Shown here: one piece after another, positions 1 through 64,000 of the stretch | Layout of the letters: each line of letters starts with the position of its first letter | How positions within the stretch are numbered: the stretch's first letter is position 1 | Assembly: GCA_946811185.2 (NCBI GenBank) | Contig: OX328107.1 | Span: forward strand, 14,721,565 to 14,785,564 | Direction: 5' to 3' | Source: Hippopus hippopus | Lineage: Eukaryota; Mollusca; Bivalvia; Cardiida; Cardiidae | Length of the DNA stretch: 64,000 bases | The notes under the pieces: generated by a model | The model's input: the letters and a program-made list of their open reading frames with translations, nothing else | Told to the model about the DNA's origin: nothing | The model's database searches: none | Program-made: the position numbers and the translations under genes

Positions 1-227
1 ACTGTCAAATAGTTTAAACATTTCCTGATGTTGAAAGTACCCGAATTGGAATTGGAACCGCTTAATTGCAAAAATAGCCTGCCTTGCTTGACCACAAAGT
101 TTCTCTTTTGCCATGTACCAGGAAAGTTTCGGGGTAAAAAATAGATCCATGTATTTGTAGGCTGACGTTACATTTAACGTAAGTATCATTAAATTTCCAA
201 CGTTCGGAATTTCATAATGGGTCACCG
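1..227 (-). pseudogene. LINE reverse transcriptase, 3' part, split by LTR element
   Basis: Read on the minus strand this stretch encodes the segment that normally follows the FADD box of a non-LTR reverse transcriptase: a YKYM...FTPKLSW-like block, then a Q-A-R-xx-I-F-A-I stretch and an F-G-Y-F block. It continues the reading of the LINE fragment at 8871-9145, which was interrupted by the Ty3/gypsy insertion; both flanks of that insertion carry ACCG. There is at least one frame change and one stop, so it is dead. The rest of the LINE lies to the left of the window. The family (CR1/RTE/Jockey side) cannot be fixed from so little. Confidence 0.7.
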
Positions 228-579
228 TGTGACACTACCACCTTAGAATCACCAAAACACGAAAGAGTCGAAAAGTTTTCTTAATATTTAATATCAGTCA
301 GATTGAAAGTTAAGACAAGCCCGCTCTCTGTGTCGCTCTCTCTCTCTCTCAAGATCTTGTCCGTTCTCTTGCTCTCTTAGTTTCGTTCTCCGCCGCTCGC
401 TCATCTCGCACGCATATTTATGTGGACGGACGTACCACACAGACACGTGCCGATTATACAACACGCTGGGATCACGTATTCCACCTGATACCCAGGGCAT
501 GTATAATGTTAAAAATACATCTCAAAATATGTATCCAAGGTTGCACTTTCGTACCTACGCCGAAGGTCATAGTGTTACA
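228..579 (-). repeat. 3' LTR of the Ty3/gypsy element
   Basis: 352 bp, TGTGAC...GTTACA as read on the plus strand, almost identical to 8523-8870. It contains a CT microsatellite (about 335-350) that is 4 bases longer than in the other LTR. The LTRs also differ at three single positions (a g/t after CAGATT, a c/t in the CTCT tract before TTAG, and t/g in GCAC[T/G]TTCG). Confidence 0.95.
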
Positions 580-600
580 TCCGTCCCTTTCTTTAAAATT
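580..600 (-). other. polypurine tract of the LTR element
   Basis: Immediately upstream of the 3' LTR on the minus strand lies a purine-rich run (AAAGAAAGGGACGGA). This is the expected position and composition for the plus-strand primer of reverse transcription. Confidence 0.7.
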
Positions 601-878
601 TTCTACTTGTTGAAAATTAAACTGTATTAAATATCAACTATGATATTAACGATAGTATTGAACTAAACTTATAAAATGAGTCTGTCAGCATAGCGTGTGT
701 AAGGTAGAAATTGAATGTTTCTGAAACTGTTGATTGTAGCACTAATGAAATTAAACACTTATAACGATAAATAATTAATTTCTTTAAGTCTTATTTTATT
801 CTTGTCGATTGTCTGTCGTTGTACCAGTTCGTTGTACCATTCGTTGTATCAATTCACTATACCAGTTTATTGTACCAC

Positions 879-1145
879 TCATAATGGACGTCCATCACGC
901 TGAAGAGTCCTCATTGCGTGATAGCTCCTAGCCTGTGGTGCTGTCGGTTTCTCGTCATAAATGGCTGTGAAATTGCCTGTCGTTAGTCTAGTGGCTGCTT
1001 CTACAGCGATGTCAACAGACAGTTTAGTTAATAATTCCGGTTCCACAGATGGTAACTCCTTTTTCAAAATAAATTCGAATGTTTTTGAGACTTCGTGTAC
1101 AATTTTATTCCAGTTATTATTTGCCATTTTGAATAATATCCACAA
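879..1145 (-). CDS. small ORF downstream of env, function unknown
   Basis: 88-residue open frame between the env-like gene and the 3' LTR. It is moderately charged, with no motif, membrane segment or cysteine pattern that I recognise. It could be a small accessory frame of the retroelement or chance; the surrounding 580-1412 stretch otherwise holds T-rich non-coding sequence. Low confidence that it is expressed. Confidence 0.2.
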   Translation of the reverse strand: MWILFKMANNNWNKIVHEVSKTFEFILKKELPSVEPELLTKLSVDIAVEAATRLTTGNFTAIYDEKPTAPQARSYHAMRTLQRDGRPL

Positions 1146-1412
1146 CAGTTTGATGAGCTTTTTCGTTGTTCTCGGGCTTTTAAATGTTTGGTACGCATTT
1201 TTTTTTTTATTTGAGAGAGAGCTACTTTGTACTTCTTTTTTTTTTAAGTGGTGTTTTCTATTTCATAACTAAGAAAAACACACAAAAGTGTCTTAATTGG
1301 GTTCTTCACCACGCAACGCTTGAGGCAATTACGTGGGCTTTTTACCCCGTTATCAAGCAATATAACACAAAAAATTATAAACAAAAATCAAAAGGTAACC
1401 TCGTCTGTCTAC

Positions 1413-3478
1413 TCATAACCTTGTGTCTTCGGTTATAATACATGGATACAAACTAGGATTGTATTTTACTTCCGCAGATAGTGTTGGCGCAGATCCGGCT
1501 GGTAGTTTGGTCCTACACGACTCCATGGCTCGGAGCTCAGCTTCAGCTGTAGCCGTCTTCTGTCGACTCACCATACACATTTTGTGAAAACAACTTGGCA
1601 GATAGCAACTCTTTTTGTTTCGTTTACAATAGCAATAGACAATGACAAATATAAACAACATGATTACGAGCACAAGGCTAACGTATTGCCGAAATGTCCA
1701 GTCGGAATTCGAGTCAAAGTCAGCGTCAGTCGATAATTCTAAATGTGTAATTAAATTGTCTAACGATAAGTCTTTGATGTCAGTCAGCTGGGTTGGGATT
1801 GAAATATTCGACACGTTAGGGAATTTATCGTTCAAGGGTCTCCAAACCATTGAATAAGAGAAATTTGCTGTTTTTAATTCCCAGAAATTTTCGTGTGATA
1901 CCTTAGACTTTCCTACACTGAAAGGTTCCATCAGAGAGAAATGTTTGTTTGAAGCAATGCATTCACTTTCAACCTTAATAACATCTAAGGGCGGTTTAGT
2001 TTGCAATTCTGTGTGCTGGCCATTACACACTAATGCGAATTTTAAACTTTCCTTAGAGACGATTAACCAGGTAGAATCAAACAAGTGCTTTGCTACAGGT
2101 AAGGTCATTGAGGTTACTTGCGTAAAACAGTAGTGTCTTATCGCGCCTGTAGTAGATATGAAAAGATTTATGAGGCACGCGTTGCTCAGGCTCGTAGAGA
2201 ATACAGGACTATATACTGTACAAAACCTAGCGTTTTTATGACTGCACGCTTGTATTTCACTATCTGTCAATAGCTGATATTTTGTTCTAGCCTTGTCAAT
2301 TAAGAAGCCATTTGATTCTAACCTGTAGGTGGCTAATAAACCTGTATCTTGTGACTTACGAGAATGGGTGATGGTAACAGGTGGTAAGATCGGAATAGAA
2401 ATAACCTTGTACACCTCGTACTCAGTGTCTAATTTTAACATTGGTATGGCAATGACTATTATTATTTTTCCGTCAAGAAAGAAAGTTGTGGTCGTGAGGT
2501 ATTTATAGGAAGACCAAATATCTGTTTTGGGGTTTGCGATTAAAGCCATTAGATCTGGGGCTGATTCTTGTATTTCTAAGAGTAGTTGTCTTAGGCGTAA
2601 TGGGTTTATTGTTCTAGTAGACAATTTTCCAAGAGCAAGATAATCTAACTGTGCTCTTAATTCAGTTAAGAACGATCGTGCATTGTGGATTAACACATTT
2701 ATTTCATCGATAAGTAAGTCGATACGTGCATATACTTTGAGTCGAGGAATCTACGATTTTCTTTTATCCTTCGCGCGAGTTCGTGCGTCACTTGAGTTAT
2801 CTTAATATCCATTTCTCGAATACTACCGATTATTTCAATGATTGATTGTCTATTTTCTCGAATCAGAACACGTGATTCGTTTATGATCGTAAGACTTTGT
2901 TCTACAACATGTACTATTCTGCATTGGTTAAGTGTCAAAGACGAAATTTGGTTTCTCATTTGCTTTAGATCAGACTCACTGACAGTTCCAAATAACCAAG
3001 ATAACGCGTCACCAACAAAAGGAAGAAATGACCTACGTTTTCTCGTGGGGTTTGCAACTGAGCTTAACTGTGCAATGTCATTCTTAATACTAACCTCTAC
3101 GCTTTCAAGATAGAAAACTTCTTGATGTAAGCCCTCAAATGTATTCTTAAATGCCTCAAAATCCTCATTATTTTTAAAATATCTTGATTTTGACACGTCG
3201 AATAGAGCATTAACTAGTTCTAAATCTTCCCTTAACCTTGCCATTAATTGCTCTAACTCGTTAAAATCGATAACTATTGTTGCTAGCCATTTTGCTCTAG
3301 TTGTAGATATTTCGTTTGTCTTATAGAAAACAACATTGTCTCTTACTATTACGTCACTAGGTATGATCGCTGCAGCCGACCAAAACACACAACTTAAAGA
3401 AACAACAACTGCCAAAATGTTTATCACAAACATCCCGACCTGTGAAATACAGAAGGTCGATATACGTAAAATGTACAC
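1413..3478 (-). pseudogene. env: env-like fusion glycoprotein, frame broken
   Basis: Two consecutive open frames (3478-2699, 259 residues; 2696-1413, 427 residues) together make the size of an errantivirus/baculovirus-F-like envelope protein. The first has a hydrophobic signal-like segment (about residues 16-37), a furin-type RKRR at 146-149, a hydrophobic glycine-containing fusion-peptide-like stretch right after it (151-165), and a heptad-rich region to about 245. The second has one strong transmembrane segment (about 335-357), a short Cys/Lys juxtamembrane stretch and a cytosolic tail. The frame changes around 2700-2735, so no continuous product is readable. Placement after integrase and before the 3' LTR fits a third gene expressed from a subgenomic or spliced RNA. 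Family assignment is by layout, not by alignment. Confidence 0.8.
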
Positions 3479-3634
3479 AACATTTTATCCTAAACGTACA
3501 CGACGTTTGTCATTAGATATTCGGTAGATCTACCTTTAACACGAATTTTCAAACCTACTGTTGAAAATACCTATTATATTCTGCCTTGAATATAAGTTAG
3601 CCTTCTAGTCAGGCATACACATGCATTTTTATGC

Positions 3635-6600
3635 TTAATTCGACTCTGTTGACGAGTCATTAACAGCTGACAAAGAATCTTGTTCATTTTGTTCACGAAC
3701 CTTACGCGATCTGATTCTTTGACGTAGTTCAGCAAGGGGAAGATCCGATTCCGAACCACTGTGAGAGCGTTCTCTGCGATAACGTTTGACTAGAAATTCG
3801 TTCTCGTCATATGAAACTGTGTCAGAATTTGTATCAGAGGAAAAATCATCGGACGAAACAGGTGGGACAACGTAATTAGAAGGTCGTAATTTTCTACCTG
3901 TTTTATCTGTAGGAATTTCCCATTCATTTAAATTAGCAGGTCGTAAATGTTGTGCATGAACTTTTGTAACATTTTCATCTAATTGGTTTCTTATGATAAA
4001 TGTTACAGGTGAAGTTTGTTCGATTATGCTATAATAAGGTTGCCATTTAATATCTAATTTATTCTTTCTGGTATGGTTTTTATAATACACGGAATCACCT
4101 ATTTGAAACTTTACTTCTTGAGCATGGCGATTTGCCAACTCATTTCTCTTCTTTTTCGCTCTTTTCCGATTTTGATGAACCCAAAGAAAAGCTTTGTGTT
4201 GTTGTTCTAACGCCATTTTGTGAGGTTCTTCGCCTTGATACTTTCGTCTTCTTTTTAAAAGATTATCTATTGGTAAGACTGGTTCGTTGCCAAATAAAAG
4301 AAAGAAAGGTGAACACTTTGTAGACTCATTAACACCAAAGCGGATTGCTGCTAAAGCTTGATTTAGAAACATATCCCATGAGCCAACATCTGTTTGTAAT
4401 TTTTTTGATATTATGTCGACTAAAGTTCGGTGATATCTTTCTATCAAACCATTACTTTGTGGATGGTAGAAGGACGTTGTTACGTGATGTATGTTAAGTT
4501 CAGCTAATGTTTCTTTCACTGTTTGATTAATGTTTTCAGATCCATTATCAGACAAAATTTCTAAAGGACAAGAATAACGAACAAATATTTCATCAATAAT
4601 TAAGTGTGCTATCGTCTGAGCACTCTTATCAGGACAAGCAAATGCTTCAGGGTATCCTGAAAATAGGTCAATAAAACTAACAATGTACTTGTTTCCTGAC
4701 AATGACGTAGGGTATGGTCCGCTAACATCTACAGCACATTTTGCCCACGCGTATGGAGGTGTATCAGTTTCTTGTATAGCTGTTTTTGTTTTTTGATTGC
4801 TACGCGTCTGACAAACTATACATGATGTTACATACGATGTAACATCTTTATATAAGTTAACCCAATAATACTTAGCCCGTATGGCGTCATAAGTCTTATC
4901 TATTCCCATATGCCCTAAGGTAGAGTGGTACTCTGCTAAAATAGCATTTTGTAAATGACTAGGAATGTAAAGACGAAGGATTGGTTCAGTATCTGGGTAC
5001 GAAATAAAGTACAAAACGTTATCTGAGAGCAAGTGCTTTTTCGCAAGAGACAAAGACAAGGATTCATTTCGCAAGCCCTGCTTGATATGATGAATAGTTT
5101 CATCCTTATCTTGCTCAACAGCCATATCAAGTTCATTTTTATAGATAGGCTTTTCTACCCTATCTTCGAAATGTGGCTGGCACCTTCCACATTGCTTCGG
5201 CCTAAAACGATTTTTTTTATTCTAAACATTTGACCGCTAACATCTGGGTCAAGTAAGGGAGATTCATCTGACTGAAGTGCGTTGGGTGGCACACAAGATA
5301 AAAGATCAGCGACCGAATTCTTCGTGCCTGCAAGATACTCAATCTTACAGTTATAGCCTGCTATGCTCAACGCCCACAATGAAACTTTCTTATTTTGCAT
5401 TGGTGACTCAAGCAAATATTTAAGTGGTTTATGGTCACAAAAAATAGTGAACTCTGCGTTGTGTAAGTAATGATCTAGTTTTTGGAGACTGTAATATATT
5501 GCATAAGCCTCTTTCTCAACAGTAGACCACCTGGTCTGTGTATCACTCAACCTATGTGAGAGATAGTATAGAGGTCGTTCAAGGTCTTGACCTTCCTCTA
5601 CAGTTGTTTGCGTAAGACAAGCACCTATACATTTATCACTGGCATCAGTGTACAACTTATATGGTAATCTCGTATCTGGAAAACAGAGAAGTGGCAGCTC
5701 TGATAGTATCTGTTTCAATTTATCAAAGGCTAATTGGCATTCCTCAGACCATCTAAACTTGGCATACTTCCTAGTTAAACCTATAATTGGTTCGGCGATA
5801 CTTGAGAAATGTGGAACAAATCTCCTATAATAGCTACACATTCCAATGAAGCTTCGAACTTCTTTCACGCTCGAGGGAGGTGAGAGTGATCGAATTACAT
5901 CAATCTTCTTTTGCTGGGGTTGGATACCATGTTCATTTATAACGAAGCCTAGATAGTTCGTTTCCTTTTCTAGAAAACTGCACTTTTTCAACTTTAGGCG
6001 TAAACTGTGCTTACGTAGGCGGTCAAACACAAGTTGGATGTGTTCCAAGTGTTCTTCAAGAGTTTCTGAATAAATTAGGATATCATCCAGGTAAGCAGTG
6101 GTAAAATCACTTAACCCTTCAAGTACACGATTCATCAACTCTTGAAATATCGTAGGAGCATTGGTCAGTCCAAATGGCATAACATTGAAGTGAAATAAGC
6201 CTCATTGGCATGTAAAAGCTGTCTTATCCTTATCATTTTCGTCCATTAAAGCTTGCCAATAACCGGACTTTAAGTCTAGTGAACTAAAGTATTTAGCTCG
6301 TCCCAACAAAGCTAAGATATCATCAATGACCGGAAGTGGGTATGAATTAGATTTAGTAATCTTATTTAATTTCCTAAAGTCAACACAAAATCTTTTTGAT
6401 CCATCTTTTTTGTCTACAATGACCACGGGAAATGACCATGATGACCGACTTCTTTCGATTATGTTTGCACCTAACATTTCATCTATGGCCTTGTCTATGA
6501 CCTTCCTGTTATTCAGCTGAGTACGGTTTAAGTTTTATAGGTGGGTGTTAACCAGTATCAATTTTCATGCAAACTGTGTCAGTATGACTAAGTTCAGCGT

Positions 6601-7567
6601 CCGTGTTTGCAAACAGATCGACATTTTTGGTAATGAGGTTAATCACCTTGTTTTTGTGTTCGGGTGGAACGCTCAGGTTATCTAACTCGTAAGTGTGAAG
6701 GTTGTTTACATTACCTGATTTTTCAGGAGAACTCGACTTACCTGGGAATTTTTTATCTACAGCCATAACCTCTGTACGATGAATTAGTGAGATATGGGCG
6801 ACAGGTGTTCCGGATTTGAAAGATAAGGTCTTGTTTGTGGTATTAACCAACATTACAGGTAAGCGGTGATTCCCAGAAAGCTTTGCAATAGAGTTCATCA
6901 TAAGAAGACCTGTCTCATTTCCAATTTGACCTAGTTCAAAAGGTGTAATCTCATATTCTTGCTCTGTAGGCAGTTCGGAGTGCCTTCTCACCTGACATTG
7001 ACAAATATGGGCAGTCTGTGGGGGAATAGTAACCTTGTTTTTTAACCTAGCAACGGAGGCAATATGTACATCGTCCACAAGTGGGATGTATGTCTGATCG
7101 ACCCTGACACAACCAAGGTCATGATAAACACGCACACCACGTGATTGTAACCAGTCTAATCCTATAATAACATTACGGTTTAGATTTTGAACTACGTAAA
7201 ATTTATGCAACATTTTTATACCACCTATACAGAATCCTAGCTCAATGAAGCCGTCTATTCTCAAGGGCGGATTTCCAGCGGTTGCAAGACTTAGATCGTG
7301 TTGTCTTAATTTTGGTTTGTTTTTCAAGGCATGGAAAACACGTCGGTGAATTAATGATACTTCTGCGCCTGAATCAACTAACGCTCTATATTTTAGTTTC
7401 TCAATTTTTATAAGTAAAGAATTTGGACCTTTTGTCACCGAATTTATAATAATGTTACGACCCTTGTTTTGTGGTTTATGGCTCCCCGCATTGGCTTCTA
7501 CATGTGGGAAGCCGTCGCGTTTAGCGGATTTTGTGGCCAGCCTACTTGAAAATTTGTCTTTGGACAT
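3635..7567 (-). pseudogene. pol: pro-pol: protease, RT, RNase H, integrase (broken)
   Basis: The frame entered by -1 shift from gag carries a retropepsin motif DSGA (residues 65-68 of the 7567-6548 frame), but it stops with TAA at 6548-6550 before RT and changes frame near 6510-6525. RT follows in 6477-6202 and 6180-5155, which share a frame but are separated by a TGA at 6202-6204. The YLDD box lies at residues 30-33 of the later segment, and RNase H (YTDAS) follows. The frame changes again at the T8 run 5211-5218 (A8 on the coding strand). Integrase is intact in 5125-3635: zinc-binding H67, H72, C102, C105 and catalytic D133, D193, E229 (D-x59-D-x35-E). I see two nonsense codons and two frame changes, so this copy cannot make a full polyprotein. 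Gene order PR-RT-RH-IN is Ty3/gypsy. Confidence 0.93.
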
Positions 7568-8424
7568 TCCCTGGCAATGTGTCCAATACCCTGACAGTTA
7601 TAACATACAATATTCGGTTTTTTACCGAGCTGTTGTTTTGCATTACTCTGAGCTGCATTTACAGTTGCCTCTTTTTTCATTCTAATTCTACAGTCTTTAA
7701 CGCGGTGGCCTCTTTTTTTACAATAGAAACAAGTTATCTTAGGCCTTGCATGACTTATGTCCATAGGTTCCTCTTCTCTGGGGGCTATAGTTTCTTTTGG
7801 TTCGGTCCCCGTCCGGAGAGTGAATCGTCTTCGGAGATTTTGTTCTCCTGTGGCTGACTTCACTGCATCATTGAAAGTATTGGGGTTATCCCTCATTACT
7901 TTCATTTTCATAAAATCGAATAGAAGACCATCAATAAAGTAGCCAATTAACTGACGTTGTACCGAGGCTTCATCTTGACCCTCGAACGCGTCTTCGGCTA
8001 AAGCGAGCAGTCTTTCTGCATAAACCTGTATAGACTCTCCTTTGTTTTGCTTGACTCTTCGGAGCATTAGAAGGGCGTGTTGGCAGTCTATTACTTCTCT
8101 GAATCTTATTTTTAACTCTTGTTTTATTTGGTCCCATGAATGGTTTCTATTTGCAGACAGATAGCGTTTAAGAAAATCGCTAACTGGGCCATGGCTAGAT
8201 TGATAGGCTATAAGTCGTACGTTTTCCGCTGATGTCTTCGTCAAGGTCGCATATTTTTCTATACTTTTGATCCAGTTTTTAAAGTTTTTTGGCTTCGACC
8301 CGTCAAAGCTTTCAACGATTTTTGCAATGCCTTGTGCTCCAGCAGTTTTAGTGAGCTGACTCATCTGAGTCTTCACAGTTTCAAAAAGTCTAACAAAGGG
8401 AGGTTGTTCTGCCGTCATTTTCAA
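7498..8424 (-). CDS. gag: Gag polyprotein with two zinc knuckles
   Basis: 308 residues, the first gene after the 5' LTR. The first 200 residues are an alpha-helical capsid-type region (retrotrans_gag-like, with an AERLLALA-like helix), followed by a basic stretch. Near the C-terminus are two CCHC knuckles with spacing C-x2-C-x4-H-x4-C (starting CFYC and CYNC), which bind RNA during packaging. The frame is uninterrupted. It overlaps the protease frame by about 70 bases and carries a slippery heptamer near its end. The start at 8424 is the first ATG after the leader. Confidence 0.92.
   Translation of the reverse strand: MKMTAEQPPFVRLFETVKTQMSQLTKTAGAQGIAKIVESFDGSKPKNFKNWIKSIEKYATLTKTSAENVRLIAYQSSHGPVSDFLKRYLSANRNHSWDQIKQELKIRFREVIDCQHALLMLRRVKQNKGESIQVYAERLLALAEDAFEGQDEASVQRQLIGYFIDGLLFDFMKMKVMRDNPNTFNDAVKSATGEQNLRRRFTLRTGTEPKETIAPREEEPMDISHARPKITCFYCKKRGHRVKDCRIRMKKEATVNAAQSNAKQQLGKKPNIVCYNCQGIGHIARECPKTNFQVGWPQNPLNATASHM
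7549..7555 (-). promoter_or_regulatory. candidate -1 ribosomal frameshift site, gag to pro
   Basis: On the coding strand the heptamer A AAT TTT lies in the correct phase of gag (ACA AAT TTT) inside the gag/pro overlap. The -1 frame from there runs directly into the protease frame. The X-XXY-YYZ pattern matches the simultaneous-slippage rule. I have not verified a downstream pseudoknot. Confidence 0.6.
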
Positions 8425-8501
8425 AAAGTGTATAGGAAAAAGTCAACTTACGGTTTTTTGGAGTATTTCTAGTTGTTCCGGTAAATCCAGATCCTGGTTA
8501 A

Positions 8502-8511
8502 CACGGCACCA
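8502..8511 (-). other. primer-binding-like site (tRNA-His type)
   Basis: Eleven bases inside the 5' LTR boundary, on the minus strand, the sequence TGGTGCCGTG is complementary to the acceptor end plus CCA of animal tRNA-His. Beyond ten bases the match needs a 3-base gap before ACCAGGAT, so the primer assignment is tentative. Confidence 0.5.
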
Positions 8512-8522
8512 AAATATAAATA

Positions 8523-8870
8523 TGTGACACTACCACCTTAGAATCACCAAAACACGAAAGAGTCGAAAAGTTTTCTTAATATTTAATATCAGTCAGATTT
8601 AAAGTTAAGACAAGCCCGCTCTCTGTGTCGCTCTCTCTCTCAAGATCTTGTCCGTTCTCTTGCTCTTTTAGTTTCGTTCTCCGCCGCTCGCTCATCTCGC
8701 ACGCATATTTATGTGGACGGACGTACCACACAGACACGTGCCGATTATACAACACGCTGGGATCACGTATTCCACCTGATACCCAGGGCATGTATAATGT
8801 TAAAAATACATCTCAAAATATGTATCCAAGGTTGCACGTTCGTACCTACGCCGAAGGTCATAGTGTTACA
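8523..8870 (-). repeat. 5' LTR of the Ty3/gypsy element
   Basis: 348 bp, near-identical partner of 228-579. The outer flank after GTTACA is ACCG, equal to the 4 bases before the left LTR. Confidence 0.95.
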
Positions 8871-9145
8871 ACCGTTCCTAAAAACAATTATTTGGGTTTT
8901 TGACATATTGACACTCATACCAATTTCCTTACAATAGTTAGAGATAGTATTTTTTAGTTGGCTTTGTAGTTTGTTAACTGTATCTGCACAGTTGGCAATG
9001 TCGTCTGCAAAAAGAAGACGGTAAATTTCAGGTACATTGTTTGTAATAAACATTCCGTTTTTACATTTAGTTTTTAGTGTGGTACATAGGTCATTTATGT
9101 AAAGGCTAAATATCAAAGGTGATAATAAATCAGAATGTTGGACTT
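8871..9145 (-). pseudogene. LINE reverse transcriptase fragment (FADD box)
   Basis: The minus strand reads as the palm of a non-LTR reverse transcriptase: an LSPL-FSLYINDL block, the catalytic FADD box, and then the helix ending in a KT-xx-x-VF stretch. Upstream of about 9145 the similarity ends abruptly, so the element is 5'-truncated. The reading continues at 1-227 on the other side of the LTR insertion. Only this fragment is present. Confidence 0.85.
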
Positions 9146-9149
9146 GCAG

Positions 9150-9400
9150 GTTAAATCTTTGAAAAAGCTTAGTAATGCTCTTGAGGCCACATTTTCAGTC
9201 CAGTACTCATGACAGTTGGTCAGAATGTTTGTCTTGACAATATCTGGGACAAGTTTGAATATGGGTCTTTTGGGGTCAGAAACTGGGTCACCAGGTCAAA
9301 TCTTAGTAAAAACTTGTATACACTCTTGATGCCATATGTTATGGTTAATACTTAAGAAAGTTGGACAGAATGTATGTCTTCTGATGAGATTGGTTATTCC
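9150..9400. repeat. decayed copy of the 145-bp composite repeat family
   Basis: The stretch has the phrases (gtcagaatgtttgtcttgac, a 'gacctagtttttgacc'-like block) of the tandem unit that is well preserved at 23770-25800, but here only about one and a half diverged units remain. Confidence 0.5.
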
Positions 9401-11265
9401 CCCAATTCGACCCATCCATCACCAAGTCTTGAACCAGATACAATGTTTATGTCAGGGTCAAGTTGCTGATTTGCCATGCCAATTAGAGGCAGAGTCACAA
9501 CCCCAGTCCATGACAACAGACAGCCCCTAGCAACAAAACCCACTACTGTAACAATTGCGTAACAAAACCATTCTGTAATGCACACACAGTAATCACAAGG
9601 CTAACCTACTGGAATGATGTATCAAACTACATGTACGATGGACGTGTTTGTTGCCACCAAATACAGCCCTTGTGCAGCTTGAACCTGTAACCTTCCACAA
9701 AATGTCATCAGCCAATACCTAAGGTTCTTGCGTAAGAGATTTATGGCTGTAATAATGCTGCTGGAGTATCGAACTGATACTGACACTTATGTTTTGTTCT
9801 TTGAGGACACCCCTCTACCTTACTTCAGCAAAGACTGACTGGCCTTATCGTGTTTCAAGGGAAAAAGTAGTGCTGTTGTTTTCAAAAATGATCATTCTGT
9901 TTATTTTCTGTCTATGTTCAGTCAATTACTGTCCAAGTAGATATATACTGCATTATAAAAAACAAGTACATTGTATTCCACTTAAATGGCATATTACGCG
10001 TCTTGATGTTCCATCATGTCCAAAATCACCCAACCGTGTGTCTGATGTGACCCGACGTGTCCCATATGACCCTTCAGTAACTATCCAGTTTATATCCTGG
10101 ATGGTTCCCTCTTTTTCAACTCAATTATGTGTTGGAAAAGATGAGTACCAAGTAAAAGATTCAAATTATATATAGATCATGTAGGATGTATTTCCTCTCT
10201 TCATTTAAAAGAATAATATCTGACAGCCGCTTAACTGTCCAAAACTACCTAACATTGCTTTAAATTCTTGAGGGTTGGTAACGACTCATTCTCAAATTGT
10301 TTGACCATTCAGTGTCGCCATACTTTTAATGGAAAAAAATAAAAAAGATTCATGACCTCCAGGGGATAATGGTAAGCAAAATTACCAACAATGACATGCA
10401 AACACAAAATTCAGATGTATCTTGCCCTTCCTGAGGCCGTCCAATGAACACCCATGCACATTATGTGTAGCATGGTCACTCAAATTGTCATATCGCCAAG
10501 AAATAATCATTATTGATGTAGACTAATGCCACCAATTAAAACAAGTATTTCGAGGTAAACATCCTTTTTACGCGAAGCCTTGCTACATTTCAAAAAAAAA
10601 GATCTAACATAATATAAGGAATGCTAAAATGATGACGAGACTCAGTTGTGACGCCAATTCTCTGTAATAAATGGGAAATCTCAGTAAGTCACCAAGATTC
10701 GGTTGAAGAATCTGATTTTGTTCGGTTTGATATAACAGATAGCTCCTCTAGAGACTTATTTTTAACACTCTTACCATTTTTTCAACACACAGCACCTGGT
10801 AAGATCGGTAAAAGATGTAGAATTCATTTAAGTCGAACCATAATAATTATGTAGTGATAAACCAATCTTGTCAAAGATTCGGAATAAAATAAGTGCATCT
10901 AACTCTGAAATGTAAATGAATGCATATTCGAGACCAGAAATGATGTGTGGTATATGTGCAAAGTGATTTTGTTGGCTAGTACACTCGACCTTTTTAAAAT
11001 ATAACGAAAAAGCTGGTTCATACTTGTAAACATTAATAAACGAGTTGTAATAAACAAGCCCTTGACATCAATCATGTCAAAATAATGATGGCAGAATCAT
11101 GTAATTCAACATTATTTACCTTCGATTCTATTTCGGTTGTTAAAATACTTTTGATTTCAGTGAATGTTGTGTCTGATTATGATGCAAACTTCATGATTCT
11201 GATGTTATGTTTTAGAAACTATGATGTATTTCTAAAAAGGTCTCGTTGACTGCATATTGCATAAT
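9401..11265. other. no recognisable gene
   Basis: AT-rich non-coding sequence. The longest open frame (9789-10175) has no domain, codon bias or splice context that I can defend. No repeats are evident. Confidence 0.5.
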
Positions 11266-11269
11266 ATTC

Positions 11270-11445
11270 TGCTGCAAATTATATTTTAGCCATGCTGTAT
11301 GAAAAGGGATTTGATGCATATGCAAAAAGTATCGACCCATGTCAGTCTGCCCAGTTTGCACAGGCTGACCAATGTGGAAACAATTTGCTCTTTGCAAATT
11401 TTCTACAGAGTCAAGTATCACTCTACCTCATGATTTGACAAAATG
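11270..11445 (-). repeat. dispersed short repeat, copy 1 of 3
   Basis: It shares blocks with 53160-53325 and 63295-63435: gcatatgcaaaaagtatcgac, a 'cagcctg...caggctga' palindromic core and a 'catgatttgac / gaatcatgag' edge. This copy is in the opposite orientation to the other two. It is a small non-autonomous family of unknown class. Confidence 0.55.
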
Positions 11446-11466
11446 GATTTTGTAGATCCATCACTA

Positions 11467-11609
11467 TATGGCCTGCAACACGCGAAAAGGGACATTCGGA
11501 CATTTGCGTAAAGTGTCGTCTCGGATCATCCTGCTAGACTGCCGGGCTTATCCGAGACGACACATTACGCAAATGTCTGAATGCCCCTTTTCGCGTGTTG
11601 CAAGCCATA
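11467..11609. mobile_element. palindromic MITE with TA duplication
   Basis: Two nearly perfect inverted arms of about 58 bp (starting TATGGCCTGCAACACGCG) enclose a loop of some 25 bp. TA is repeated on both sides (11465-11466, 11610-11611). The TA target and hairpin form point to a Tc1/mariner-mobilised foldback MITE. Confidence 0.75.
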
Positions 11610-11611
11610 TA

Positions 11612-12520
11612 ATGACTTAATTAACACATTATGGAGATGCATGAAACCGCCCTTTGCCAAACATAGCTCATTTGAATTTATACCAAGTGTGTATTTATTC
11701 CATTATTAGTTGTAGTTCTAAGAAATGGTGATCATAAATCAGACCGTTGTCGATGTTTGCGGGAGTAGGGGAGCGTCTATGGTGAATTTAAGTGGTGTAT
11801 TTTTTTTTTTTTTTTTTTATTAAACACACATTACATGTACTCAAGGATCAATATTCATTCGCCAATAATAATCTAAATGTACAAAGATAACGCAGATTAA
11901 CTTCAAAGATTTATTATAAGGTGTTCGACAGTGGTGAAAACATGATATTTCAGCAGTGGAAAAATATGAAGCTGTGAAATCATAAAGAGATGCAGAAAAA
12001 AGATGTCACTGGATCCAATGATGATCGTATTTGAACCAACAATGAAATTGGGTCGAATGTTCACAGTTCTAGATGACGCTTTGAAAAGTTACCCATTGAA
12101 ACATTTTTTTTACCACTGTTCATAATGTTAACACTCTAAGTGTAATAAACGGGACAAATGATTAAAGTCAACAAATATTTTCCTTGTTCACTCTTCCTTG
12201 CATTATGTCAGTATGGTTATTTGTTGTTTACTCTGTTGGAATTCCTCGAAAATCCGGATATATTGCATTGAAATAGCGTTCATTTGCGTTTTTACAAAGA
12301 CTGTAATAGACAAGTCAAACACTAGTAATAAACGGGACAGATGGAAAAGTTCTTATACAATTTTAAGCATTCATTCCATGGCAAAAAGTTTTGACTATAA
12401 TGAGTAAACATCTTTACTGTTTGAAAGCAAAGGATTCTTGAAAATTATTTCACCTTAGACATATTTTTTGAAAAAGAACAGAATAGTTTTCAAGCATATA
12501 CTGCATCATTTTCATGGAAA
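11612..12520. other. no recognisable gene
   Basis: Non-coding AT-rich sequence with a T18-20 run at about 11800-11818. Nothing else is supported. Confidence 0.5.
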
Positions 12521-12522
12521 TA

Positions 12523-14059
12523 TACTGAACCAAAAAAGAAACTTCCCCTGTGTTTAAGTGCAAATGCAATGTTATTAAAAAAAAAAATCAAAATGTCAGA
12601 TGACATACATATATTCGGGCGAACGATTATGTGTCCGATAAAACAAATTTTAACTCGATTGAAAGCATTTTGCAGAAGAAACCCGCTGAAAGCGATTTTC
12701 ACGTGCATGCACGGACCAGTATAATTCGTGTATATTTTTTGAAACCTTTCAGTCTAATTTTATAGACTTTCATGTCAATAAGAAAAAGACGTCGAAAAAA
12801 ATTAAATTCTTTTTAGTTTTCTTTATTTTTGATATGCCTCGAATTCCGCAAAATTTACGCGAACGTGCCATTGGCATGCTTAATGCTGGTATGACGATGA
12901 ATGCTGTTACTATGAATATTGGATGTTCTACTCGTGCTATTCGACACCTTAGGCAACGTTTTCAAGCAACAGAGCGTACGGAAGATCGACCACGTAGTGG
13001 ACGTCCTCGCGTCACGAAGCGCGGCCAAGACCGCTATATTGGAAACACCCACCTGCGCAATCGCTTCCAAACTGCCACAGCCACTGCTGCTAACACTCCT
13101 GGTACACATAACAACCGTATATCTGCCCAAACTGTGCGCAATCGCTTGCACGAGGGTTGGCTACGTGCACGTCGTCCATACGTTGGTTGTGTTTTGACGC
13201 GACGTCACCGCGTAAATCGTGTTAACTGGGCACGTACACACCAACGCTGGCTTAGACAATAATGGAATAGCGTTCTTTTCTCTGACGAGTTGAGGTTTTC
13301 CCTTCATCGAGGTGATGGCAGGGTTCGAGTATACCGTAGGAGAAATGAACGTTATGCAGACTGTTGCGTACTTCAACGAGATCGTTTTGGGGGTGGGGGT
13401 TCTGTCTTGGTCTGGGCGGGCATTGCACATGGCTTTCGCACTAATCTCGTCGTTATCGAAGGGAATTTGAATGCCCAACGCTACCGAGATGAAATTCTTG
13501 CGAGGCACGTTATCCCACTGTTTCAAAAAAATGCCAATATCACTCTTTTTCAGCATGATAATGCCACAAGCCATACAGCTAGGGACAATGTGAATTTCCT
13601 CAGGGCGAATAACATTGCATTTATTAATGACTGGCCTGCCAAAAGCCCTGATCTGAATCCCATTGAACACCTTTGGGATAATTTGGACCAGCGTGTTAGA
13701 CGTCGCCCTATTCCACCGTCAAACGTCATTCAGCTAAGACAAGCCTTAATTCAAGAATGGAACAACATTCCACAAGCCGAAATCAATACACTTATCCGTT
13801 CTATGCGCCAACGATGCCAGGCAGTCCTTCATGCTGAAGGTGGTCATACCCGGTATTAATTTGTGATTTTGGTGAGCGACCCCTTCCGCATTTTAACTAC
13901 CATTTCACTACTTTTGGATAAACCCTCAGCAATAATTTTTTTCACACAAAGTCGCAATAAAATACTCTTTCAATGCATATAAATCTAGTTTAATCCTGAT
14001 TTTCATATTTGTGTATATCTGCACTTAAACACAGGGGAAGTTTCTTTTTTGGTTCAGTA
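12523..14059 (+). mobile_element. Tc1/mariner transposon
   Basis: Terminal inverted repeats of about 40 bp (TACTGAACCAAAAAAGAAAC...) lie at 12523-12563 and 14018-14059 and are flanked by TA on both sides (12521-12522, 14060-14061). The 1.54-kb body contains one transposase frame with one stop codon. Length, target and transposase all fit an autonomous-type Tc1-like element. Confidence 0.92.
12834..13859 (+). pseudogene. Tc1-like transposase with one nonsense codon
   Basis: The frame of about 341 codons is interrupted only by TAA at 13260-13262. The N-terminal part (12834-13259) has the helix-turn-helix pair and the GRPR hook of Tc1 transposases. The C-terminal part carries the catalytic triad: D in FSDE, D in QHDN, and E in DLNPIE. 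By my count 35 residues separate the second D from E, against 34 in classical Tc1. The last residues reach a stop at 13857-13859, 200 bases before the right terminal repeat. Apart from the stop the protein looks complete, so decay is recent. Confidence 0.9.
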
Positions 14060-14169
14060 TATATTTTTCAAGCCCAGTATAGTGCACATTTTTCTTGGTA
14101 AGATACACGCATTATGTACCAATCGACGTGAAATTTTATCAAAATTATGACATCGCTAAAGCCTATGTC

Positions 14170-14430
14170 ACTGTTCCGGTCCACTGATTTTGACGAAATT
14201 AAGGGCCTTGGACTTAGAAATTTTCATCGAAAAAACAGTTTTCCGGACTCTTTTTCTAAACAGTGGCAGATATTCAGCTGTTTTTCGGTCAACCACCATG
14301 AGTTACAGATCAAGTTTGACTTCCATTCCAGTCCACTGATTTTTGACGAAATTACGGGCCTTGGACTTAGAAATTTCACTGAAAAAAAAGTTTTCCCAAC
14401 TTTTTTTCTAAACGCTGGCAGATATTGAGC
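14170..14430 (+). repeat. two-copy direct repeat of about 160 bp
   Basis: A block beginning tccactgatttttgacgaa, containing 'gggccttggacttagaaatt' and ending 'ctggcagatattgagctg', occurs twice in tandem (about 14177-14290 and 14333-14430). Not coding. Confidence 0.6.
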
Positions 14431-14550
14431 TGTGGTTTGGTATGTGAATTTACCACCATTGCATGCACACCCATATAAATTGCAGATCCTCCCCGAGGTG
14501 GGTCCTCATAGTAGTATACCATTCCTTCTGTCATACTCACCATCATTCAT

Positions 14551-16011
14551 TTTTAGCTCCACTGGCCGAAGGCCAGCGGGCTTATGTCATGGCCTGTTGT
14601 CCGTCGTGCGTCCGTCCGTCCGTCCGTCCGTCCGTGCGTTAACTTTTTTTTAAAACGTCTTCTTCTCTGAAACTACCCATCCAATTTTGATGAAACTTCA
14701 CAGAAATGATCCTGCCATGGTCCTCTTCAGAATTCTTGAAAGAATTTAATTCCTTCAAAAACTCTGGTTGCCATGGCAACAAAACTGAAAAATTTTGAAA
14801 ATCTTTGAAAATCTTCTTGTCTGAAACCGTAAGGCCAAGGGCTACCAAATTTGGCATATAGCTTTATCTAGTGGACCTCTACCAAGTTTCTTCAATTTAT
14901 AGCCCTGGGGTCAAACTTGGCCCCGCCCCGGGGGTTACAAGTTATACATGGGCTTATTTAGGGAGAACTTTAAAATTCCTCTTCTACCTAGCCATAGGGC
15001 CTAGAGCTACCAAATTTGGCATGTAGCTTTATCTAGTGGACCTCTGCCAAGATTGTTCAAATTATAGCCCTTGGGTCAAATTAGGCCCTGCCCGGGGGTA
15101 ACAAGTTTTACATGGGCTTATATAACAAGTTTTACATGGGCTTATATAGGGAGAACTTTAAAATTCTTCTTTGACCTAGCCATGGGGCCTAGGGCGACCA
15201 AATTTGGCATGTAGCTTTATCTAGTGGACCTGTACCAAGGGTGTCCAAATTATAGCCGAGGGTCAAATTTGACTTCGCTCCGGGGGGTAACATGTTTTAC
15301 ATGGAAGGGCTTATATAGGAAAATCTTTCGCATCTAGCTATAAGGGCTAGGGCTATCAAATTTTGCATTTAGCTTTATCTAGGGGGTCTCTATCAAGGGT
15401 GCCCAAATTATAGCCCAGGGGGTCAAATGTAGCCCCACCCCAGGGGGTCACAAGTTCTACATGGTCTTATATAAGGAAACTTTAATAATCTACTTGTACA
15501 TAGCCATATTTAGGCCTAGGGCTACCAAATTTTGCATGTAACTTTATATAATAGGCCTCTACCAAGAGGGCCCAAATTTTAACTTTGGGGGTCAAGTTTG
15601 ACTCCACACCAGGGGTCACAAGTTTTACATTGGCTTTTATAGTGAAAACTTGATAAACCTGTGTCATGGATCACATATTTTACAGGGCCTTTTACTCAGC
15701 AAACTTGTTTTACATGACTTTTTATTGGGCAAGATTAAAAAATCTTTTTGTTTATAACCACACATTCTAGTTTCATATTGTAGGTCTGGGGTCAAAATTG
15801 CCTTCATTCCAGGGATCGCAAGTTTAACATGGGCTTCAAAATATTGTCACTTCAATTTAAACATTAATCAAGGGAAATGGCTTACAACATGTCCTTTTCT
15901 CAGGATGTTTTTTTGAAAGCCTTCTCTTTCAGGGTCATTAACACTTCGATTTGTGTGGTAAAGGGTTAAAAAGCCAGTGGAGCGATACAGGGCCATCTTG
16001 GCCCTCTTGTT
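14551..16011 (+). mobile_element. non-autonomous element with AGCTCCACTGGC ends and internal tandem units
   Basis: The left end reads agctccactggccgaaggcc followed by a (TCCG)n tract (14604-14634). The right end, gccagtggagcgatacaggg, is its inverted counterpart. Inside are about seven diverged units of roughly 150-170 bp (accaaatttggcatgtagct..., 'tttacatgggcttatata'). The same ends and microsatellite recur at 24345-24967. No coding capacity. Confidence 0.65.
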
Positions 16012-16465
16012 TTCTGTTGTATCATTTTAGATTTCAATATAATTATAATTCTGAAAGGGGGTCAAATACGTTCTTTCTCCTCCATAGAGTTTCACAAACT
16101 ATACGTGCCAGCAATATATACGGCCGGTAGGGGACTGGGTATTGCTATGCAATACTATCAGAATGCTTGTTATCTTAGTCATTGCAACAGATGGAAAGCT
16201 ATTTAGAATTTAGTGAAGAGTCATAGAGTTGGTATTATATACCTATATAATAAAAATGCACTGGATGGCTGCATGTTGATCTTAGTCTACATAGCCTGTT
16301 TTGTCTTGACCAATGCTGTTGGTACTTCGAAAAATGCTTCAATGGTATTCTTATGGATACTCACAACATTGGAATAATGAATAATAGTGTACATGAATTC
16401 ATACATGATGTTTTCTTTTTCCAGAACACTGCATTTAGAGACCTGAAAGTTGATTGCCATACAAG

Positions 16466-16542
16466 GCCCGGCTGGGTAGCTCAGTGGTTAGCATATCCGA
16501 CTTGTGACCTGGTGGTTGTGAGTTCGATACCCGGTGGAGGCA
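16466..16542 (+). tRNA. tRNA-like sequence, probably SINE head
   Basis: A TAGCTCAGTGGTTAGCAT box A and a GAGTTCGATACC box B stand at tRNA spacing. The loop around TTGTGAC would give a GTG (His-like) anticodon. The acceptor arms (GCCCGGC against GGAGGC) pair poorly, so this is more likely a tRNA-derived SINE promoter or a tRNA pseudogene than a working tRNA. Confidence 0.45.
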
Positions 16543-16599
16543 AACTTTCTTTCTGGCGGCTTTTAAACAAGTATCTACGGCTTCCAAGACTGTATGGCC

Positions 16600-17700
16600 A
16601 CTGTCTTAACAGAAGAGATTGTGGGTAACATAAAACATTTGAATAAATACAGTATTTTGATAGATGAAACCGCAGATGTGTCAGTAAAATAAAATCTTGT
16701 GACCTTTTTTCATGTTTTAGAACCTGATGAATTCAGTAATACTGTTCCTCACGCTTATTTGTTGGGAATAAGCACCCTTCATGGAACTAATGCACAAAGT
16801 ATTTTTGATAAGGTCATTGACTATTTAAAGGATAAAGGAAAGAGTATATGTGGCTTGTGTAGTGTAAGCACAGAATGGTACTGCTGTTATGGTAGGATCT
16901 AAATCTGGTGTTGTCATATGCTTAAAAGAGTACCTGGGGTAATAGCCACTCATTGCATAGCTCATAGGCTTGCATTGACCTGTGCTACTGCTGCAGATAC
17001 CATACCTCATCTTGTTGAATATCAAGAAGTTATGAACGCAGTATTTAAATACTTCAAGAATTCTGCAAAAAACATGGCCACCCTATCTGCAATTTAGGCT
17101 GTTGTAGATGCTTAAGAAAAAAGATTTTAAGAAATATTTCACACAAGATGGTTCAGTTTTGAGGGAACTGTAGATTCTTTGGTCTGTAATTACACAAGCC
17201 TTGTATCTGTATTTATAGAGGAAACAAATGGAATGGCTCTCAGCTTGTATAAGCCTATAACATGTTATAAGTTCCTATATGTTTCCCACATTTTGGCACA
17301 CTGTCTAAAGCCTCTTGAAATTTTATCAAAATTTCACCAGATTAATAACATTAAATTTTCTGATATTCAACCACTTCTTACATCAACAATTGATAGTCTG
17401 GAAGAAATCACATATAAAAAATCTTCTGAAAACTTGGCTAAATTTATAAAAGAGGTGCCAGCTGAACCTCGATTTGGATCGGATGGTTTGGAGACTTTTG
17501 AATTTGCTGGTCATACTATAAGAGATTGGAGTAATCAAAGACTTGAGGCAGAGAAAACTTGTGCTGAATTTGTAAAATAGATAAAATGGTTAAGAGTTTA
17601 GTGAACAGATTTTCAGACATAGAGGACACAGCTATTTTGACCCCCCCCCCCCCTACAAACTTCTTCAATCCTGCACTAAATTACTGAGACATTTTGGCCG
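16600..17700 (+). pseudogene. hAT-like transposase remnant (ZMYM/GTF2IRD2 type)
   Basis: Several frames on the plus strand carry successive blocks of an hAT-superfamily transposase-like protein: an ILIDETADVS block (RNase-H-like core start), a 'G-A-MVGSKSGV' block near 16890, an HCIAHRLAL block near 16960, and the 133-residue frame 17179-17580. Stops at about 16691, 17098 and 17578 and at least two frame changes break it. A C11 run at 17641 follows. No zinc-finger or dimerisation C-terminus is visible, and no terminal repeats were found. Confidence 0.75.
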
Positions 17701-18924
17701 ATATTAAAAACATGGAAGTAAGTCTGTTTGTGGCATTTGTCGAAGACAGTGCCACTATGAGTTCAATAATGAAAGTTCAGTATTGAATTCTGAGGACCAT
17801 GTATTGTATTTTGTGCAAAACTGAAGGAAATAAACCCAATTAAACTCAATTTTTCTCAGACAAATGAGTTTTTCTATAGCACTCAGATATATAATTGATA
17901 ATGGCGTATTGAAATAAACTGTATTAGGCCATCGATCGTGGAAATACTTCTTTCTGATTGAAAAGAGCTTCACCCCCCTCATAGCCTTCTATTGGCGCAA
18001 TGATATACACAAAATTTGTCTACTGACCGCTTTGGTTCCGAGCTTGTTCGTTCCAAAACCAGTTTGTCCCTGGGCTTGTTCGTCCCATGATTGCATGCTG
18101 CTCCATTTGATAGTGCATGAATATTTACAGGTCGAAAAATTTGTTGTAATGTTGGGAATTAGATCCTGACGGCCAAAGATATCTCAAACTCATAGTTTTC
18201 AGGTGTAAACTTAATTTAATTGGATAAATTTACATGGTTTGTCTCTCTACCCATCATGCATCCTACCGTCAAGGGACGTTACTACCGACTCCTCCTGAAT
18301 GATCAAAGGGAGACCACCAATACATAAATAATGCAAACTTTGGCACCAGTACTCTCCCTTTAACCAAAAAGATGTATTAATTTGCTTAGGAGGTTGATTT
18401 TCAAGTTAATATTTGAATAATAGTTCTCTTTTTCTTTTTCAAATTATTAATTCCACACAATGGCTTCCTTGACAAATGCCACTCAGCGTTTTGAACGCTT
18501 TGATTTTAATTGATCAGCGTGAGCTGGACGATTAGAGAGACCACAAATTTCGAAAACCCATCCGCTGTTCGTAACAGCATTCACTTACAACATTACAACG
18601 CTCAACAAGCCTGTCGTGACCTTATAACATTTACTACTTTTGGTTGAACGCAAGAATAAGTAAACAGTCCTAGTAAGGAGGTGTCAAGTAATCCCGTTGT
18701 CATCTTTTCAATTATGCAATAAACGGAGATTACAACTTGTTTAGCGTTGAATTTTGTCACGTTACCAGCATAATCAAAATGTCTAGCGAACAGAAATTGA
18801 AAAACTGGCAGCAGTTTTCTTTCAAAACAGTTATCAGAAATAGGGTCAGCGAAAATGAGTAATTTATGAAGGAAACGAGAGCGAATCAAGTGAATCGCGT
18901 GATGTAAATACATTCTGTAGTTGT
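17701..18924. other. no recognisable gene
   Basis: Non-coding sequence. The 103-residue minus-strand frame at 18602-18913 has no features that I can support. Confidence 0.45.
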
Positions 18925-18969
18925 CTATGGAAAGCCATAGCTGTCTTATATGGTTCTTTTACAGTTCAT

Positions 18970-19560
18970 TGCACTAAAATGTGTATATATTTAATGAAAA
19001 CATGTTTATATGGAACCAAACTGTGTTTGTATTAATGCATTTGTCCATATATTGAACCAAAGAAGCATGGTATTGTTTGGGTTCATCGATATATTGAACC
19101 AAACTGAGTTTATATCAATGCATTCGTCCATATATTGAACCAAAAAAGCATGGTATTGTTTGGGTTCATCGATATATTGAACCAAACTGTATTTGTATTA
19201 ATGCATTTGTCCATATATTGAACCAAAGAAGCATGGTATTGTTTGGATTCATCAAATTGTTGAACCAAACTGTGTTTATATTAATCCATTTGTCCATATA
19301 TTGAACCAAAGGAGCATGGTATTGTTTGGATTCGTCAATATATTGAACCAAACTGTCTTTATATTAATGCATTCGTCCATATATTGAAGCAAAGAAGCAT
19401 GGTATTGTTTGGATTCATCAAATTATGGAACCAAACTGTGTTTATATTAATGCATTTGTCCATATATTGAACCAAAGAAGCATGGTATGGTTTGGATTCA
19501 TCAAATTATTGAACCAAACTTCATTTGTTTTAATTCATTTTTCCTTATATTGAACAAAAA
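18970..19560 (-). repeat. 83-bp tandem array, left arm
   Basis: About seven diverged units of 83 bp. Each unit consists of two related halves (42 and 41 bp), both beginning ggttcaatatat when read on the minus strand: one continues tgatgaatccaaacaatacc, the other ggacgaatgcattaatataa. Confidence 0.8.
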
Positions 19561-20849
19561 AACCATGATATGCTTTCATTTAGACATTATATTAATCGAA
19601 AATTCCTTTTTATTATTCCAATCGCTTTATATATCGAACCAACTGTTCTTATATCATACCAAATTAATCATATATGGATTCAACTTGACAACATATTACA
19701 CGAAGTTTGCTTTGTGTTAAACCAACTGATAATGTATTACACCGTTCTATCTTTATATTGATTCGCTCTACCTTTATATTGATTCGTTTCGTCTTTATAT
19801 CGTTACTAGCTCGGGAGTTTTTTATACTAACACCGGAAAAAAACCCGCGCTTGATCGAAAATGATGACAAAGCATCTTTCCTTTCACCTTAGAGCGCTAA
19901 ATAAATGCATAGGCCCTTTTCATTTAAAAAAAAAACTATCCAAAACATTTTCATTTCAGTGTTGCTTTTGCCAGAATGTGTAATAGGGTAGCAGACAGTG
20001 AAGATCCAAGATCAGACTGCACATCCTGTTCAGTCTGATCTTGATCTACAGTGTCCGCATAAACAACTATTGAAGACAATAGAAGATCAAGATCAGACTT
20101 TCCTACGAATGCAATACAGATCGATTTCATAGACATACATGTCTAAGATCTTAGTTGTCTATTTATGTAGGATATAATAATAAAAAAAAAAACGGCCACG
20201 AAATTGTAATGTTTGGACATTGTTTCTCTGACCAGGGACCAAAACTGAGTCTTTTAATTCTTAACCAAACTATCCCGTCTTTGATGACCCCGAGAAAAAC
20301 GGCTGTTAAAAACATTGTAGAAAAAGGAAAATTGCAGATAACCATCATTTCTCCTTTTCCCACAATGTTTTTTTTTTTTAAACCCTTTCAACGATTCAGA
20401 TCAGCAATTGGTCTACATTTGATTCGTCATATGCGAACGCTTTCCATTTGGAGAAGTCTAAAATTACATCATTTGGTACAGGGATGAGGGTTAGGTAGAT
20501 TCTACATTCTTTGAAAGTAATGTAGCAGAAATTGGCTGCCGATGTTTCGGACAGAACAATGTGGCCAAGGACAATTTAGCTAGCAAAAAATATTCTGTGC
20601 AGTCTGATCTTGGATCTTCACTGTCCGCGACTTTATTACACGTTTCGGCAATAGCAATTTTGAATTGAAAATATTCTGGATGTTTTTTTTTCCCTAAAAG
20701 GGGCTGTTCATTTATTTAGTGTTAGTGCTCTAAGGTTTGGGGGAAAAGGGCTGAGTCATCGTTTTCGATCAAGAGCGTCTTTTTTCCGGTGTTGGTATAA
20801 AAAACGCCCGTGCTAGTAACGATACAAAGAAGAAACGAAGCAATATATA

Positions 20850-22285
20850 TACAGATTGGTTCAATATATTGATGAATCAAAACAATACCATGATTCTTTG
20901 GTTCAATAGAAGGACAAATGCATTAATATAAACACAGTTTGGATCAATATTTTGATGAATCCAAACAATACCATGCTTCTTTGCTTCAATATATGGACGA
21001 ATGCATTAATATAAACTCAGTTTGGTTCAATATATTGATGAATCCAAACAATACCATGCTTCTTTGCTTCAATATATGGAGGAATGCATTAATATAAAGA
21101 CAGTTTGGTTCAATATATTGATGAACCCAAGCAATACCATGCTTCTTTGGTTCAATATATGGACGAATGCATTAATATAAAACAGTTTGGTTCAATATAT
21201 TGATGAATCCAAACAATACCATACCTCTTTGGTTAAATATAAGGGCAAATGCATTAATATAAACTCAGTTTGGTTCAATACATTGATGAAGCCAAGCAAT
21301 ACCATGCTTTTTTGGTTCAATATATGGACGAATGCATTAATATAAACTCAGTTTGGTTCAATATATGGACGAATGCATTAATATAAACTCAGTTTGGTTC
21401 AATATATTGATGAAGCCAAGCAATACCATGCTTTTTTGGTTCAATATATGGACGAATGCATTAATATAAACTCAGTTTGGTTCAATATATTGATGAACCC
21501 AAGCAATACCATGCTTCTTTGCTTCAATATATGGACGAATGCATTAATATAAACTCAGTTTGGTTCAATATATTGATGAACCCAAGCAATACCATGCTTC
21601 TTTGGTTCAATATATGGACGAATGCATTAATATAAAACAGTTTGGTTCAATATATTGATGAATCCAAACAATACCATACCTCTTTGGTTCAATATAAGGG
21701 CAAATGCATTAATATAAACTCAGTTTGGTTCAATATATTGATGAAGCCAAGCAATACCATGCTTTTTTGGTTCAATATATGGACGAATGCATTAAAATAA
21801 ACTCAGTTTGGTTCAATATATGGACGAATGCATTAATATAAACTCAGTTTGGTTCAATATATTGATGAAGCCAAGCAATACCATGCTTTTTTGGTTCAAT
21901 ATATGGACGAATGCATTAATATAAACTCAGTTTGGTTCAATATATTGATGAAGCCAAGCAATACCATGCTTCTTTGCTTCAATATATGGACGAATGCATT
22001 AGTATAAACTCAGTTTGGTTCAATATATTGATGAACCCAAGCAATACCATGCTTCTTTGGTTCAATATATGGACAAATGCATTAATATAAACACAGTTTG
22101 GTTCAATATATTGATGAAGCCAAGCAATACCATGCTTCTTTGGTTCAATATATGGACGAATGCATTAATATAAACTCAGTTTGGTTCAATATATTGATGA
22201 ACCCAAGTAATACCATGCTTCTTTGGTTCAATATATGGACGAATGCATTAATATAAACACAGTTTGGTTCCATATAAAGATGTTT
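20850..22285 (+). repeat. 83-bp tandem array, right arm
   Basis: About seventeen units of the same 83-bp dimer in inverted orientation. Higher-order duplications are visible: the segment around 21270-21480 recurs around 21690-21960, including a half-unit insertion. This indicates recent unequal exchange or slippage. Confidence 0.85.
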
Positions 22286-22379
22286 TCATTTAATATATAG
22301 TTGTAATGAAGCCATATATTACAACAATGCTGCAATGAACTCTAAAAGAACGATATAAGACAGCCATGGCTTTCCATAG

Positions 22380-23030
22380 TTGTCTACTGTCCATCTTATT
22401 CGGCAAACTTTGATTGGGTTGTTGACCACCTATATACTTAGTTACGGGATCAGCCGAGTTGTGACGAGTGTTGTCCGTATATGTTGCAGGTGTTGAAAAG
22501 TTCATAGGTCATCTAGGGTTGGAGCAAAGTTAAAATTGCTACAAAAGGGAGTTTATAAGGAATATTGCTTTAAAGAATGTAATAATTTAGATTGTACTCC
22601 TTATGAGCAAAGTGATGTAAATGCAACTCGTAACAGGCGCACGAAATAGTGATTGGCCAGGGTTGTTTAACGCTAATGAGGCAAAAATGTGTGAAGCTGT
22701 GAGGAACAGGGATGTAAAGTTGTGTAAGGGTTATGACCTCTAACTTCTCAGTAGCGGAGAGGTCATTACGTAAGCATTTTCAGAATGGACTGGCGATCCC
22801 ACGCCTGCAACTTAACTCGCCAGACTGTCCATTCACAATACTGACAAGCATATATACCTGATTACGCATCTTTCATCGTCAGATGTGTTATTTTTTTATA
22901 GCCTCTTACAGACACGGCACTACCATTTTGTACGGTCACTGACGTGTTTCTTCTTGATGAGCTTAGACTGGAATCAGTCTGCTGACCCTTGACAAAACAA
23001 TCCTGTGGGGCTTTGAAAATGTAGTTGGAA
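22380..23030. other. no recognisable gene
   Basis: Non-coding sequence between the foldback element and a dispersed repeat. No motif supported. Confidence 0.4.
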
Positions 23031-23034
23031 AGAG

Positions 23035-23310
23035 AGAAAATGCTTGTAACCAGCATTATGTCTTTTTCTAACAGCATTTTCTTCACCATATGAAAGTTTT
23101 CGAAACAAAATTTTGTCATTTGGTTGACTTAAATAGAGCATTTTCATGTGGGGACCCCTGAAACTGCGACATAAATACGCTCACTCAAGATATTATAATT
23201 CTCTATGTTTGAATCAACGGACCAGAGAAAAGTTTAGAAGCATGTATTGTTTCCATTTTTTTTCCCCATAGAGGGCTAAGCATAACTTATGTTGCCTTTG
23301 AGGAGAGTGC
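23035..23310. repeat. dispersed repeat, copy lacking the TTAA insertion
   Basis: Closely matches 27345-27835 (blocks 'ttcttcaccatatgaaagtt', 'gacccctgaaactgcgacat', 'ggctaagcataacttatgtt'). At 23129-23132 it has a single TTAA where the other copy has a 222-bp MITE between two TTAAs, so it serves as the empty-site reference. Confidence 0.85.
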
Positions 23311-23771
23311 AGATTCAGACCAGACTGTATAGAACATGCATTTAAAACTTGGATCTGTCATGCCAGCTTTTCTATGTAGTCAAGACAGCAATGACCCTTC
23401 AATAATTAGGGTGCTTTTCCAAGCTTGACACGTCTCTTTCATTAATTCAGGGTCTTAAGGTAAAACTCTCAACAACATGTATGTCTCATTGGATACTTCA
23501 TATTAGTTCATTCTCATCCTTTCCACAAGCTCCTGTTTTACAGATAAAGAGCACAAGGTTTACTGTAGCCTTGCTCCTCGCTTATTGAAATGAATAAAAT
23601 ACATGACTTGTATTGGTCAAGGTTAAGAAAAGTTGCTTTTGCAGACAATAAAAGATCAAGATTAGACTGTCCTTTGAATGCAGTGCAGATCAATATTACA
23701 CACATAGATATCTTAGGTCCTAACGTTATGTTCACGTAGAATATAGATCTAAATGGAAAAAAAAAAAAAGA

Positions 23772-25806
23772 GGGCCATGATGGCCCTGAAGTCGCTTACC
23801 TGAGCCTTTTGACCAAACATGATCCATTTTAAATCTCTTTCAAAAGTGTACACAAGGTTTTTCTAAGATTTGACCTTGTGACCTAGTTTTTGACCCGACA
23901 TGACCAATTTTCAAACTCATCCAAGATATCATCAAGACAAACATTCTGACCAATTTTAAAGAGTATTGGACTAAAAATGTGGCCTCTAGAGCAAACACAA
24001 GGTTTTTCGAAGATTTGGCATAATGACCTAGTTTTTGACCCAACATGATCCATTTTCGAACTCATGTCAGATATCAAGCCAAACATTCTGACCAATTTTC
24101 AAGAGTATTGGACTAAAATTGTGATCTCTAGAGCGTACACTAGGTTTTTCTAAGATTTGACCTAGTGACCTAGTTTTTGACCTGACATAACCCATTTTCA
24201 AACTCATCTGAGATATTATCAAGACAAACATTCTGACCAACTTTCAAAAATTCTGGAATGAAAATATGGCCTCTAGAGCATACACAAGGTTTTTCTAAAA
24301 TTTGCCCTAGTGACCTAGTTTTTGACCCGACATGACCCATTTTTAGCTCCATTGGCCGAAGGCCAGCGAGCTATTGTCATGGCGTTGTGTCCGTCGTGCG
24401 TCCGTCCGTCCGTCCGTTCGTTCGTCCGTTCGTCCGTGCGTGCGTCCGTAAACTTTTTCTTTAAAAAACTTCTCCTCGGAAACTATTGACTGGATTTTTA
24501 CCAAATTTCACAGGAATGTTCCTTTGGTGGTCCTCTTTCAAATTCCTTCAAATAATTGTGTTCCATGAAGAATTCTGGTTGCCATGGCAACCAAAGTAAA
24601 AAACCTTTAAAAATCTTCTCCTCCCAAACCGCTATTTGGATAGCATTATTATTTTGCAGGAATGTTCCTTAGATACAGGTTTACAGAATTCCTTAAAAAA
24701 AAAAAGATCTGTCAAAAAACATGGCTTTTATGGGAGACTCATTTTCCTTTTATGGTATAAAATAAAATCTTTGAAAAATTTCTTCTCTAAAACTATTCAT
24801 TGGATTTCATTGTTGTTTTGCAGGTAAGTTCCTATGGTGGTTGTCTACCAAATTGTTTCTTCAGTGAGCTAAAATGCAGGATTGAATGATAATTGTTAAA
24901 AACTTCCTTTCGCCATTATAGAAATATCAGGCCTGTGGAGCGATACAGGCGCTCAAGCGCCTCTAGTTGAACTTGTCCGAGATGTCACCAGTACAAACAT
25001 TCTGACCAATTTTCAAGAGTTTTGGACTGAAAATATGGCCTCTAGAGGGTACATAAGATTTGCCCTAGCGACCTAGTTTTTGACCCAACATGACCCATTT
25101 TTGAACTTGTCCGAGATATCATCAAGACAAACATTCTGGCCAACATTCAAGAGTTTTGGACTGAAAATATGGCCTCTAGAATGTACACAAGGTTTTTCTA
25201 AGATTTGCCCTAGTGACTTAGTTTTTGACCTGACAGGACCCATTTTTGAACTCGTCCGAGATATCATCAAGACAAACATTCTGACCAACTTTCAAGAGTT
25301 TTGGACTGAAAATGTGGCCTCTAGAGCGTACACAAGGTTTTTCTAAGATTTGACCTAGTGACCTAGTTTTTGACCTGACATGACCCATTTTTGAACTTGT
25401 CCGAGATATTATCAAGACAAACATTCTGACCAAGTTTCAAGAGTTTTGGACTGAAAATGTGGCCTCTAGAATGTACACAAGTTTTTTTCTAAGATTTGAC
25501 CTAGTGACCTAGTTTTTAACCCGACATGACCCAATTTCAAACTCGTTCGAGATATCATCAAGACAAACATTCTGACCAAGTTTCATGAGTATCGGACTGA
25601 AAATGTGGTCTCTAGAGCGTACACAAGATAAAAGTTGACGACGCATGGCGGACGCCGGATACAGCACGATCACAAAAGCTCACCATGAGCACTTTGTGCT
25701 CAGGTGAGCTAGAAATGTGAACAGACGGACGATGGATGGACGGACTGACGACGACGGACAGAGTTATCACAATAGCTCATCTTGAGCACTTCGTGCTTAG
25801 GTGAGC
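23772..25806. mobile_element. composite element with 145-bp tandem units
   Basis: The left edge (ggccatgatggccctgaagt, cgcttacctgagcc) and the right edges (gagcactttgtgctcaggtg, repeated at 25680 and 25785) form short inverted ends AGCTCACCTGAGC/GCTCAGGTGAGCT. Between them are about ten copies of a 145-bp unit containing 'tttttgacccgacatgaccc' and 'atcatcaagacaaacattct'. A second element (24345-24967) is nested in one unit. Non-coding: open frames here are repeat artefacts. Confidence 0.7.
24345..24967 (+). mobile_element. AGCTCC-ended element nested in the 145-bp array
   Basis: It starts tagctccattggccgaaggc with a (TCCG/TTCG)n tract and ends ggagcgatacaggcgctcaa. The host unit resumes immediately (...cccatttt | tgaacttgtccgag). 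Same family as 14551-16011 but shorter. Confidence 0.7.
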
Positions 25807-27010
25807 TAAGAAATGAAGATCAAAGTGGAATTACTCAAAATCCGAGATAGGTAGAGTTATTGTTCTTGTGCACTGTACTTGGTAATATTGCAACAAACAT
25901 GCATACCAAGTTTGAAGTTGTTCTGATTTGAGATGACAAAGTTATATTCTGGACAAGCACTAAATGCTGTAAAAATGCCGATCAGAGGGAAATAACACAA
26001 AGACAGCACGAAATAGAGTTACAATTCTTGTCCACTGCACTTTAAAATATTGCAACAAATAAGCATACCATATTCCTTAAGATGACAAAGTTTTGCTCCA
26101 GACAAGCAAGAAATACTATAAAAATGAAGGTCAAAGGGGGAATAACTCAAAATTCGTTCTAGGAAGAGTTAAGGTTCTTGTGCACTGCACTCCGTAATTT
26201 TTCAACGATCATGCATACCAAATTTGAAAATGTTCAGGCTTGAGATGAGACATGTTCCGGACAAACAGAAAATTTTGTAAAATGACGATCAAAGGGAAAT
26301 AACTCATAGACAGTATGAGGTAGAGTTACAATTCTTTCACACTCCACTCTGTATTATTGCAACACACACAAAAGCCAAGTGTCAAGTCAATCTGACTGGA
26401 GATAACAGTTATGCTCCAAAGAACTATTTTAAAGAACTTTGTAATTCAAGGGCAAATAACTCCAGTCGTTCTAATCCGATTAGACCCATAATCAAACTCA
26501 TCCGTGATCTTATGGTCATATATATTTTGACCAAGTTTGGTGCTGATTGGTTAATAATTGTAGATACTAGAGTGTAAACAAAGTCAAATATAGCAATTTT
26601 TCTAATTCAAGGGCAAATAACTCCAGTTGTTCTGGTCCGATTAGATCCATCATCGAACTCATCCGAGATCTTATGGTCATATATATTTTGACCAAGTTTG
26701 GTGCTGATTGGTTAAAAATTGTAGATGCTAGAGTGTAAACAAAGTCAAATATAGCAATTTTTCTAATTCAAGGGCAAATAACTCCAGTCGTTCTGGTCCG
26801 ATTAGACCCATAATTGAACTCATCCGAGATCTTATGGTCATATATATTTTGACCAAGTTTGGTGCTGACTGGTTAATATTTGTAGATGCTAGAGTGTAAA
26901 CAAAAAAATGTGAACGGACGGACGACAGACGGACGGACGACAGACGCCGACGGACGGTGAGTGATCACAATAGCTCATCCTGAGCACTTTGCGCTCAGGT
27001 GAGCTAAAAA
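25807..27010. repeat. tandem units of about 160 bp (two types)
   Basis: First part (25810-26440): units with 'tgcactgcactccgtaat', 'aagggaaataactcaaa' and 'gacaagcagaaaatgctg', the same family as 58140-60280. Second part (26440-26900): three units of about 161 bp with 'agggcaaataactccagt' and 'atatattttgaccaagtttg'. It ends in ggacggacg and 'gagcactttgcgctcaggtg', like the preceding element. Confidence 0.7.
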
Positions 27011-27084
27011 CGACCATGAAATTGTAATGTTTGGATATTGCTTTCTGTCTTCAAAAGGCCAGTAGGTTAACTCTAAGAGTTTTA

Positions 27085-27312
27085 GCTGTTTACACCACAC
27101 AATCCCATTTTGAACAACCTTGAGGGAAAAGGCTGTTGAAAACATTTTAGAAAAGGGGGAAATGCTGATAACCATCATTTTCTCCTTTCACCACATTGTT
27201 GTCGACCTTTTCAACAATTCAACTCATCATTTGGGCTACAGTCAAATTGAATTTGTAATGTACAAATGCTTTTGATTTTGACAAGTCTAAATTTTTTTTT
27301 GGTTGGTAAAGA
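27085..27312. repeat. diverged TTAA-MITE family copy
   Basis: It shows the family blocks 'cacacaatcccattttgaac', 'ggctgttgaaaacatttta' and 'ataaccatcattttctcc', and ends ggttggtaaagagttg. Boundaries are approximate and the TTAA is not preserved on both sides. Confidence 0.5.
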
Positions 27313-27344
27313 GTTGACGGTTATAGTTACCAGTATTATAGTAA

Positions 27345-27835
27345 CCAGCATTGTGTCTTTTTCTAACAGCATTTTCTTCACCATATGAAAGTTTTCGAAA
27401 TAAAATTTTGTCATTTGGTTGACTTAACTCTTTACCACACGACAAAGTTTTAGACTGGTCCAAATTGAGAGCATTTTGCAGACAACAAAATAAATATGAC
27501 TCAAAAATTGAAATTAATCTTAGAAAGGGTAGAAAACATTGTGGGAAAAGGAGAAAATGCTGGTTACCAGCATTTTCTCCTTTTCCCACAATGTTTTCAC
27601 AAGGCTTCTTTCTTAGGGTCGTTAAAAGTCGGGATTGTGTGGTACAGGGTTAAATAGAGCATTTTCATATGAGGACCCCTGAAACTGCAACATAAATACG
27701 TTCAGTCAAGATATTATATTTCTCTATGTTTGAATCAACAGACCAGGGAAAAGTTAAGAAGCATGTATTTTTTCCATTTTTTATTTTTTTCCTTGGAGGG
27801 CTAAGCATAACTTATGTTGCCTTTGCGAAGAGTTT
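27345..27835. repeat. dispersed repeat, copy with TTAA-MITE insertion
   Basis: Second copy of the 23035-23310 repeat, interrupted at its TTAA by the MITE 27428-27649. Confidence 0.85.
27428..27649. mobile_element. piggyBac-like MITE (TTAA target)
   Basis: 222 bp flanked by TTAA (27424-27427 and 27650-27653), with inverted ends ctctttaccacac / gtgtggtacaggg. An internal perfect palindrome (aaaacattgtgggaaaagga...) centres on ggttaccagc. The paralogous repeat at 23129 shows the pre-insertion TTAA exactly. TTAA duplication is the signature of piggyBac-type transposases. No coding capacity. Confidence 0.88.
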
Positions 27836-27959
27836 AATGAAATAGAACATGAAACCCCCTTTTTCCATGATGCAGCTATAAATCGCAAAACCTTGACAAT
27901 AATTATGCGCTAGGTCACATGATGAGAAACATTTTGTGAAATTTTATCCAAATCTGTCA

Positions 27960-28110
27960 AGAAATGAGGAGTTGCATCCACAAGAAATGGATGTACGTAC
28001 AGACGGACGAAGGGACGGACAGACGGATGTACGGACGGACGGACAGACGGAGAAGACGACACCAATATACGTCGCCTTTGGCGGCGTATAAAAACTGGGG
28101 AGAGAACCCG
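27960..28110. repeat. GGAC-microsatellite and element terminus
   Basis: A (GGAC/GGACAGAC)n tract at about 28000-28055 is followed by 'tacgtcgcctttggcggcgt', a terminus type seen at the end of other composite repeats in this window. The left boundary is not identified. Confidence 0.4.
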
Positions 28111-28691
28111 AGATCACCTGAATACATGCTCAATAAGATTAGGCCTATTAATAGAAACAAGAATATTTTTTTTAAAAAAGATAGTCGGCATAAGAGGTAC
28201 TGGAATATGAATATTGAAAGAGAAATAATGAAAAGTAACCCTAATGGCAAATTGCATCTTTTTCCCCGTTGTTTAGCATATTCTTGAAAGGTGAAATTTT
28301 CAATTACATGTAAGTATATTTTAAATCTTAATCATCGTTGGAAAATGAAAAGTTGCTACTAAAATAGATGTGTCCAAAAATACAGTAATGTAGAGTGTCA
28401 CTTTCAAATATTTAATGTTTAAATGCTTTTAACGTTATATTGTTATAATGGTTTTTCCCAAAAATACATACAGGCCTGCAGAAAAAACATGTCCACCTTT
28501 CTGACCAATCACAAAAAATGCCCAATGTTAGCTTAGTATTCTACATCAGTTTATTTAAATTAGGAAATATTTGGTAAAGGGTTAAAACATAAAGGTTTTA
28601 CAGTAGGCTTCGTAAAGAACCCATGACTGTGACCATGATAATCAATATAGAATCTTAACCAAAATGACAAAACTGTTTACTGTAACACAAA
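28111..28691. other. no recognisable gene
   Basis: AT-rich flank of the Polinton. 28686-28691 is the left copy of its CACAAA target duplication. Confidence 0.5.
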
Positions 28692-29100
28692 AGTAGTATT
28701 GGTAGGTAGCGTAGGGACGCGGCCGATCCGCCGCGTCCCACGCTACCTACCCTGTAGAGCCCTACGCTACCTACCCTACAGCGCCTAGATTGCCTACCCT
28801 GAGGGAATTTGTCCCTATAGCACTGAGTTGGACTTAGTTTTTCTGCATCTATGGATGATTTCTCTCTAAAAGCCTGAACACTGAGTTGGACTTAGTTTTT
28901 TCTTCACCTATGGATGATTTCTCTCTCTAAAAGCCTGAGCACTGAGTTGGACTTAGACTTTTTCTGAGTTTTTTTACTCTTTGGAGTGTAACTCTTCTAA
29001 AAGAAAGAAGATTGACAATTTGAGTAAAAAAGATAGAACTTTCGTGCTAAATGGTTAGTCCTGAAAAGGACTGTTGGGTTAGCCCTGAAAAGGACTGTTG
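28692..29100 (+). repeat. Polinton left terminal inverted repeat
   Basis: Matches the inverse of 47155-47497. It contains an outer hairpin (28701-28751), further copies of ctacgctacctaccct, two tandem copies of a segment containing 'cactgagttggacttag' and 'tatggatgatttctctct', and histone-like stem-loops at its inner end. Confidence 0.92.
28701..28751. repeat. terminal hairpin, 9 bp from Polinton left end
   Basis: The arms GGTAGGTAGCGT-A-GGGACGCGG and CCGCGTCCC-ACGCTACCTACC pair except for one bulged A, leaving a loop around CCGATCCG. The identical structure stands 9 bp from the right end (47438-47488). It could serve terminal-protein priming, end recognition by integrase, or folding of displaced single strands. 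Confidence 0.85.
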
Positions 29101-29120
29101 GGTTAGCTCTGAAAAGAGCT
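29057..29120 (-). terminator. three histone-like stem-loops inside the left TIR
   Basis: On the minus strand: AGTCCT-TTTC-AGGACT (29072-29057), an imperfect copy (29096-29081), and AGCTCT-TTTC-AGAGCT (29120-29105). They read in the same direction as the minus-strand genes and may act as a last barrier before the element end. Confidence 0.6.
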
Positions 29121-29264
29121 GTGACAGTTTGAAGATAGAAGTTTCGTCTGACAATTTGAAGATGGAACTTTCGTCTGACAATTTGAAGAAATGACAATTT
29201 GAAGAAAAGATAGAACTTTCGTCTGACAATTTGAAGAAAGATAGATCTTTCATGGTAGATGGTT

Positions 29265-29280
29265 AGCCCTGAAAAGGGCT
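29265..29280 (-). terminator. histone-like 3' stem-loop of the 29323-29553 gene
   Basis: AGCCCT-TTTC-AGGGCT on the minus strand, 42 nt after the stop codon. It is followed by AACCA and, about 12 nt on, GAAAGATC. Confidence 0.7.
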
Positions 29281-29322
29281 GTTGGGGTGGCCCTAAAAGG
29301 ACCTGATTTGGAGGTTGTGTTT

Positions 29323-29553
29323 TTAAGCACAGCCTCCAACTTTTCTGCAGGCTGGGCAGCTGCTCGCTGCCCGCCTCTTCAGTCTTTTCAACTGCTGGTT
29401 ATCCAGGTTGAATCGCAGCGAAAACGGTGGTTCATCATCACCATCCCAACATTCGGTTTGTGGGATGATGATCTCCTTCTTTCTTGGTAATTGAGCAAGG
29501 TCCCAAAAGTCCATTTCGCTGACTATAGCTTTCGTCTTTTTTAAATCTTCCAT
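29323..29553 (-). CDS. small acidic protein with C-terminal cysteine cluster
   Basis: 76 residues. The middle has an acidic ECWDGDDE stretch resembling, but not matching, an LxCxE-type pocket-binding motif with its acidic tail (Thr stands in place of Leu, Asp in place of Glu). A basic KRLKRR run and a C-terminal CPACRKVGGC metal-binding-like cluster follow. The 101-residue protein at 30946-31251 ends in a similar CPIC...GCC cluster. The gene has its own promoter (TATA at 29603-29609) and a histone-like stem-loop downstream. Adintovirus-type elements often carry small 'oncoid' proteins at this place; this similarity is of layout only. Function unknown. Confidence 0.7.
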   Translation of the reverse strand: MEDLKKTKAIVSEMDFWDLAQLPRKKEIIIPQTECWDGDDEPPFSLRFNLDNQQLKRLKRRAASSCPACRKVGGCA

Positions 29554-29602
29554 TGCTAGGCGAGAGTCGAAGAAATGATGAATGTATGGAAATAACGCTG
29601 GG

Positions 29603-29715
29603 TTTTATAGCTTTACAGGAGGATTGACCTGGTTGACTCATGACGTCATTTTCTCTTATGTTTTTCCCGCGTCAGCGTTTCATGCTGTTTTGGCTCTTAA
29701 TTAACGTTGTCCAAT
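29603..29715 (-). promoter_or_regulatory. promoter with TATA, AP-1/CRE, E2F and CCAAT motifs
   Basis: Reading upstream from the 29553 start: TATAAAA (29603-29609), AP-1 TGACTCA (29634-29640) abutting CRE TGACGTCA (29641-29648), E2F consensus TTTCCCGC (29663-29670), and CCAAT (29711-29715). The whole block recurs upstream of the next gene but one (30587-30698), and partly at the other end of the element. Confidence 0.75.
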
Positions 29716-29868
29716 CAGAATTATCGTTGTATTTCTAATGGTAAATGTTTATTGTTGATCAATCCATAGTTTGTTACATTTTTTCTTGTTTTGGTCAGAA
29801 AAACTAGAGTTTGACTAGCCTATGACTTTTTTTGATTTGAAAAGAAAGATGTTTCATTGAAGATGGTT

Positions 29869-29884
29869 AGCCCTGAAAAGGGCT
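29869..29884 (-). terminator. histone-like 3' stem-loop of the 29907-30047 gene
   Basis: AGCCCT-TTTC-AGGGCT on the minus strand, 22 nt after the stop, followed by AACCATC and a GAAAC block. Confidence 0.7.
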
Positions 29885-29906
29885 GTTTTTGTGCAGAATA
29901 CACTTT

Positions 29907-30047
29907 TTATCCTCCCCTCTTTCTTTCGATTGATTCCATTGTATCTAGCATTTGCATCAGATGCTCAATTTCATACCTGATATATCTGAAACGTTCTCTT
30001 TCTTCTAACCAGAAGAGCAATGAGAGGAAAAATGTCAATCCAAACAT
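29907..30047 (-). CDS. 46-residue membrane-anchored small protein
   Basis: A start at 30047 gives a hydrophobic N-terminus (FGLTFFLSLLFW) followed by a charged helix and a basic tail. The open frame extends upstream to 30293, but that part crosses the stem-loop and 3' region of the preceding gene and is unlikely to be coding. Function unknown. It lies between two stem-loops, consistent with a separate short transcription unit. Confidence 0.5.
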   Translation of the reverse strand: MFGLTFFLSLLFWLEERERFRYIRYEIEHLMQMLDTMESIERKRGG

Positions 30048-30189
30048 TGTGGGATACTGACTCAGCTTTACGATAGTTAATGGTGAATGAGAAAAATAAT
30101 CGGAGTTTATATGTTTTAGGCTTTTGATTGTAAGTCTTTTGAGTTTTGACAATTTTGAAGAAAAGATAGAACTTTCGTGGTAAATGGTT

Positions 30190-30205
30190 AGCCCTGAAAA
30201 GGGCT
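30190..30205 (-). terminator. histone-like 3' stem-loop of the 30253-30549 gene
   Basis: AGCCCT-TTTC-AGGGCT on the minus strand, 47 nt after the stop, then AACCA and CACGAAAGTTC at histone-downstream-element distance. Confidence 0.7.
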
Positions 30206-30252
30206 GTTTTTTAGAGAGGGATTCAGCTTGAAAATGATTATTCAGTATCAGT

Positions 30253-30549
30253 CTAATCGGTGTCTGACTCAGTCCTTTCAGCGAATTGCTCACGGAAAAG
30301 ACGGTCTAGCTGCTCTCTTTTTGAAATAGCATACTGAAAATACATTTCAAGCGTGCCTTCAATGATCATTTCCTTCATCCGAAGGTTATAACAGAACGAC
30401 CTGTTATTTGATAGCTCCGCCCTCTCGTAACGCTTTTTCACTTTAGCTAAGCGTTGTTGTAGTAAAATGATCTGTCTCTTTGCTCTTCCTAACTGTCGCT
30501 CAGCATCCATCCAAGTGAAACGTCTGTTGAGTGTTGGTCTTGAAGCCAT
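30253..30549 (-). CDS. 98-residue basic helical protein, unknown
   Basis: Rich in Arg/Lys and Gln, with a long predicted coiled coil (about residues 16-50: R-x2-QIILLQQRLAKVKKRYERAE) and an acidic tail ESDTD. No cysteine cluster. Promoter with TATA at 30587-30593 and the duplicated AP-1/CRE-E2F-CCAAT block; stem-loop terminator at 30190-30205. It is a stand-alone accessory gene near the left end of the Polinton and I do not recognise a family. Confidence 0.65.
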   Translation of the reverse strand: MASRPTLNRRFTWMDAERQLGRAKRQIILLQQRLAKVKKRYERAELSNNRSFCYNLRMKEMIIEGTLEMYFQYAISKREQLDRLFREQFAERTESDTD

Positions 30550-30586
30550 TGTGAAAATGAGATGTATGGAAAATACATCGCAGAGA

Positions 30587-30698
30587 TTTATAGCTTTTCA
30601 GACGGATTGACCTACTTGACTCATGACGTCATTTTCTCCTATGTTTTTCCCGCGTCGGCGTTTCATGCTGTTTTGACTCTGAATTAATGTTGTCCAAT
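30587..30698 (-). promoter_or_regulatory. duplicated promoter: TATA, AP-1/CRE, E2F, CCAAT
   Basis: TATAAAT (30587-30593), TGACTCA (30617-30623) plus TGACGTCA (30624-30631), TTTCCCGC (30646-30653), CCAAT (30694-30698). About 240 bp (30588-30830) is closely similar to 29600-29840, so the promoter was duplicated while the genes it drives differ. Confidence 0.75.
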
Positions 30699-30876
30699 CA
30701 GAATTACCGTTGTATTTCTAATGGTAAATGTTTATTGTTGACCAACCCGTAGTTTTGTTACATTTTTTCATGTTCGGGTCAGAAAAACTAGAGTTTGACT
30801 ATACTATGACTTTTTTAGTTTTGAGTCTTCTGACAATTTTGAAGAAAGAAAGATAGAACTTTCGTGGTAAATGGTT

Positions 30877-30916
30877 AGTCCTGAAAAGGACTGTTGGGTT
30901 AGCCTTAAAAAGGGCT
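30877..30916 (-). terminator. two histone-like stem-loops after the 30946-31251 gene
   Basis: On the minus strand the first (30916-30901) is imperfect. The second (30892-30877) is perfect, AGTCCT-TTTC-AGGACT, followed by AACCA and CACGAAAGTTC. The first starts 29 nt after the stop. Confidence 0.65.
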
Positions 30917-30945
30917 GTTTTTTCGTCTCACGTTGTTCTCCACTT

Positions 30946-31251
30946 CTAATGACAACATCCGAAATTTGCCTGGCAAATAGGGCATGCTTCAACTCTTTTT
31001 CTGATTATCATTGTTCCATTATCCAAAGTAATCTTCCTCCCAAATTTGACATCAACCAAAACAACATCAGGCGTTGTCTTTAGAAATAGCTGAACTAATC
31101 TTTCGCCGAGATCTTTGTATGGCTGTGTTATACGTTGTAGTTGGGTTTGTTCCTCCGCTCCTACGACATGAGTGTTTAGTAGCAATATCTGCTGACCGGT
31201 ATTTAGATAGACTCGGAGAGCCTCACGCAGTTGATAATTTATCTCCTCCAT
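30946..31251 (-). CDS. 101-residue protein with C-terminal CPIC...GCC cluster
   Basis: An alpha/beta-looking body with a hydrophobic DVVLVDVKFG strand and a C-terminal CPICQANFGCCH that could bind zinc. The terminal cysteine pattern is shared with the 76-residue protein two genes downstream. A TATA box (CGTATAAAA, 31340-31346) lies 90 bases upstream, and two histone-like stem-loops follow the stop. Unknown accessory protein. The upstream sequence lacks a clean E2F site (TTTTTCCCATCC instead). Confidence 0.65.
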   Translation of the reverse strand: MEEINYQLREALRVYLNTGQQILLLNTHVVGAEEQTQLQRITQPYKDLGERLVQLFLKTTPDVVLVDVKFGRKITLDNGTMIIRKRVEACPICQANFGCCH

Positions 31252-31339
31252 ATTGATACTGCTTCCGATTATTGATACTGCTTCTGAACTGCTCGAGAAC
31301 TGAGAGTAAAAATGGTGAATGTATGGAAATATCGCTGGG

Positions 31340-31346
31340 TTTTATA
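31340..31346 (-). promoter_or_regulatory. TATA box of the 101-residue gene
   Basis: TATAAAA on the minus strand, embedded in the same context (gtaaacgTATAAAACCCagcg) as the TATA boxes at 29603 and 46416. This suggests a common core promoter. Confidence 0.6.
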
Positions 31347-31525
31347 CGTTTACAGGAGGATTGAAAATTTTTAAAGAGCTCCGACCTGACGGAAAGCACA
31401 TACATTTTTCCCATCCTACGTTTCATGCTAATATAGCAAAAAGTTATGACCCGATGTATGGGAAGAATGTAGACAGAACAAGTCTTGGGAAAAACAGAAT
31501 GAAGAACTCTGTTGTTTTTTTGAAC

Positions 31526-31554
31526 TTTTTTATTGAACAGAACTGAACAATGAA
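31526..31554 (-). terminator. shared 3' block with AATAAA, after protease gene
   Basis: On the minus strand TTCATTGTTCAGTTCTGTTC runs into AATAAAAA. The same 28 bases occur at 39830-39857, downstream of another gene. It is a conventional polyadenylation-type 3' end, unlike the stem-loop genes. Confidence 0.6.
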
Positions 31555-31640
31555 CATATTTACAATGAACATATTTTACAATGAACTGTAAAAAAGACAA
31601 AAAATGAAATATTCACAATGAACTGTTAAGAAAAAGAAGA

Positions 31641-32154
31641 TCATTTTTTCACTGTTTGTGAGGATTGAGTCTCTGAAATTTTCTTGTATAGAATTCCGTA
31701 GTGTTGATTAAACCACAATGATACATCTCGATCGTTTCGATGGTGTCCCGTTGAGAGGAATTTCTGTTGAAGATATTTCTGTATATTGTATCCTCTAGCA
31801 ACAGCATCCAATACAAAGATACAGTAAAGTCCGCAAACTTTACCCTGTAGACTCTGAAGAGTTTGTCGATTGTATCTCCACGTTGAAGAATGATTGTCTA
31901 AAAAGGTTAATGATTTCTGGCTCAAGTGGTGGTAGTCCATACGGATCAAAGTATAGCACATTGTCATTATTATCAAATATCACTGCCACCCAGTGTTCTC
32001 CTGGTCTATTTGATCTCTCTGTATTCACAATGTAAGCTTTCACATGTTTGGGTTTTTGTCGAGGTAACTGGTCTTTTGCACAGACTTTCGCCTGTAGATT
32101 TTTTATCCAGGTTCCGTGATCCAATATGTATTGAATTTCAGAAGTATACATCAC
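31641..32154 (-). pseudogene. adenain-like cysteine protease, frame broken
   Basis: Two overlapping open frames (32154-31840 and 31976-31641) share the features of the Polinton/adenovirus maturation protease (C5 family). The first has the catalytic His in GEHWVAV and the acidic residue in YFDPYG; the second has the catalytic Cys in a KVCGLYCIF block. The reading frame changes somewhere between about 31860 and 31910. Total about 170 residues. The enzyme would cleave capsid precursors during virion maturation. It is followed by an AATAAA-type 3' block and preceded with 9 bases spacing by the 114-residue gene. Confidence 0.85.
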
Positions 32155-32163
32155 GTTTTTTTC

Positions 32164-32508
32164 TTAGTCATTTTCTTCCCAGGATTGTTTTACTTTGTCA
32201 CACCAGTATTGTAAGCACGACTCCGTGATTTCAGATAAAATGTTTTGTTTTATATTTTGCCATAATCTGTAGGCTTCCACATAGTCACTGTCATCGAGTT
32301 TCATCTCCATTAGTTCAGGATACCATTTTTCCATGATTTTGTATGGATTTAATTCCATCATAGCTTTTTCTATGAACATATCTGTATGTTCTTGTCTGTT
32401 CTTGAATAAACACAGATCGTGCTGTATTTGACTGGGGTGATCCACTTGACATCCGTAACACTGGTTGCGAACTTCACTGGCAATAAGATTTTTTATTTCT
32501 TCAATCAT
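32164..32508 (-). CDS. 114-residue Cys/His protein, Polinton-associated
   Basis: The N-terminal third has CYGCQ...HPSQ...HDLC, a possible zinc-binding set; the rest is helical and acidic. I have an impression of similar short proteins (C-x2-C-x2-DHPSQ) next to the protease in mollusc Polintons, but cannot confirm it here. Ends ten bases before the protease frame, so they may share a transcript. Confidence 0.6.
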   Translation of the reverse strand: MIEEIKNLIASEVRNQCYGCQVDHPSQIQHDLCLFKNRQEHTDMFIEKAMMELNPYKIMEKWYPELMEMKLDDSDYVEAYRLWQNIKQNILSEITESCLQYWCDKVKQSWEEND

Positions 32509-32642
32509 ATGTTTTTCGAAGCTATTGTGAATGTCATTTTACCGAGTAGAGATGCACTTTGAAGTGTGATATTTCACTTTTTCTGCTTCTTCTCTCAGTG
32601 ATATAGCAAATCTGAGTTCTTGCATTGTTTTTTACTTCTCTT

Positions 32643-32658
32643 AGCTCTGAAAAGGGCT
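32643..32658 (-). terminator. histone-like 3' stem-loop of the major capsid gene
   Basis: On the minus strand AGCCCT-TTTC-AGAGCT (one mismatched pair), 28 nt after the capsid stop, followed by AAGAGAAG. It is the only stem-loop attached to a structural gene. Confidence 0.6.
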
Positions 32659-32686
32659 GTTTTTTTCTGATGTAATTTTTCCGAAG

Positions 32687-33984
32687 TTAGTAATCTGTGA
32701 TGATTTCTGTCAAACTGTTGATTTCGATCTGATTGTCAAATTCGGCAAAAACAATAACGTTGATCACTGTTGCCAAGGCTTGGGCGAATTGAAGCTCAAT
32801 TCGAAGACTTCCAGTTTTTATAGGATGAAGTTGACCTTCTTCACTGCCTTGATCAGCTGTCAAATCGTAACCCCACAAACAGTATCCACCAGCATAATCT
32901 TCTTTGGCAATATCAAATGATTTATTGAGTCCAAAGGCTGAGACAGCCTGATACATTGACAAATATGATTTCAAATACAAGCCATTTTCAAAGTCAGGCT
33001 CAAAGGGTCTGTTATGAATACTGTGACCATTACATGATACATCTATTTTTGACAGATTGAAATGTTGGAAGAAAAATGGATTGGTATCATAACCTCCATT
33101 ATAACTAGCATTTGTTACCATTGCAATGAAAGCACGTTTCGGAAGCTGTCCTTGAAACAAATGATCTTCAACTTTAGACTGAAGTCCATTGCCGATGGTA
33201 AAAGTCTTTACTTCTACTCTACGGATAGGAATTTTCATGTTTTGCTGAGAAATAATTCGATTTAGATCATTCGCAACAACAGGTAACAATTCAACATTTC
33301 GCATATGCAGACTGACTGTTTCCAGTACAATTTTTGCAGCTGGTGCACCAGTACCTCCCGTAAGACAAAAGTTTGATGAGACTCTGTTTAATCTAAGTCT
33401 GATTTCAACTCCGTTAGGTAAATATTTTTCTTGCTGAAATAGATCAAGATGCAATCGTCCGAAAAGCTCTGCAGTTCTGCTTAGTGTGATTACACCTATT
33501 CTTTCTCGTAATCCTTCATTATCCCCATCGTGGTTGAGTGCTCCGAATTGACCACTGGTGTCTTCGACCCAGCTTTCAAAAACGTAGTCTTGCAGTCGGA
33601 ATTATATGACAGAAGATTTTCGATATATGCTCTGTATGGATAGGTGTCTGAATTACTGTTGATTAGTTTATTATTTAGATACAAATCGACACTGCTAAAC
33701 ATACTGTGCATGAAATTGTTTACAGGGGCTACATTTGAACCGGCATCTAAATTGCTACCATCTGCTTTAACGATTTTGAATTTGATATACAAATACGATT
33801 GTGACAAATCTGTCCAATGTTCGGTTTGAGGTGGTATGATGAATTCTATCGGTGAATTGTTTGTCAAAGATGATATTGGAAAATGTTCAACCCATTGGCT
33901 TTCTTGCATTGTTGTCAATGTAGGTGGTACAGAAAGAACATTGAGTTTTGATTTACTGCATTCGCAAGATCCGTTTTGCATCAT
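32687..33984 (-). pseudogene. major capsid protein (double jelly roll), one frame break
   Basis: N-terminal half in the frame 34032-33496 (likely start MMQNGS at 33984; the upstream 16 residues overlap the preceding gene), C-terminal half in 33454-32687. The blocks PIEFIIPPQTEHWTDLSQSY and DLYLNNKLI in the first half, and the FNLSKIDVSCNG region and C-terminal strand in the second, are those of the Polinton double-jelly-roll hexon-like capsid. Total about 430 residues is close to family size. The frame changes near 33485-33500. A histone-like stem-loop follows the stop. Confidence 0.85.
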
Positions 33985-34015
33985 TTTCGAAAAAGATTTT
34001 TCAAAAGATTTTTTC

Positions 34016-34396
34016 TCAATCAAATATATCAAGAGGTCTTGGTCTAGTGTAATGATTTCTTTGTCTTTTATTAATGATCTTCCCCCTGTGAGATCGAGAA
34101 GATAAATGACGTGTCTTTTGTGATTTTCGTTTTTTTATCCCAGGTATTAACTGTTGCGCTAAATTATGAACAGATTGTTTTCCCCGCGAGACTGCAACTT
34201 TTTTGGGGTTTTTACCACGTAAAAAGATATCTTCTGCTGCACGTATTCCTTGTTTGATTCCTTCTTTTTTCATAGCATTAAAACCAGATTTGACCAAGGG
34301 TTTAAGCAATGGAGTCACTGTTTTAAGTGCTGATCTAAATAGGGAACCTAATCCATACCCATACTGATGTTTTACGCCACGATAAACTGGCAGCAT
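34016..34396 (-). CDS. small virion protein, pVI/pX-like
   Basis: 126 residues. It begins MLPVYRG followed by a Gly/Tyr-rich stretch (YGYGLGSLF) and an amphipathic helix, then a basic body with many Lys/Arg. This layout is typical of a conserved Polinton minor protein lying between penton and major capsid, comparable with adenovirus pVI/pX (membrane-active or core). It overlaps the extended capsid frame by 17 bases. The C-terminal forty residues are low-complexity and basic and may be affected by a frame change. Confidence 0.65.
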   Translation of the reverse strand: MLPVYRGVKHQYGYGLGSLFRSALKTVTPLLKPLVKSGFNAMKKEGIKQGIRAAEDIFLRGKNPKKVAVSRGKQSVHNLAQQLIPGIKKRKSQKTRHLSSRSHRGKIINKRQRNHYTRPRPLDIFD

Positions 34397-34435
34397 TTTT
34401 TGTCAATGTATCAGTTTAATTATTTCAAATATTTT

Positions 34436-35332
34436 TTATTTTTTCTGTCTGAAATGTAACTTGACGATTGTCTTACCAGTAATGAAATGAAACGATATGC
34501 CAGAATCCCCCGTTATTTGAATGTGAATAGTATCGAAATCAGATTTCGAAACGGGGATATAATGCGGTAATGTAATATCATGGTTGATATGTTGGGCTTC
34601 ATAATTATTTTCAACTGATTCGGTTGGTTTGAACGGTAAAACACGAAGTATGGGAGCAAATGTATCACCCACTATAGTGTGTTCAGCAGTATCTGAATAA
34701 ACAAACAGATGGTTGTAGCCAGCATCAATATTAGGAGTGTATTTAAATGCATTTAAAAATCTTCTACCCGGATAAATCACCTCCTGTTGAAATTCTGGCG
34801 ATCCTCCCAGTTTTAAAAACAGCGATGAATGGAATTTCATTCCGGTTTTTGTAATATTTCTCATTGCAAGTTTCGGACGTTTGGATGAGGTTGAATAGCT
34901 AATAGACAGTAGCATTGAATTCTTTTGAAGGATACCCGATAGGTTATTTTGAACCAATTCATCGATCACCTCTATAATATGCTTTGGTGAAGTGTAACTA
35001 CCCGGTGGAAAAGTAAATAGAATTGACCATTTTTCTGCTCTACCTTTATCGTCTCGCCTTAATACAGCTATCTCCATATTATCTCTTTTTTTATCTACCG
35101 CTGCTATTGCATTGTATAAACCGTTATCTGCAGTTATAATTTCGAACTTTGCTTCTTGTTCACTTACGTTTAAAAACTGAGAGGGGGTAATAAGTTGAAC
35201 TAATGCAACTTCCCAATTTTCCCTATCAATATGAACTGTCTTTGGTAAATGAACTTTAAAATAGCACTGTGTGTTGTTCGGATAAAGGTTTATGGAACTA
35301 TCGCTAGGTAGAGTAACATAAAACGAATTCAT
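34436..35332 (-). CDS. minor capsid (penton-like) protein
   Basis: 298 residues, intact. It starts MNSFYVTLPSDSS followed by NLYPNNT, the hallmark N-terminus of the Polinton minor capsid protein (single jelly roll, penton). A WEVALVQ strand and later beta-rich segments fit a jelly-roll fold. It would occupy the five-fold vertices. It lies 39 bases upstream of the pX-like gene, in the usual Polinton order. Confidence 0.85.
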   Translation of the reverse strand: MNSFYVTLPSDSSINLYPNNTQCYFKVHLPKTVHIDRENWEVALVQLITPSQFLNVSEQEAKFEIITADNGLYNAIAAVDKKRDNMEIAVLRRDDKGRAEKWSILFTFPPGSYTSPKHIIEVIDELVQNNLSGILQKNSMLLSISYSTSSKRPKLAMRNITKTGMKFHSSLFLKLGGSPEFQQEVIYPGRRFLNAFKYTPNIDAGYNHLFVYSDTAEHTIVGDTFAPILRVLPFKPTESVENNYEAQHINHDITLPHYIPVSKSDFDTIHIQITGDSGISFHFITGKTIVKLHFRQKK

Positions 35333-35343
35333 TTTTTAATATT

Positions 35344-35621
35344 TTATTTTTTACTGGCAATGAAATCAAGTCCTGGTTGTTTTTGTTCTGTCTTTGTGAA
35401 TTTTAACCCCGGAGATGGGAGAATATATCCGAGTGAACTACTTAACAGTATCAACCACAATTCACTATGGAGGTTGCAATAATTGCGTAAATGACTAATA
35501 TCTGTGAAATATATGTAAACTGATTCTTTGGAACACGATTTCCACAGCAGCTGTAATTTTTAGTACTAACACTATCGACACTTTCTGTCGCGCACTCAAT
35601 GTTTGACTGTGAATTCATCAT
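35344..35621 (-). pseudogene. small transmembrane protein, frame broken
   Basis: From ATG at 35621 the minus strand reads a short Ser/Thr-rich N-terminus, a CCGNRVPKNQF motif and a hydrophobic segment (about residues 38-55), then stops. The second half, with SLGYILPSPGLKF, continues in another frame to a stop at 35344-35346. Total about 92 residues. I believe the CCGNxVP + membrane + GYILP pattern recurs beside integrase in mollusc Polintons (from memory, not checked). Function unknown, possibly a membrane or virion-lipid factor. Confidence 0.6.
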
Positions 35622-35648
35622 AAATGTACTGTCTTTTTATAAGATTTT

Positions 35649-36767
35649 TTATCTATAAGATTTTTCCTTCAAAGACACCAAATGGGATTCTGGTATCCAG
35701 CTTTGAAATTTTTTTGGATAGCCTTTCCAATCGACTTTTATTTCTTTGATTAATTTTTTGCCCTCACGCCTTGTACGTCTATCAAGAACTGAATCAATTT
35801 CATAGACTTCATCATCTTTTATTAATTGAAGTTCGTATTCATAATAAGTTCCCAAAATTTGTTCACCCTGTAAATCTTTTATTTTATAGGCGATAGGTGA
35901 AAATGTCTTGTTAACATGAGTGATTTCAAATATTTCTTGCGTCCAATTTGGTAAATAGCCCTTATCAAATGTACGTTTTGTTTTATTGATCCGAACACGA
36001 TCTCCAATTTTGAATTTTGGCTTTTTCGTCATTGCGATTGTCGATAATCGAGGATACAGATTTTTCGAAACCTCTGCCTCATTTGATTTTGTTACCATTG
36101 CAGGAGATGTTTTAATACTTCTGTGAAAAGTATGATTGTAATTCTGAACTAAAGAATTCAATACGTCAATGTAACGTCTTGTTTTCTTGTACGTAAAGTA
36201 TTTCCACATTCTCGTTTTTAAAGTTCGTTGAAATCTTTCAACGAGGCTTGCTTTTGTCTCTGGATTTTCGGTGGTGAAAAAATGAATCTGACTCTTTTTC
36301 AAGTATTGTTGAAACAGTTTGTTTTTGAATTCCGAACCTTTATCTGTTTGAAGTGACAATGGTTTTCGTTTTGATTTCTGAACAATAGATTGAAATGCTC
36401 GAATCAAAGTTTTTCCCATTTTATTTGGAATAGGGATAACCCATGAAAATCTTGAAAACACGTCAATTACACAAAGTAAATATTTCTTGTTATCATTTTG
36501 TTTTGCTAAATGTTGCATGTTGGCCAAATCAGCTTGCCATTGATAATCTATACCACTTACAATAGTTTTTCGTCTTTTGAAACGTCGACGGATTGGTTTG
36601 TGTAAGGTATAGGTGGATTCTTGAACATCTTTGTATCTTATTCCTTTCAAAACAGATTTTGCAGCGTAATACAATTGCTTTATTCCATTAAATGCGACAG
36701 TACTTTTGGGATCATAAAACAACTTTCTTAACACGTAATCAAGTTTAGGCTTTACCAGGGGTCCCAT
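35649..36767 (-). CDS. retroviral-type integrase with chromodomain
   Basis: 372 residues, intact. The rve core holds D80 (QADLAN), D142 (QTDKGSEF) and E177 (LVERFQ), i.e. D-x61-D-x34-E. An SH3-like DNA-binding segment follows (FKIGDRVRI), and a C-terminal chromodomain spans about 325-370 (YEIDSVLDRR...WIPESHL). The N-terminal zinc site of retroviral integrases is not obvious. It inserts Polinton DNA with a 6-bp duplication, matching CACAAA here. It overlaps the upstream 289-residue gene by 16 bases, implying co-transcription or tight packing. Confidence 0.93.
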   Translation of the reverse strand: MGPLVKPKLDYVLRKLFYDPKSTVAFNGIKQLYYAAKSVLKGIRYKDVQESTYTLHKPIRRRFKRRKTIVSGIDYQWQADLANMQHLAKQNDNKKYLLCVIDVFSRFSWVIPIPNKMGKTLIRAFQSIVQKSKRKPLSLQTDKGSEFKNKLFQQYLKKSQIHFFTTENPETKASLVERFQRTLKTRMWKYFTYKKTRRYIDVLNSLVQNYNHTFHRSIKTSPAMVTKSNEAEVSKNLYPRLSTIAMTKKPKFKIGDRVRINKTKRTFDKGYLPNWTQEIFEITHVNKTFSPIAYKIKDLQGEQILGTYYEYELQLIKDDEVYEIDSVLDRRTRREGKKLIKEIKVDWKGYPKKFQSWIPESHLVSLKEKSYR

Positions 36768-37621
36768 GACTGAACCGTTTTACGACTAGGGGTCTTTTTT
36801 ATAGATTCTGGTGGAGTTAACAACTCTTTAGTATAGAATTGTTTCAGTCTTTCTTTTTCTTCAGGTTTCATGTATGGAGTTTTCATCGTAGATTTTTTAA
36901 CACTTTTTGCACCCGATTTCCTTGCACTTTTTTGTACACTTTTTGGCGTATGAAATAAGTAATCGGATTCACCATGGGATTCTTCATCTTCGTTCAGTGA
37001 CTTATCATAAGATTTATCATAAGTTTTATGCATCCACCTCCATCTACTTGAGTTGCCAATAACTTCTTGCGGAATATTACTTTCATGTAATGCCTTTGAA
37101 AAAGTTTTCCAGCCTTTGGGTTCAACACCTTTTCTTTGACGTATTGCATCATTGATAAGATCGATGATATTGGAACCGTGAACGCATGCCCCTTTATATG
37201 ACACAACTCCTTGTTCATCCCAAGTTAAATTTTTGTTATCTTTTATCATATTCAAAAGTAACTCGGCTTTTCTTTTCATGCTTTTTGGTACACTTTGCAA
37301 AATTTGATCATGCAAGGTAACAGATGCTGATTTCTGTACACTATCATCACTTTTTGTCGTTGAAAGTAAATTGTTCAAAGTTGGTCTTGCTTTTTGAAGA
37401 TAATTTTGTAACTTAAACAAAGTTTCACCATACTTTTGAGTCTTTTCTGATTCTGATAAATCGGTGTTTTGTAAAATATGACCCATGTCCTGTTGAAGAT
37501 GTGCTACATCTACAACTTGCGGGTTGGGTGGTAAACGAGGTCTTTGAGCTTGTTCGACTTTCCAACGTTTCATATTTTCTAAGGTTTGGTAAGGCACAAT
37601 AACCATTTTTTTAACAGACAT
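36752..37621 (-). CDS. conserved Polinton protein next to integrase, unknown
   Basis: 289 residues, intact. The middle (about 115-200) has a compact region with LTWDEQGVVSYKG, GSNIIDLINDA and GWKTFSKALHESNIP blocks, which I believe is a conserved domain in metazoan Polintons. The C-terminus is a Ser/Lys/Arg/Thr repeat tail (SVQKSARKSGAKSVKKS), suited to binding DNA. A core or scaffold role is plausible but not shown. It starts 18 bases after the pX-like gene end and overlaps integrase. Confidence 0.75.
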   Translation of the reverse strand: MSVKKMVIVPYQTLENMKRWKVEQAQRPRLPPNPQVVDVAHLQQDMGHILQNTDLSESEKTQKYGETLFKLQNYLQKARPTLNNLLSTTKSDDSVQKSASVTLHDQILQSVPKSMKRKAELLLNMIKDNKNLTWDEQGVVSYKGACVHGSNIIDLINDAIRQRKGVEPKGWKTFSKALHESNIPQEVIGNSSRWRWMHKTYDKSYDKSLNEDEESHGESDYLFHTPKSVQKSARKSGAKSVKKSTMKTPYMKPEEKERLKQFYTKELLTPPESIKKTPSRKTVQSWDPW

Positions 37622-37639
37622 AATTTAAAAATTATGAAA

Positions 37640-38019
37640 TTACAAGGCCTTAAGAGCTCCTCCTATTCCTCCGATAACGGCTTTTCCTAACAATGGTAAT
37701 AATGCAGGACCAAGCAAATGAAGAAATCCACCTTTTTGATTTAATATTTCGAAGCTAAACGTCTGAGTTGCTGCCTACTTGAATACAATTTCTTCTTCTG
37801 AGGTGATGATAAATGTACATTGCCTTTTAAAACATTATGACAGCATTCCGATATGCATTTTATCACTTCGGGTGACGAATCTTTTACAAGTTTTTTACGT
37901 GTTTTTGGTTTAGCCTGTATCATAGCCATAACCATTGAACCATGTTTTTTATCAGAGGTGTTTTCTTCTTCATGTTGACTTGATCTCGATTTCGGATTAA
38001 ATGATAATACAACTTCCAT
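37640..38019 (-). pseudogene. hydrophobic pX-like virion protein, frame broken
   Basis: The first 92 residues (38019-37741) include the block VIKCISECCHNVLKGNVHLS followed by basic KKKLYSSRQQLRRLA. A stop follows, and the remaining part, a glycine/leucine-rich QKGGFLHLLGPALL stretch ending at 37640-37642, is in another frame. The combination of a basic segment and a short Gly-Leu hydrophobic tail is a common Polinton/adintovirus minor protein (PX). The frame changes near 37745-37750. Confidence 0.7.
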
Positions 38020-38079
38020 GTCACTAACATTTATAGCTAATGTAATGTTTTTGTAGACAAAATTTGTTGTTAAAATTTC

Positions 38080-38670
38080 TTAAGAAAACTGTGAATAGAG
38101 ATCGTCGGCTAATGTAGTGGCGGTAGATATAGATGAATCCACGGGAACGGATCTTCCTTTCCCAAGGTAGAGCATCTTATTTTTGTCATCAAGATTATAT
38201 CTCCCTGTATCAAGGTTATGTTTCAGCATATCATAAAACATTCGTTTATATTTTTTTAAACCTTTTTTATGTTTGGCTAATGTCTTTGGAGACCACGCGA
38301 CGGAGGGGATATTTTGAAACGATAATTTTTTGCCTGGTAATATGAATCTTGAATACTTTCTTTCGTAATCCCGCAGTTTTTTTCTTATTCTTTCCTCTCT
38401 GGATTTCGGATACTGTTGATGTTCTGAAATGTTGCTTCCTACAGACCTTCGTTTTCGGGTAGTAACAAATCTTTCATCAATCGTAATTGGAGCATGCTTC
38501 TTTGGTGATGATTTCTTCTTTTGAGATTTTTTCTTTGGTGGAGCATGCTTTCTCGGAGTACGCTTTTTCGGAGATTTCTTCTTTCTTGGAGATTTTTTCT
38601 TTTTTGGAGACTGGAACACGTTTTCGAGTTTGTCTTTCAACTCCAAATTTTCTGATGGTTTTTGTTCCAT
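38080..38670 (-). CDS. lysine-rich, histone H1-like core protein
   Basis: 196 residues. Residues 20-60 are a K/P/S/R repeat (SPKKKKSPRKKKSPKKRTP) like histone H1 tails or adenovirus core proteins. The rest is a basic globular part containing YSRFILPGKKLSF and a D-x-GRYNLDD block. It probably condenses element DNA in the virion. It overlaps the 171-residue upstream frame by 194 bases, which is unusual; one of the two frames in the overlap may be a shifted read. Confidence 0.6.
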   Translation of the reverse strand: MEQKPSENLELKDKLENVFQSPKKKKSPRKKKSPKKRTPRKHAPPKKKSQKKKSSPKKHAPITIDERFVTTRKRRSVGSNISEHQQYPKSREERIRKKLRDYERKYSRFILPGKKLSFQNIPSVAWSPKTLAKHKKGLKKYKRMFYDMLKHNLDTGRYNLDDKNKMLYLGKGRSVPVDSSISTATTLADDLYSQFS

Positions 38671-38992
38671 CCCATCTCAGCAAACTTCTGATAATAACAC
38701 CGCCTAGAAAGCCACCCCCTCCAGGTTTTAAAATGATTTTACGTTTACTCTCCTCATCTATGGTCGGATCTGCTAGCTGTTCAATATCTGCTCTATGTTT
38801 TGTCATGTATGTTATGGTTTGTTTTGGTAATTTGATTTTATTTTCGATGATGTTTTGCGCAGCCAATGTAAACCATTTTAAAATTTCTTTTAATCCTGCT
38901 TTTAACACAGCTTCTCTTTCATGTTTATCGGTTTGTTGACTTAAATTTCGTAAAGCAGCTAAAACCGAACTTGGTGTAGCTGGTAAGGCCAT
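38477..38992 (-). CDS. 171-residue virion-associated protein, unknown
   Basis: The N-terminal 110 residues (helices, ending in a KPGGGGFLGGVIIRSLL motif) look like a conserved Polinton small protein. The final 60 residues are Lys/Glu-rich and lie entirely in the overlap with the lysine-rich gene, read in another frame. The natural C-terminus may be earlier than 38477. Start at 38992 is 100 bases after the ATPase region. Confidence 0.55.
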   Translation of the reverse strand: MALPATPSSVLAALRNLSQQTDKHEREAVLKAGLKEILKWFTLAAQNIIENKIKLPKQTITYMTKHRADIEQLADPTIDEESKRKIILKPGGGGFLGGVIIRSLLRWDGTKTIRKFGVERQTRKRVPVSKKEKISKKEEISEKAYSEKACSTKEKISKEEIITKEACSNYD

Positions 38993-39096
38993 GTTTACTC
39001 ACGGATGTGTATCATAAAAATGATTTATACTCAAAAATGTAATTCTCTTTTAAAGCAAGAACTTTTGCATAAAAAACTTTCTTAAAAGAAACTTTT

Positions 39097-39768
39097 TTAA
39101 GCAGAAGAATAAATAACAGGGCCTCTTTCATTACCTTGTGTATACCAACGGTAAAATATATCTGCTTGGAGTCTTAATTCTTTGTTTGTTTGTGAATGAA
39201 AATCTACGACTAGATAACCATGGTCCGACAATGTAGCATCTTCATAAGCAGGTACCAAATGTGGGGCTTGCATTTGCCGAGCTAGTGTTTTAATCTGATT
39301 CTTATCTCGTTCATTTCGAAATAAAATCATATATCTAGAATTAAGGCTAATGGTTCGACTCGATTTCGATTGCTGAAACATATTTTGCGTGATGTAAATC
39401 ACACTTGTATTACGATGATGACCTTTTCTTGTAAACCAAAGTTTAATTTTTTCCTCATCTTTTTCACCCAACATGTCATCAAAGACGATTAAATGTGGAA
39501 TGGATACATCACTGACAATTTCGTTTTCGTCGTCAGGAATCCCCTCCACGAATTTTATCAATTCAAATTGTGAATTAAACTTTTCCTGCATAACACTGTA
39601 GGCATGTTGCCATTCTTTGTAACACCAAACAACTCTTTCAGGAACAATGTTGAACAAGTCTTCTCTATAGTCAATTAATTTATGAACGAACTCTGTTTTT
39701 CCACAGCCGCTCGGGCCTGTAATGAAAATATTACAAGGATGTTGAAATAATATGGATTGTACATCCAT
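39097..39768 (-). CDS. FtsK/A32-type genome-packaging ATPase
   Basis: 223 residues, intact. Walker A GPSGCGKT at 18-25, Walker B LIVFDD at 93-98, and a polar YITQN sensor-like strand further on. This is the size and motif set of the Polinton/NCLDV packaging ATPase, which pumps DNA into capsids. It starts directly downstream of the AATAAA block of the previous gene. Confidence 0.92.
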   Translation of the reverse strand: MDVQSILFQHPCNIFITGPSGCGKTEFVHKLIDYREDLFNIVPERVVWCYKEWQHAYSVMQEKFNSQFELIKFVEGIPDDENEIVSDVSIPHLIVFDDMLGEKDEEKIKLWFTRKGHHRNTSVIYITQNMFQQSKSSRTISLNSRYMILFRNERDKNQIKTLARQMQAPHLVPAYEDATLSDHGYLVVDFHSQTNKELRLQADIFYRWYTQGNERGPVIYSSA

Positions 39769-39829
39769 TTTTTTACTTTACTCTTTAAAGGCTAATGATA
39801 AAATGATAACATCATTGAAAATGAAAACA

Positions 39830-39857
39830 TTTTTATTGAACAGAACTGAACAATGAA
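39830..39857 (-). terminator. shared 3' block with AATAAA (second copy)
   Basis: Identical 28-base block to 31526-31554, ending in AATAAA on the minus strand. It lies 160 nt after the stop of the 40021 gene, within an AATGAA-rich stretch (39830-40015). Confidence 0.6.
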
Positions 39858-40020
39858 ACATTTTTTGCAATGCAGCATAAAAAATTTTCTTGACAATGAA
39901 ACATTTTTTACAATACAGCATAAAAACATTTTCTTGACAATGAAAAAATTCACACCGAAATATTTTTTCACAATGAATTATTCACAATGAATTATTTACA
40001 ATACAGCATATAACAAATTT

Positions 40021-40674
40021 TTACAATGCAAATTCGCAAATACCACGAGTTTCACATTTGTCTTCATATTCAGTAATGTCTTTGTGCAATTGCTCATAAC
40101 CCAAAAACATTGTATATTCACTATCCATATCGTCGAAATCTCGTAGTCCCATGAATGGAGCAACATGTCTATAAACGTCTTTTGTTGAAAGAGCTGAATA
40201 TACTACTTCTTCTGTAACATCTCTATCAAATAGAATATACCCTGCCATGGTTTCCATTGATTCTCCGTAGGAATGAACAGATCCTTTTTTGTAGCTTAAG
40301 TAAAAGTCAAATAGAACTGATTTCATTTTCAGAACGTTAAGAAAACTTTCTTCTGTTGTTCCTATGATAAAAAATGTCCATCGACTTGTGGATCGAAACA
40401 GCTTAATAATAACATTGTCTTTCAAACAGCTATCTGCTAAATAAGTTTTGAGAACGAGATCTATACCCGAATCGTCCACCATCATCGCAATAAAGTTGAT
40501 TATAGCATACACTTTGTAGGACTTTTCTCCTTTTGCAACCCACTTAAACAATTTGCCGATCCAAATTTTCACACAGAAAAATTTAATGTTAAGCTGTGTT
40601 CGTTCATCAAGCGTATGCTGTCGAACAAATTCTCCATAAATTTTTTCACGTAGTTCTATTGGTAACGGCAACAT
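40021..40674 (-). CDS. about 217-residue Polinton protein, unknown
   Basis: The frame opens at 40734, but a TATA box (TATAAAA, 40768-40774) is so close that the ATG at 40674 (MLPLPIELREKIY) is the better start. That N-terminus resembles a short F-box-like helix pair (LP-x-ELREKI), which is only a hint. The rest is mixed helix/strand with a KWVAKGEKSYKVY stretch and an acidic C-terminus ending ICEFAL. It lies between polymerase and ATPase. I do not recognise the family. Confidence 0.6.
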   Translation of the reverse strand: MLPLPIELREKIYGEFVRQHTLDERTQLNIKFFCVKIWIGKLFKWVAKGEKSYKVYAIINFIAMMVDDSGIDLVLKTYLADSCLKDNVIIKLFRSTSRWTFFIIGTTEESFLNVLKMKSVLFDFYLSYKKGSVHSYGESMETMAGYILFDRDVTEEVVYSALSTKDVYRHVAPFMGLRDFDDMDSEYTMFLGYEQLHKDITEYEDKCETRGICEFAL

Positions 40675-40800
40675 GATTGTTATTTTTGACCAATGGCTAA
40701 TATTTTTTCCCGACTTACTTTGACTGATCGCCACACAACAATGTGATATAGAATTATTTTCTCAAACTTTTATAACCATAGGGTACAGTGTCAGCACCAT

Positions 40801-43800
40801 TTACAATAACTCTCTTGGTGTATACAGAGCGAAACGTTTTTGTTTGTGGTTTGTGGTTCTATCTCTGTGTCTTTTAATTCTACAATCATACTGAATTTTG
40901 ATTTCTATTGTGCGATCCAAAGCACATTTTGAATATGTATCGAAATTCACCACCTGCTTTGTATTGTAATCCAGAGTAATCCCCTTTACTTTACATTTGC
41001 TTATCTCTTCTCCATCTTTTGTTTTCATTTTGTAAGCATAATTCTTAGGCCCAAGTCCTCTGAATTGAGTAATTTTACAAGTAGGCTCTTCATCAGTCCA
41101 TTTTCCTAACCGGCTGTTGATAATGGGAGGGTTCCATAATTCAGGGTCATGAATTTACATACAACTATCTGTATCAAAATACAGAACTCTATCTTTTAAC
41201 TTTTCAAGAACGCTGTACAATTCCAACCTTGCATAAGCTGTTACGTAAGACCCTACTACCACATTGGCTGTAGCGTGGGTATCAATATGTTACAACTTTG
41301 ATTCATAGTTAACCAAGATGAATGGACAGTCCTCGTCAAAGATTTCTACATGCTTTACAATGAAATTGGGATTGGTGACTAATTCAAAATATTTAGACGG
41401 GTCACTGATGTATTCCGTCTGGGACATTTTTTCACGCTGAGCTAATTTTCCCCAAAGACAGTTCAACATAATCTTAGCAAATGACCTTCTCCCAGGATTT
41501 TTTTGAATACAACTTGGATCCGCCTTCTCATATTCACAAACGAACTGATCTTTTTCTGACTCTGATTGACACCAATCTGGATAACCACTGGCTTCTTGCT
41601 TAATTTTCAAGAAATTGTCCACATAATGTTTAAAGAACTGATCTGACACAGAATTGAAATGCCAAATTTCATACACTTGCAATAATCGATAACCGCAGTC
41701 AAGAGCTTTGAATAATTCAAAAGTAACCCAAGTTCCGACCAAAGCCCTCTCTTCTTCACCATGGCTACAAATGCTTGAACTTTCTTCTGCACATATCATA
41801 CAGAGTGGAAACATCATTTTGTTGTTACAGTGAACTGGGAGAACGGGGTGAAACAAATCAGTTGGAGGCAAAACTTTGCATTTGATTAACCCCTCATATT
41901 GTCGAATATTGTTCATGTCAATATTCTCAGCAGACAAAATTTCTGGCTGACCTACAGGATAGGATTTGTGTTTACAAACATAAGGGTACAGAGAACAGAT
42001 ATCAATGTACTTGATTTCCTTCTTGCTTTTTTCATCAACATCATAACCAATTTTTATTGCATTACATCTTCCCCCAGACAAACCATCCCTCGGATCGATA
42101 GGGTCCCAATGTGGATATAACTTTTCAATGAGTTTTTTGTACTCTTTATCCTTCATCTTAGCATCGAAATCGTGCTCCCAAATGTACACTACATTATAAC
42201 CCATTTTTTCGATATCTGCTATACGTTCAAAAGTACGTTCGTACAATTCAGACATGGGTTCCCCATTAATAGGATTGATCTGTTTTCGATCTGTATAGCA
42301 TACAGGACAACCATGATACAAATCCCCAAGAAATTCATAAACAGTGTTTGATTGACGGTGAAAACCATCTACACTATATCTCCCGATTTGAACTTCCCCA
42401 CCATTTTTTGCATGCTGGATATTAATACCTTTTTCCTGGGCTACGCTTTGAACCCAGCGTATCGCTTTCATAGAAAAGCGACGTCTGGATGAGTCTTTGC
42501 TTGAAATGATAGCTATTTGATTTTCTGGCAAATATTTGCTTCGCCAGACCTTGTTACAGGCGTCTGCAATGGTAATCGCCTCTAAAAATGGACAAATGCC
42601 ACCCTGTTCAATAAACAGCTTTCTGAATTCAGCACACCCTCGTCTAAGGATATTAACATCTGACCTACAGTACAATTCCATCTCCTTCTGAAAATTGAAT
42701 TCCTCACCCTTTTGAACTTTGTCATTATACCAAACTATGAATTTTGACCTAGCCTCTTCAGGCATTGAGTCGGGTTTGTAATAAGACATATCCAAGTAAG
42801 GGCCAATGTAACTCCAAAATTCATCTGTATTTGCCCAGTGAGGAAAGTAACCTTTTTTCATTTCTTGAAGACCAAATGTGGCTGGAAATTTTGCCAAACC
42901 AAAGCTCATGAAATTGAAAGAATCGATCAGACGCACACCATTCACTTCTAACTTCATAATATTGTTTCCATTCATGATCAATTTTGGAAGTTTTAACCCA
43001 ACTTTGACAATATAGTCAAGAATGAACTGGCCGTCATAACCTTTGAAATTATGGGCAATAGCCGTGACTCCTTTATGATGTTTTGAAAAGAGCCACTTGC
43101 AAAATTGACTCAAAGTTTCTTCACCTTGAAAAATAACTTCCCTACCCTCTTCAAATTCACTACATGTAGAACAATGAAAATCAAGTGATTTATCGATACA
43201 ATCACCACATGCTCTGTGTGCAATACAATAATTCGGGATGTGTACCCCGTGTCTTGTTTGCATTCAAAATCAAAGAAAATGAACTGTGGTTTTTTGACTA
43301 CAGAAGAACTCGTCTCGTCATTGCTGTCATGGTTCAACTTACATTGGTAAGGCTGAATATAGCATCGATGAGAAAAGTTAACAATTCTCTTACAGATATG
43401 ACACCTTTTCTTTCCATTGCAAACATGATTTTTCTTTCTGACAAGATATTGCACACCACATTTCGAACAGAGTTTCACTAATTCACAAATGGATTTCTTT
43501 TCTTTACCTTGAACAATTCTGTGATTTCCAAAGCATACAGCACTAAAAAATCGTCTACAGCAATAACTGCAAACATATTCTTTGAATTCTGATGGACATT
43601 TTCCTTTGCGGTAATAACCTTTGCAGATATTTGAACAAACATGACTTTCCCGCTGAGAGTAACCCACATCACAGAACTCACAATAATATGCACAACAAAA
43701 AAAACCTTCGATAGATTTGATGTAGTCATAATGGTTTTGATGAAAGTAAAAATGTATGATCTTACAATTGGTTTTCACTTCTGGATGTTCAAATATCTTT

Positions 43801-44660
43801 CCCGTTTTGGAATGTTGATCGTGAACTTTAATGACATAGCCTTTTTCATACAAGAATGCTTGAATTTTTTTGTATTCGTCAATTCCTACAGGCTGTGTTG
43901 GTGAAACTCCAGCTTCATTCAACAATTTCTCAGCTTCAGTCTTTTGAAGAGGACGGTTTGAACGACGAATACGATCCCATTTCCTATTCCATTCTTCGTT
44001 GTTTTCACGTTTATTGTAGCAAATTCCCACAACAACGGCTCTTGCAAAACATAGTTGGTCATGATTGTCAATTTGAATAATGGATTTTTTCTTCTTGGCA
44101 AAAACCTTTGAATCTAATTCTGATACTTTGTATTTCTTTTTTCCGCCACCACATGGAGGTATTGTATGTGTAATGTCAAATGTCATGAATCCATCGTTCA
44201 AGACGAAATCTGTATTCCATTGTAAAACTCGTTCAATTTCATTCAACATAGTTTCACCTTGCAACTGTTCTGTAATTAAAAAGGGAATATGGATCCCCAT
44301 TTCCAACGAAGGATGATTGATGCTAATTCTAATCATGTCCGTCGGGTTAGCATTTAACTTTCGAATGATTTCATGGGTAACATCGTCAAATAATCCAAGC
44401 AGTCTCTGAGGTGATAATTCTTCAAATTTCTTAAAACTCGCCGTCAGCACATGTGATTCTGTTCTAAATTTTCTTGACTTCTTATTACCCCTTTCTGTTA
44501 AATCATATAGACTTTTCATGTCTAAGGTAGAGTTGATACTTTCATCGTCACTGTCACTTTCTTCTTTCAACGGTCTAGTTTTTTTCTTTTTTGTTGGTGG
44601 AAATACCTCATCGTCACTTTCGCTGTCTGAATAGGTTATTATTCTTTTTCTTTTACCCAT
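40801..44660 (-). pseudogene. protein-primed type B DNA polymerase, broken
   Basis: About 1285 codons. The frame 44660-43110 has an acidic/basic N-terminus (nuclear-localisation-like KKKKTR), then an N-terminal domain with many CxxC pairs (zinc fingers, about residues 320-445) and exonuclease motif I FFDFEC (D near 463). After a frame change at the C4 run 43245-43248 the frame 43263-41290 has further exonuclease motifs, palm motif A DICSLYP (near residue 420) and motif B KIMLNCLWGK (near 598). A TAA stop at 41290 precedes motif C YFDTDS (about 41165-41182), and a second TAA lies at 41155-41157. The end is at 40801. Type B polymerases with TPR inserts replicate Polintons from protein primers. 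Dead as read. Confidence 0.92.
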
Positions 44661-44716
44661 CGTTTTAGCTCTGTGTGAAAAGACAATAATGCAGGAAGTG
44701 AGAAAAAACTAACAAT

Positions 44717-44751
44717 TTATATAACCTCTCCGTTGCAACAGTGTATAAATA
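44717..44751. promoter_or_regulatory. divergent promoter pair of polymerase and zinc-knuckle gene
   Basis: TATATAA faces the polymerase (minus strand, 44717-44723, 57 bases from its start) and TATAAATA faces the plus-strand gene (44744-44751, 70 bases from its start). The 160-base spacer thus drives both directions. Confidence 0.6.
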
Positions 44752-44819
44752 GAGACGGCGGTTGTGAAAATCTAATCATTCTTCTGCTCAATCTCAGACA
44801 GTACATTTGATAAAAGAAT

Positions 44820-45662
44820 ATGAGCGAGTTCAAGCTGCAAAATACATCACCACTTAGAAAGAGGGTGCATCTGTATGTTAATCCATACAGCCACGATTAT
44901 GAGGTCAGCAATATTCCATCAAAGTATCATGTTAAACATAACGGAAACTACGTGGGATCATTTTTATCCCACCAACATTTAGAAGAAAAAGATGTTTACC
45001 GTACTACCAGATACAGAGTTTTGGATCAAGCGACGGTCGACAAACGATATGGGGTGAATGGTGAGAGAACAAATATTTGTTTTACATGCAACGAAGCAGG
45101 ACATTGGGCCAAAGAATGTCCAAAAAAAGAAAATCAGACAGGAACAATTGTTTTTGTCTACGTGAATCCACACAGTCATGACATCGAAATTTCACCATCG
45201 TTTTACAACGGTGTCAGTCTCCAACATATGAAATTCGTCGGGACACTAAATTCATTCTGCAGTGAAAATACATGGAAAAAAAGTTCACCACAAGCTACAT
45301 CATCCATTGAAACTCAGACCGTAGATATACAGTCCGACACAACAGATATCAGCGATTCAGAAATCTGTAAAATAGCAGATGATTTAGAGACAATACGAAA
45401 AAATCTGCACAAACAAAATCTCATAGATTCCACAAAAAACGAATTTTCTGCAGAACCGGGTTGTTCGTACGGAGAGGAAAAACAGCAAAACAACGAAAAG
45501 AAGAAAAAACGGGTAACAAAGAACTGTTTCTTTTGCAAATCAACAAAACACGAGGATAAAATCTGCCCAGATATGGTATTAAAAACCAATGAAAGGAGAA
45601 GAAAACGTAAAACCAAATGTGAATCTGACATTCCGAAGAAAAAAAGGAAACATACTGAGTGA
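44820..45662 (+). CDS. two-zinc-knuckle protein with internal duplication
   Basis: 280 residues. Two CCHC knuckles with exact C-x2-C-x4-H-x4-C spacing (starting CFTC near residue 87 and CFFC near 238) are like retroviral nucleocapsid knuckles. A motif YVNPxSHD-x-E occurs twice (about residues 19-29 and 113-123), each with flanking beta-like residues, showing an internal repeat of about 94 residues. The C-terminus is strongly basic (ERRRKRKTK, PKKKRKH), probably nuclear. Transcribed divergently from polymerase. AATAAA at 45802-45807 could end it. Likely a nucleic-acid-binding replication or packaging factor; the family is not recognised. Confidence 0.75.
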   Translation: MSEFKLQNTSPLRKRVHLYVNPYSHDYEVSNIPSKYHVKHNGNYVGSFLSHQHLEEKDVYRTTRYRVLDQATVDKRYGVNGERTNICFTCNEAGHWAKECPKKENQTGTIVFVYVNPHSHDIEISPSFYNGVSLQHMKFVGTLNSFCSENTWKKSSPQATSSIETQTVDIQSDTTDISDSEICKIADDLETIRKNLHKQNLIDSTKNEFSAEPGCSYGEEKQQNNEKKKKRVTKNCFFCKSTKHEDKICPDMVLKTNERRRKRKTKCESDIPKKKRKHTE

Positions 45663-45669
45663 AAAAGAT

Positions 45670-45810
45670 TTCAACACAATATTGAATTTAAACAAAAAAG
45701 ACTGACTTGATTTTTCATTCATTTTTTGTCTTTACAGTTCATTCATTTTTTGTCTTTACAGTTTATGACTTGATTTTTCATTGTACATAAGTTCTTTTGA
45801 AAATAAAAAA
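45670..45810 (+). terminator. 3' region of zinc-knuckle gene with repeats and AATAAA
   Basis: Two tandem copies of ttcattcattttttgtcttt-acag (45715-45765), then AATAAA at 45802-45807. A closely related phrase lies downstream of the protease gene (minus strand, 31560-31625), so it is a shared 3' motif of the non-stem-loop genes. Confidence 0.5.
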
Positions 45811-45911
45811 AAAACATAAAATAATTACTTCTTACTTTTGACTTTTTCTAGTTTTAACTTTTTTACTTTTGACCATTTTGAAGAAAGAAAGATCTTTTCT
45901 TGGAGATGGTT

Positions 45912-45927
45912 AGCCCTGAAAAGGGCT
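45912..45927 (-). terminator. histone-like 3' stem-loop with best downstream element
   Basis: AGCCCT-TTTC-AGGGCT on the minus strand, 32 nt after the stop of the 45960 gene. It is followed by AACCATCT and CCAAGAAAAGATC (45902-45890), close to the CAAGAAAGA type of histone downstream element. Confidence 0.75.
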
Positions 45928-45959
45928 TTTTAAAAAGGATTTCACAACAACATCGAGGT

Positions 45960-46166
45960 CTACGACTCTTCTAGCCGATCCACTGGGATGATTTCACACC
46001 CACAGTATTCACAGCAAATCGTTGAACCTTCATCATCATCGTAAAATCCTTCATCTAGATCTGGACAGTTATGTTTCTGTCCAAGATACTCCAGGATAGC
46101 GAAACATTTCCCACAGTCTATCTGACACCTGCTTGCGCAGTGGGGGCAGACAAGAATTCGAACCAT
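45960..46166 (-). CDS. 68-residue cysteine-rich zinc-ribbon-like protein
   Basis: Start at 46166 (MVRILVCPHC) rather than 46202, because a TATA box lies at 46208-46214. Four cysteine pairs: CPHC, CQIDCGKC, CCEYC and CGC, separated by an acidic DLDEGFYDDDEG stretch, suggest two metal sites around an acidic loop. It has an E2F/AP-1 promoter and a histone-like stem-loop like the left-end accessory genes. Unknown function. The acidic plus Cys layout recalls viral pocket- or E3-binding proteins, but no LxCxE is present. Confidence 0.65.
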   Translation of the reverse strand: MVRILVCPHCASRCQIDCGKCFAILEYLGQKHNCPDLDEGFYDDDEGSTICCEYCGCEIIPVDRLEES

Positions 46167-46207
46167 CCTGAGCAAATATGATTTTTTATGTAAAAATATC
46201 ACCGGTT

Positions 46208-46274
46208 TTTTATAGCTTTACAGGAGGATTGACCTACTTGACTCATGATGTCATTTCTCCTATGTTTTTCCCGC
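46208..46274 (-). promoter_or_regulatory. promoter of the 68-residue gene: TATA, AP-1/CRE-like, E2F
   Basis: TATAAAA (46208-46214), TGACTCA (46239-46245) abutting TGATGTCA (46246-46253, one change from CRE), TTTCCCGC (46267-46274). Very similar to the left-end promoters although 16 kb away. Confidence 0.75.
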
Positions 46275-46369
46275 GTCGGCGTTTCATTAACATTGTCCGA
46301 TTGAATCGATAGTTATATCGGTGTTTTTTCACCACTCCTAATTCAGTGTCACACAGTACAATCCTGGTG

Positions 46370-46422
46370 TTTCCCGCCAGGTCCGCGCTCTTAAATTTTC
46401 AATCCTCTGTAAACGTATAAAA
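46370..46422 (+). promoter_or_regulatory. promoter of the plus-strand coiled-coil gene: E2F and TATA
   Basis: TTTCCCGCC (46370-46378) and TATAAAA (46416-46422), followed by a leader (acgttatttccacacattca) nearly identical to those of the minus-strand genes near 29553 and 31251. It stands back-to-back with the promoter at 46208-46274. Confidence 0.75.
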
Positions 46423-46532
46423 CCCGACGTTATTTCCACACATTCATCATTTCTTCGATTCTCAGCTAACGATCACTTCGAAAGCAGTATCAATATTCGG
46501 AAGCAGTATCAATATTCGGAAGCAGTTTCAAT

Positions 46533-47128
46533 ATGGAGTACAACTTAGATGAAATCAACTTGGACGATTTCCTACCAGTGGAAAACAATGGAGACGTTCT
46601 TTCATCAGTTATAAATTCGACAATCATCAATCCATCGACGGTGTTGGACAACATTTATGAAGAGGTGAAACAGTTAAATTCAAAACAAGATTCCGTGATG
46701 GCTCGGATCTTAGAACAACTGGAGACTTTAAACAAGCATTTGGAGGAGATTAAAACTTTAAACACAAACAGCGAACAGCTCAGTAGAAATATTGAGACAC
46801 TACGCCAACAGAGTCAGCGCATTTCACCAGTTCCTGTGAAGATCCCTGTGGAGTTTGACTTTGATAAAACCAATCTTCACAAGTTGGTGGACTCTACCGT
46901 TTTGTTGTGAACAAAAATCAGCCAAAGGAAAAAAAACCAAGAACAACAAAACCAAGAAAAACAACAAAACGGAAATCAGAGGAAGACGATAGCCATCTTC
47001 ACAAGAAACAGCGAGTTGATCAAAAGAGACCTACACCGATAATGACAGGCCAGGGCAAATACGGGAAAAACATTGATAATCTCGATGACCTCATAATCCC
47101 GAAAAAGCCAAAGAAAAGCTGTCAGTAG
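46533..47128 (+). CDS. acidic coiled-coil protein with basic tail in second frame
   Basis: Frame 1 (46533-46910, 125 residues) starts with an acidic DEINLDDFLP stretch and has a long heptad coiled coil (about 45-95). It stops at 46908-46910. A second frame opens there without an ATG (46907-47128, 73 codons) and is strongly basic (PRTTKPRKTTKRK, KKQRV nuclear signals). The two parts probably belonged to one protein of about 197 residues, linked by a frame change at the GTTTTG run near 46899-46904, by splicing, or by recoding. Two histone-like stem-loops follow. Confidence 0.6.
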
Positions 47129-47154
47129 AGAAAAAACAATCTCCAAAACAAAAA

Positions 47155-47497
47155 CAGCCCTTTTCAGGGCTAACCCAACAGTCCTTTTCAGGACTAACCA
47201 TTTACCACGAAAGTTCTATCTTTCTTCAAATTGTCAATCTTCTTTTCTCTCAGAAGAGTTACACTCCAAAGAGTAAAAACTCAGAAAAAAGTCTAAGTCC
47301 AACTCAGTGCTCAGGCTTTTAGAGAGAGAAATCATCCATAGGTGAAGAAAAACTAAGTTCAACTCAGTGATATAGGGATAAATTCCTCAGGGTAGGCAAC
47401 CTGGGCTCTGTAGGGTAGGTAGCGTAGGGCTGTACAGGGTAGGTAGCGTGGGACGCGGCGGATCGGCCGCGTCCCTACGCTACCTACCAATACTACT
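47155..47497 (-). repeat. Polinton right terminal inverted repeat
   Basis: Inverse of 28692-29100, lacking the extra 80-bp tandem copy. Outer hairpin at 47438-47488. Confidence 0.92.
47156..47195 (+). terminator. two histone-like stem-loops at right TIR
   Basis: AGCCCT-TTTC-AGGGCT (47156-47171, 27 nt after the stop at 47128) and AGTCCT-TTTC-AGGACT (47180-47195), followed by AACCA and CACGAAAGTTC. Mirror of the left end, in the sense of the plus-strand gene. Confidence 0.7.
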
Positions 47498-47503
47498 CAC
47501 AAA

Positions 47504-48850
47504 GACTTACGCTGTCTTTCAACTCAGGAGCTGGATCGTCGTATTGAGTTTAGAAGCATGTTACGTTGAAATGCAAAAATGGCAAAATATCGCTTTATAA
47601 TTGCAATGTAATTTTTTTTGTTCATAGTTGTGAGGAATAATCATTATGTAGGTCATCTGATACGGTTCACACTTCAAAATATCGAGTGTATATGTTTTAC
47701 AAAGGTTTTTGGAGACTCCAAGTATTGACTTTCCAGAAATCGTAGTCGCTGACGGAAGTTTGTTGGATTAAACGTCTTCAACAAACGATTAACCACCAAA
47801 AGAACCACAAGATTAATGTGCACTGGCATCCCAGACATTCCGTGCGACAACCTTCAACTGCATATCTATTCATTAACATGTCAAAAAATTATGCTTTTGG
47901 TGCTTACCCAGCAAAATTTTAGGGCGCGGCCATGTTTTTACCTTGAGCGGGTACGTTCAATTGACAGGAGCAGTAATGTTGATCAGGAGCAAGAACGCAA
48001 GGTCTCTCCAGGGTGATAATGTACCCAGCAAAGACCAGACTGCATTTTCTGTGTACTCTAATCTTAATCTAGATCTAGAATCTAATCTGACCATAAAAAC
48101 TTCAATGGTCATCTATCGAAAGGATAGTGGTAAAGAAAGTATAAAGAGTGTTACATACCCTTCCCGACGAGGGTAAAAGTCTGCTGACCAGTGCACTTTC
48201 CTTATTTAAAACATGTGTAATGATGTATGAATTTTTGGGTGCTTTTCCAAAACTCGCGAGTCAGTTTTGTCTTCTTTGAAACTTCTTTTGTACCATAAAG
48301 ACTCTTTTTTCCCGCAATGTTTAACATGGTTATTAAATAAAGATTTACACGTATAATCCTTCTCGGCTGGCATAATGATGCGAAGGGTAAACAAAGAATG
48401 TGGACTTAGGTCTCATGATAATACGGCTTCTTTCCATTTAGCGTGGGGTATGGAACGGGGTTCCGTAATAGAATTTCTGGTTTCCAGTAGATGATTTGAA
48501 AGCAACTCGAGTAGTTTTCTATCACTAGATAAGCATTTGAGTAAAACTATGAATCAAATATTATGAAGAAAATATCGGCAACAATTTAGTGCCAATTTCT
48601 GCAACTAAGTAAAGAGTCATGTACCCCGTTTCACACCTCTATGTGTCCGCCTTTTTCAAGGCTACTTTATAAAGTGTGTGAAGTCACATTCATTTGGAAA
48701 ATTTGAAAGACAATTTCACTCCCTTGGACTCCAGGGCATGATCAGACAAACGAAAGGTAAGTAAAGTTTTGTTTTTTTTTCTGTAAAATCGATCTTATTT
48801 TGAATCCTACTTTTAACATGCGACCGGTGTAATGTTGTTAAATGACCCCC
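47504..48850. other. no recognisable gene
   Basis: Right flank of the Polinton. Non-coding; short frames only. Confidence 0.45.
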
Positions 48851-48878
48851 ATTGAAAATGACCCCCCCCCCCCCCCTT

Positions 48879-49010
48879 GGTCATTATTTTATAGAGAATA
48901 GTGACTCCCCGCACATACCATTATGATTGGAGGGTCATAATATTTTGACTCCACCACACGTAGAAAAATGACCCACACAGAGAATAGTGACCCCCTATAA
49001 AATAATGACC
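48879..49010. repeat. inverted repeat with C16 tract
   Basis: ggtcattattttatag (48879-48894) and its inverse (48995-49010), with agagaatagtgac also duplicated directly. A C16 run (48861-48876) precedes it. Small foldback of unknown origin. Confidence 0.5.
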
Positions 49011-49489
49011 CCCTAACCCAGACCCTAACCCTTCTAAGGTACACTTACAACATAATTATCCCCACCAATAGGCATCGTCGGAGAATATAGTAATGGCACC
49101 CGTCCGTGCGTGCGCCCGTACCTTCAACATTTTTTTTCTTTTGAGACCGAAACTCTTCATTCATTATTGGACGGAATTGATTCAGACTTTCAGGGATTAC
49201 TAGTTGCCTAGTTGTTCAGAAAGAGAAAAAAAATTACTCCCCCTGTTTGGGAGTCATGGACCTTTGTCACCTTTTTCACACACACCCACACACACACTAT
49301 AAATAGTATCATTGCTTCTAGTGACGATCATTTTTGGTAAAGCTTTTCACATGTAAATTCAAAATATGAACAATAACATTCATTTAATTTTCTCACGTAA
49401 GTACCGAGGTTTTTTTTTCTTTGTAAATGAATGGATTCCCCTGAACAGTTGACTTGTCAGACATTCCATCATTTTACTACAAGAGGGTC

Positions 49490-52400
49490 ATGATCACCCT
49501 GAATCACTCATCTGAGCCTGTGAACCTTTGAGAGAATAGTACAAAGTATAGTCAATTTCCTCTCTGTAATAACCTACTTTTTTTAGCCAATTTTTTTGCC
49601 AAGAAGATTAAAAATGTTGCATAGAGAATGCAAACAAGTTTTAGCTACAATCTGACATGGTGACCTACATTTTGATTACAGATTACCCATATTCAAACTC
49701 CTAAGAGATATTATCAAAACAAACACTCTGACCACCTTTTATGAACAGTAGACTGAAAATGTGGCACATTTTTTTTCTAAAATTTGAGTTGCTTATCTCA
49801 ATTTTCACCTAATGTGACAATTTTTTCTAACTTGTCCAACATATAATCAAAAAAACATTCAGACCACTTCCTTTAGTATCTGAGTGAACATGTGGCCTAT
49901 TACACACAGGTATTCTGAGATTAGTCCAAGTGACCTAGTTTTTCACCAATTGTGACCCATTTCCAAACTTGTTTCAGATATCATCAAGATAAACATTTTG
50001 ACCAACTTTTATAAGTATTGGACAAAAGATGTGAACACTGAAGAGTACACAAGGTTTTTTCTGGGATTTGTCCAATTCCTGTGACCTAATATTTGACTCA
50101 CTGTAACCCTTTCTTAAACTTGATTTAGATGTCACAGAGATAAACATTCTGACCTACTTTCAAAGTTACTGAACTGAAAAATTTCCCCCGCAGTATACAC
50201 AATGTTTTCTAGGATTTGTCCCAGTAACCTAAAGTTAGACCCCAGCCAACCCATTTATGAACTAATCTGAGATTTTACCGTGACAAATTTTCTGACTAAC
50301 ATTCACTAGTACTAATCTGAAAAGGTGGTCTCTAGGGTACCCACAAGGTTTTTCTAACATTTGTACCATTGATCTCCTGTTTGACCAGAGGTGACCCAAA
50401 TTATAGACACATCATCAAGACAAACATTCTGGCCAACTTTCATGAGTAACGTTACTTAACTGATGAAATATCACCTCTAAAAATAACACAAAATTTTTCA
50501 GAGAATTGTCCCAGTGACATACATTTGAATCAACTTGACCCATCATCATTCTATCCGGAGATACCATAAAGGCAAACATTTTGACCAACTTTGATGAATA
50601 TCCAAATGATAATGTGGTCTCTAGTGTGTACACAAGGTTTTTCTTAGATTTGTACTAGTGACCTTCTTTGTGAAATGACATAATCCATTTTTAAAGTTGT
50701 CTTCAATATAATCAAGACAAACGTTCTGAACAACTGTCATGAGTATTGTACTGAAAATATGGTCTGTAGGGTGTAGTGAAGGTTTTTCTAAGATCTGTCC
50801 TGTTTAACCACTTTTTTGGTTGGAAAATACCTATTTTGAAAGTAGACAGAGATATCAAACAGACACAGATTAGGACAGAACCATTTTTCATGAGAATTGG
50901 ATAAAAATTTAGCCAAAAAAAGTGTCATTACATTTTTCTAAGATTTGTCCTAGTTATTTAATTTTTAATCTGATGAAACTCATTTTCGAACTTGTCTGAG
51001 ATATCATTAAAAAAAAAAACCAATCTGACCAACTGCTTTCTAACATTCGTCCAAGGGACATACTTTTTGGTAGTTTTGGGCAATCGGTTTAAAATCTCAA
51101 TCAATTATCGCTTTGTAATCGGAAGAGCAAACCAACTAACTATCGGTAGTACAATCGGTTTCTCCATTTAAATGAGAATGCCTTTTTGCTTTAAATACTG
51201 TGACAATATTGTCTACATGATATTAAGTTTATAAAGATGCTGTGTTCTGCACTTTAATCAACGGAAATACATTACAATTAAATTTTCTGCTTTATTCAAT
51301 ATCATTCATTTTGTTCCTTACATTTCAATTTCCAAATGAGTTAAAAAGAATTAAACCTATTTCAAGCATTTGCAGACGATCCCTCCCCTCTCCACGTCTG
51401 CTATAGATCTATATTTTCATTTCATAAAACAACATTTTTTTTCGCTCATGAACAGAATTTTAGCTTCCACTTATTGCTTTATTCAGAGATTTGTGTAAAT
51501 TCACTGTTTAAATTCATTATTAAAGATGAGAAGATAGTTTGAAGTCCTTCTGATCGGACGATGCCACGCTGCTCATTGTAGTGTCATGGGTTTTCACGTT
51601 TTTTTTGGCGATCTATTTTTTCGTGACAATTAATTTTTGGAGAAGTATTACTACATGATTTGACATCAATTAGTCAGTTTGAATAGCAGGTAACTTTAAA
51701 ATATGTCACTTTACACTTGATAAGAGGATTAACACCTTTGTTACTTTGTCATAAATGACTCGCCAGCTTCATTATCATCCGCGTGTCCTTCGTATTTTAT
51801 ACTGATCGTGTTTAGCCCATATTTCTGCCGGATGCGCGCAAGCTAGGTTATATGAAGCTCTAGACGATAATTTCATGCGTCAGATTGACATTTAGGCAGA
51901 TATTTTTCATCGTCAAAGACAGGTCATTTCAAATTTCCAAGTGTCAAAACCCGGGCTCAGAGATCAAATGAGAAGCTTGCGGAGTTATCAAGTTTTGTCA
52001 AGACATCCATGGACAAAGATTTCTTTCTCATTTTTCCGGCAAATTTTCGTGTTTGTTATCCACTATGTTTAATCCAAGATTGTGATTTATAATAGTCATA
52101 AAACCAAGCGCTAAAAACCAGAATTCAAGTTTTGGCACCAAGCGAGTTCAGGAACCGACTACAATCGATTCCAGGATTTCTCAATCGATTATCGGAATCG
52201 GAAGCCAAAACCAACTGACTTTCGACTATAGTCGATCATCAGCCCACCACTACTTTTTGGCTAAAAGCAACTTTTTTTCTTTAACTTGTAAAAGATTTAG
52301 CAAAATGTGGCTTCTAACTTGAAGTTGTCTGAGATATCATCAACACAAACATTCTGATCAACTTTTATGGGTAATGAACTAAAAAAATGTTGTTTGCAGA

Positions 52401-52745
52401 ATTTACATAATGTTTGTCCAAGACTTGTCCTGATGACCAACTTTTTTACCCAATAAGACATGTTTTTCAACTGGCCCAAGATATCATGAAGGAAAACATT
52501 CTAACCAACTTTCGTGAGTACGTGAGTGATAATGTGGTCCCAATAGTGTACAAAAGGTTTTTCTAAGGTTTGTGCCAAGTGACCCTCTTTTTGACCTTCT
52601 CTCTGGTGATCCAATTTCTGAACATTCCGATTCTTGAATATTGGAATGAAAGTAGATAGTACTCAAAATAAAAGTTGACAACAGATTACATAAACAGCAG
52701 GATCACAAAAGCACATTTCAAGCACTTAATGCTCAAGCAAGCAAA
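49490..52745. mobile_element. diverged copy of the 145-bp composite element
   Basis: It begins gagggtcatgatcaccctga and ends cacttaatgctcaagcaagc, matching the edges of 23772-25806. Inside are about 14 eroded units (tttttctaagatttgtcc, atcaagacaaacattctg). The hAT element 51071-52252 is inserted in it. Open frames here are not genes. Confidence 0.6.
51071..52252. mobile_element. non-autonomous hAT element
   Basis: 8-bp target duplication CTTTTTGG (51063-51070 and 52253-52260), with imperfect terminal repeats TAGTTTTGGGC / GCCCACCACTA. Near both ends sit related subterminal phrases (caatcggttt..., 'aatcgattatcggaatcgg'). There is no transposase frame in the 1.18 kb. Confidence 0.8.
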
Positions 52746-53159
52746 AAAAATAATCTCACTGTCTGCAAATGCTTTCAATATGGGTCAGTCTAAAATTTGG
52801 TAGCCAGGTAATGATTAAAAGAGTGGAAATGACAAAAATATTGTAAAAATTTTTTACATGTAATTATTGTCAACATTTCATTTATTGTGACATCGATAGA
52901 GAAAAATATTTCACGGCATGTTAAATGAAAATGGGAGAGAATTATTTCTAAAGAAGTCATTTTACATTTTACACAAACCCAGCATACGTAGACTGCTTCA
53001 AACATCGCACTGTATAGAAATAATTCATAATATAAGACTGTTACATACCTTTCAATGTATGAGCCATGCTCTGGCAAAAGGTGAACTAATGCACCTCTGT
53101 AATCCATCATACAAAGTCTGCAAGTCATCTATGAATCATAGATCTATAAAATCCATTCT

Positions 53160-53325
53160 GTCCAACAACCGGCTGAATCATGAGGTAGTATGGTCCTTTG
53201 ACATGCAGAATATTGACCCAAAGCAAAAAGTTTTGGCCCAGGTCAGCCTGCGCAGGCTGACATGAGTTGATACTTTTTGCAGATGCATTAAGCCCCTTTG
53301 TCACAGAGCATGGCTCATATACATT
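53160..53325. repeat. dispersed short repeat, copy 2 of 3
   Basis: Block with cagcctgcgcaggctgac and actttttgcagatgcattaa, the same orientation as 63295-63435. Confidence 0.6.
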
Positions 53326-53464
53326 CATTTCAAAACAATATCAGCATTGAGAAAGTGTGAAATAAAAGGTCAATTTCATTTTTAAATCCAAGAGATTACA
53401 TTTGAAACTTAATCATATAAATATACAAACATAAAACCAAGCTTCAAATGATGAGTCTCAACCC

Positions 53465-54498
53465 CTATCCCTTCACCAAACAGTCATGTGTTTCCAGAGA
53501 ACCTCTAGAAGAGGACTTTTGAAAACTTTATGTGAAAAAGAAGAAAATGCTGGTAACCAGCATTTTGTCCTTCTCTCACAATATTTTTTACCATTTCATA
53601 GACAAACTCCATAATGATTTGAACACTTTCATTTGTTGTCAGCAAATACTTTTAATTTCCATATGCCTAAATTCTTATTGTCTGGTTAAGAGTTAAAGTG
53701 CCATATACACAAAATGAATGATTTCAGTCTGTTAAAGACATCAAAGTTTTTGCACATTTTCGGTATCTTTTGGGCCATTTCACTTCAACTTCGTAGACAG
53801 CACAAATCTAAGATCAGATTGCTCATATACTGCATTCTGATCTTGATTAATCATATTACTTATTTACACAATCCATGAAAAAAAAGCAGTCGAAAACATT
53901 GTGGGACAGGAGAAACACATTTTCTCCTTTATCCACAATGTTTTCAACAGGCCTTTTTCTCTGGGTTGTTAAAACTCAGGATTGTTTGGTAAAGGGTTCA
54001 TTTGAATTTTTAAAAACCTTAATAACACAATCTATAATTTGATGACAAAAAATTCAAAAGAATTCATTTAACCCATTAGGGTGCAGACTAACTTCAGAAA
54101 AACCAAAGAATGAGTGCAAAAATTTGCAAGAAGGAAAATACCATTTTCAATTGTATTGAAAAAATTTCAGGAAAAGTAGTAATTATTTGGTACAAGCAAT
54201 TGCTCCTTTTTTCACTATGTTTTCAACATCTGTCAATTGCAGGAGCTTTTAAGATACTATAGTGGTACAGTAAGAAGTTAAAATATATGTACCACAGCAC
54301 AATATTTTAGACCTGAAATCATTTGCAGATGACAAACTCCATGTGGCTAAATGAAAGCACTTGTCTTTGATGAATAAAAAAACAACTGGGGAAATGGAGA
54401 AAATGCTGGTTACCAGCATTTTCCCATTTTGCCTCAGATATTTCCAAAGCTTTTTCCCCCCCCGAGTCATTTAAACATAGGATTCTGTAGTAAAGGGT
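53465..54498. repeat. cluster of three TTAA-MITE family remnants
   Basis: Around 53465-53692, 53870-53998 and 54275-54498. Each carries the central palindrome (gaaaatgctggttaccagca or variants) and one recognisable edge (ggtaaagggtt or similar). Diverged, with edges approximate. Confidence 0.6.
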
Positions 54499-54541
54499 TA
54501 AGACTAGTATGTAAGAGAACCATTAAATAAAACAGATTCTA

Positions 54542-55052
54542 TCAAAAACATCTCTCTCTATAATCTAACCAAAACTGAGTCAATCTCTCCTCATGATCTG
54601 CACAAAACAGTCTAAAATCTTTCAACACTGTATCTTGAAAATGTTCATCCCCAGTGTTACTAGATCGCCATTTTCTTGACGACATAAAATTCCATGACCA
54701 AAGGAACCCGATCTTAGATTCCTTATCTACTTCCTCGGGATTCAAAATCTCACTTGCTTGTCGAGCAATGTAGTCCTTTCTCAACTCTGTGGAAGACTTT
54801 TTCCCTAAACTACCACTACTACTACTTCTCAATTCCTTACTACTACTACGACTAGCAAGAGGGTTGGCAAGCTTCATTTCCTGATTAACTGGAGGTGGTG
54901 ATGGTGGTGTGTTGTGACCGTCTTCGATGATAACAAACATGCCTCCTGTACAATGTACATAATGTTGATATTCCTCTGATTGGTTTGTTAAAGAAGAAAG
55001 GTGAGACTTCACCTTGTTGACTTTACGTAGGCCTGCTTGCATGAAACCAAAT
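54542..55052 (-). CDS. DEPDC5: DEPDC5 (GATOR1), terminal exon
   Basis: Last coding exon: acceptor TTTTCAG | ATTTGG at 55052/55053, stop at 54542-54544. The first codon is completed by two bases of the 57815-57875 exon. It encodes a FGF-M start, a YVHCTGGMFV strand and, near the end, WRSSNTGDEHF followed by a KDFRLFC...FW block. This is the C-terminal domain of DEPDC5/Iml1, which in GATOR1 acts as GAP scaffold for RagA and represses TORC1 at the lysosome. A Ser-rich low-complexity insert lies between. No breaks seen. Confidence 0.88.
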
Positions 55053-56360
55053 CTGAAAAGACATCACAGTTTCAGGTAAGTTTAGTTTTAACGATGTAAA
55101 TCACAAATATTAGCACCCATCTATACTGTGCACTTGTTTTTGTTATGGACAGTGAATCAAAAGTGCACCTATTTATTTCATGCTTTCGGGTAGAAATATC
55201 GGTGAAATATTTTTCAATATTTCATGGTTACGACCAGTGAAAATACCGATTTTTATATTCTAACTCTTCAATTGAAGGCGGAAACAGTTGTTCCCACGCA
55301 CTAGTTACCTAGGTAAAATGTGCGTGCCTCACAACCAGATGGAAATATGACGTAATTTACCTTACATTTCTCACGCTTGACGTAATATTGTAATGCGTTG
55401 CTATGCGGAGGGGGTACGCCACGGGGTATAACCGAAAAGAACTGTACTGGATTTTGATTAAGTTCCCCCCCAGAAAGGGTTAAAAGCATGAAATAAATAG
55501 AATATTTGTTTTTTTCGGTGAAAGATCGAAATTTATTTCATCTCGTGAACATCATCAGTAATATTTTCACTCATGACTGCGCCACTCGTGAAAATATTAC
55601 CGATGATGTTTACTCGATGAAATAAATTTCGATCTTCACCGTAAAAAACAAATATCCTCAATGTATTTTTCACACATACGGCAATACCATTGGTGCACTG
55701 AAACAAGTAGCACTTTCTACAGGTATTATAGAGCAAAAAATGGATCTGAACTGTCGCTATGAAATAATTAAAATATGGTTGTATATAAGGTGTTACACGC
55801 CAAACAAGCAAACAAAAGCAGGAAATTTGAAGCTGTGGAATTATAGCCATTTCCACTTTCAAAATTATTGTGGGAAAAGGAAAACATCACTTCTAATGAG
55901 CAATTTCTCCTTTTCCCACTATGTCTGCAGAGTTTAACCCCATTTTTTTCTTTGAAAAATTAACTTTTACAATGACCTTCATCACTGTTTTCTGACCAAA
56001 TAAGCATGGATAGGTAACCTTTTTATTTTTTCTTATTGTTTAAAATTGTAAATACTGTAAGTGTGGAAATTTTAAGAAAACTCTGTCCGTTAGAAAGTAT
56101 GTATTTATTAAAGATTGACCTGTAATTCAGTCAAATTATCTCCCTTTTAAGTCGATGGTCTATATATAAAATGCATATTTGTACATAAACCATGCTCAAA
56201 ACCAGGCTTTTACATACTTTTTGTGAAAAACTAAATTAATTTTCATTAAAATGATGTATATAACAGCTCCATGGAAATACAAGAAATACTGTGGCCTTGA
56301 TGTAGGTATTTCCACAGACATGCCCTGCTTAACATGGGTTTCAAACCCATTACCTCTTAA

Positions 56361-56573
56361 CCCTTTACTGCACAACAAAATTTAGGACTTGGAAAGCATT
56401 TACTGACGACAAATTAAATGTAGCTCAAATGACAATGTTCGTCTTTCATAAGGTAGAAAACATAATGGAAAAAGGAGAAAATGCTGGTTACCAGCATTTT
56501 CTCCTGTTCTCAGAATGTTTTTAAAAGGTTTCTCTTTCAGGGTCAATGAAACTCGGGATTGTTTGGCAAAGAG
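56361..56573. mobile_element. piggyBac-like MITE (TTAA target)
   Basis: 213 bp between TTAA at 56357-56360 and 56574-56577; ends ccctttactgcac / gtttggcaaagag. Central palindrome as in 27428-27649. Confidence 0.8.
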
Positions 56574-57542
56574 TTAAACGAGTGGCTAAAACACTTCCCC
56601 TACTCTTATGTCCCCAGGATAGGACAAGAGCCGTCGTAGACGGATTATGCTCCCCAAACAGGACTCTTTTTAGGAAAGTGAAAGCTGTCGGTAAATGATT
56701 GGTCACGGGAGAGGAGGGTGGGGGTGAAAAAGGCTACTTGTGCTTGGTCTTGTCTGCCAAACTGCATTTGCCAATGTTACCAGGGACTTCTTTTCAAGAA
56801 ATGTTACAACCAGAATGATTGTGACCTTATATCAATACGTTGTTTTTAACTTAAGCTGATCACATTGATAAAAGGTATCTTTAGGGTTAAAATTTGAGCT
56901 TTTAATGAACATTCGACTTCGAGCAAATTTTTATCAATTAACAAAACCTAATCTTATACCAAATATAAAGATTGCAAATTAGACAGAGGAACAACAGTAA
57001 AACAATAGGTCCCAAACTTTTCTATATTGGGCTTTAGAGAATAAAGAAGGGGCATAACTCTTGGAACAGTGGAGTAAAATTTCCTGTCAATGTGAACAAT
57101 CTGTAAATCAAACATTACTATTATAGTATTGGCAAAATTGTCTGAAAAAAAAAATCAGATTAAACATTTATAAACTTCGTGTTTGAGTTTGTCATTAAGC
57201 CCTCTTTTTCTGTAACACAGCTTCGTATAAATAGGAAAGAATGAAATCATGGTCTGGGGCTTTTGATCAGCAACATATATCTTGAATAGTCTTGAAGAAC
57301 TGGGAAATGTTTAATTTCAGAGTCCAAAAAAACAAAACCTAAAGTTATAAGACATTAAGCATCCTTTTCCAAACTCAAATGTTGTTTAGTACAGAGTTAA
57401 TGTGTTAGATCTGTAACCAGGGACTACTAGTTAAAGCCATGCTGATGCCACCATCATGCACAAATGCTGAAAGGTAATCCACAGCAAAGCCCTTGCCCAG
57501 TACTGGTGAAAGCCAGTCAAGTAAATTGTTACCATTATACGG

Positions 57543-57772
57543 TTAGCCTTTTACCCACACAACACCGGATTTTAACAACCATATAGGAGAAAGCTTTTGA
57601 AAACTGTGTGGGAAAAGGAGAAAATGCTGATAACCAGCATTTTTTCCTTTTTCCATAATGTTTCCTATTGTATCAGAGAGCTTCGGCTTATTTATATCAA
57701 TTCAGAATTTGTGGTCTCCCAGATGTTTTGACTATGGATGGGTGCAACTTTTCTTGTTTTGGAAAGGGTTAA
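57543..57772. repeat. diverged TTAA-MITE copy
   Basis: Ends gccttttacccacac / ttggaaaggg, next to TTAG and TTAA respectively, with the central palindrome partly kept. One target copy has mutated. Confidence 0.6.
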
Positions 57773-57814
57773 GACGAGTACATGGTTCAAACAAATAAAC
57801 GATCAACCATTTAC

Positions 57815-57875
57815 CTTTTAATGATGCTTTCTTGAAACAGGTGCATTTTCTCCTGTCTTTCATCTTCATCATAAC
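57815..57875 (-). CDS. DEPDC5: DEPDC5, penultimate exon (61 bp)
   Basis: Acceptor ..ATCCAAG | GTTATG at 57875/57876 and donor AAAAG | GTAAAT. It encodes YDEDERQEKMHLFQESIIK, matching the conserved 'MHLFQE' segment of DEPDC5. Phases agree with both neighbouring exons (1 base carried in, 2 carried out). Confidence 0.87.
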
Positions 57876-60800
57876 CTTGGATAGAATGTGAAAACATTTC
57901 ACTTAGTCACATAACACATTAAACAAAGCACAATTCACAAGCACAAAACCCTTTACCAAACAATCTCATGTTTTAATCCTTTACCACACAATCCCAACTT
58001 TTACAACCCTGAAGAAAAACACTTTTAAAAACATTTTGGGAAAAGGAGAAAATACTGATACAAGACCTCTGCCAATGCTTTTGCTAGTCACTTTAGGTGA
58101 AAAATCCTGGTTAAAACAAGAGCGGCAAATTGTCGCAAGATACGCCCGTCCCACCGCCAGTTGTCAAGGGGGTATAATAATCGTAAAGGGCAGGTAATGC
58201 AACAAACATGTTTACCAAGTCTCAAGTCAATTTGACTTGAGGTGACAAAGTTCCGTTCCAGACAAGCAAGAAAAACTGTAAAAATGAAGATCAAAGTGGA
58301 ATTACTCGATATCCGCACTAGGTAGAGTTATTGTTCTTGCGCACTGTACTCCGTAATATTGCAACAAACATGCATACCAAGTTTCAAGTCACTCTGACTT
58401 GAGATGACAAAGTTATATTCTGGACAAGCAGAAAATGCTTTAAAAATGACGATCAAAGGGAAAAACATAGGACAGCATGAGATAGAGTTATGGTTCTTTC
58501 GCACTGCACTCCGTATTATTGCAACAAACACACATGTCAAGTTTGAAAATCAATCGGACTGGAGATTACAAAGTTATGCTCCGGACAAGCAGAAAATGCT
58601 GTAAAAAATGACTATCAAAGGGAAATAACTCAAGACAGCACGAGATAGAGTTATGGTTCTTTCGCAATGCACTCCATATTATTGCAACAAACACACATGC
58701 CAAGTTTCAAATCAATCGGACTGGAGATGACAAAGTTATGCTCCGGACAAGCAGAAAATGCTGTAAAAATGACAAAGGGAAATACCTCAAAGACAGCACG
58801 AGGTAGAGTTATGGTTCTTTCGCACTGCACTCTGTATTATTGCAAAAAACACATATGCCAAGTTTCAAGTCAATTGGACTGGAGATGACAAAGTTATATT
58901 CCGGACAAGCAGAAAATGCTGTAAAAATGACGATTAAAGGGAAATACCTCAAAGACAGCACGAGGTAGAGTTATGGTTCTTTCGCACTGCACTCCATATT
59001 ATTGCAACAAACACAAATACCAAGTTTCAAGTCAATCGGACTGGAGATGACAAAGTTATATTCCAGACAAGCAGAAAATGCTGAAAAAATGATGATCAAA
59101 GGGAAATAACTCAAAGACAGCACGAGGTAGAGTTATGGTTCTTTCGCAATGCACTCTGTATTATTGCAACAAACACACATGCCAAGTTTCAAGTCGATCA
59201 GACTGGAGATGACAAATTTATGCTCCGGACAAGCAGAAAATGCTGTAAAAATGACAAAGGGAAATACCTCAAAGACAGCACAAGGTAGAGTTATGGTTCT
59301 TTTGCACTGCACTCTGTATTATTGCAACAAACACATATACCAAGTTTCAAGTCAATCGGACTGGAGATGACAAAGTTATATTCCGGACAAGCAGAAAATG
59401 CTGTAAAAATGACGATCAAAGGGAAATAACTCAAAGACAGCACGAGGTAGAGTTATGGTTCTTTTGCACTGCACTCCGTATTATTGCAACAAACAAACAT
59501 GCCAAGTTTCAAGTCAATCGGACTGGAGATGACAAAGTTATGCTCCGGACAAGCAGAAAATGCTGTAAAAATGACAAAGGGAAATACCTCAAAGACAGCA
59601 CGAGGTAGAGTTATGGTTCTTTCACACTGCACTCTGTATTATTGCAAAAAACACATATGCCAAGTTTCAAGTCAATTGGACTGGAGATGACAAAGTTATA
59701 TTCCGGACAAGCAGAAAATGCTGTAAAAATGACGATCAAAGGGAAATAACTCAAAGACAGCACGAGGTAGAGTTATGGTTCTTTCGCATTGCACTCTGTA
59801 ATATTGCAAAAAACACACATGCCAAGTTTCAAGTCAATCGGACTAGAGATGACAAAGTTATGCTCCGGACAAGCAGAAAATGCTGTAAAAAATGACTATC
59901 AAAGGGAAATAACTCAGACTGCATGAGGTAGAGTTATGGTTCTTTCGCAATGCACTCTGTATTATTGCAACTAACACACATGCCAAGTTTCAAGTCAATC
60001 GGACTGGAGATGACAAAATTATGCTCCGGACAAGCAGAAAATGCTGTAAAAATGACGATTAAAGGGAAATAACTCAAAGACAGCACGAGGTAGAGTTATG
60101 GTTCTTTCGCACTGCACTCTGTATTATTGCAACAAACACACATGCCAAGTTTCAAGTCAATCGGACTGGAGATGACAAAGTTATGCTCCGGACAAAAACT
60201 GGACGCCATCTGCCAACCCACATGCCCGCCATGGATGATCCCATAATATGTCCCGTCTTCGATGGGCGTATAATAACTCAAAAATTAAGCAAGCAAGAGT
60301 TATGATTCATTTGCACTGCACTCCCCCTTAATGAGATCTATCCACCCATGAAGTTTCATAAGCGTAGCTAGCATAGTTTTGGAGATATGCTTTGGACAAA
60401 ATTCAAGTATGAATATAAACAAAGGGAAATAACTCAAAAATTAAGTAAGCAAGAGTTATGATTCCTGTGCACTGCACTCCCCCTTGATAAGATCTATCCA
60501 CCCATGAAGTTTCATAACCTTAGCTAGTATAGTCTTGGAGATATGCTCCGGACAAAATTCAAGTATGAAAAACAACAAAGGGCAATAACTCAAAAATTAA
60601 GGAAGCAAGAGTTATGATTCCTGTGCACTGCACTCCCCCTTGATGAGATCTATCCACCCATGAAGTTTCATAACCGTAGCTAGTATAGTTTTGGAGATAT
60701 GCTCCGGACAAAATTCAAGTATGAAAAACAACAAAGGGCAATAACTCAAAAATTAATCAAGCGAGAGTTATGATTCCTGTGCACTGCACTCCGCCTTGAT

Positions 60801-61227
60801 GAGATCTATCCACCCATGAAATTTCATAACCGTAGCTAGCATAGTTTTGGAGATATGCTCCGGACAAAGAATTGGGACACCGCCCGCCCGTCCGCCTGCC
60901 CGCCACGGGTGATCCCATAATACGTTCCGTCTTCGACGGGCGTATAAAAAAAAGGACATGACAGCCAAAGATATGCAGAGAGTTTTTTTTTCTGTTATTG
61001 ATTCCCCTTTTGAAAATTAACAACTTGCCCATGTTGATGTATATACATTGTATCATTAGTAAGAACAAAGATATAAGAAATGTCTAGGATTTTAAATGAT
61101 GCAGATGACTCTTGACAACGCTGACAATGCAGACAATGAAACAGCTTTGACAACACCTTGATATTTTCTTTGAAAACAGCTGAGCTTAAAAAATTTATTT
61201 CCAAAACATACAAAGTTAGTTACTTAC
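57876..61227 (-). other. DEPDC5: DEPDC5 intron
   Basis: 3352 bp, mostly the tandem-repeat element 58135-60945, plus a TTAA-MITE edge at about 57974-58070. Confidence 0.8.
58135..60945. mobile_element. composite element with 162-bp and 156-bp tandem arrays
   Basis: Inverted ends gatacgcccgtc (58137-58148) and gacgggcgtat (60935-60945), with an internal end-like copy at about 60255. First array (58330-60190): about 11-12 units of 157-162 bp in two alternating length types, differing by presence or absence of 'gacgatc' before aaaggg. Second array (60270-60880): about four units of 156 bp. Repeat-derived open frames are not genes. Confidence 0.75.
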
Positions 61228-61396
61228 CAGGAAACATTCTGCCCTCTAAATTCTCAATACTATTTATGTTCAAAGAAATGTAAATAGGCCCTCTAAGTGG
61301 GTCACTTTCTGGGGCTGTCGGCAGAGCAAAGGGATCTACAGGCACAGGGATCAGATGGAACATACAAGCACCTGCTTTTCTGGCCCAGTTGTTTAC
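61228..61396 (-). CDS. DEPDC5: DEPDC5, antepenultimate exon (169 bp)
   Basis: Acceptor TATACAG | GTAAAC at 61396/61397 and donor TTTCCTG | GTAAGT at 61228/61227. It encodes a WARKAGACMFHLIPVPVDPF segment, then DPLRGPI-x-I-x-LNI, a conserved block of DEPDC5 before the C-terminal domain. Upstream exons lie beyond 64000. Note that the exon begins with GT, so the acceptor is followed by a donor-like dinucleotide. Confidence 0.88.
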
Positions 61397-61844
61397 CTGT
61401 ATATAAACAAGATGTCTGTTTGTAAAACAGTCATGCCCCCCTACTGCCACATTGATACAGGAAGTGGCACAGTTCATAAACTGATATCAAAAGAATTGAT
61501 TGGGAAATATCGATGTCATCTTTTTTATTTATAGCCCACTTCAATTGTAAAACGTGATAATCTGTCAACAGTTCGCATAATTATACACACCGCCGTGTGT
61601 ATACATAAAAGATTGTAAACAGTCGCCGATACACAGACTGGGTTATTGATTTTCTTTTCGGCACGCACATTTGATTTCCGCTTTTTCCCAGTTGACTTCA
61701 ATGCTTACTATGTCCCCGATAATACGCGAATAAAATGTTGGAGCCACAAGTTGAGCCACATATGATGATTTTTGAGACACTTTAATTTTTTTTGAGCAAA
61801 TGGCTCAAGTGGCGAATGGCAGCGTGGGCCCTGAATCATCTGGT

Positions 61845-62996
61845 GGTCACTGTGACCTTGACCTTTCACGGATTAACCTTAAAATCGATAGGGATCATTT
61901 ACACTCCAAGATGAATGTCTGTACAGAATTTGAAGGACCTAGGTCAATTCTGTGTCTAGTTATCATCTGGACAAGGTTTGGTCTATATATCATTAAGTTG
62001 AAGGCCACTGTGACCTTGACCTGTGATGGATTAATCTCAAAATCGATAGGGATCATTTACATTCCGAGATGAATATCTGTACAGAATTTGAAGAACCTAT
62101 GTCAATTCTGTGTCTAGTTATCATCTGGACAAGGTTTGGTCTATATATCATTAAGTGGAAGGCCACTGATCTTGACCTTTGATGGATTAATCTCAAAATC
62201 GATAGGGATCATCTGCACTCCAAGACGAATGTCTGTGCCAAATTTGACGAACCTAGGTCAATTCTGTGTCTAGTTATCATCAGGACAAGGTTTGGTCTAT
62301 ATATCAACATGTTGACGGTCACTGTGACCTTGACCTTTGACCGATTGACCTCAAAATCAATAGGGATCATCTACACTCCAAGACGCATGTCTGTGCCAAA
62401 TTTGACGCACCTAAATCAATTCTGTGTCTAGTTATCATCCGGACAAGGTTTGGTCTATATATCAACATGTTGACGGTCACTGTGACCTTGACCTTTGACC
62501 GATTGACCTCAAAATCAAGAGGGATCATCTACACTCCAAGACGCATGTCTGTGCCAAATTTGACGCACCTAAATCAATTCTGTGTCTAGTTATCATCCGG
62601 ACAAGGTTTGGTCTATGTATCAACATGTTGACGGTCACTGTGACCTTGACCTTTGACCGATTGATCTCAAAATCAATAGGGATCATCTACACTCCAAGAC
62701 GCATGTCTGTGCCAAATTTGACGAACCTAGGTCAATTCTGTGTCTAGTTATCATCCGGACAAGGTTTGGTCTATATATCAACATGTTGATGGTCACTGTG
62801 ACCTTGACCTTTGACCGATTGACCTCAAAATCAATAGGGATCATCTGCACTCCGAGATGCATGTCTGTGCCAAATTTGACGAACCTAGGTCAATTCTGTG
62901 TCTAGTTATCATCCGGACAAGGTAAGGTCTACCGACCGACCAACTGGCCGACATTAGCAAAGCAATATACCCCCACTTCGTTAAAGGGGGGCATAA
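61845..62996. repeat. 158-bp tandem array, about seven units
   Basis: Unit contains gaccttgacctttgaccgat, 'atcatctacactccaagacg' and 'ctgtgtctagttatcatccg'. It ends in gaccgaccgacc and ggggggcataataa; the inverse, tcatgcccccc, stands at 61430, suggesting another inverted-end composite element (about 61425-62996). Confidence 0.75.
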
Positions 62997-63102
62997 TAAA
63001 TGAGCCATGCTATGTAAAAACGGGGCTTAATCTTTCTTTGTGATGCATGATACCAAGCAAGTCATCAATTAATTATGCCACTATAAAATTCACTTTGTTT
63101 AA

Positions 63103-63278
63103 CCCTTTACCACACGCCAAAATTTTATACCTGTCCAAAATGAAAGCATTTGCAGATGACAGTTTCAATGTGGCTCATATGAAATGATCTTTCTTTGATA
63201 GGGTAGAAAACATTGTGGGAAAAAGAGAAAAGCCTTCTCTTTCAGGGGCGTTAAAAGTCGTCATTGTGTGGTAAAGGG
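63103..63278. mobile_element. piggyBac-like MITE (TTAA target), short form
   Basis: 176 bp between TTAA at 63099-63102 and 63279-63282; clean inverted ends CCCTTTACCACAC / GTGTGGTAAAGGG. The central palindrome is lost by internal deletion. Confidence 0.85.
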
Positions 63279-63294
63279 TTAACAACTGAAGTGA

Positions 63295-63435
63295 ATCATG
63301 AGATACACTGGTTCTTCGGCATGTAGAAAATTGACCAATAGCAAAATGTTTCAACCCAGATCAGCCTGCACAGACTGCGCAGGCTGATCTGAGTCAATAC
63401 TTTTTGCAGATGCATTAAGCCCCCTTTTCACAGAT
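63295..63435. repeat. dispersed short repeat, copy 3 of 3
   Basis: gatcagcctgcacagactgc palindromic core and actttttgcagatgcattaa block. Confidence 0.6.
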
Positions 63436-63853
63436 TGTGCAGGCTCAAAAAATTTATCAATTAGCACACATGTTATTTTACTACTGCAGTAGATAACCAC
63501 TGAAGATCAGTCTGTAAGGCATGTGGCTTGAACCCCATGGGCTGCTAGTTTGATTCCATGGTCATTCAAATTTGTTTGAAGGATTGCTGGCAGTTTTTGC
63601 AATAGGATTCTCTCCTTTTTCACAGCTGGTCATGATTCAACAATATTCATGGGGGAAAAGGTCTTGTAGTTTGGAAATGTTGGGTAAAGTACATGTACTG
63701 GTAAAGGAAAATCCTGGAAAGCATGGTTAAGTGTAGCAGTAGCCAGAATATAACTGAAGGATTGATGAAAATGGCATACAAGACAAAACAAATGTAACTG
63801 AATTTCACATGATATTTGTTACAAAAGGGTCTAAAACAACCAAAGAAAACAAT

Positions 63854-63948
63854 GACCAGCCCGCATAGCTCAAGTGCTAGAGCATAGGACTTGTAAACAT
63901 CAAATTTTGGGTCAGTTGAAGGTGTGGGTTCGATTCCCAAGGCTGGCC
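63854..63948 (+). tRNA. tRNA-like sequence with disrupted anticodon arm
   Basis: Acceptor arms CCAGCC / GGCTGG pair well; box A TAGCTCAAGTGCTAGAGCA and box B GGGTTCGATTCCC are intact. The anticodon arm is extended (95 nt overall), with ACTTGTAA suggesting a TGT (Thr) origin. Probably a tRNA pseudogene or SINE head; an intron-containing tRNA is less likely. Confidence 0.5.
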
Positions 63949-64000
63949 ATCTAAAATTACCAATAGTATTTCATGATGCGACATTAAACCGAAGTTCCTT

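Follow-up and report, generated by a model that had tools for sequence, protein, structure and literature searches.

Histone-type 3' stem-loop units behind small genes of a Polinton element

The locus described here raises the question whether genes of a virus-like mobile element can end in the manner of replication-dependent histone genes. According to one account, histone mRNAs of metazoans stand alone among eukaryotic transcripts, in that they end in a stem-loop where all others carry a poly(A) tail (PMC12775136). A preliminary description of this DNA had pointed to stem-loops of that type behind genes of a Polinton and had read them as histone-type 3' ends. The analysis covered the whole stretch of 64 kb, referred to as the window, together with further host stretches and sequence databases.

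The element is bounded at both ends (28692-47497) by a 6-bp target duplication, CACAAA, and combines terminal inverted repeats with an RVE integrase, a family-B DNA polymerase, an A32-type ATPase and a C5 protease, the features by which a Polinton is recognized. Domain matches were obtained to rve and Chromo (integrase), Pox_A32 (ATPase), DNA_pol_B_2 and Peptidase_C5, the latter in a fragment scoring 22.2 bits, barely above its cut-off of 21.3. As the protease and other core frames are split, this copy appears partly degraded, and may for that reason be silent. Its stem-loops and longer 3' units are given below, with bit scores and E values from a covariance model built solely from six host histone gene types (R1) unless stated otherwise.

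28692-47497, no strand: Polinton/Maverick element, 18,806 bp, ends AGTAGTATTGG...CCAATACTACT, CACAAA on both flanks
29011-29078, minus strand: 3' unit within the left terminal inverted repeat, corresponding through its stem-loop (29057-29072) to the one at 47180; 47.0 bits, E 1.8e-7
29081-29120, minus strand: two tandem stem-loops (29081-29096 and 29105-29120), AACCCA after each, no stop directly before
29128-29253, minus strand: downstream block alone in several tandem repeats, GACGAAAGTTCTATCTT..TCAAATTGTCA, without stem-loops, read directly from the sequence; only chance-level matches, at 29147-29187 (13.2 bits) and 29190-29221 (15.3 bits)
29222-29286, minus strand: 3' unit after 76-aa ORF 29323-29553, stem-loop 29265-29280, AACCA, GAAAG, ATTGTCA; stop-to-stem 42 nt; 46.2 bits, E 2.6e-7 (RF00032, 26.7 bits)
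29831-29890, minus strand: 3' unit after 46-aa ORF 29907-30047, stem-loop 29869-29884, GAAAC block, no WTGTCA; stop-to-stem 22 nt; 36.0 bits, E 3.8e-5; AATAAA 153 nt past the stop
30145-30211, minus strand: 3' unit after 98-aa ORF 30253-30549, stem-loop 30190-30205; stop-to-stem 47 nt; 51.7 bits, E 1.8e-8
30829-30898, minus strand: 3' unit after 101-aa ORF 30946-31251, stem-loop 30877-30892; 41.7 bits, E 2.4e-6
30901-30916, minus strand: imperfect first stem-loop of a tandem pair, UUUU loop, one mismatch; 29 nt past the stop of ORF 30946-31251
32643-32658, minus strand: degenerate stem-loop with one mismatch, without AACCA and without downstream block; 28 nt past ORF 32687-33304
45868-45933, minus strand: 3' unit after 68-aa ORF 45960-46166, stem-loop 45912-45927, GAAAAG block, TGGTCA in place of TTGTCA; stop-to-stem 32 nt; 38.7 bits, E 1e-5
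47156-47171, plus strand: first stem-loop of a tandem pair, 27 nt past the stop at 47126-47128, then AACCCA
47174-47238, plus strand: 3' unit, stem-loop 47180-47195, nearest of all units to the host histone model; 53.3 bits, E 8.4e-9

The presence of histone-type stem-loops behind Polinton genes is confirmed. Strict SLBP-type hairpins numbered 10 in the 64 kb, compared with a mean of 0.04 and a largest count of 1 in 100 Markov sequences, and the pattern AGYYYTTTTCARRRCTAACC (AGYYYU-UUUC-ARRRCU-AACC) matched ten times in the window, each time within the Polinton, and not once in 100 shuffles. When imperfect copies are included there are 12 stem-loops, ten of them fully paired (one via G-U). The G-C second pair, of which the G is needed by SLBP (PMC10388802), and the closing U-A pair are constant in all 12 and in six copies of a second locus (L175/L190), and the first pair is A-U in all 18. 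AACCA follows directly in seven of the 12 (29057, 29265, 29869, 30190, 30877, 45912, 47180), AACCCA at 29081, 29105, 30901 and 47156, and AAGAGA at 32643. The 5' flank is AAC at ten stem-loops, which is the form of five of the six host histone gene types, and CAC and AAA at the remaining two.

All stem-loops of the preliminary description were recovered at their coordinates and on their strands. It had placed them in the sense of the gene, 20-50 nt behind a stop codon, which agrees with measured distances of 42, 22, 47, 29, 28, 32 and 27 nt. The six-pair stem that it gave for seven places was found at most of them, with one mismatched pair at 32643. A downstream GAAAG block is borne out as a GAAA-type block in seven units (GAAAC at 29869, GAAAAG at 45912) and is missing at 32643, and AACCA is indeed replaced at the copy behind the presumed capsid piece (32643, AAGAGA) and at the weaker tandem members (30901 and 47156, AACCCA). 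Three stem-loops that it did not list, 29057, 29081 and 29105, lie 202-250 nt beyond a stop. To speak of many Polinton genes was too wide, with the signal at seven of the 21 gene ends examined, mostly those of small ORFs. Occurrence on both strands, which had been taken to mean that the signal tracks transcription, is weak evidence as far as the plus-strand copies go, because these belong to an inverted repeat (29026-29099 / 47153-47226, 96% identity) in which 29057/29081 correspond to 47180/47156. The discriminating copy is 45912, which shares the minus-strand sense of its own gene although it lies near the right end.

Across seven reading frames the stop-to-stem distance was 22-47 nt; for comparison, measurements on five host histone genes gave 28-39 nt. 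An ATG ORF of at least 40 aa with its stop 15-60 nt upstream of the stem-loop was found at six of the seven positions, against a background of 8-10% of positions. The 27-nt distance counts from a second frame (46868-47128) that has no ATG ORF of its own and overlaps the ATG ORF 46533-46910, indicating that the reading frame before 47156 is shifted or broken.

Beyond the hairpin, a longer unit comprising stem-loop, AACCA and GAAA block is present in seven copies, five of which also carry a WTGTCA box. The host genes for H1, H2A, H2B, H3, H4 and H2A.X show the same 3' layout, with GA in the purine block common to all six and an invariant TGTCA about 30 nt past the stem-loop, outside the end of the Rfam model; the likeness spans 61 positions, through the purine block to the (A)TTGTCA box. 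On the window, R1 scored the seven units at 36.0-53.3 bits and the other 12 of the 19 listed matches at 15.9 bits or less. With a second host model built without H2B (R2), the left-out real H2B scored 55.3 bits and the Polinton units 35.7-54.6 bits, the highest being 47174-47238. Set against the histone genes of the host, a check that had been proposed, the units hence stand far above other window sites and the best of them is level with a real histone gene, which supports their interpretation as histone-type 3' ends. The stem-loop at 32643, which follows a presumed capsid piece (ORF 32687-33304), was absent from the R1 matches and looks decayed. A search with the host histone H1 gave 3173 relatives; among the best 120 listed, those with a name came from molluscs, one annelid and bacterial MAGs.

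With RF00032, which had likewise been suggested, the 64-kb scan at E<=10 gave seven matches, all at these units; relaxing the filters in a 21-kb scan added one chance-level match at 44938 (15.9 bits, E 9.4). The sites were thus recovered, with scores of 23.5-26.7 bits that fall below the gathering cut-off of 34, as do those of four of the six host histone types (H1, H2A, H2B and H3, 30.0-33.5 bits). Among the seven units, stem, loop and AACCAT are invariant save for one pair changed on both sides together, and the linker before the GAAA block is variable. The covariation analysis found two pairs with double changes and gave a weak signal, as 148 of 500 shuffles were as high and the covariation score was equalled in 29 of 500. 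Pairing of the downstream region was assessed with the 5' ends of human and sea-urchin U7, in place of the host U7; 13 of 14 comparisons fell inside the range of the shuffles (z -1 to 1.2), and the 14th gave z -2.1. Three stem-loop genes have a raw AATAAA beyond the stem-loop, at 153, 189 and 209 nt from the stop, and may therefore have polyadenylated ends.

In 20 further host stretches (200 kb), the sole match above 17 bits was at a second Polinton locus (C6; L175 and L190), where the unit stands at the end of a gene homologous to the 101-aa ORF 30946-31251; the remaining 19 had no match above 16.6 bits. This locus, the only other Polinton locus seen, is rearranged. A search of 5.8 billion proteins with the 101-aa ORF returned one word-sharing candidate and no scoring relative. 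Neither the ATPase query nor its 27-row alignment found relatives among IMG/VR and GTDB contigs, and the stem-loop pattern had no matches in either. Bare hairpin cores matched 158 times in 157 IMG/VR loci, always without an A[AC]C flank, and RF00032 applied to 20 of these loci gave two matches (19.4 and 17.9 bits). The one IMG/VR locus with two cores (L021) looks, from its ORFs, like part of a tailed phage, in which case its tandem repeat would be unrelated.

A copy of a host 3' end need not be in use. An ancestor could have acquired a histone 3' end once, with cassette recombination spreading copies that have no current function; about 45-77 nt of sequence recur from unit to unit, shuffling has also affected promoters and pieces of the inverted repeats, and the window copy, like the C6 locus, has a degraded look. 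We consider such a relic unlikely, given that stem, loop and AACCA are constant while the linker varies, that 29869 and 45912 have diverged downstream and not in the stem-loop, and that sense and distance are kept to seven different reading frames. That the stem-loops are a subterminal DNA repeat for replication or packaging, with the RNA structure a by-product, seems very improbable: both terminal inverted repeats do carry tandem stem-loops at their inner edges, and so do the two ends of the C6 locus, but the internal copies 29869, 30190, 30877 and 45912 follow genes, and 45912 takes the orientation of its gene, opposite to that of the right end close by.

Polintons are related to virophages, and in mimivirus and virophages a hairpin of varied sequence after the stop marks a polyadenylated 3' end. 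This kinship, and the close spacing of hairpins to stop codons, would fit an element-specific hairpin signal unrelated to SLBP and U7, which shares with the Polinton units that a hairpin 3' of the stop marks the end. As a rule for all element genes this is disfavoured, since 14 of the 21 gene ends have no comparable hairpin (perfect stems of at least six pairs within 120 nt were absent at 12, and at two had an arm with 0-1 G/C). Where that rule has hairpins of varied sequence, the Polinton carries a single conserved sequence of histone type behind some of its genes; the signal matches host histone genes over 61 positions, and all 158 bare hairpin cores in viral contigs are without the AACC-type flank. 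An independent hairpin signal of this kind is accordingly given very little weight.

We instead favour, with a probability of about 0.8, that the unit of about 65 nt is a full copy or mimic of the host's replication-dependent histone mRNA 3' end, used via SLBP and U7 with S-phase-like expression. Processing by this machinery is likely from the sequence module, its placement, its sense and its resemblance to the module of the host histone genes. Host SLBP would bind the transcript hairpin through the G of the second pair and the UUUC loop, the U7 snRNP would be recruited by the GAAA-type block, probably together with the (A)UUGUCA box, and cleavage immediately 3' of AACCA would leave an mRNA that ends at the stem-loop and has no poly(A). 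The small, probably early genes would then be expressed in a histone-like manner, for the most part during S phase, a time of abundant SLBP and histone processing machinery at which the element would also replicate its own DNA.

The claim that nothing of the kind has been reported in Polintons holds as far as discussion is concerned: in the literature searched, to which the main adintovirus paper did not belong, no paper joined Polinton with SLBP or 'histone stem-loop'. It has to be qualified by a survey that scanned 8,300 polinton-like virus genomes at the gathering cut-off and counts six matches to the Rfam histone 3' UTR stem-loop (PMC12220804); its main text has 'histone' once, with the bare count n = 6, and gives no position, gene or host comparison.

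It is rather probable that a class of virus-like mobile elements took over the host histone mRNA 3'-end pathway for non-histone genes, with mRNAs that are poly(A)-minus and bound to S phase, and that the TGTCA box is a further part of the signal. If so, the Polinton's genes would be a natural second user of this pathway and a test bed for which signal parts matter, and there would be a direct reason for expression of the element alongside DNA replication: cells would make and translate its small early mRNAs during S phase and degrade them as that phase ends, and many genomic copies would load SLBP and U7. The TGTCA box, which in this lineage would be an undescribed part of the histone 3' signal, calls for explanation in the six host histone types in any case.

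Compared with known systems, the window element has in common with Polinton/Maverick elements and adintoviruses the integrase, family-B polymerase, A32 ATPase, C5 protease, 6-bp target duplication and inverted repeats. The survey hits in Polinton-related polinton-like virus and virophage genomes belong to the same Rfam family (PMC12220804). With the replication-dependent histone mRNA 3' end (RF00032 and the six host types) the units share the 6-bp stem, the 4-nt U-rich loop, the G-C second and U-A closing pairs, the AAC 5' flank, A(A)CC(A) after the stem, the GARA block, pyrimidines and the TGTCA box, as well as gene sense and a short stop-to-stem distance (22-47 nt in the Polinton, three left-end copies excepted). 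They differ in the first stem pair, which is G-C in all six host types and A-U in the Polinton, in one extra A after the stem (six of seven R1 alignments), and in that they serve non-histone genes of a mobile element, with tandem stem-loops and repeated downstream blocks.

The window (C12:14721565-14785564 in an assembly of 1.068 Gb and 34 contigs) carries a Polinton at 28692-47497, bounded by terminal inverted repeats and an exact 6-bp target duplication (CACAAA), with an integrase with chromodomain, a Pox_A32 ATPase, DNA_pol_B_2 and an adenovirus-type protease fragment as core genes. The copy seems to be partly degraded, with apparently split frames for the protease and other core genes. Its surroundings contain:

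27104-27632: long inverted repeats immediately left of the element, with sub-threshold microRNA-family matches
1413-8418, minus strand: Ty3-type LTR retrotransposon frames (gag, protease, RT/RNase H, integrase)
54542-55042, minus strand: fragment of a DEPDC5-like host gene

Ten strict SLBP-type hairpins were found in the 64 kb, every one inside the element (mean in simulated sequence, 0.04), and the stem-loop plus AACC pattern gave 10 matches versus none in 100 shuffles; the stem-loops of the preliminary description are real. Counting two imperfect copies (starting at 30901 and 32643), there are 12. Seven histone-type modules, termed units, combine a stem-loop, AACCA and a GAAA block 12-13 nt 3' of the stem. 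The 5' AA, stem, loop and AACCAT are constant across them except for pair 3, which is C-G or U-A, both sides always changing together; the linker preceding the GAAA block is variable. CCA occupies the expected cut position in all seven units, and WTGTCA lies at +35 to +40 in five, with GTCA in the remaining two. Outside the element, a purine block and a TGTCA-type box occur jointly at 0.09% of positions. AACCA and the GAAA block are present in the seven units, but not at the degenerate capsid-side copy 32643, which lacks the downstream parts and follows the presumed capsid ORF.

For comparison with the host, histone gene ends (H1, H2A, H2B, H3, H4, H2A.X) were taken from two 10-kb cluster pieces and the H2A.X locus. 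Among the 120 best-ranked of 3173 relatives of the host's histone H1, the named entries are molluscs (Haliotis, Dreissena, Mytilus, Aplysia and others), the annelid Capitella and bacterial MAG entries, pointing to a lophotrochozoan host. A genome search with RF00032, the Rfam histone 3' stem-loop family, gave at least 74 matches (a lower bound, with 75 of 305,864 first-look candidates scored); a histone cluster at C15:40.57-41.47 Mb accounts for 72. The six types share a layout of AAC/AAA, stem-loop, ACC or similar, GARA-like block, pyrimidine-rich stretch and (A)TTGTCA or GTGTCA, in which the GA of the purine block and TGTCA are invariant; the purine block of the Polinton units has host-like spacing. 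The TGTCA box lies ~30 nt 3' of the stem-loop, past the last of the 46 positions covered by RF00032, and in three of the six types takes the form of an interrupted palindrome, ATTGTCAAT. Host histone 3' ends with this box (stretches L166 and L168, all minus strand) are:

L166:676-738
L166:1842-1901
L166:5368-5430
L166:6399-6459
L166:8129-8187
L168:5266-5326

An isolated histone-type stem-loop on C8 (L169:5072-5087, plus strand; RF00032 31.4 bits, R2 29.0 bits) has no ORF of at least 60 aa within the preceding 250 nt. Lucina pectinata histone mRNAs are described with the usual stem-loop and, in four genes, purine-rich elements nearby (PMC6210712).

The six host histone ends, and no other sequences, were used to build a covariance model (R1). 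Scanning the window at E ≤ 10, it returned 19 matches: the seven units, scoring 36.0-53.3 bits (E 8.4e-9 to 3.8e-5), and 12 others at no more than 15.9 bits; since calibration was short, the E-values are approximate, and the evidence is the score gap. With H2B left out (R2), the real H2B end scored 55.3 bits, the Polinton units 35.7-54.6 and the included histone ends 66.8-72.4. At 54.6 bits the best Polinton unit is level with the left-out H2B and so resembles a histone end as closely as a genuine histone gene of this genome does; for the weakest unit the resemblance is clearly lower. Agreement with the host genes covers the entire module, which gives the histone reading more support than could be known from the preliminary description, with RNA function putative.

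RF00032 itself, run over the window at E ≤ 10, matched seven sites, all of them units, at 23.5-26.7 bits (E 0.0025-0.04); none reached the gathering score of 34, so a default Rfam scan shows nothing. Laxer filters over 21 kb added a single match, at 44938, of chance-level strength (15.9 bits, E 9.4). The cut-off is also missed by four of the six host histone types (H2A.X 37.9, H4 35.2, H2A 33.5, H2B 32.4, H3 31.5, H1 30.0).

The proposed placement, 20-50 nt after a stop codon and in sense, was borne out: the nearest stem-loop lies 22-47 nt 3' of the stop for seven reading frames, one of which (46868-47128) is a second frame without an ATG ORF of its own. With ATG ORFs, the rule held at six of seven stem-loop positions versus 8-10% of positions as background. 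Copies 29057, 29081 and 29105 lie 202-250 nt past a stop; two of them are inverted-repeat counterparts of 47156 and 47180. The extension to many Polinton genes is to be narrowed: seven of 21 gene ends carry a stem-loop, but 14 do not, and histone-type ends apply mainly to small accessory genes. No comparable hairpin was found at the 14 ends: of perfect stems of at least 6 pairs within 120 nt, 12 ends show none and two a single one whose arm has 0-1 G/C. At four of the 14, AATAAA lies no more than 200 nt past the stop, and it also occurs 3' of the stem-loop in three of the seven stem-loop genes:

Protease piece, no stem-loop: 106 nt after the stop
289-aa ORF, no stem-loop: 67 nt, within the integrase frame
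217-aa ORF, no stem-loop: 183 nt
280-aa ORF, no stem-loop: 139 nt
46-aa ORF, beyond the stem-loop: 153 nt
101-aa ORF, beyond the stem-loop: 209 nt
Capsid-side gene, beyond the stem-loop: 189 nt, within the next ORF

Given AATAAA at four stem-loop-less ends and stem-loops on small genes, two types of gene end may coexist in the element, a histone-type one on small accessory genes and an ordinary one on some others. AATAAA past the stem-loops is possibly a fallback signal, or chance in AT-rich DNA, these being raw occurrences.

Five small stem-loop genes out of six, all but the 46-aa ORF, have a CAATCC..TATAAA-type block in common within the 170 nt upstream:

29323-29553, minus strand
30253-30549, minus strand
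30946-31251, minus strand
45960-46166, minus strand
46533-46910, plus strand

Three of these five also have TGACGTCATGAGTCA or TGACATCATGAGTCA (CRE plus AP-1-like) upstream; over an equal distance (170 nt), the ATPase, integrase and penton-like ORFs have neither block nor motifs upstream. The products of 29323-29553 and 30946-31251 (minus strand) share a similar terminal motif, CPxCxxxxGC; that of the latter, the 101-aa ORF, had no relative in a protein database search.

As a genomic control, R1 was run on twenty 10-kb host stretches (17 on C1-C17 and three more on C12, two adjoining the window). The one match above 17 bits (49.5 bits, L175, C6:10.008 Mb) lies in a second Polinton locus, with protein matches to the window PolB piece (94%) and the adjacent 516-aa ORF (88-91%). 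The next 5 kb (L190) holds a mirror-image end with an equal R1 score. At both ends the unit is a stem-loop triplet ~50 nt after the same stop of the 101-aa ORF homologue, whose frame is broken there. The middle one of the three has a new stem variant (AGUUCU/AGAGCU), in which pairing is retained. This locus is rearranged, with matching pieces 70-97% identical to the window, and its ends seem to be long and built from many ~60-nt tandem repeats (L175:5700-8250, L190:4320-5000); the window element carries just a few of these. Among the 18 stem-loop copies of both loci (7 distinct), 95.2% of cells are paired and two pairs are changed on both sides, but 148 of 500 shuffles were as high, and 29 of 500 reached the covariation score; covariation support for the stem is weak.

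Mechanistically, SLBP would bind the Polinton stem-loops, U7 would be recruited to the units, transcripts would be cleaved after AACCA, and expression might be tied to S phase. All 18 copies have an invariant G-C second pair and U-A closing pair; in histone mRNAs, SLBP depends on the second-pair G (G7-Arg181) (PMC10388802), and the histone downstream element pairs with U7, cleavage giving mRNA without poly(A) (PMC9756948). The U7 step is the least secure: the U7 ends compared were those of human and sea urchin, and these gave no excess pairing.

That such ends are unreported in Polintons stands in part. No paper was found combining Polinton with SLBP or with histone stem-loop; in broader searches, titles and abstract openings among the matches listed reported no viral or transposon genes with histone-type ends, and the main text of PMC11071296, which surveys adintoviruses and their relatives, contains neither "stem-loop" nor "polyadenyl". 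PMC12220804, however, scanned 8,300 polinton-like virus genomes at the gathering cut-off and lists six hits to the Rfam histone 3' UTR stem-loop, uncommented in its main text; the present units would escape such a scan.
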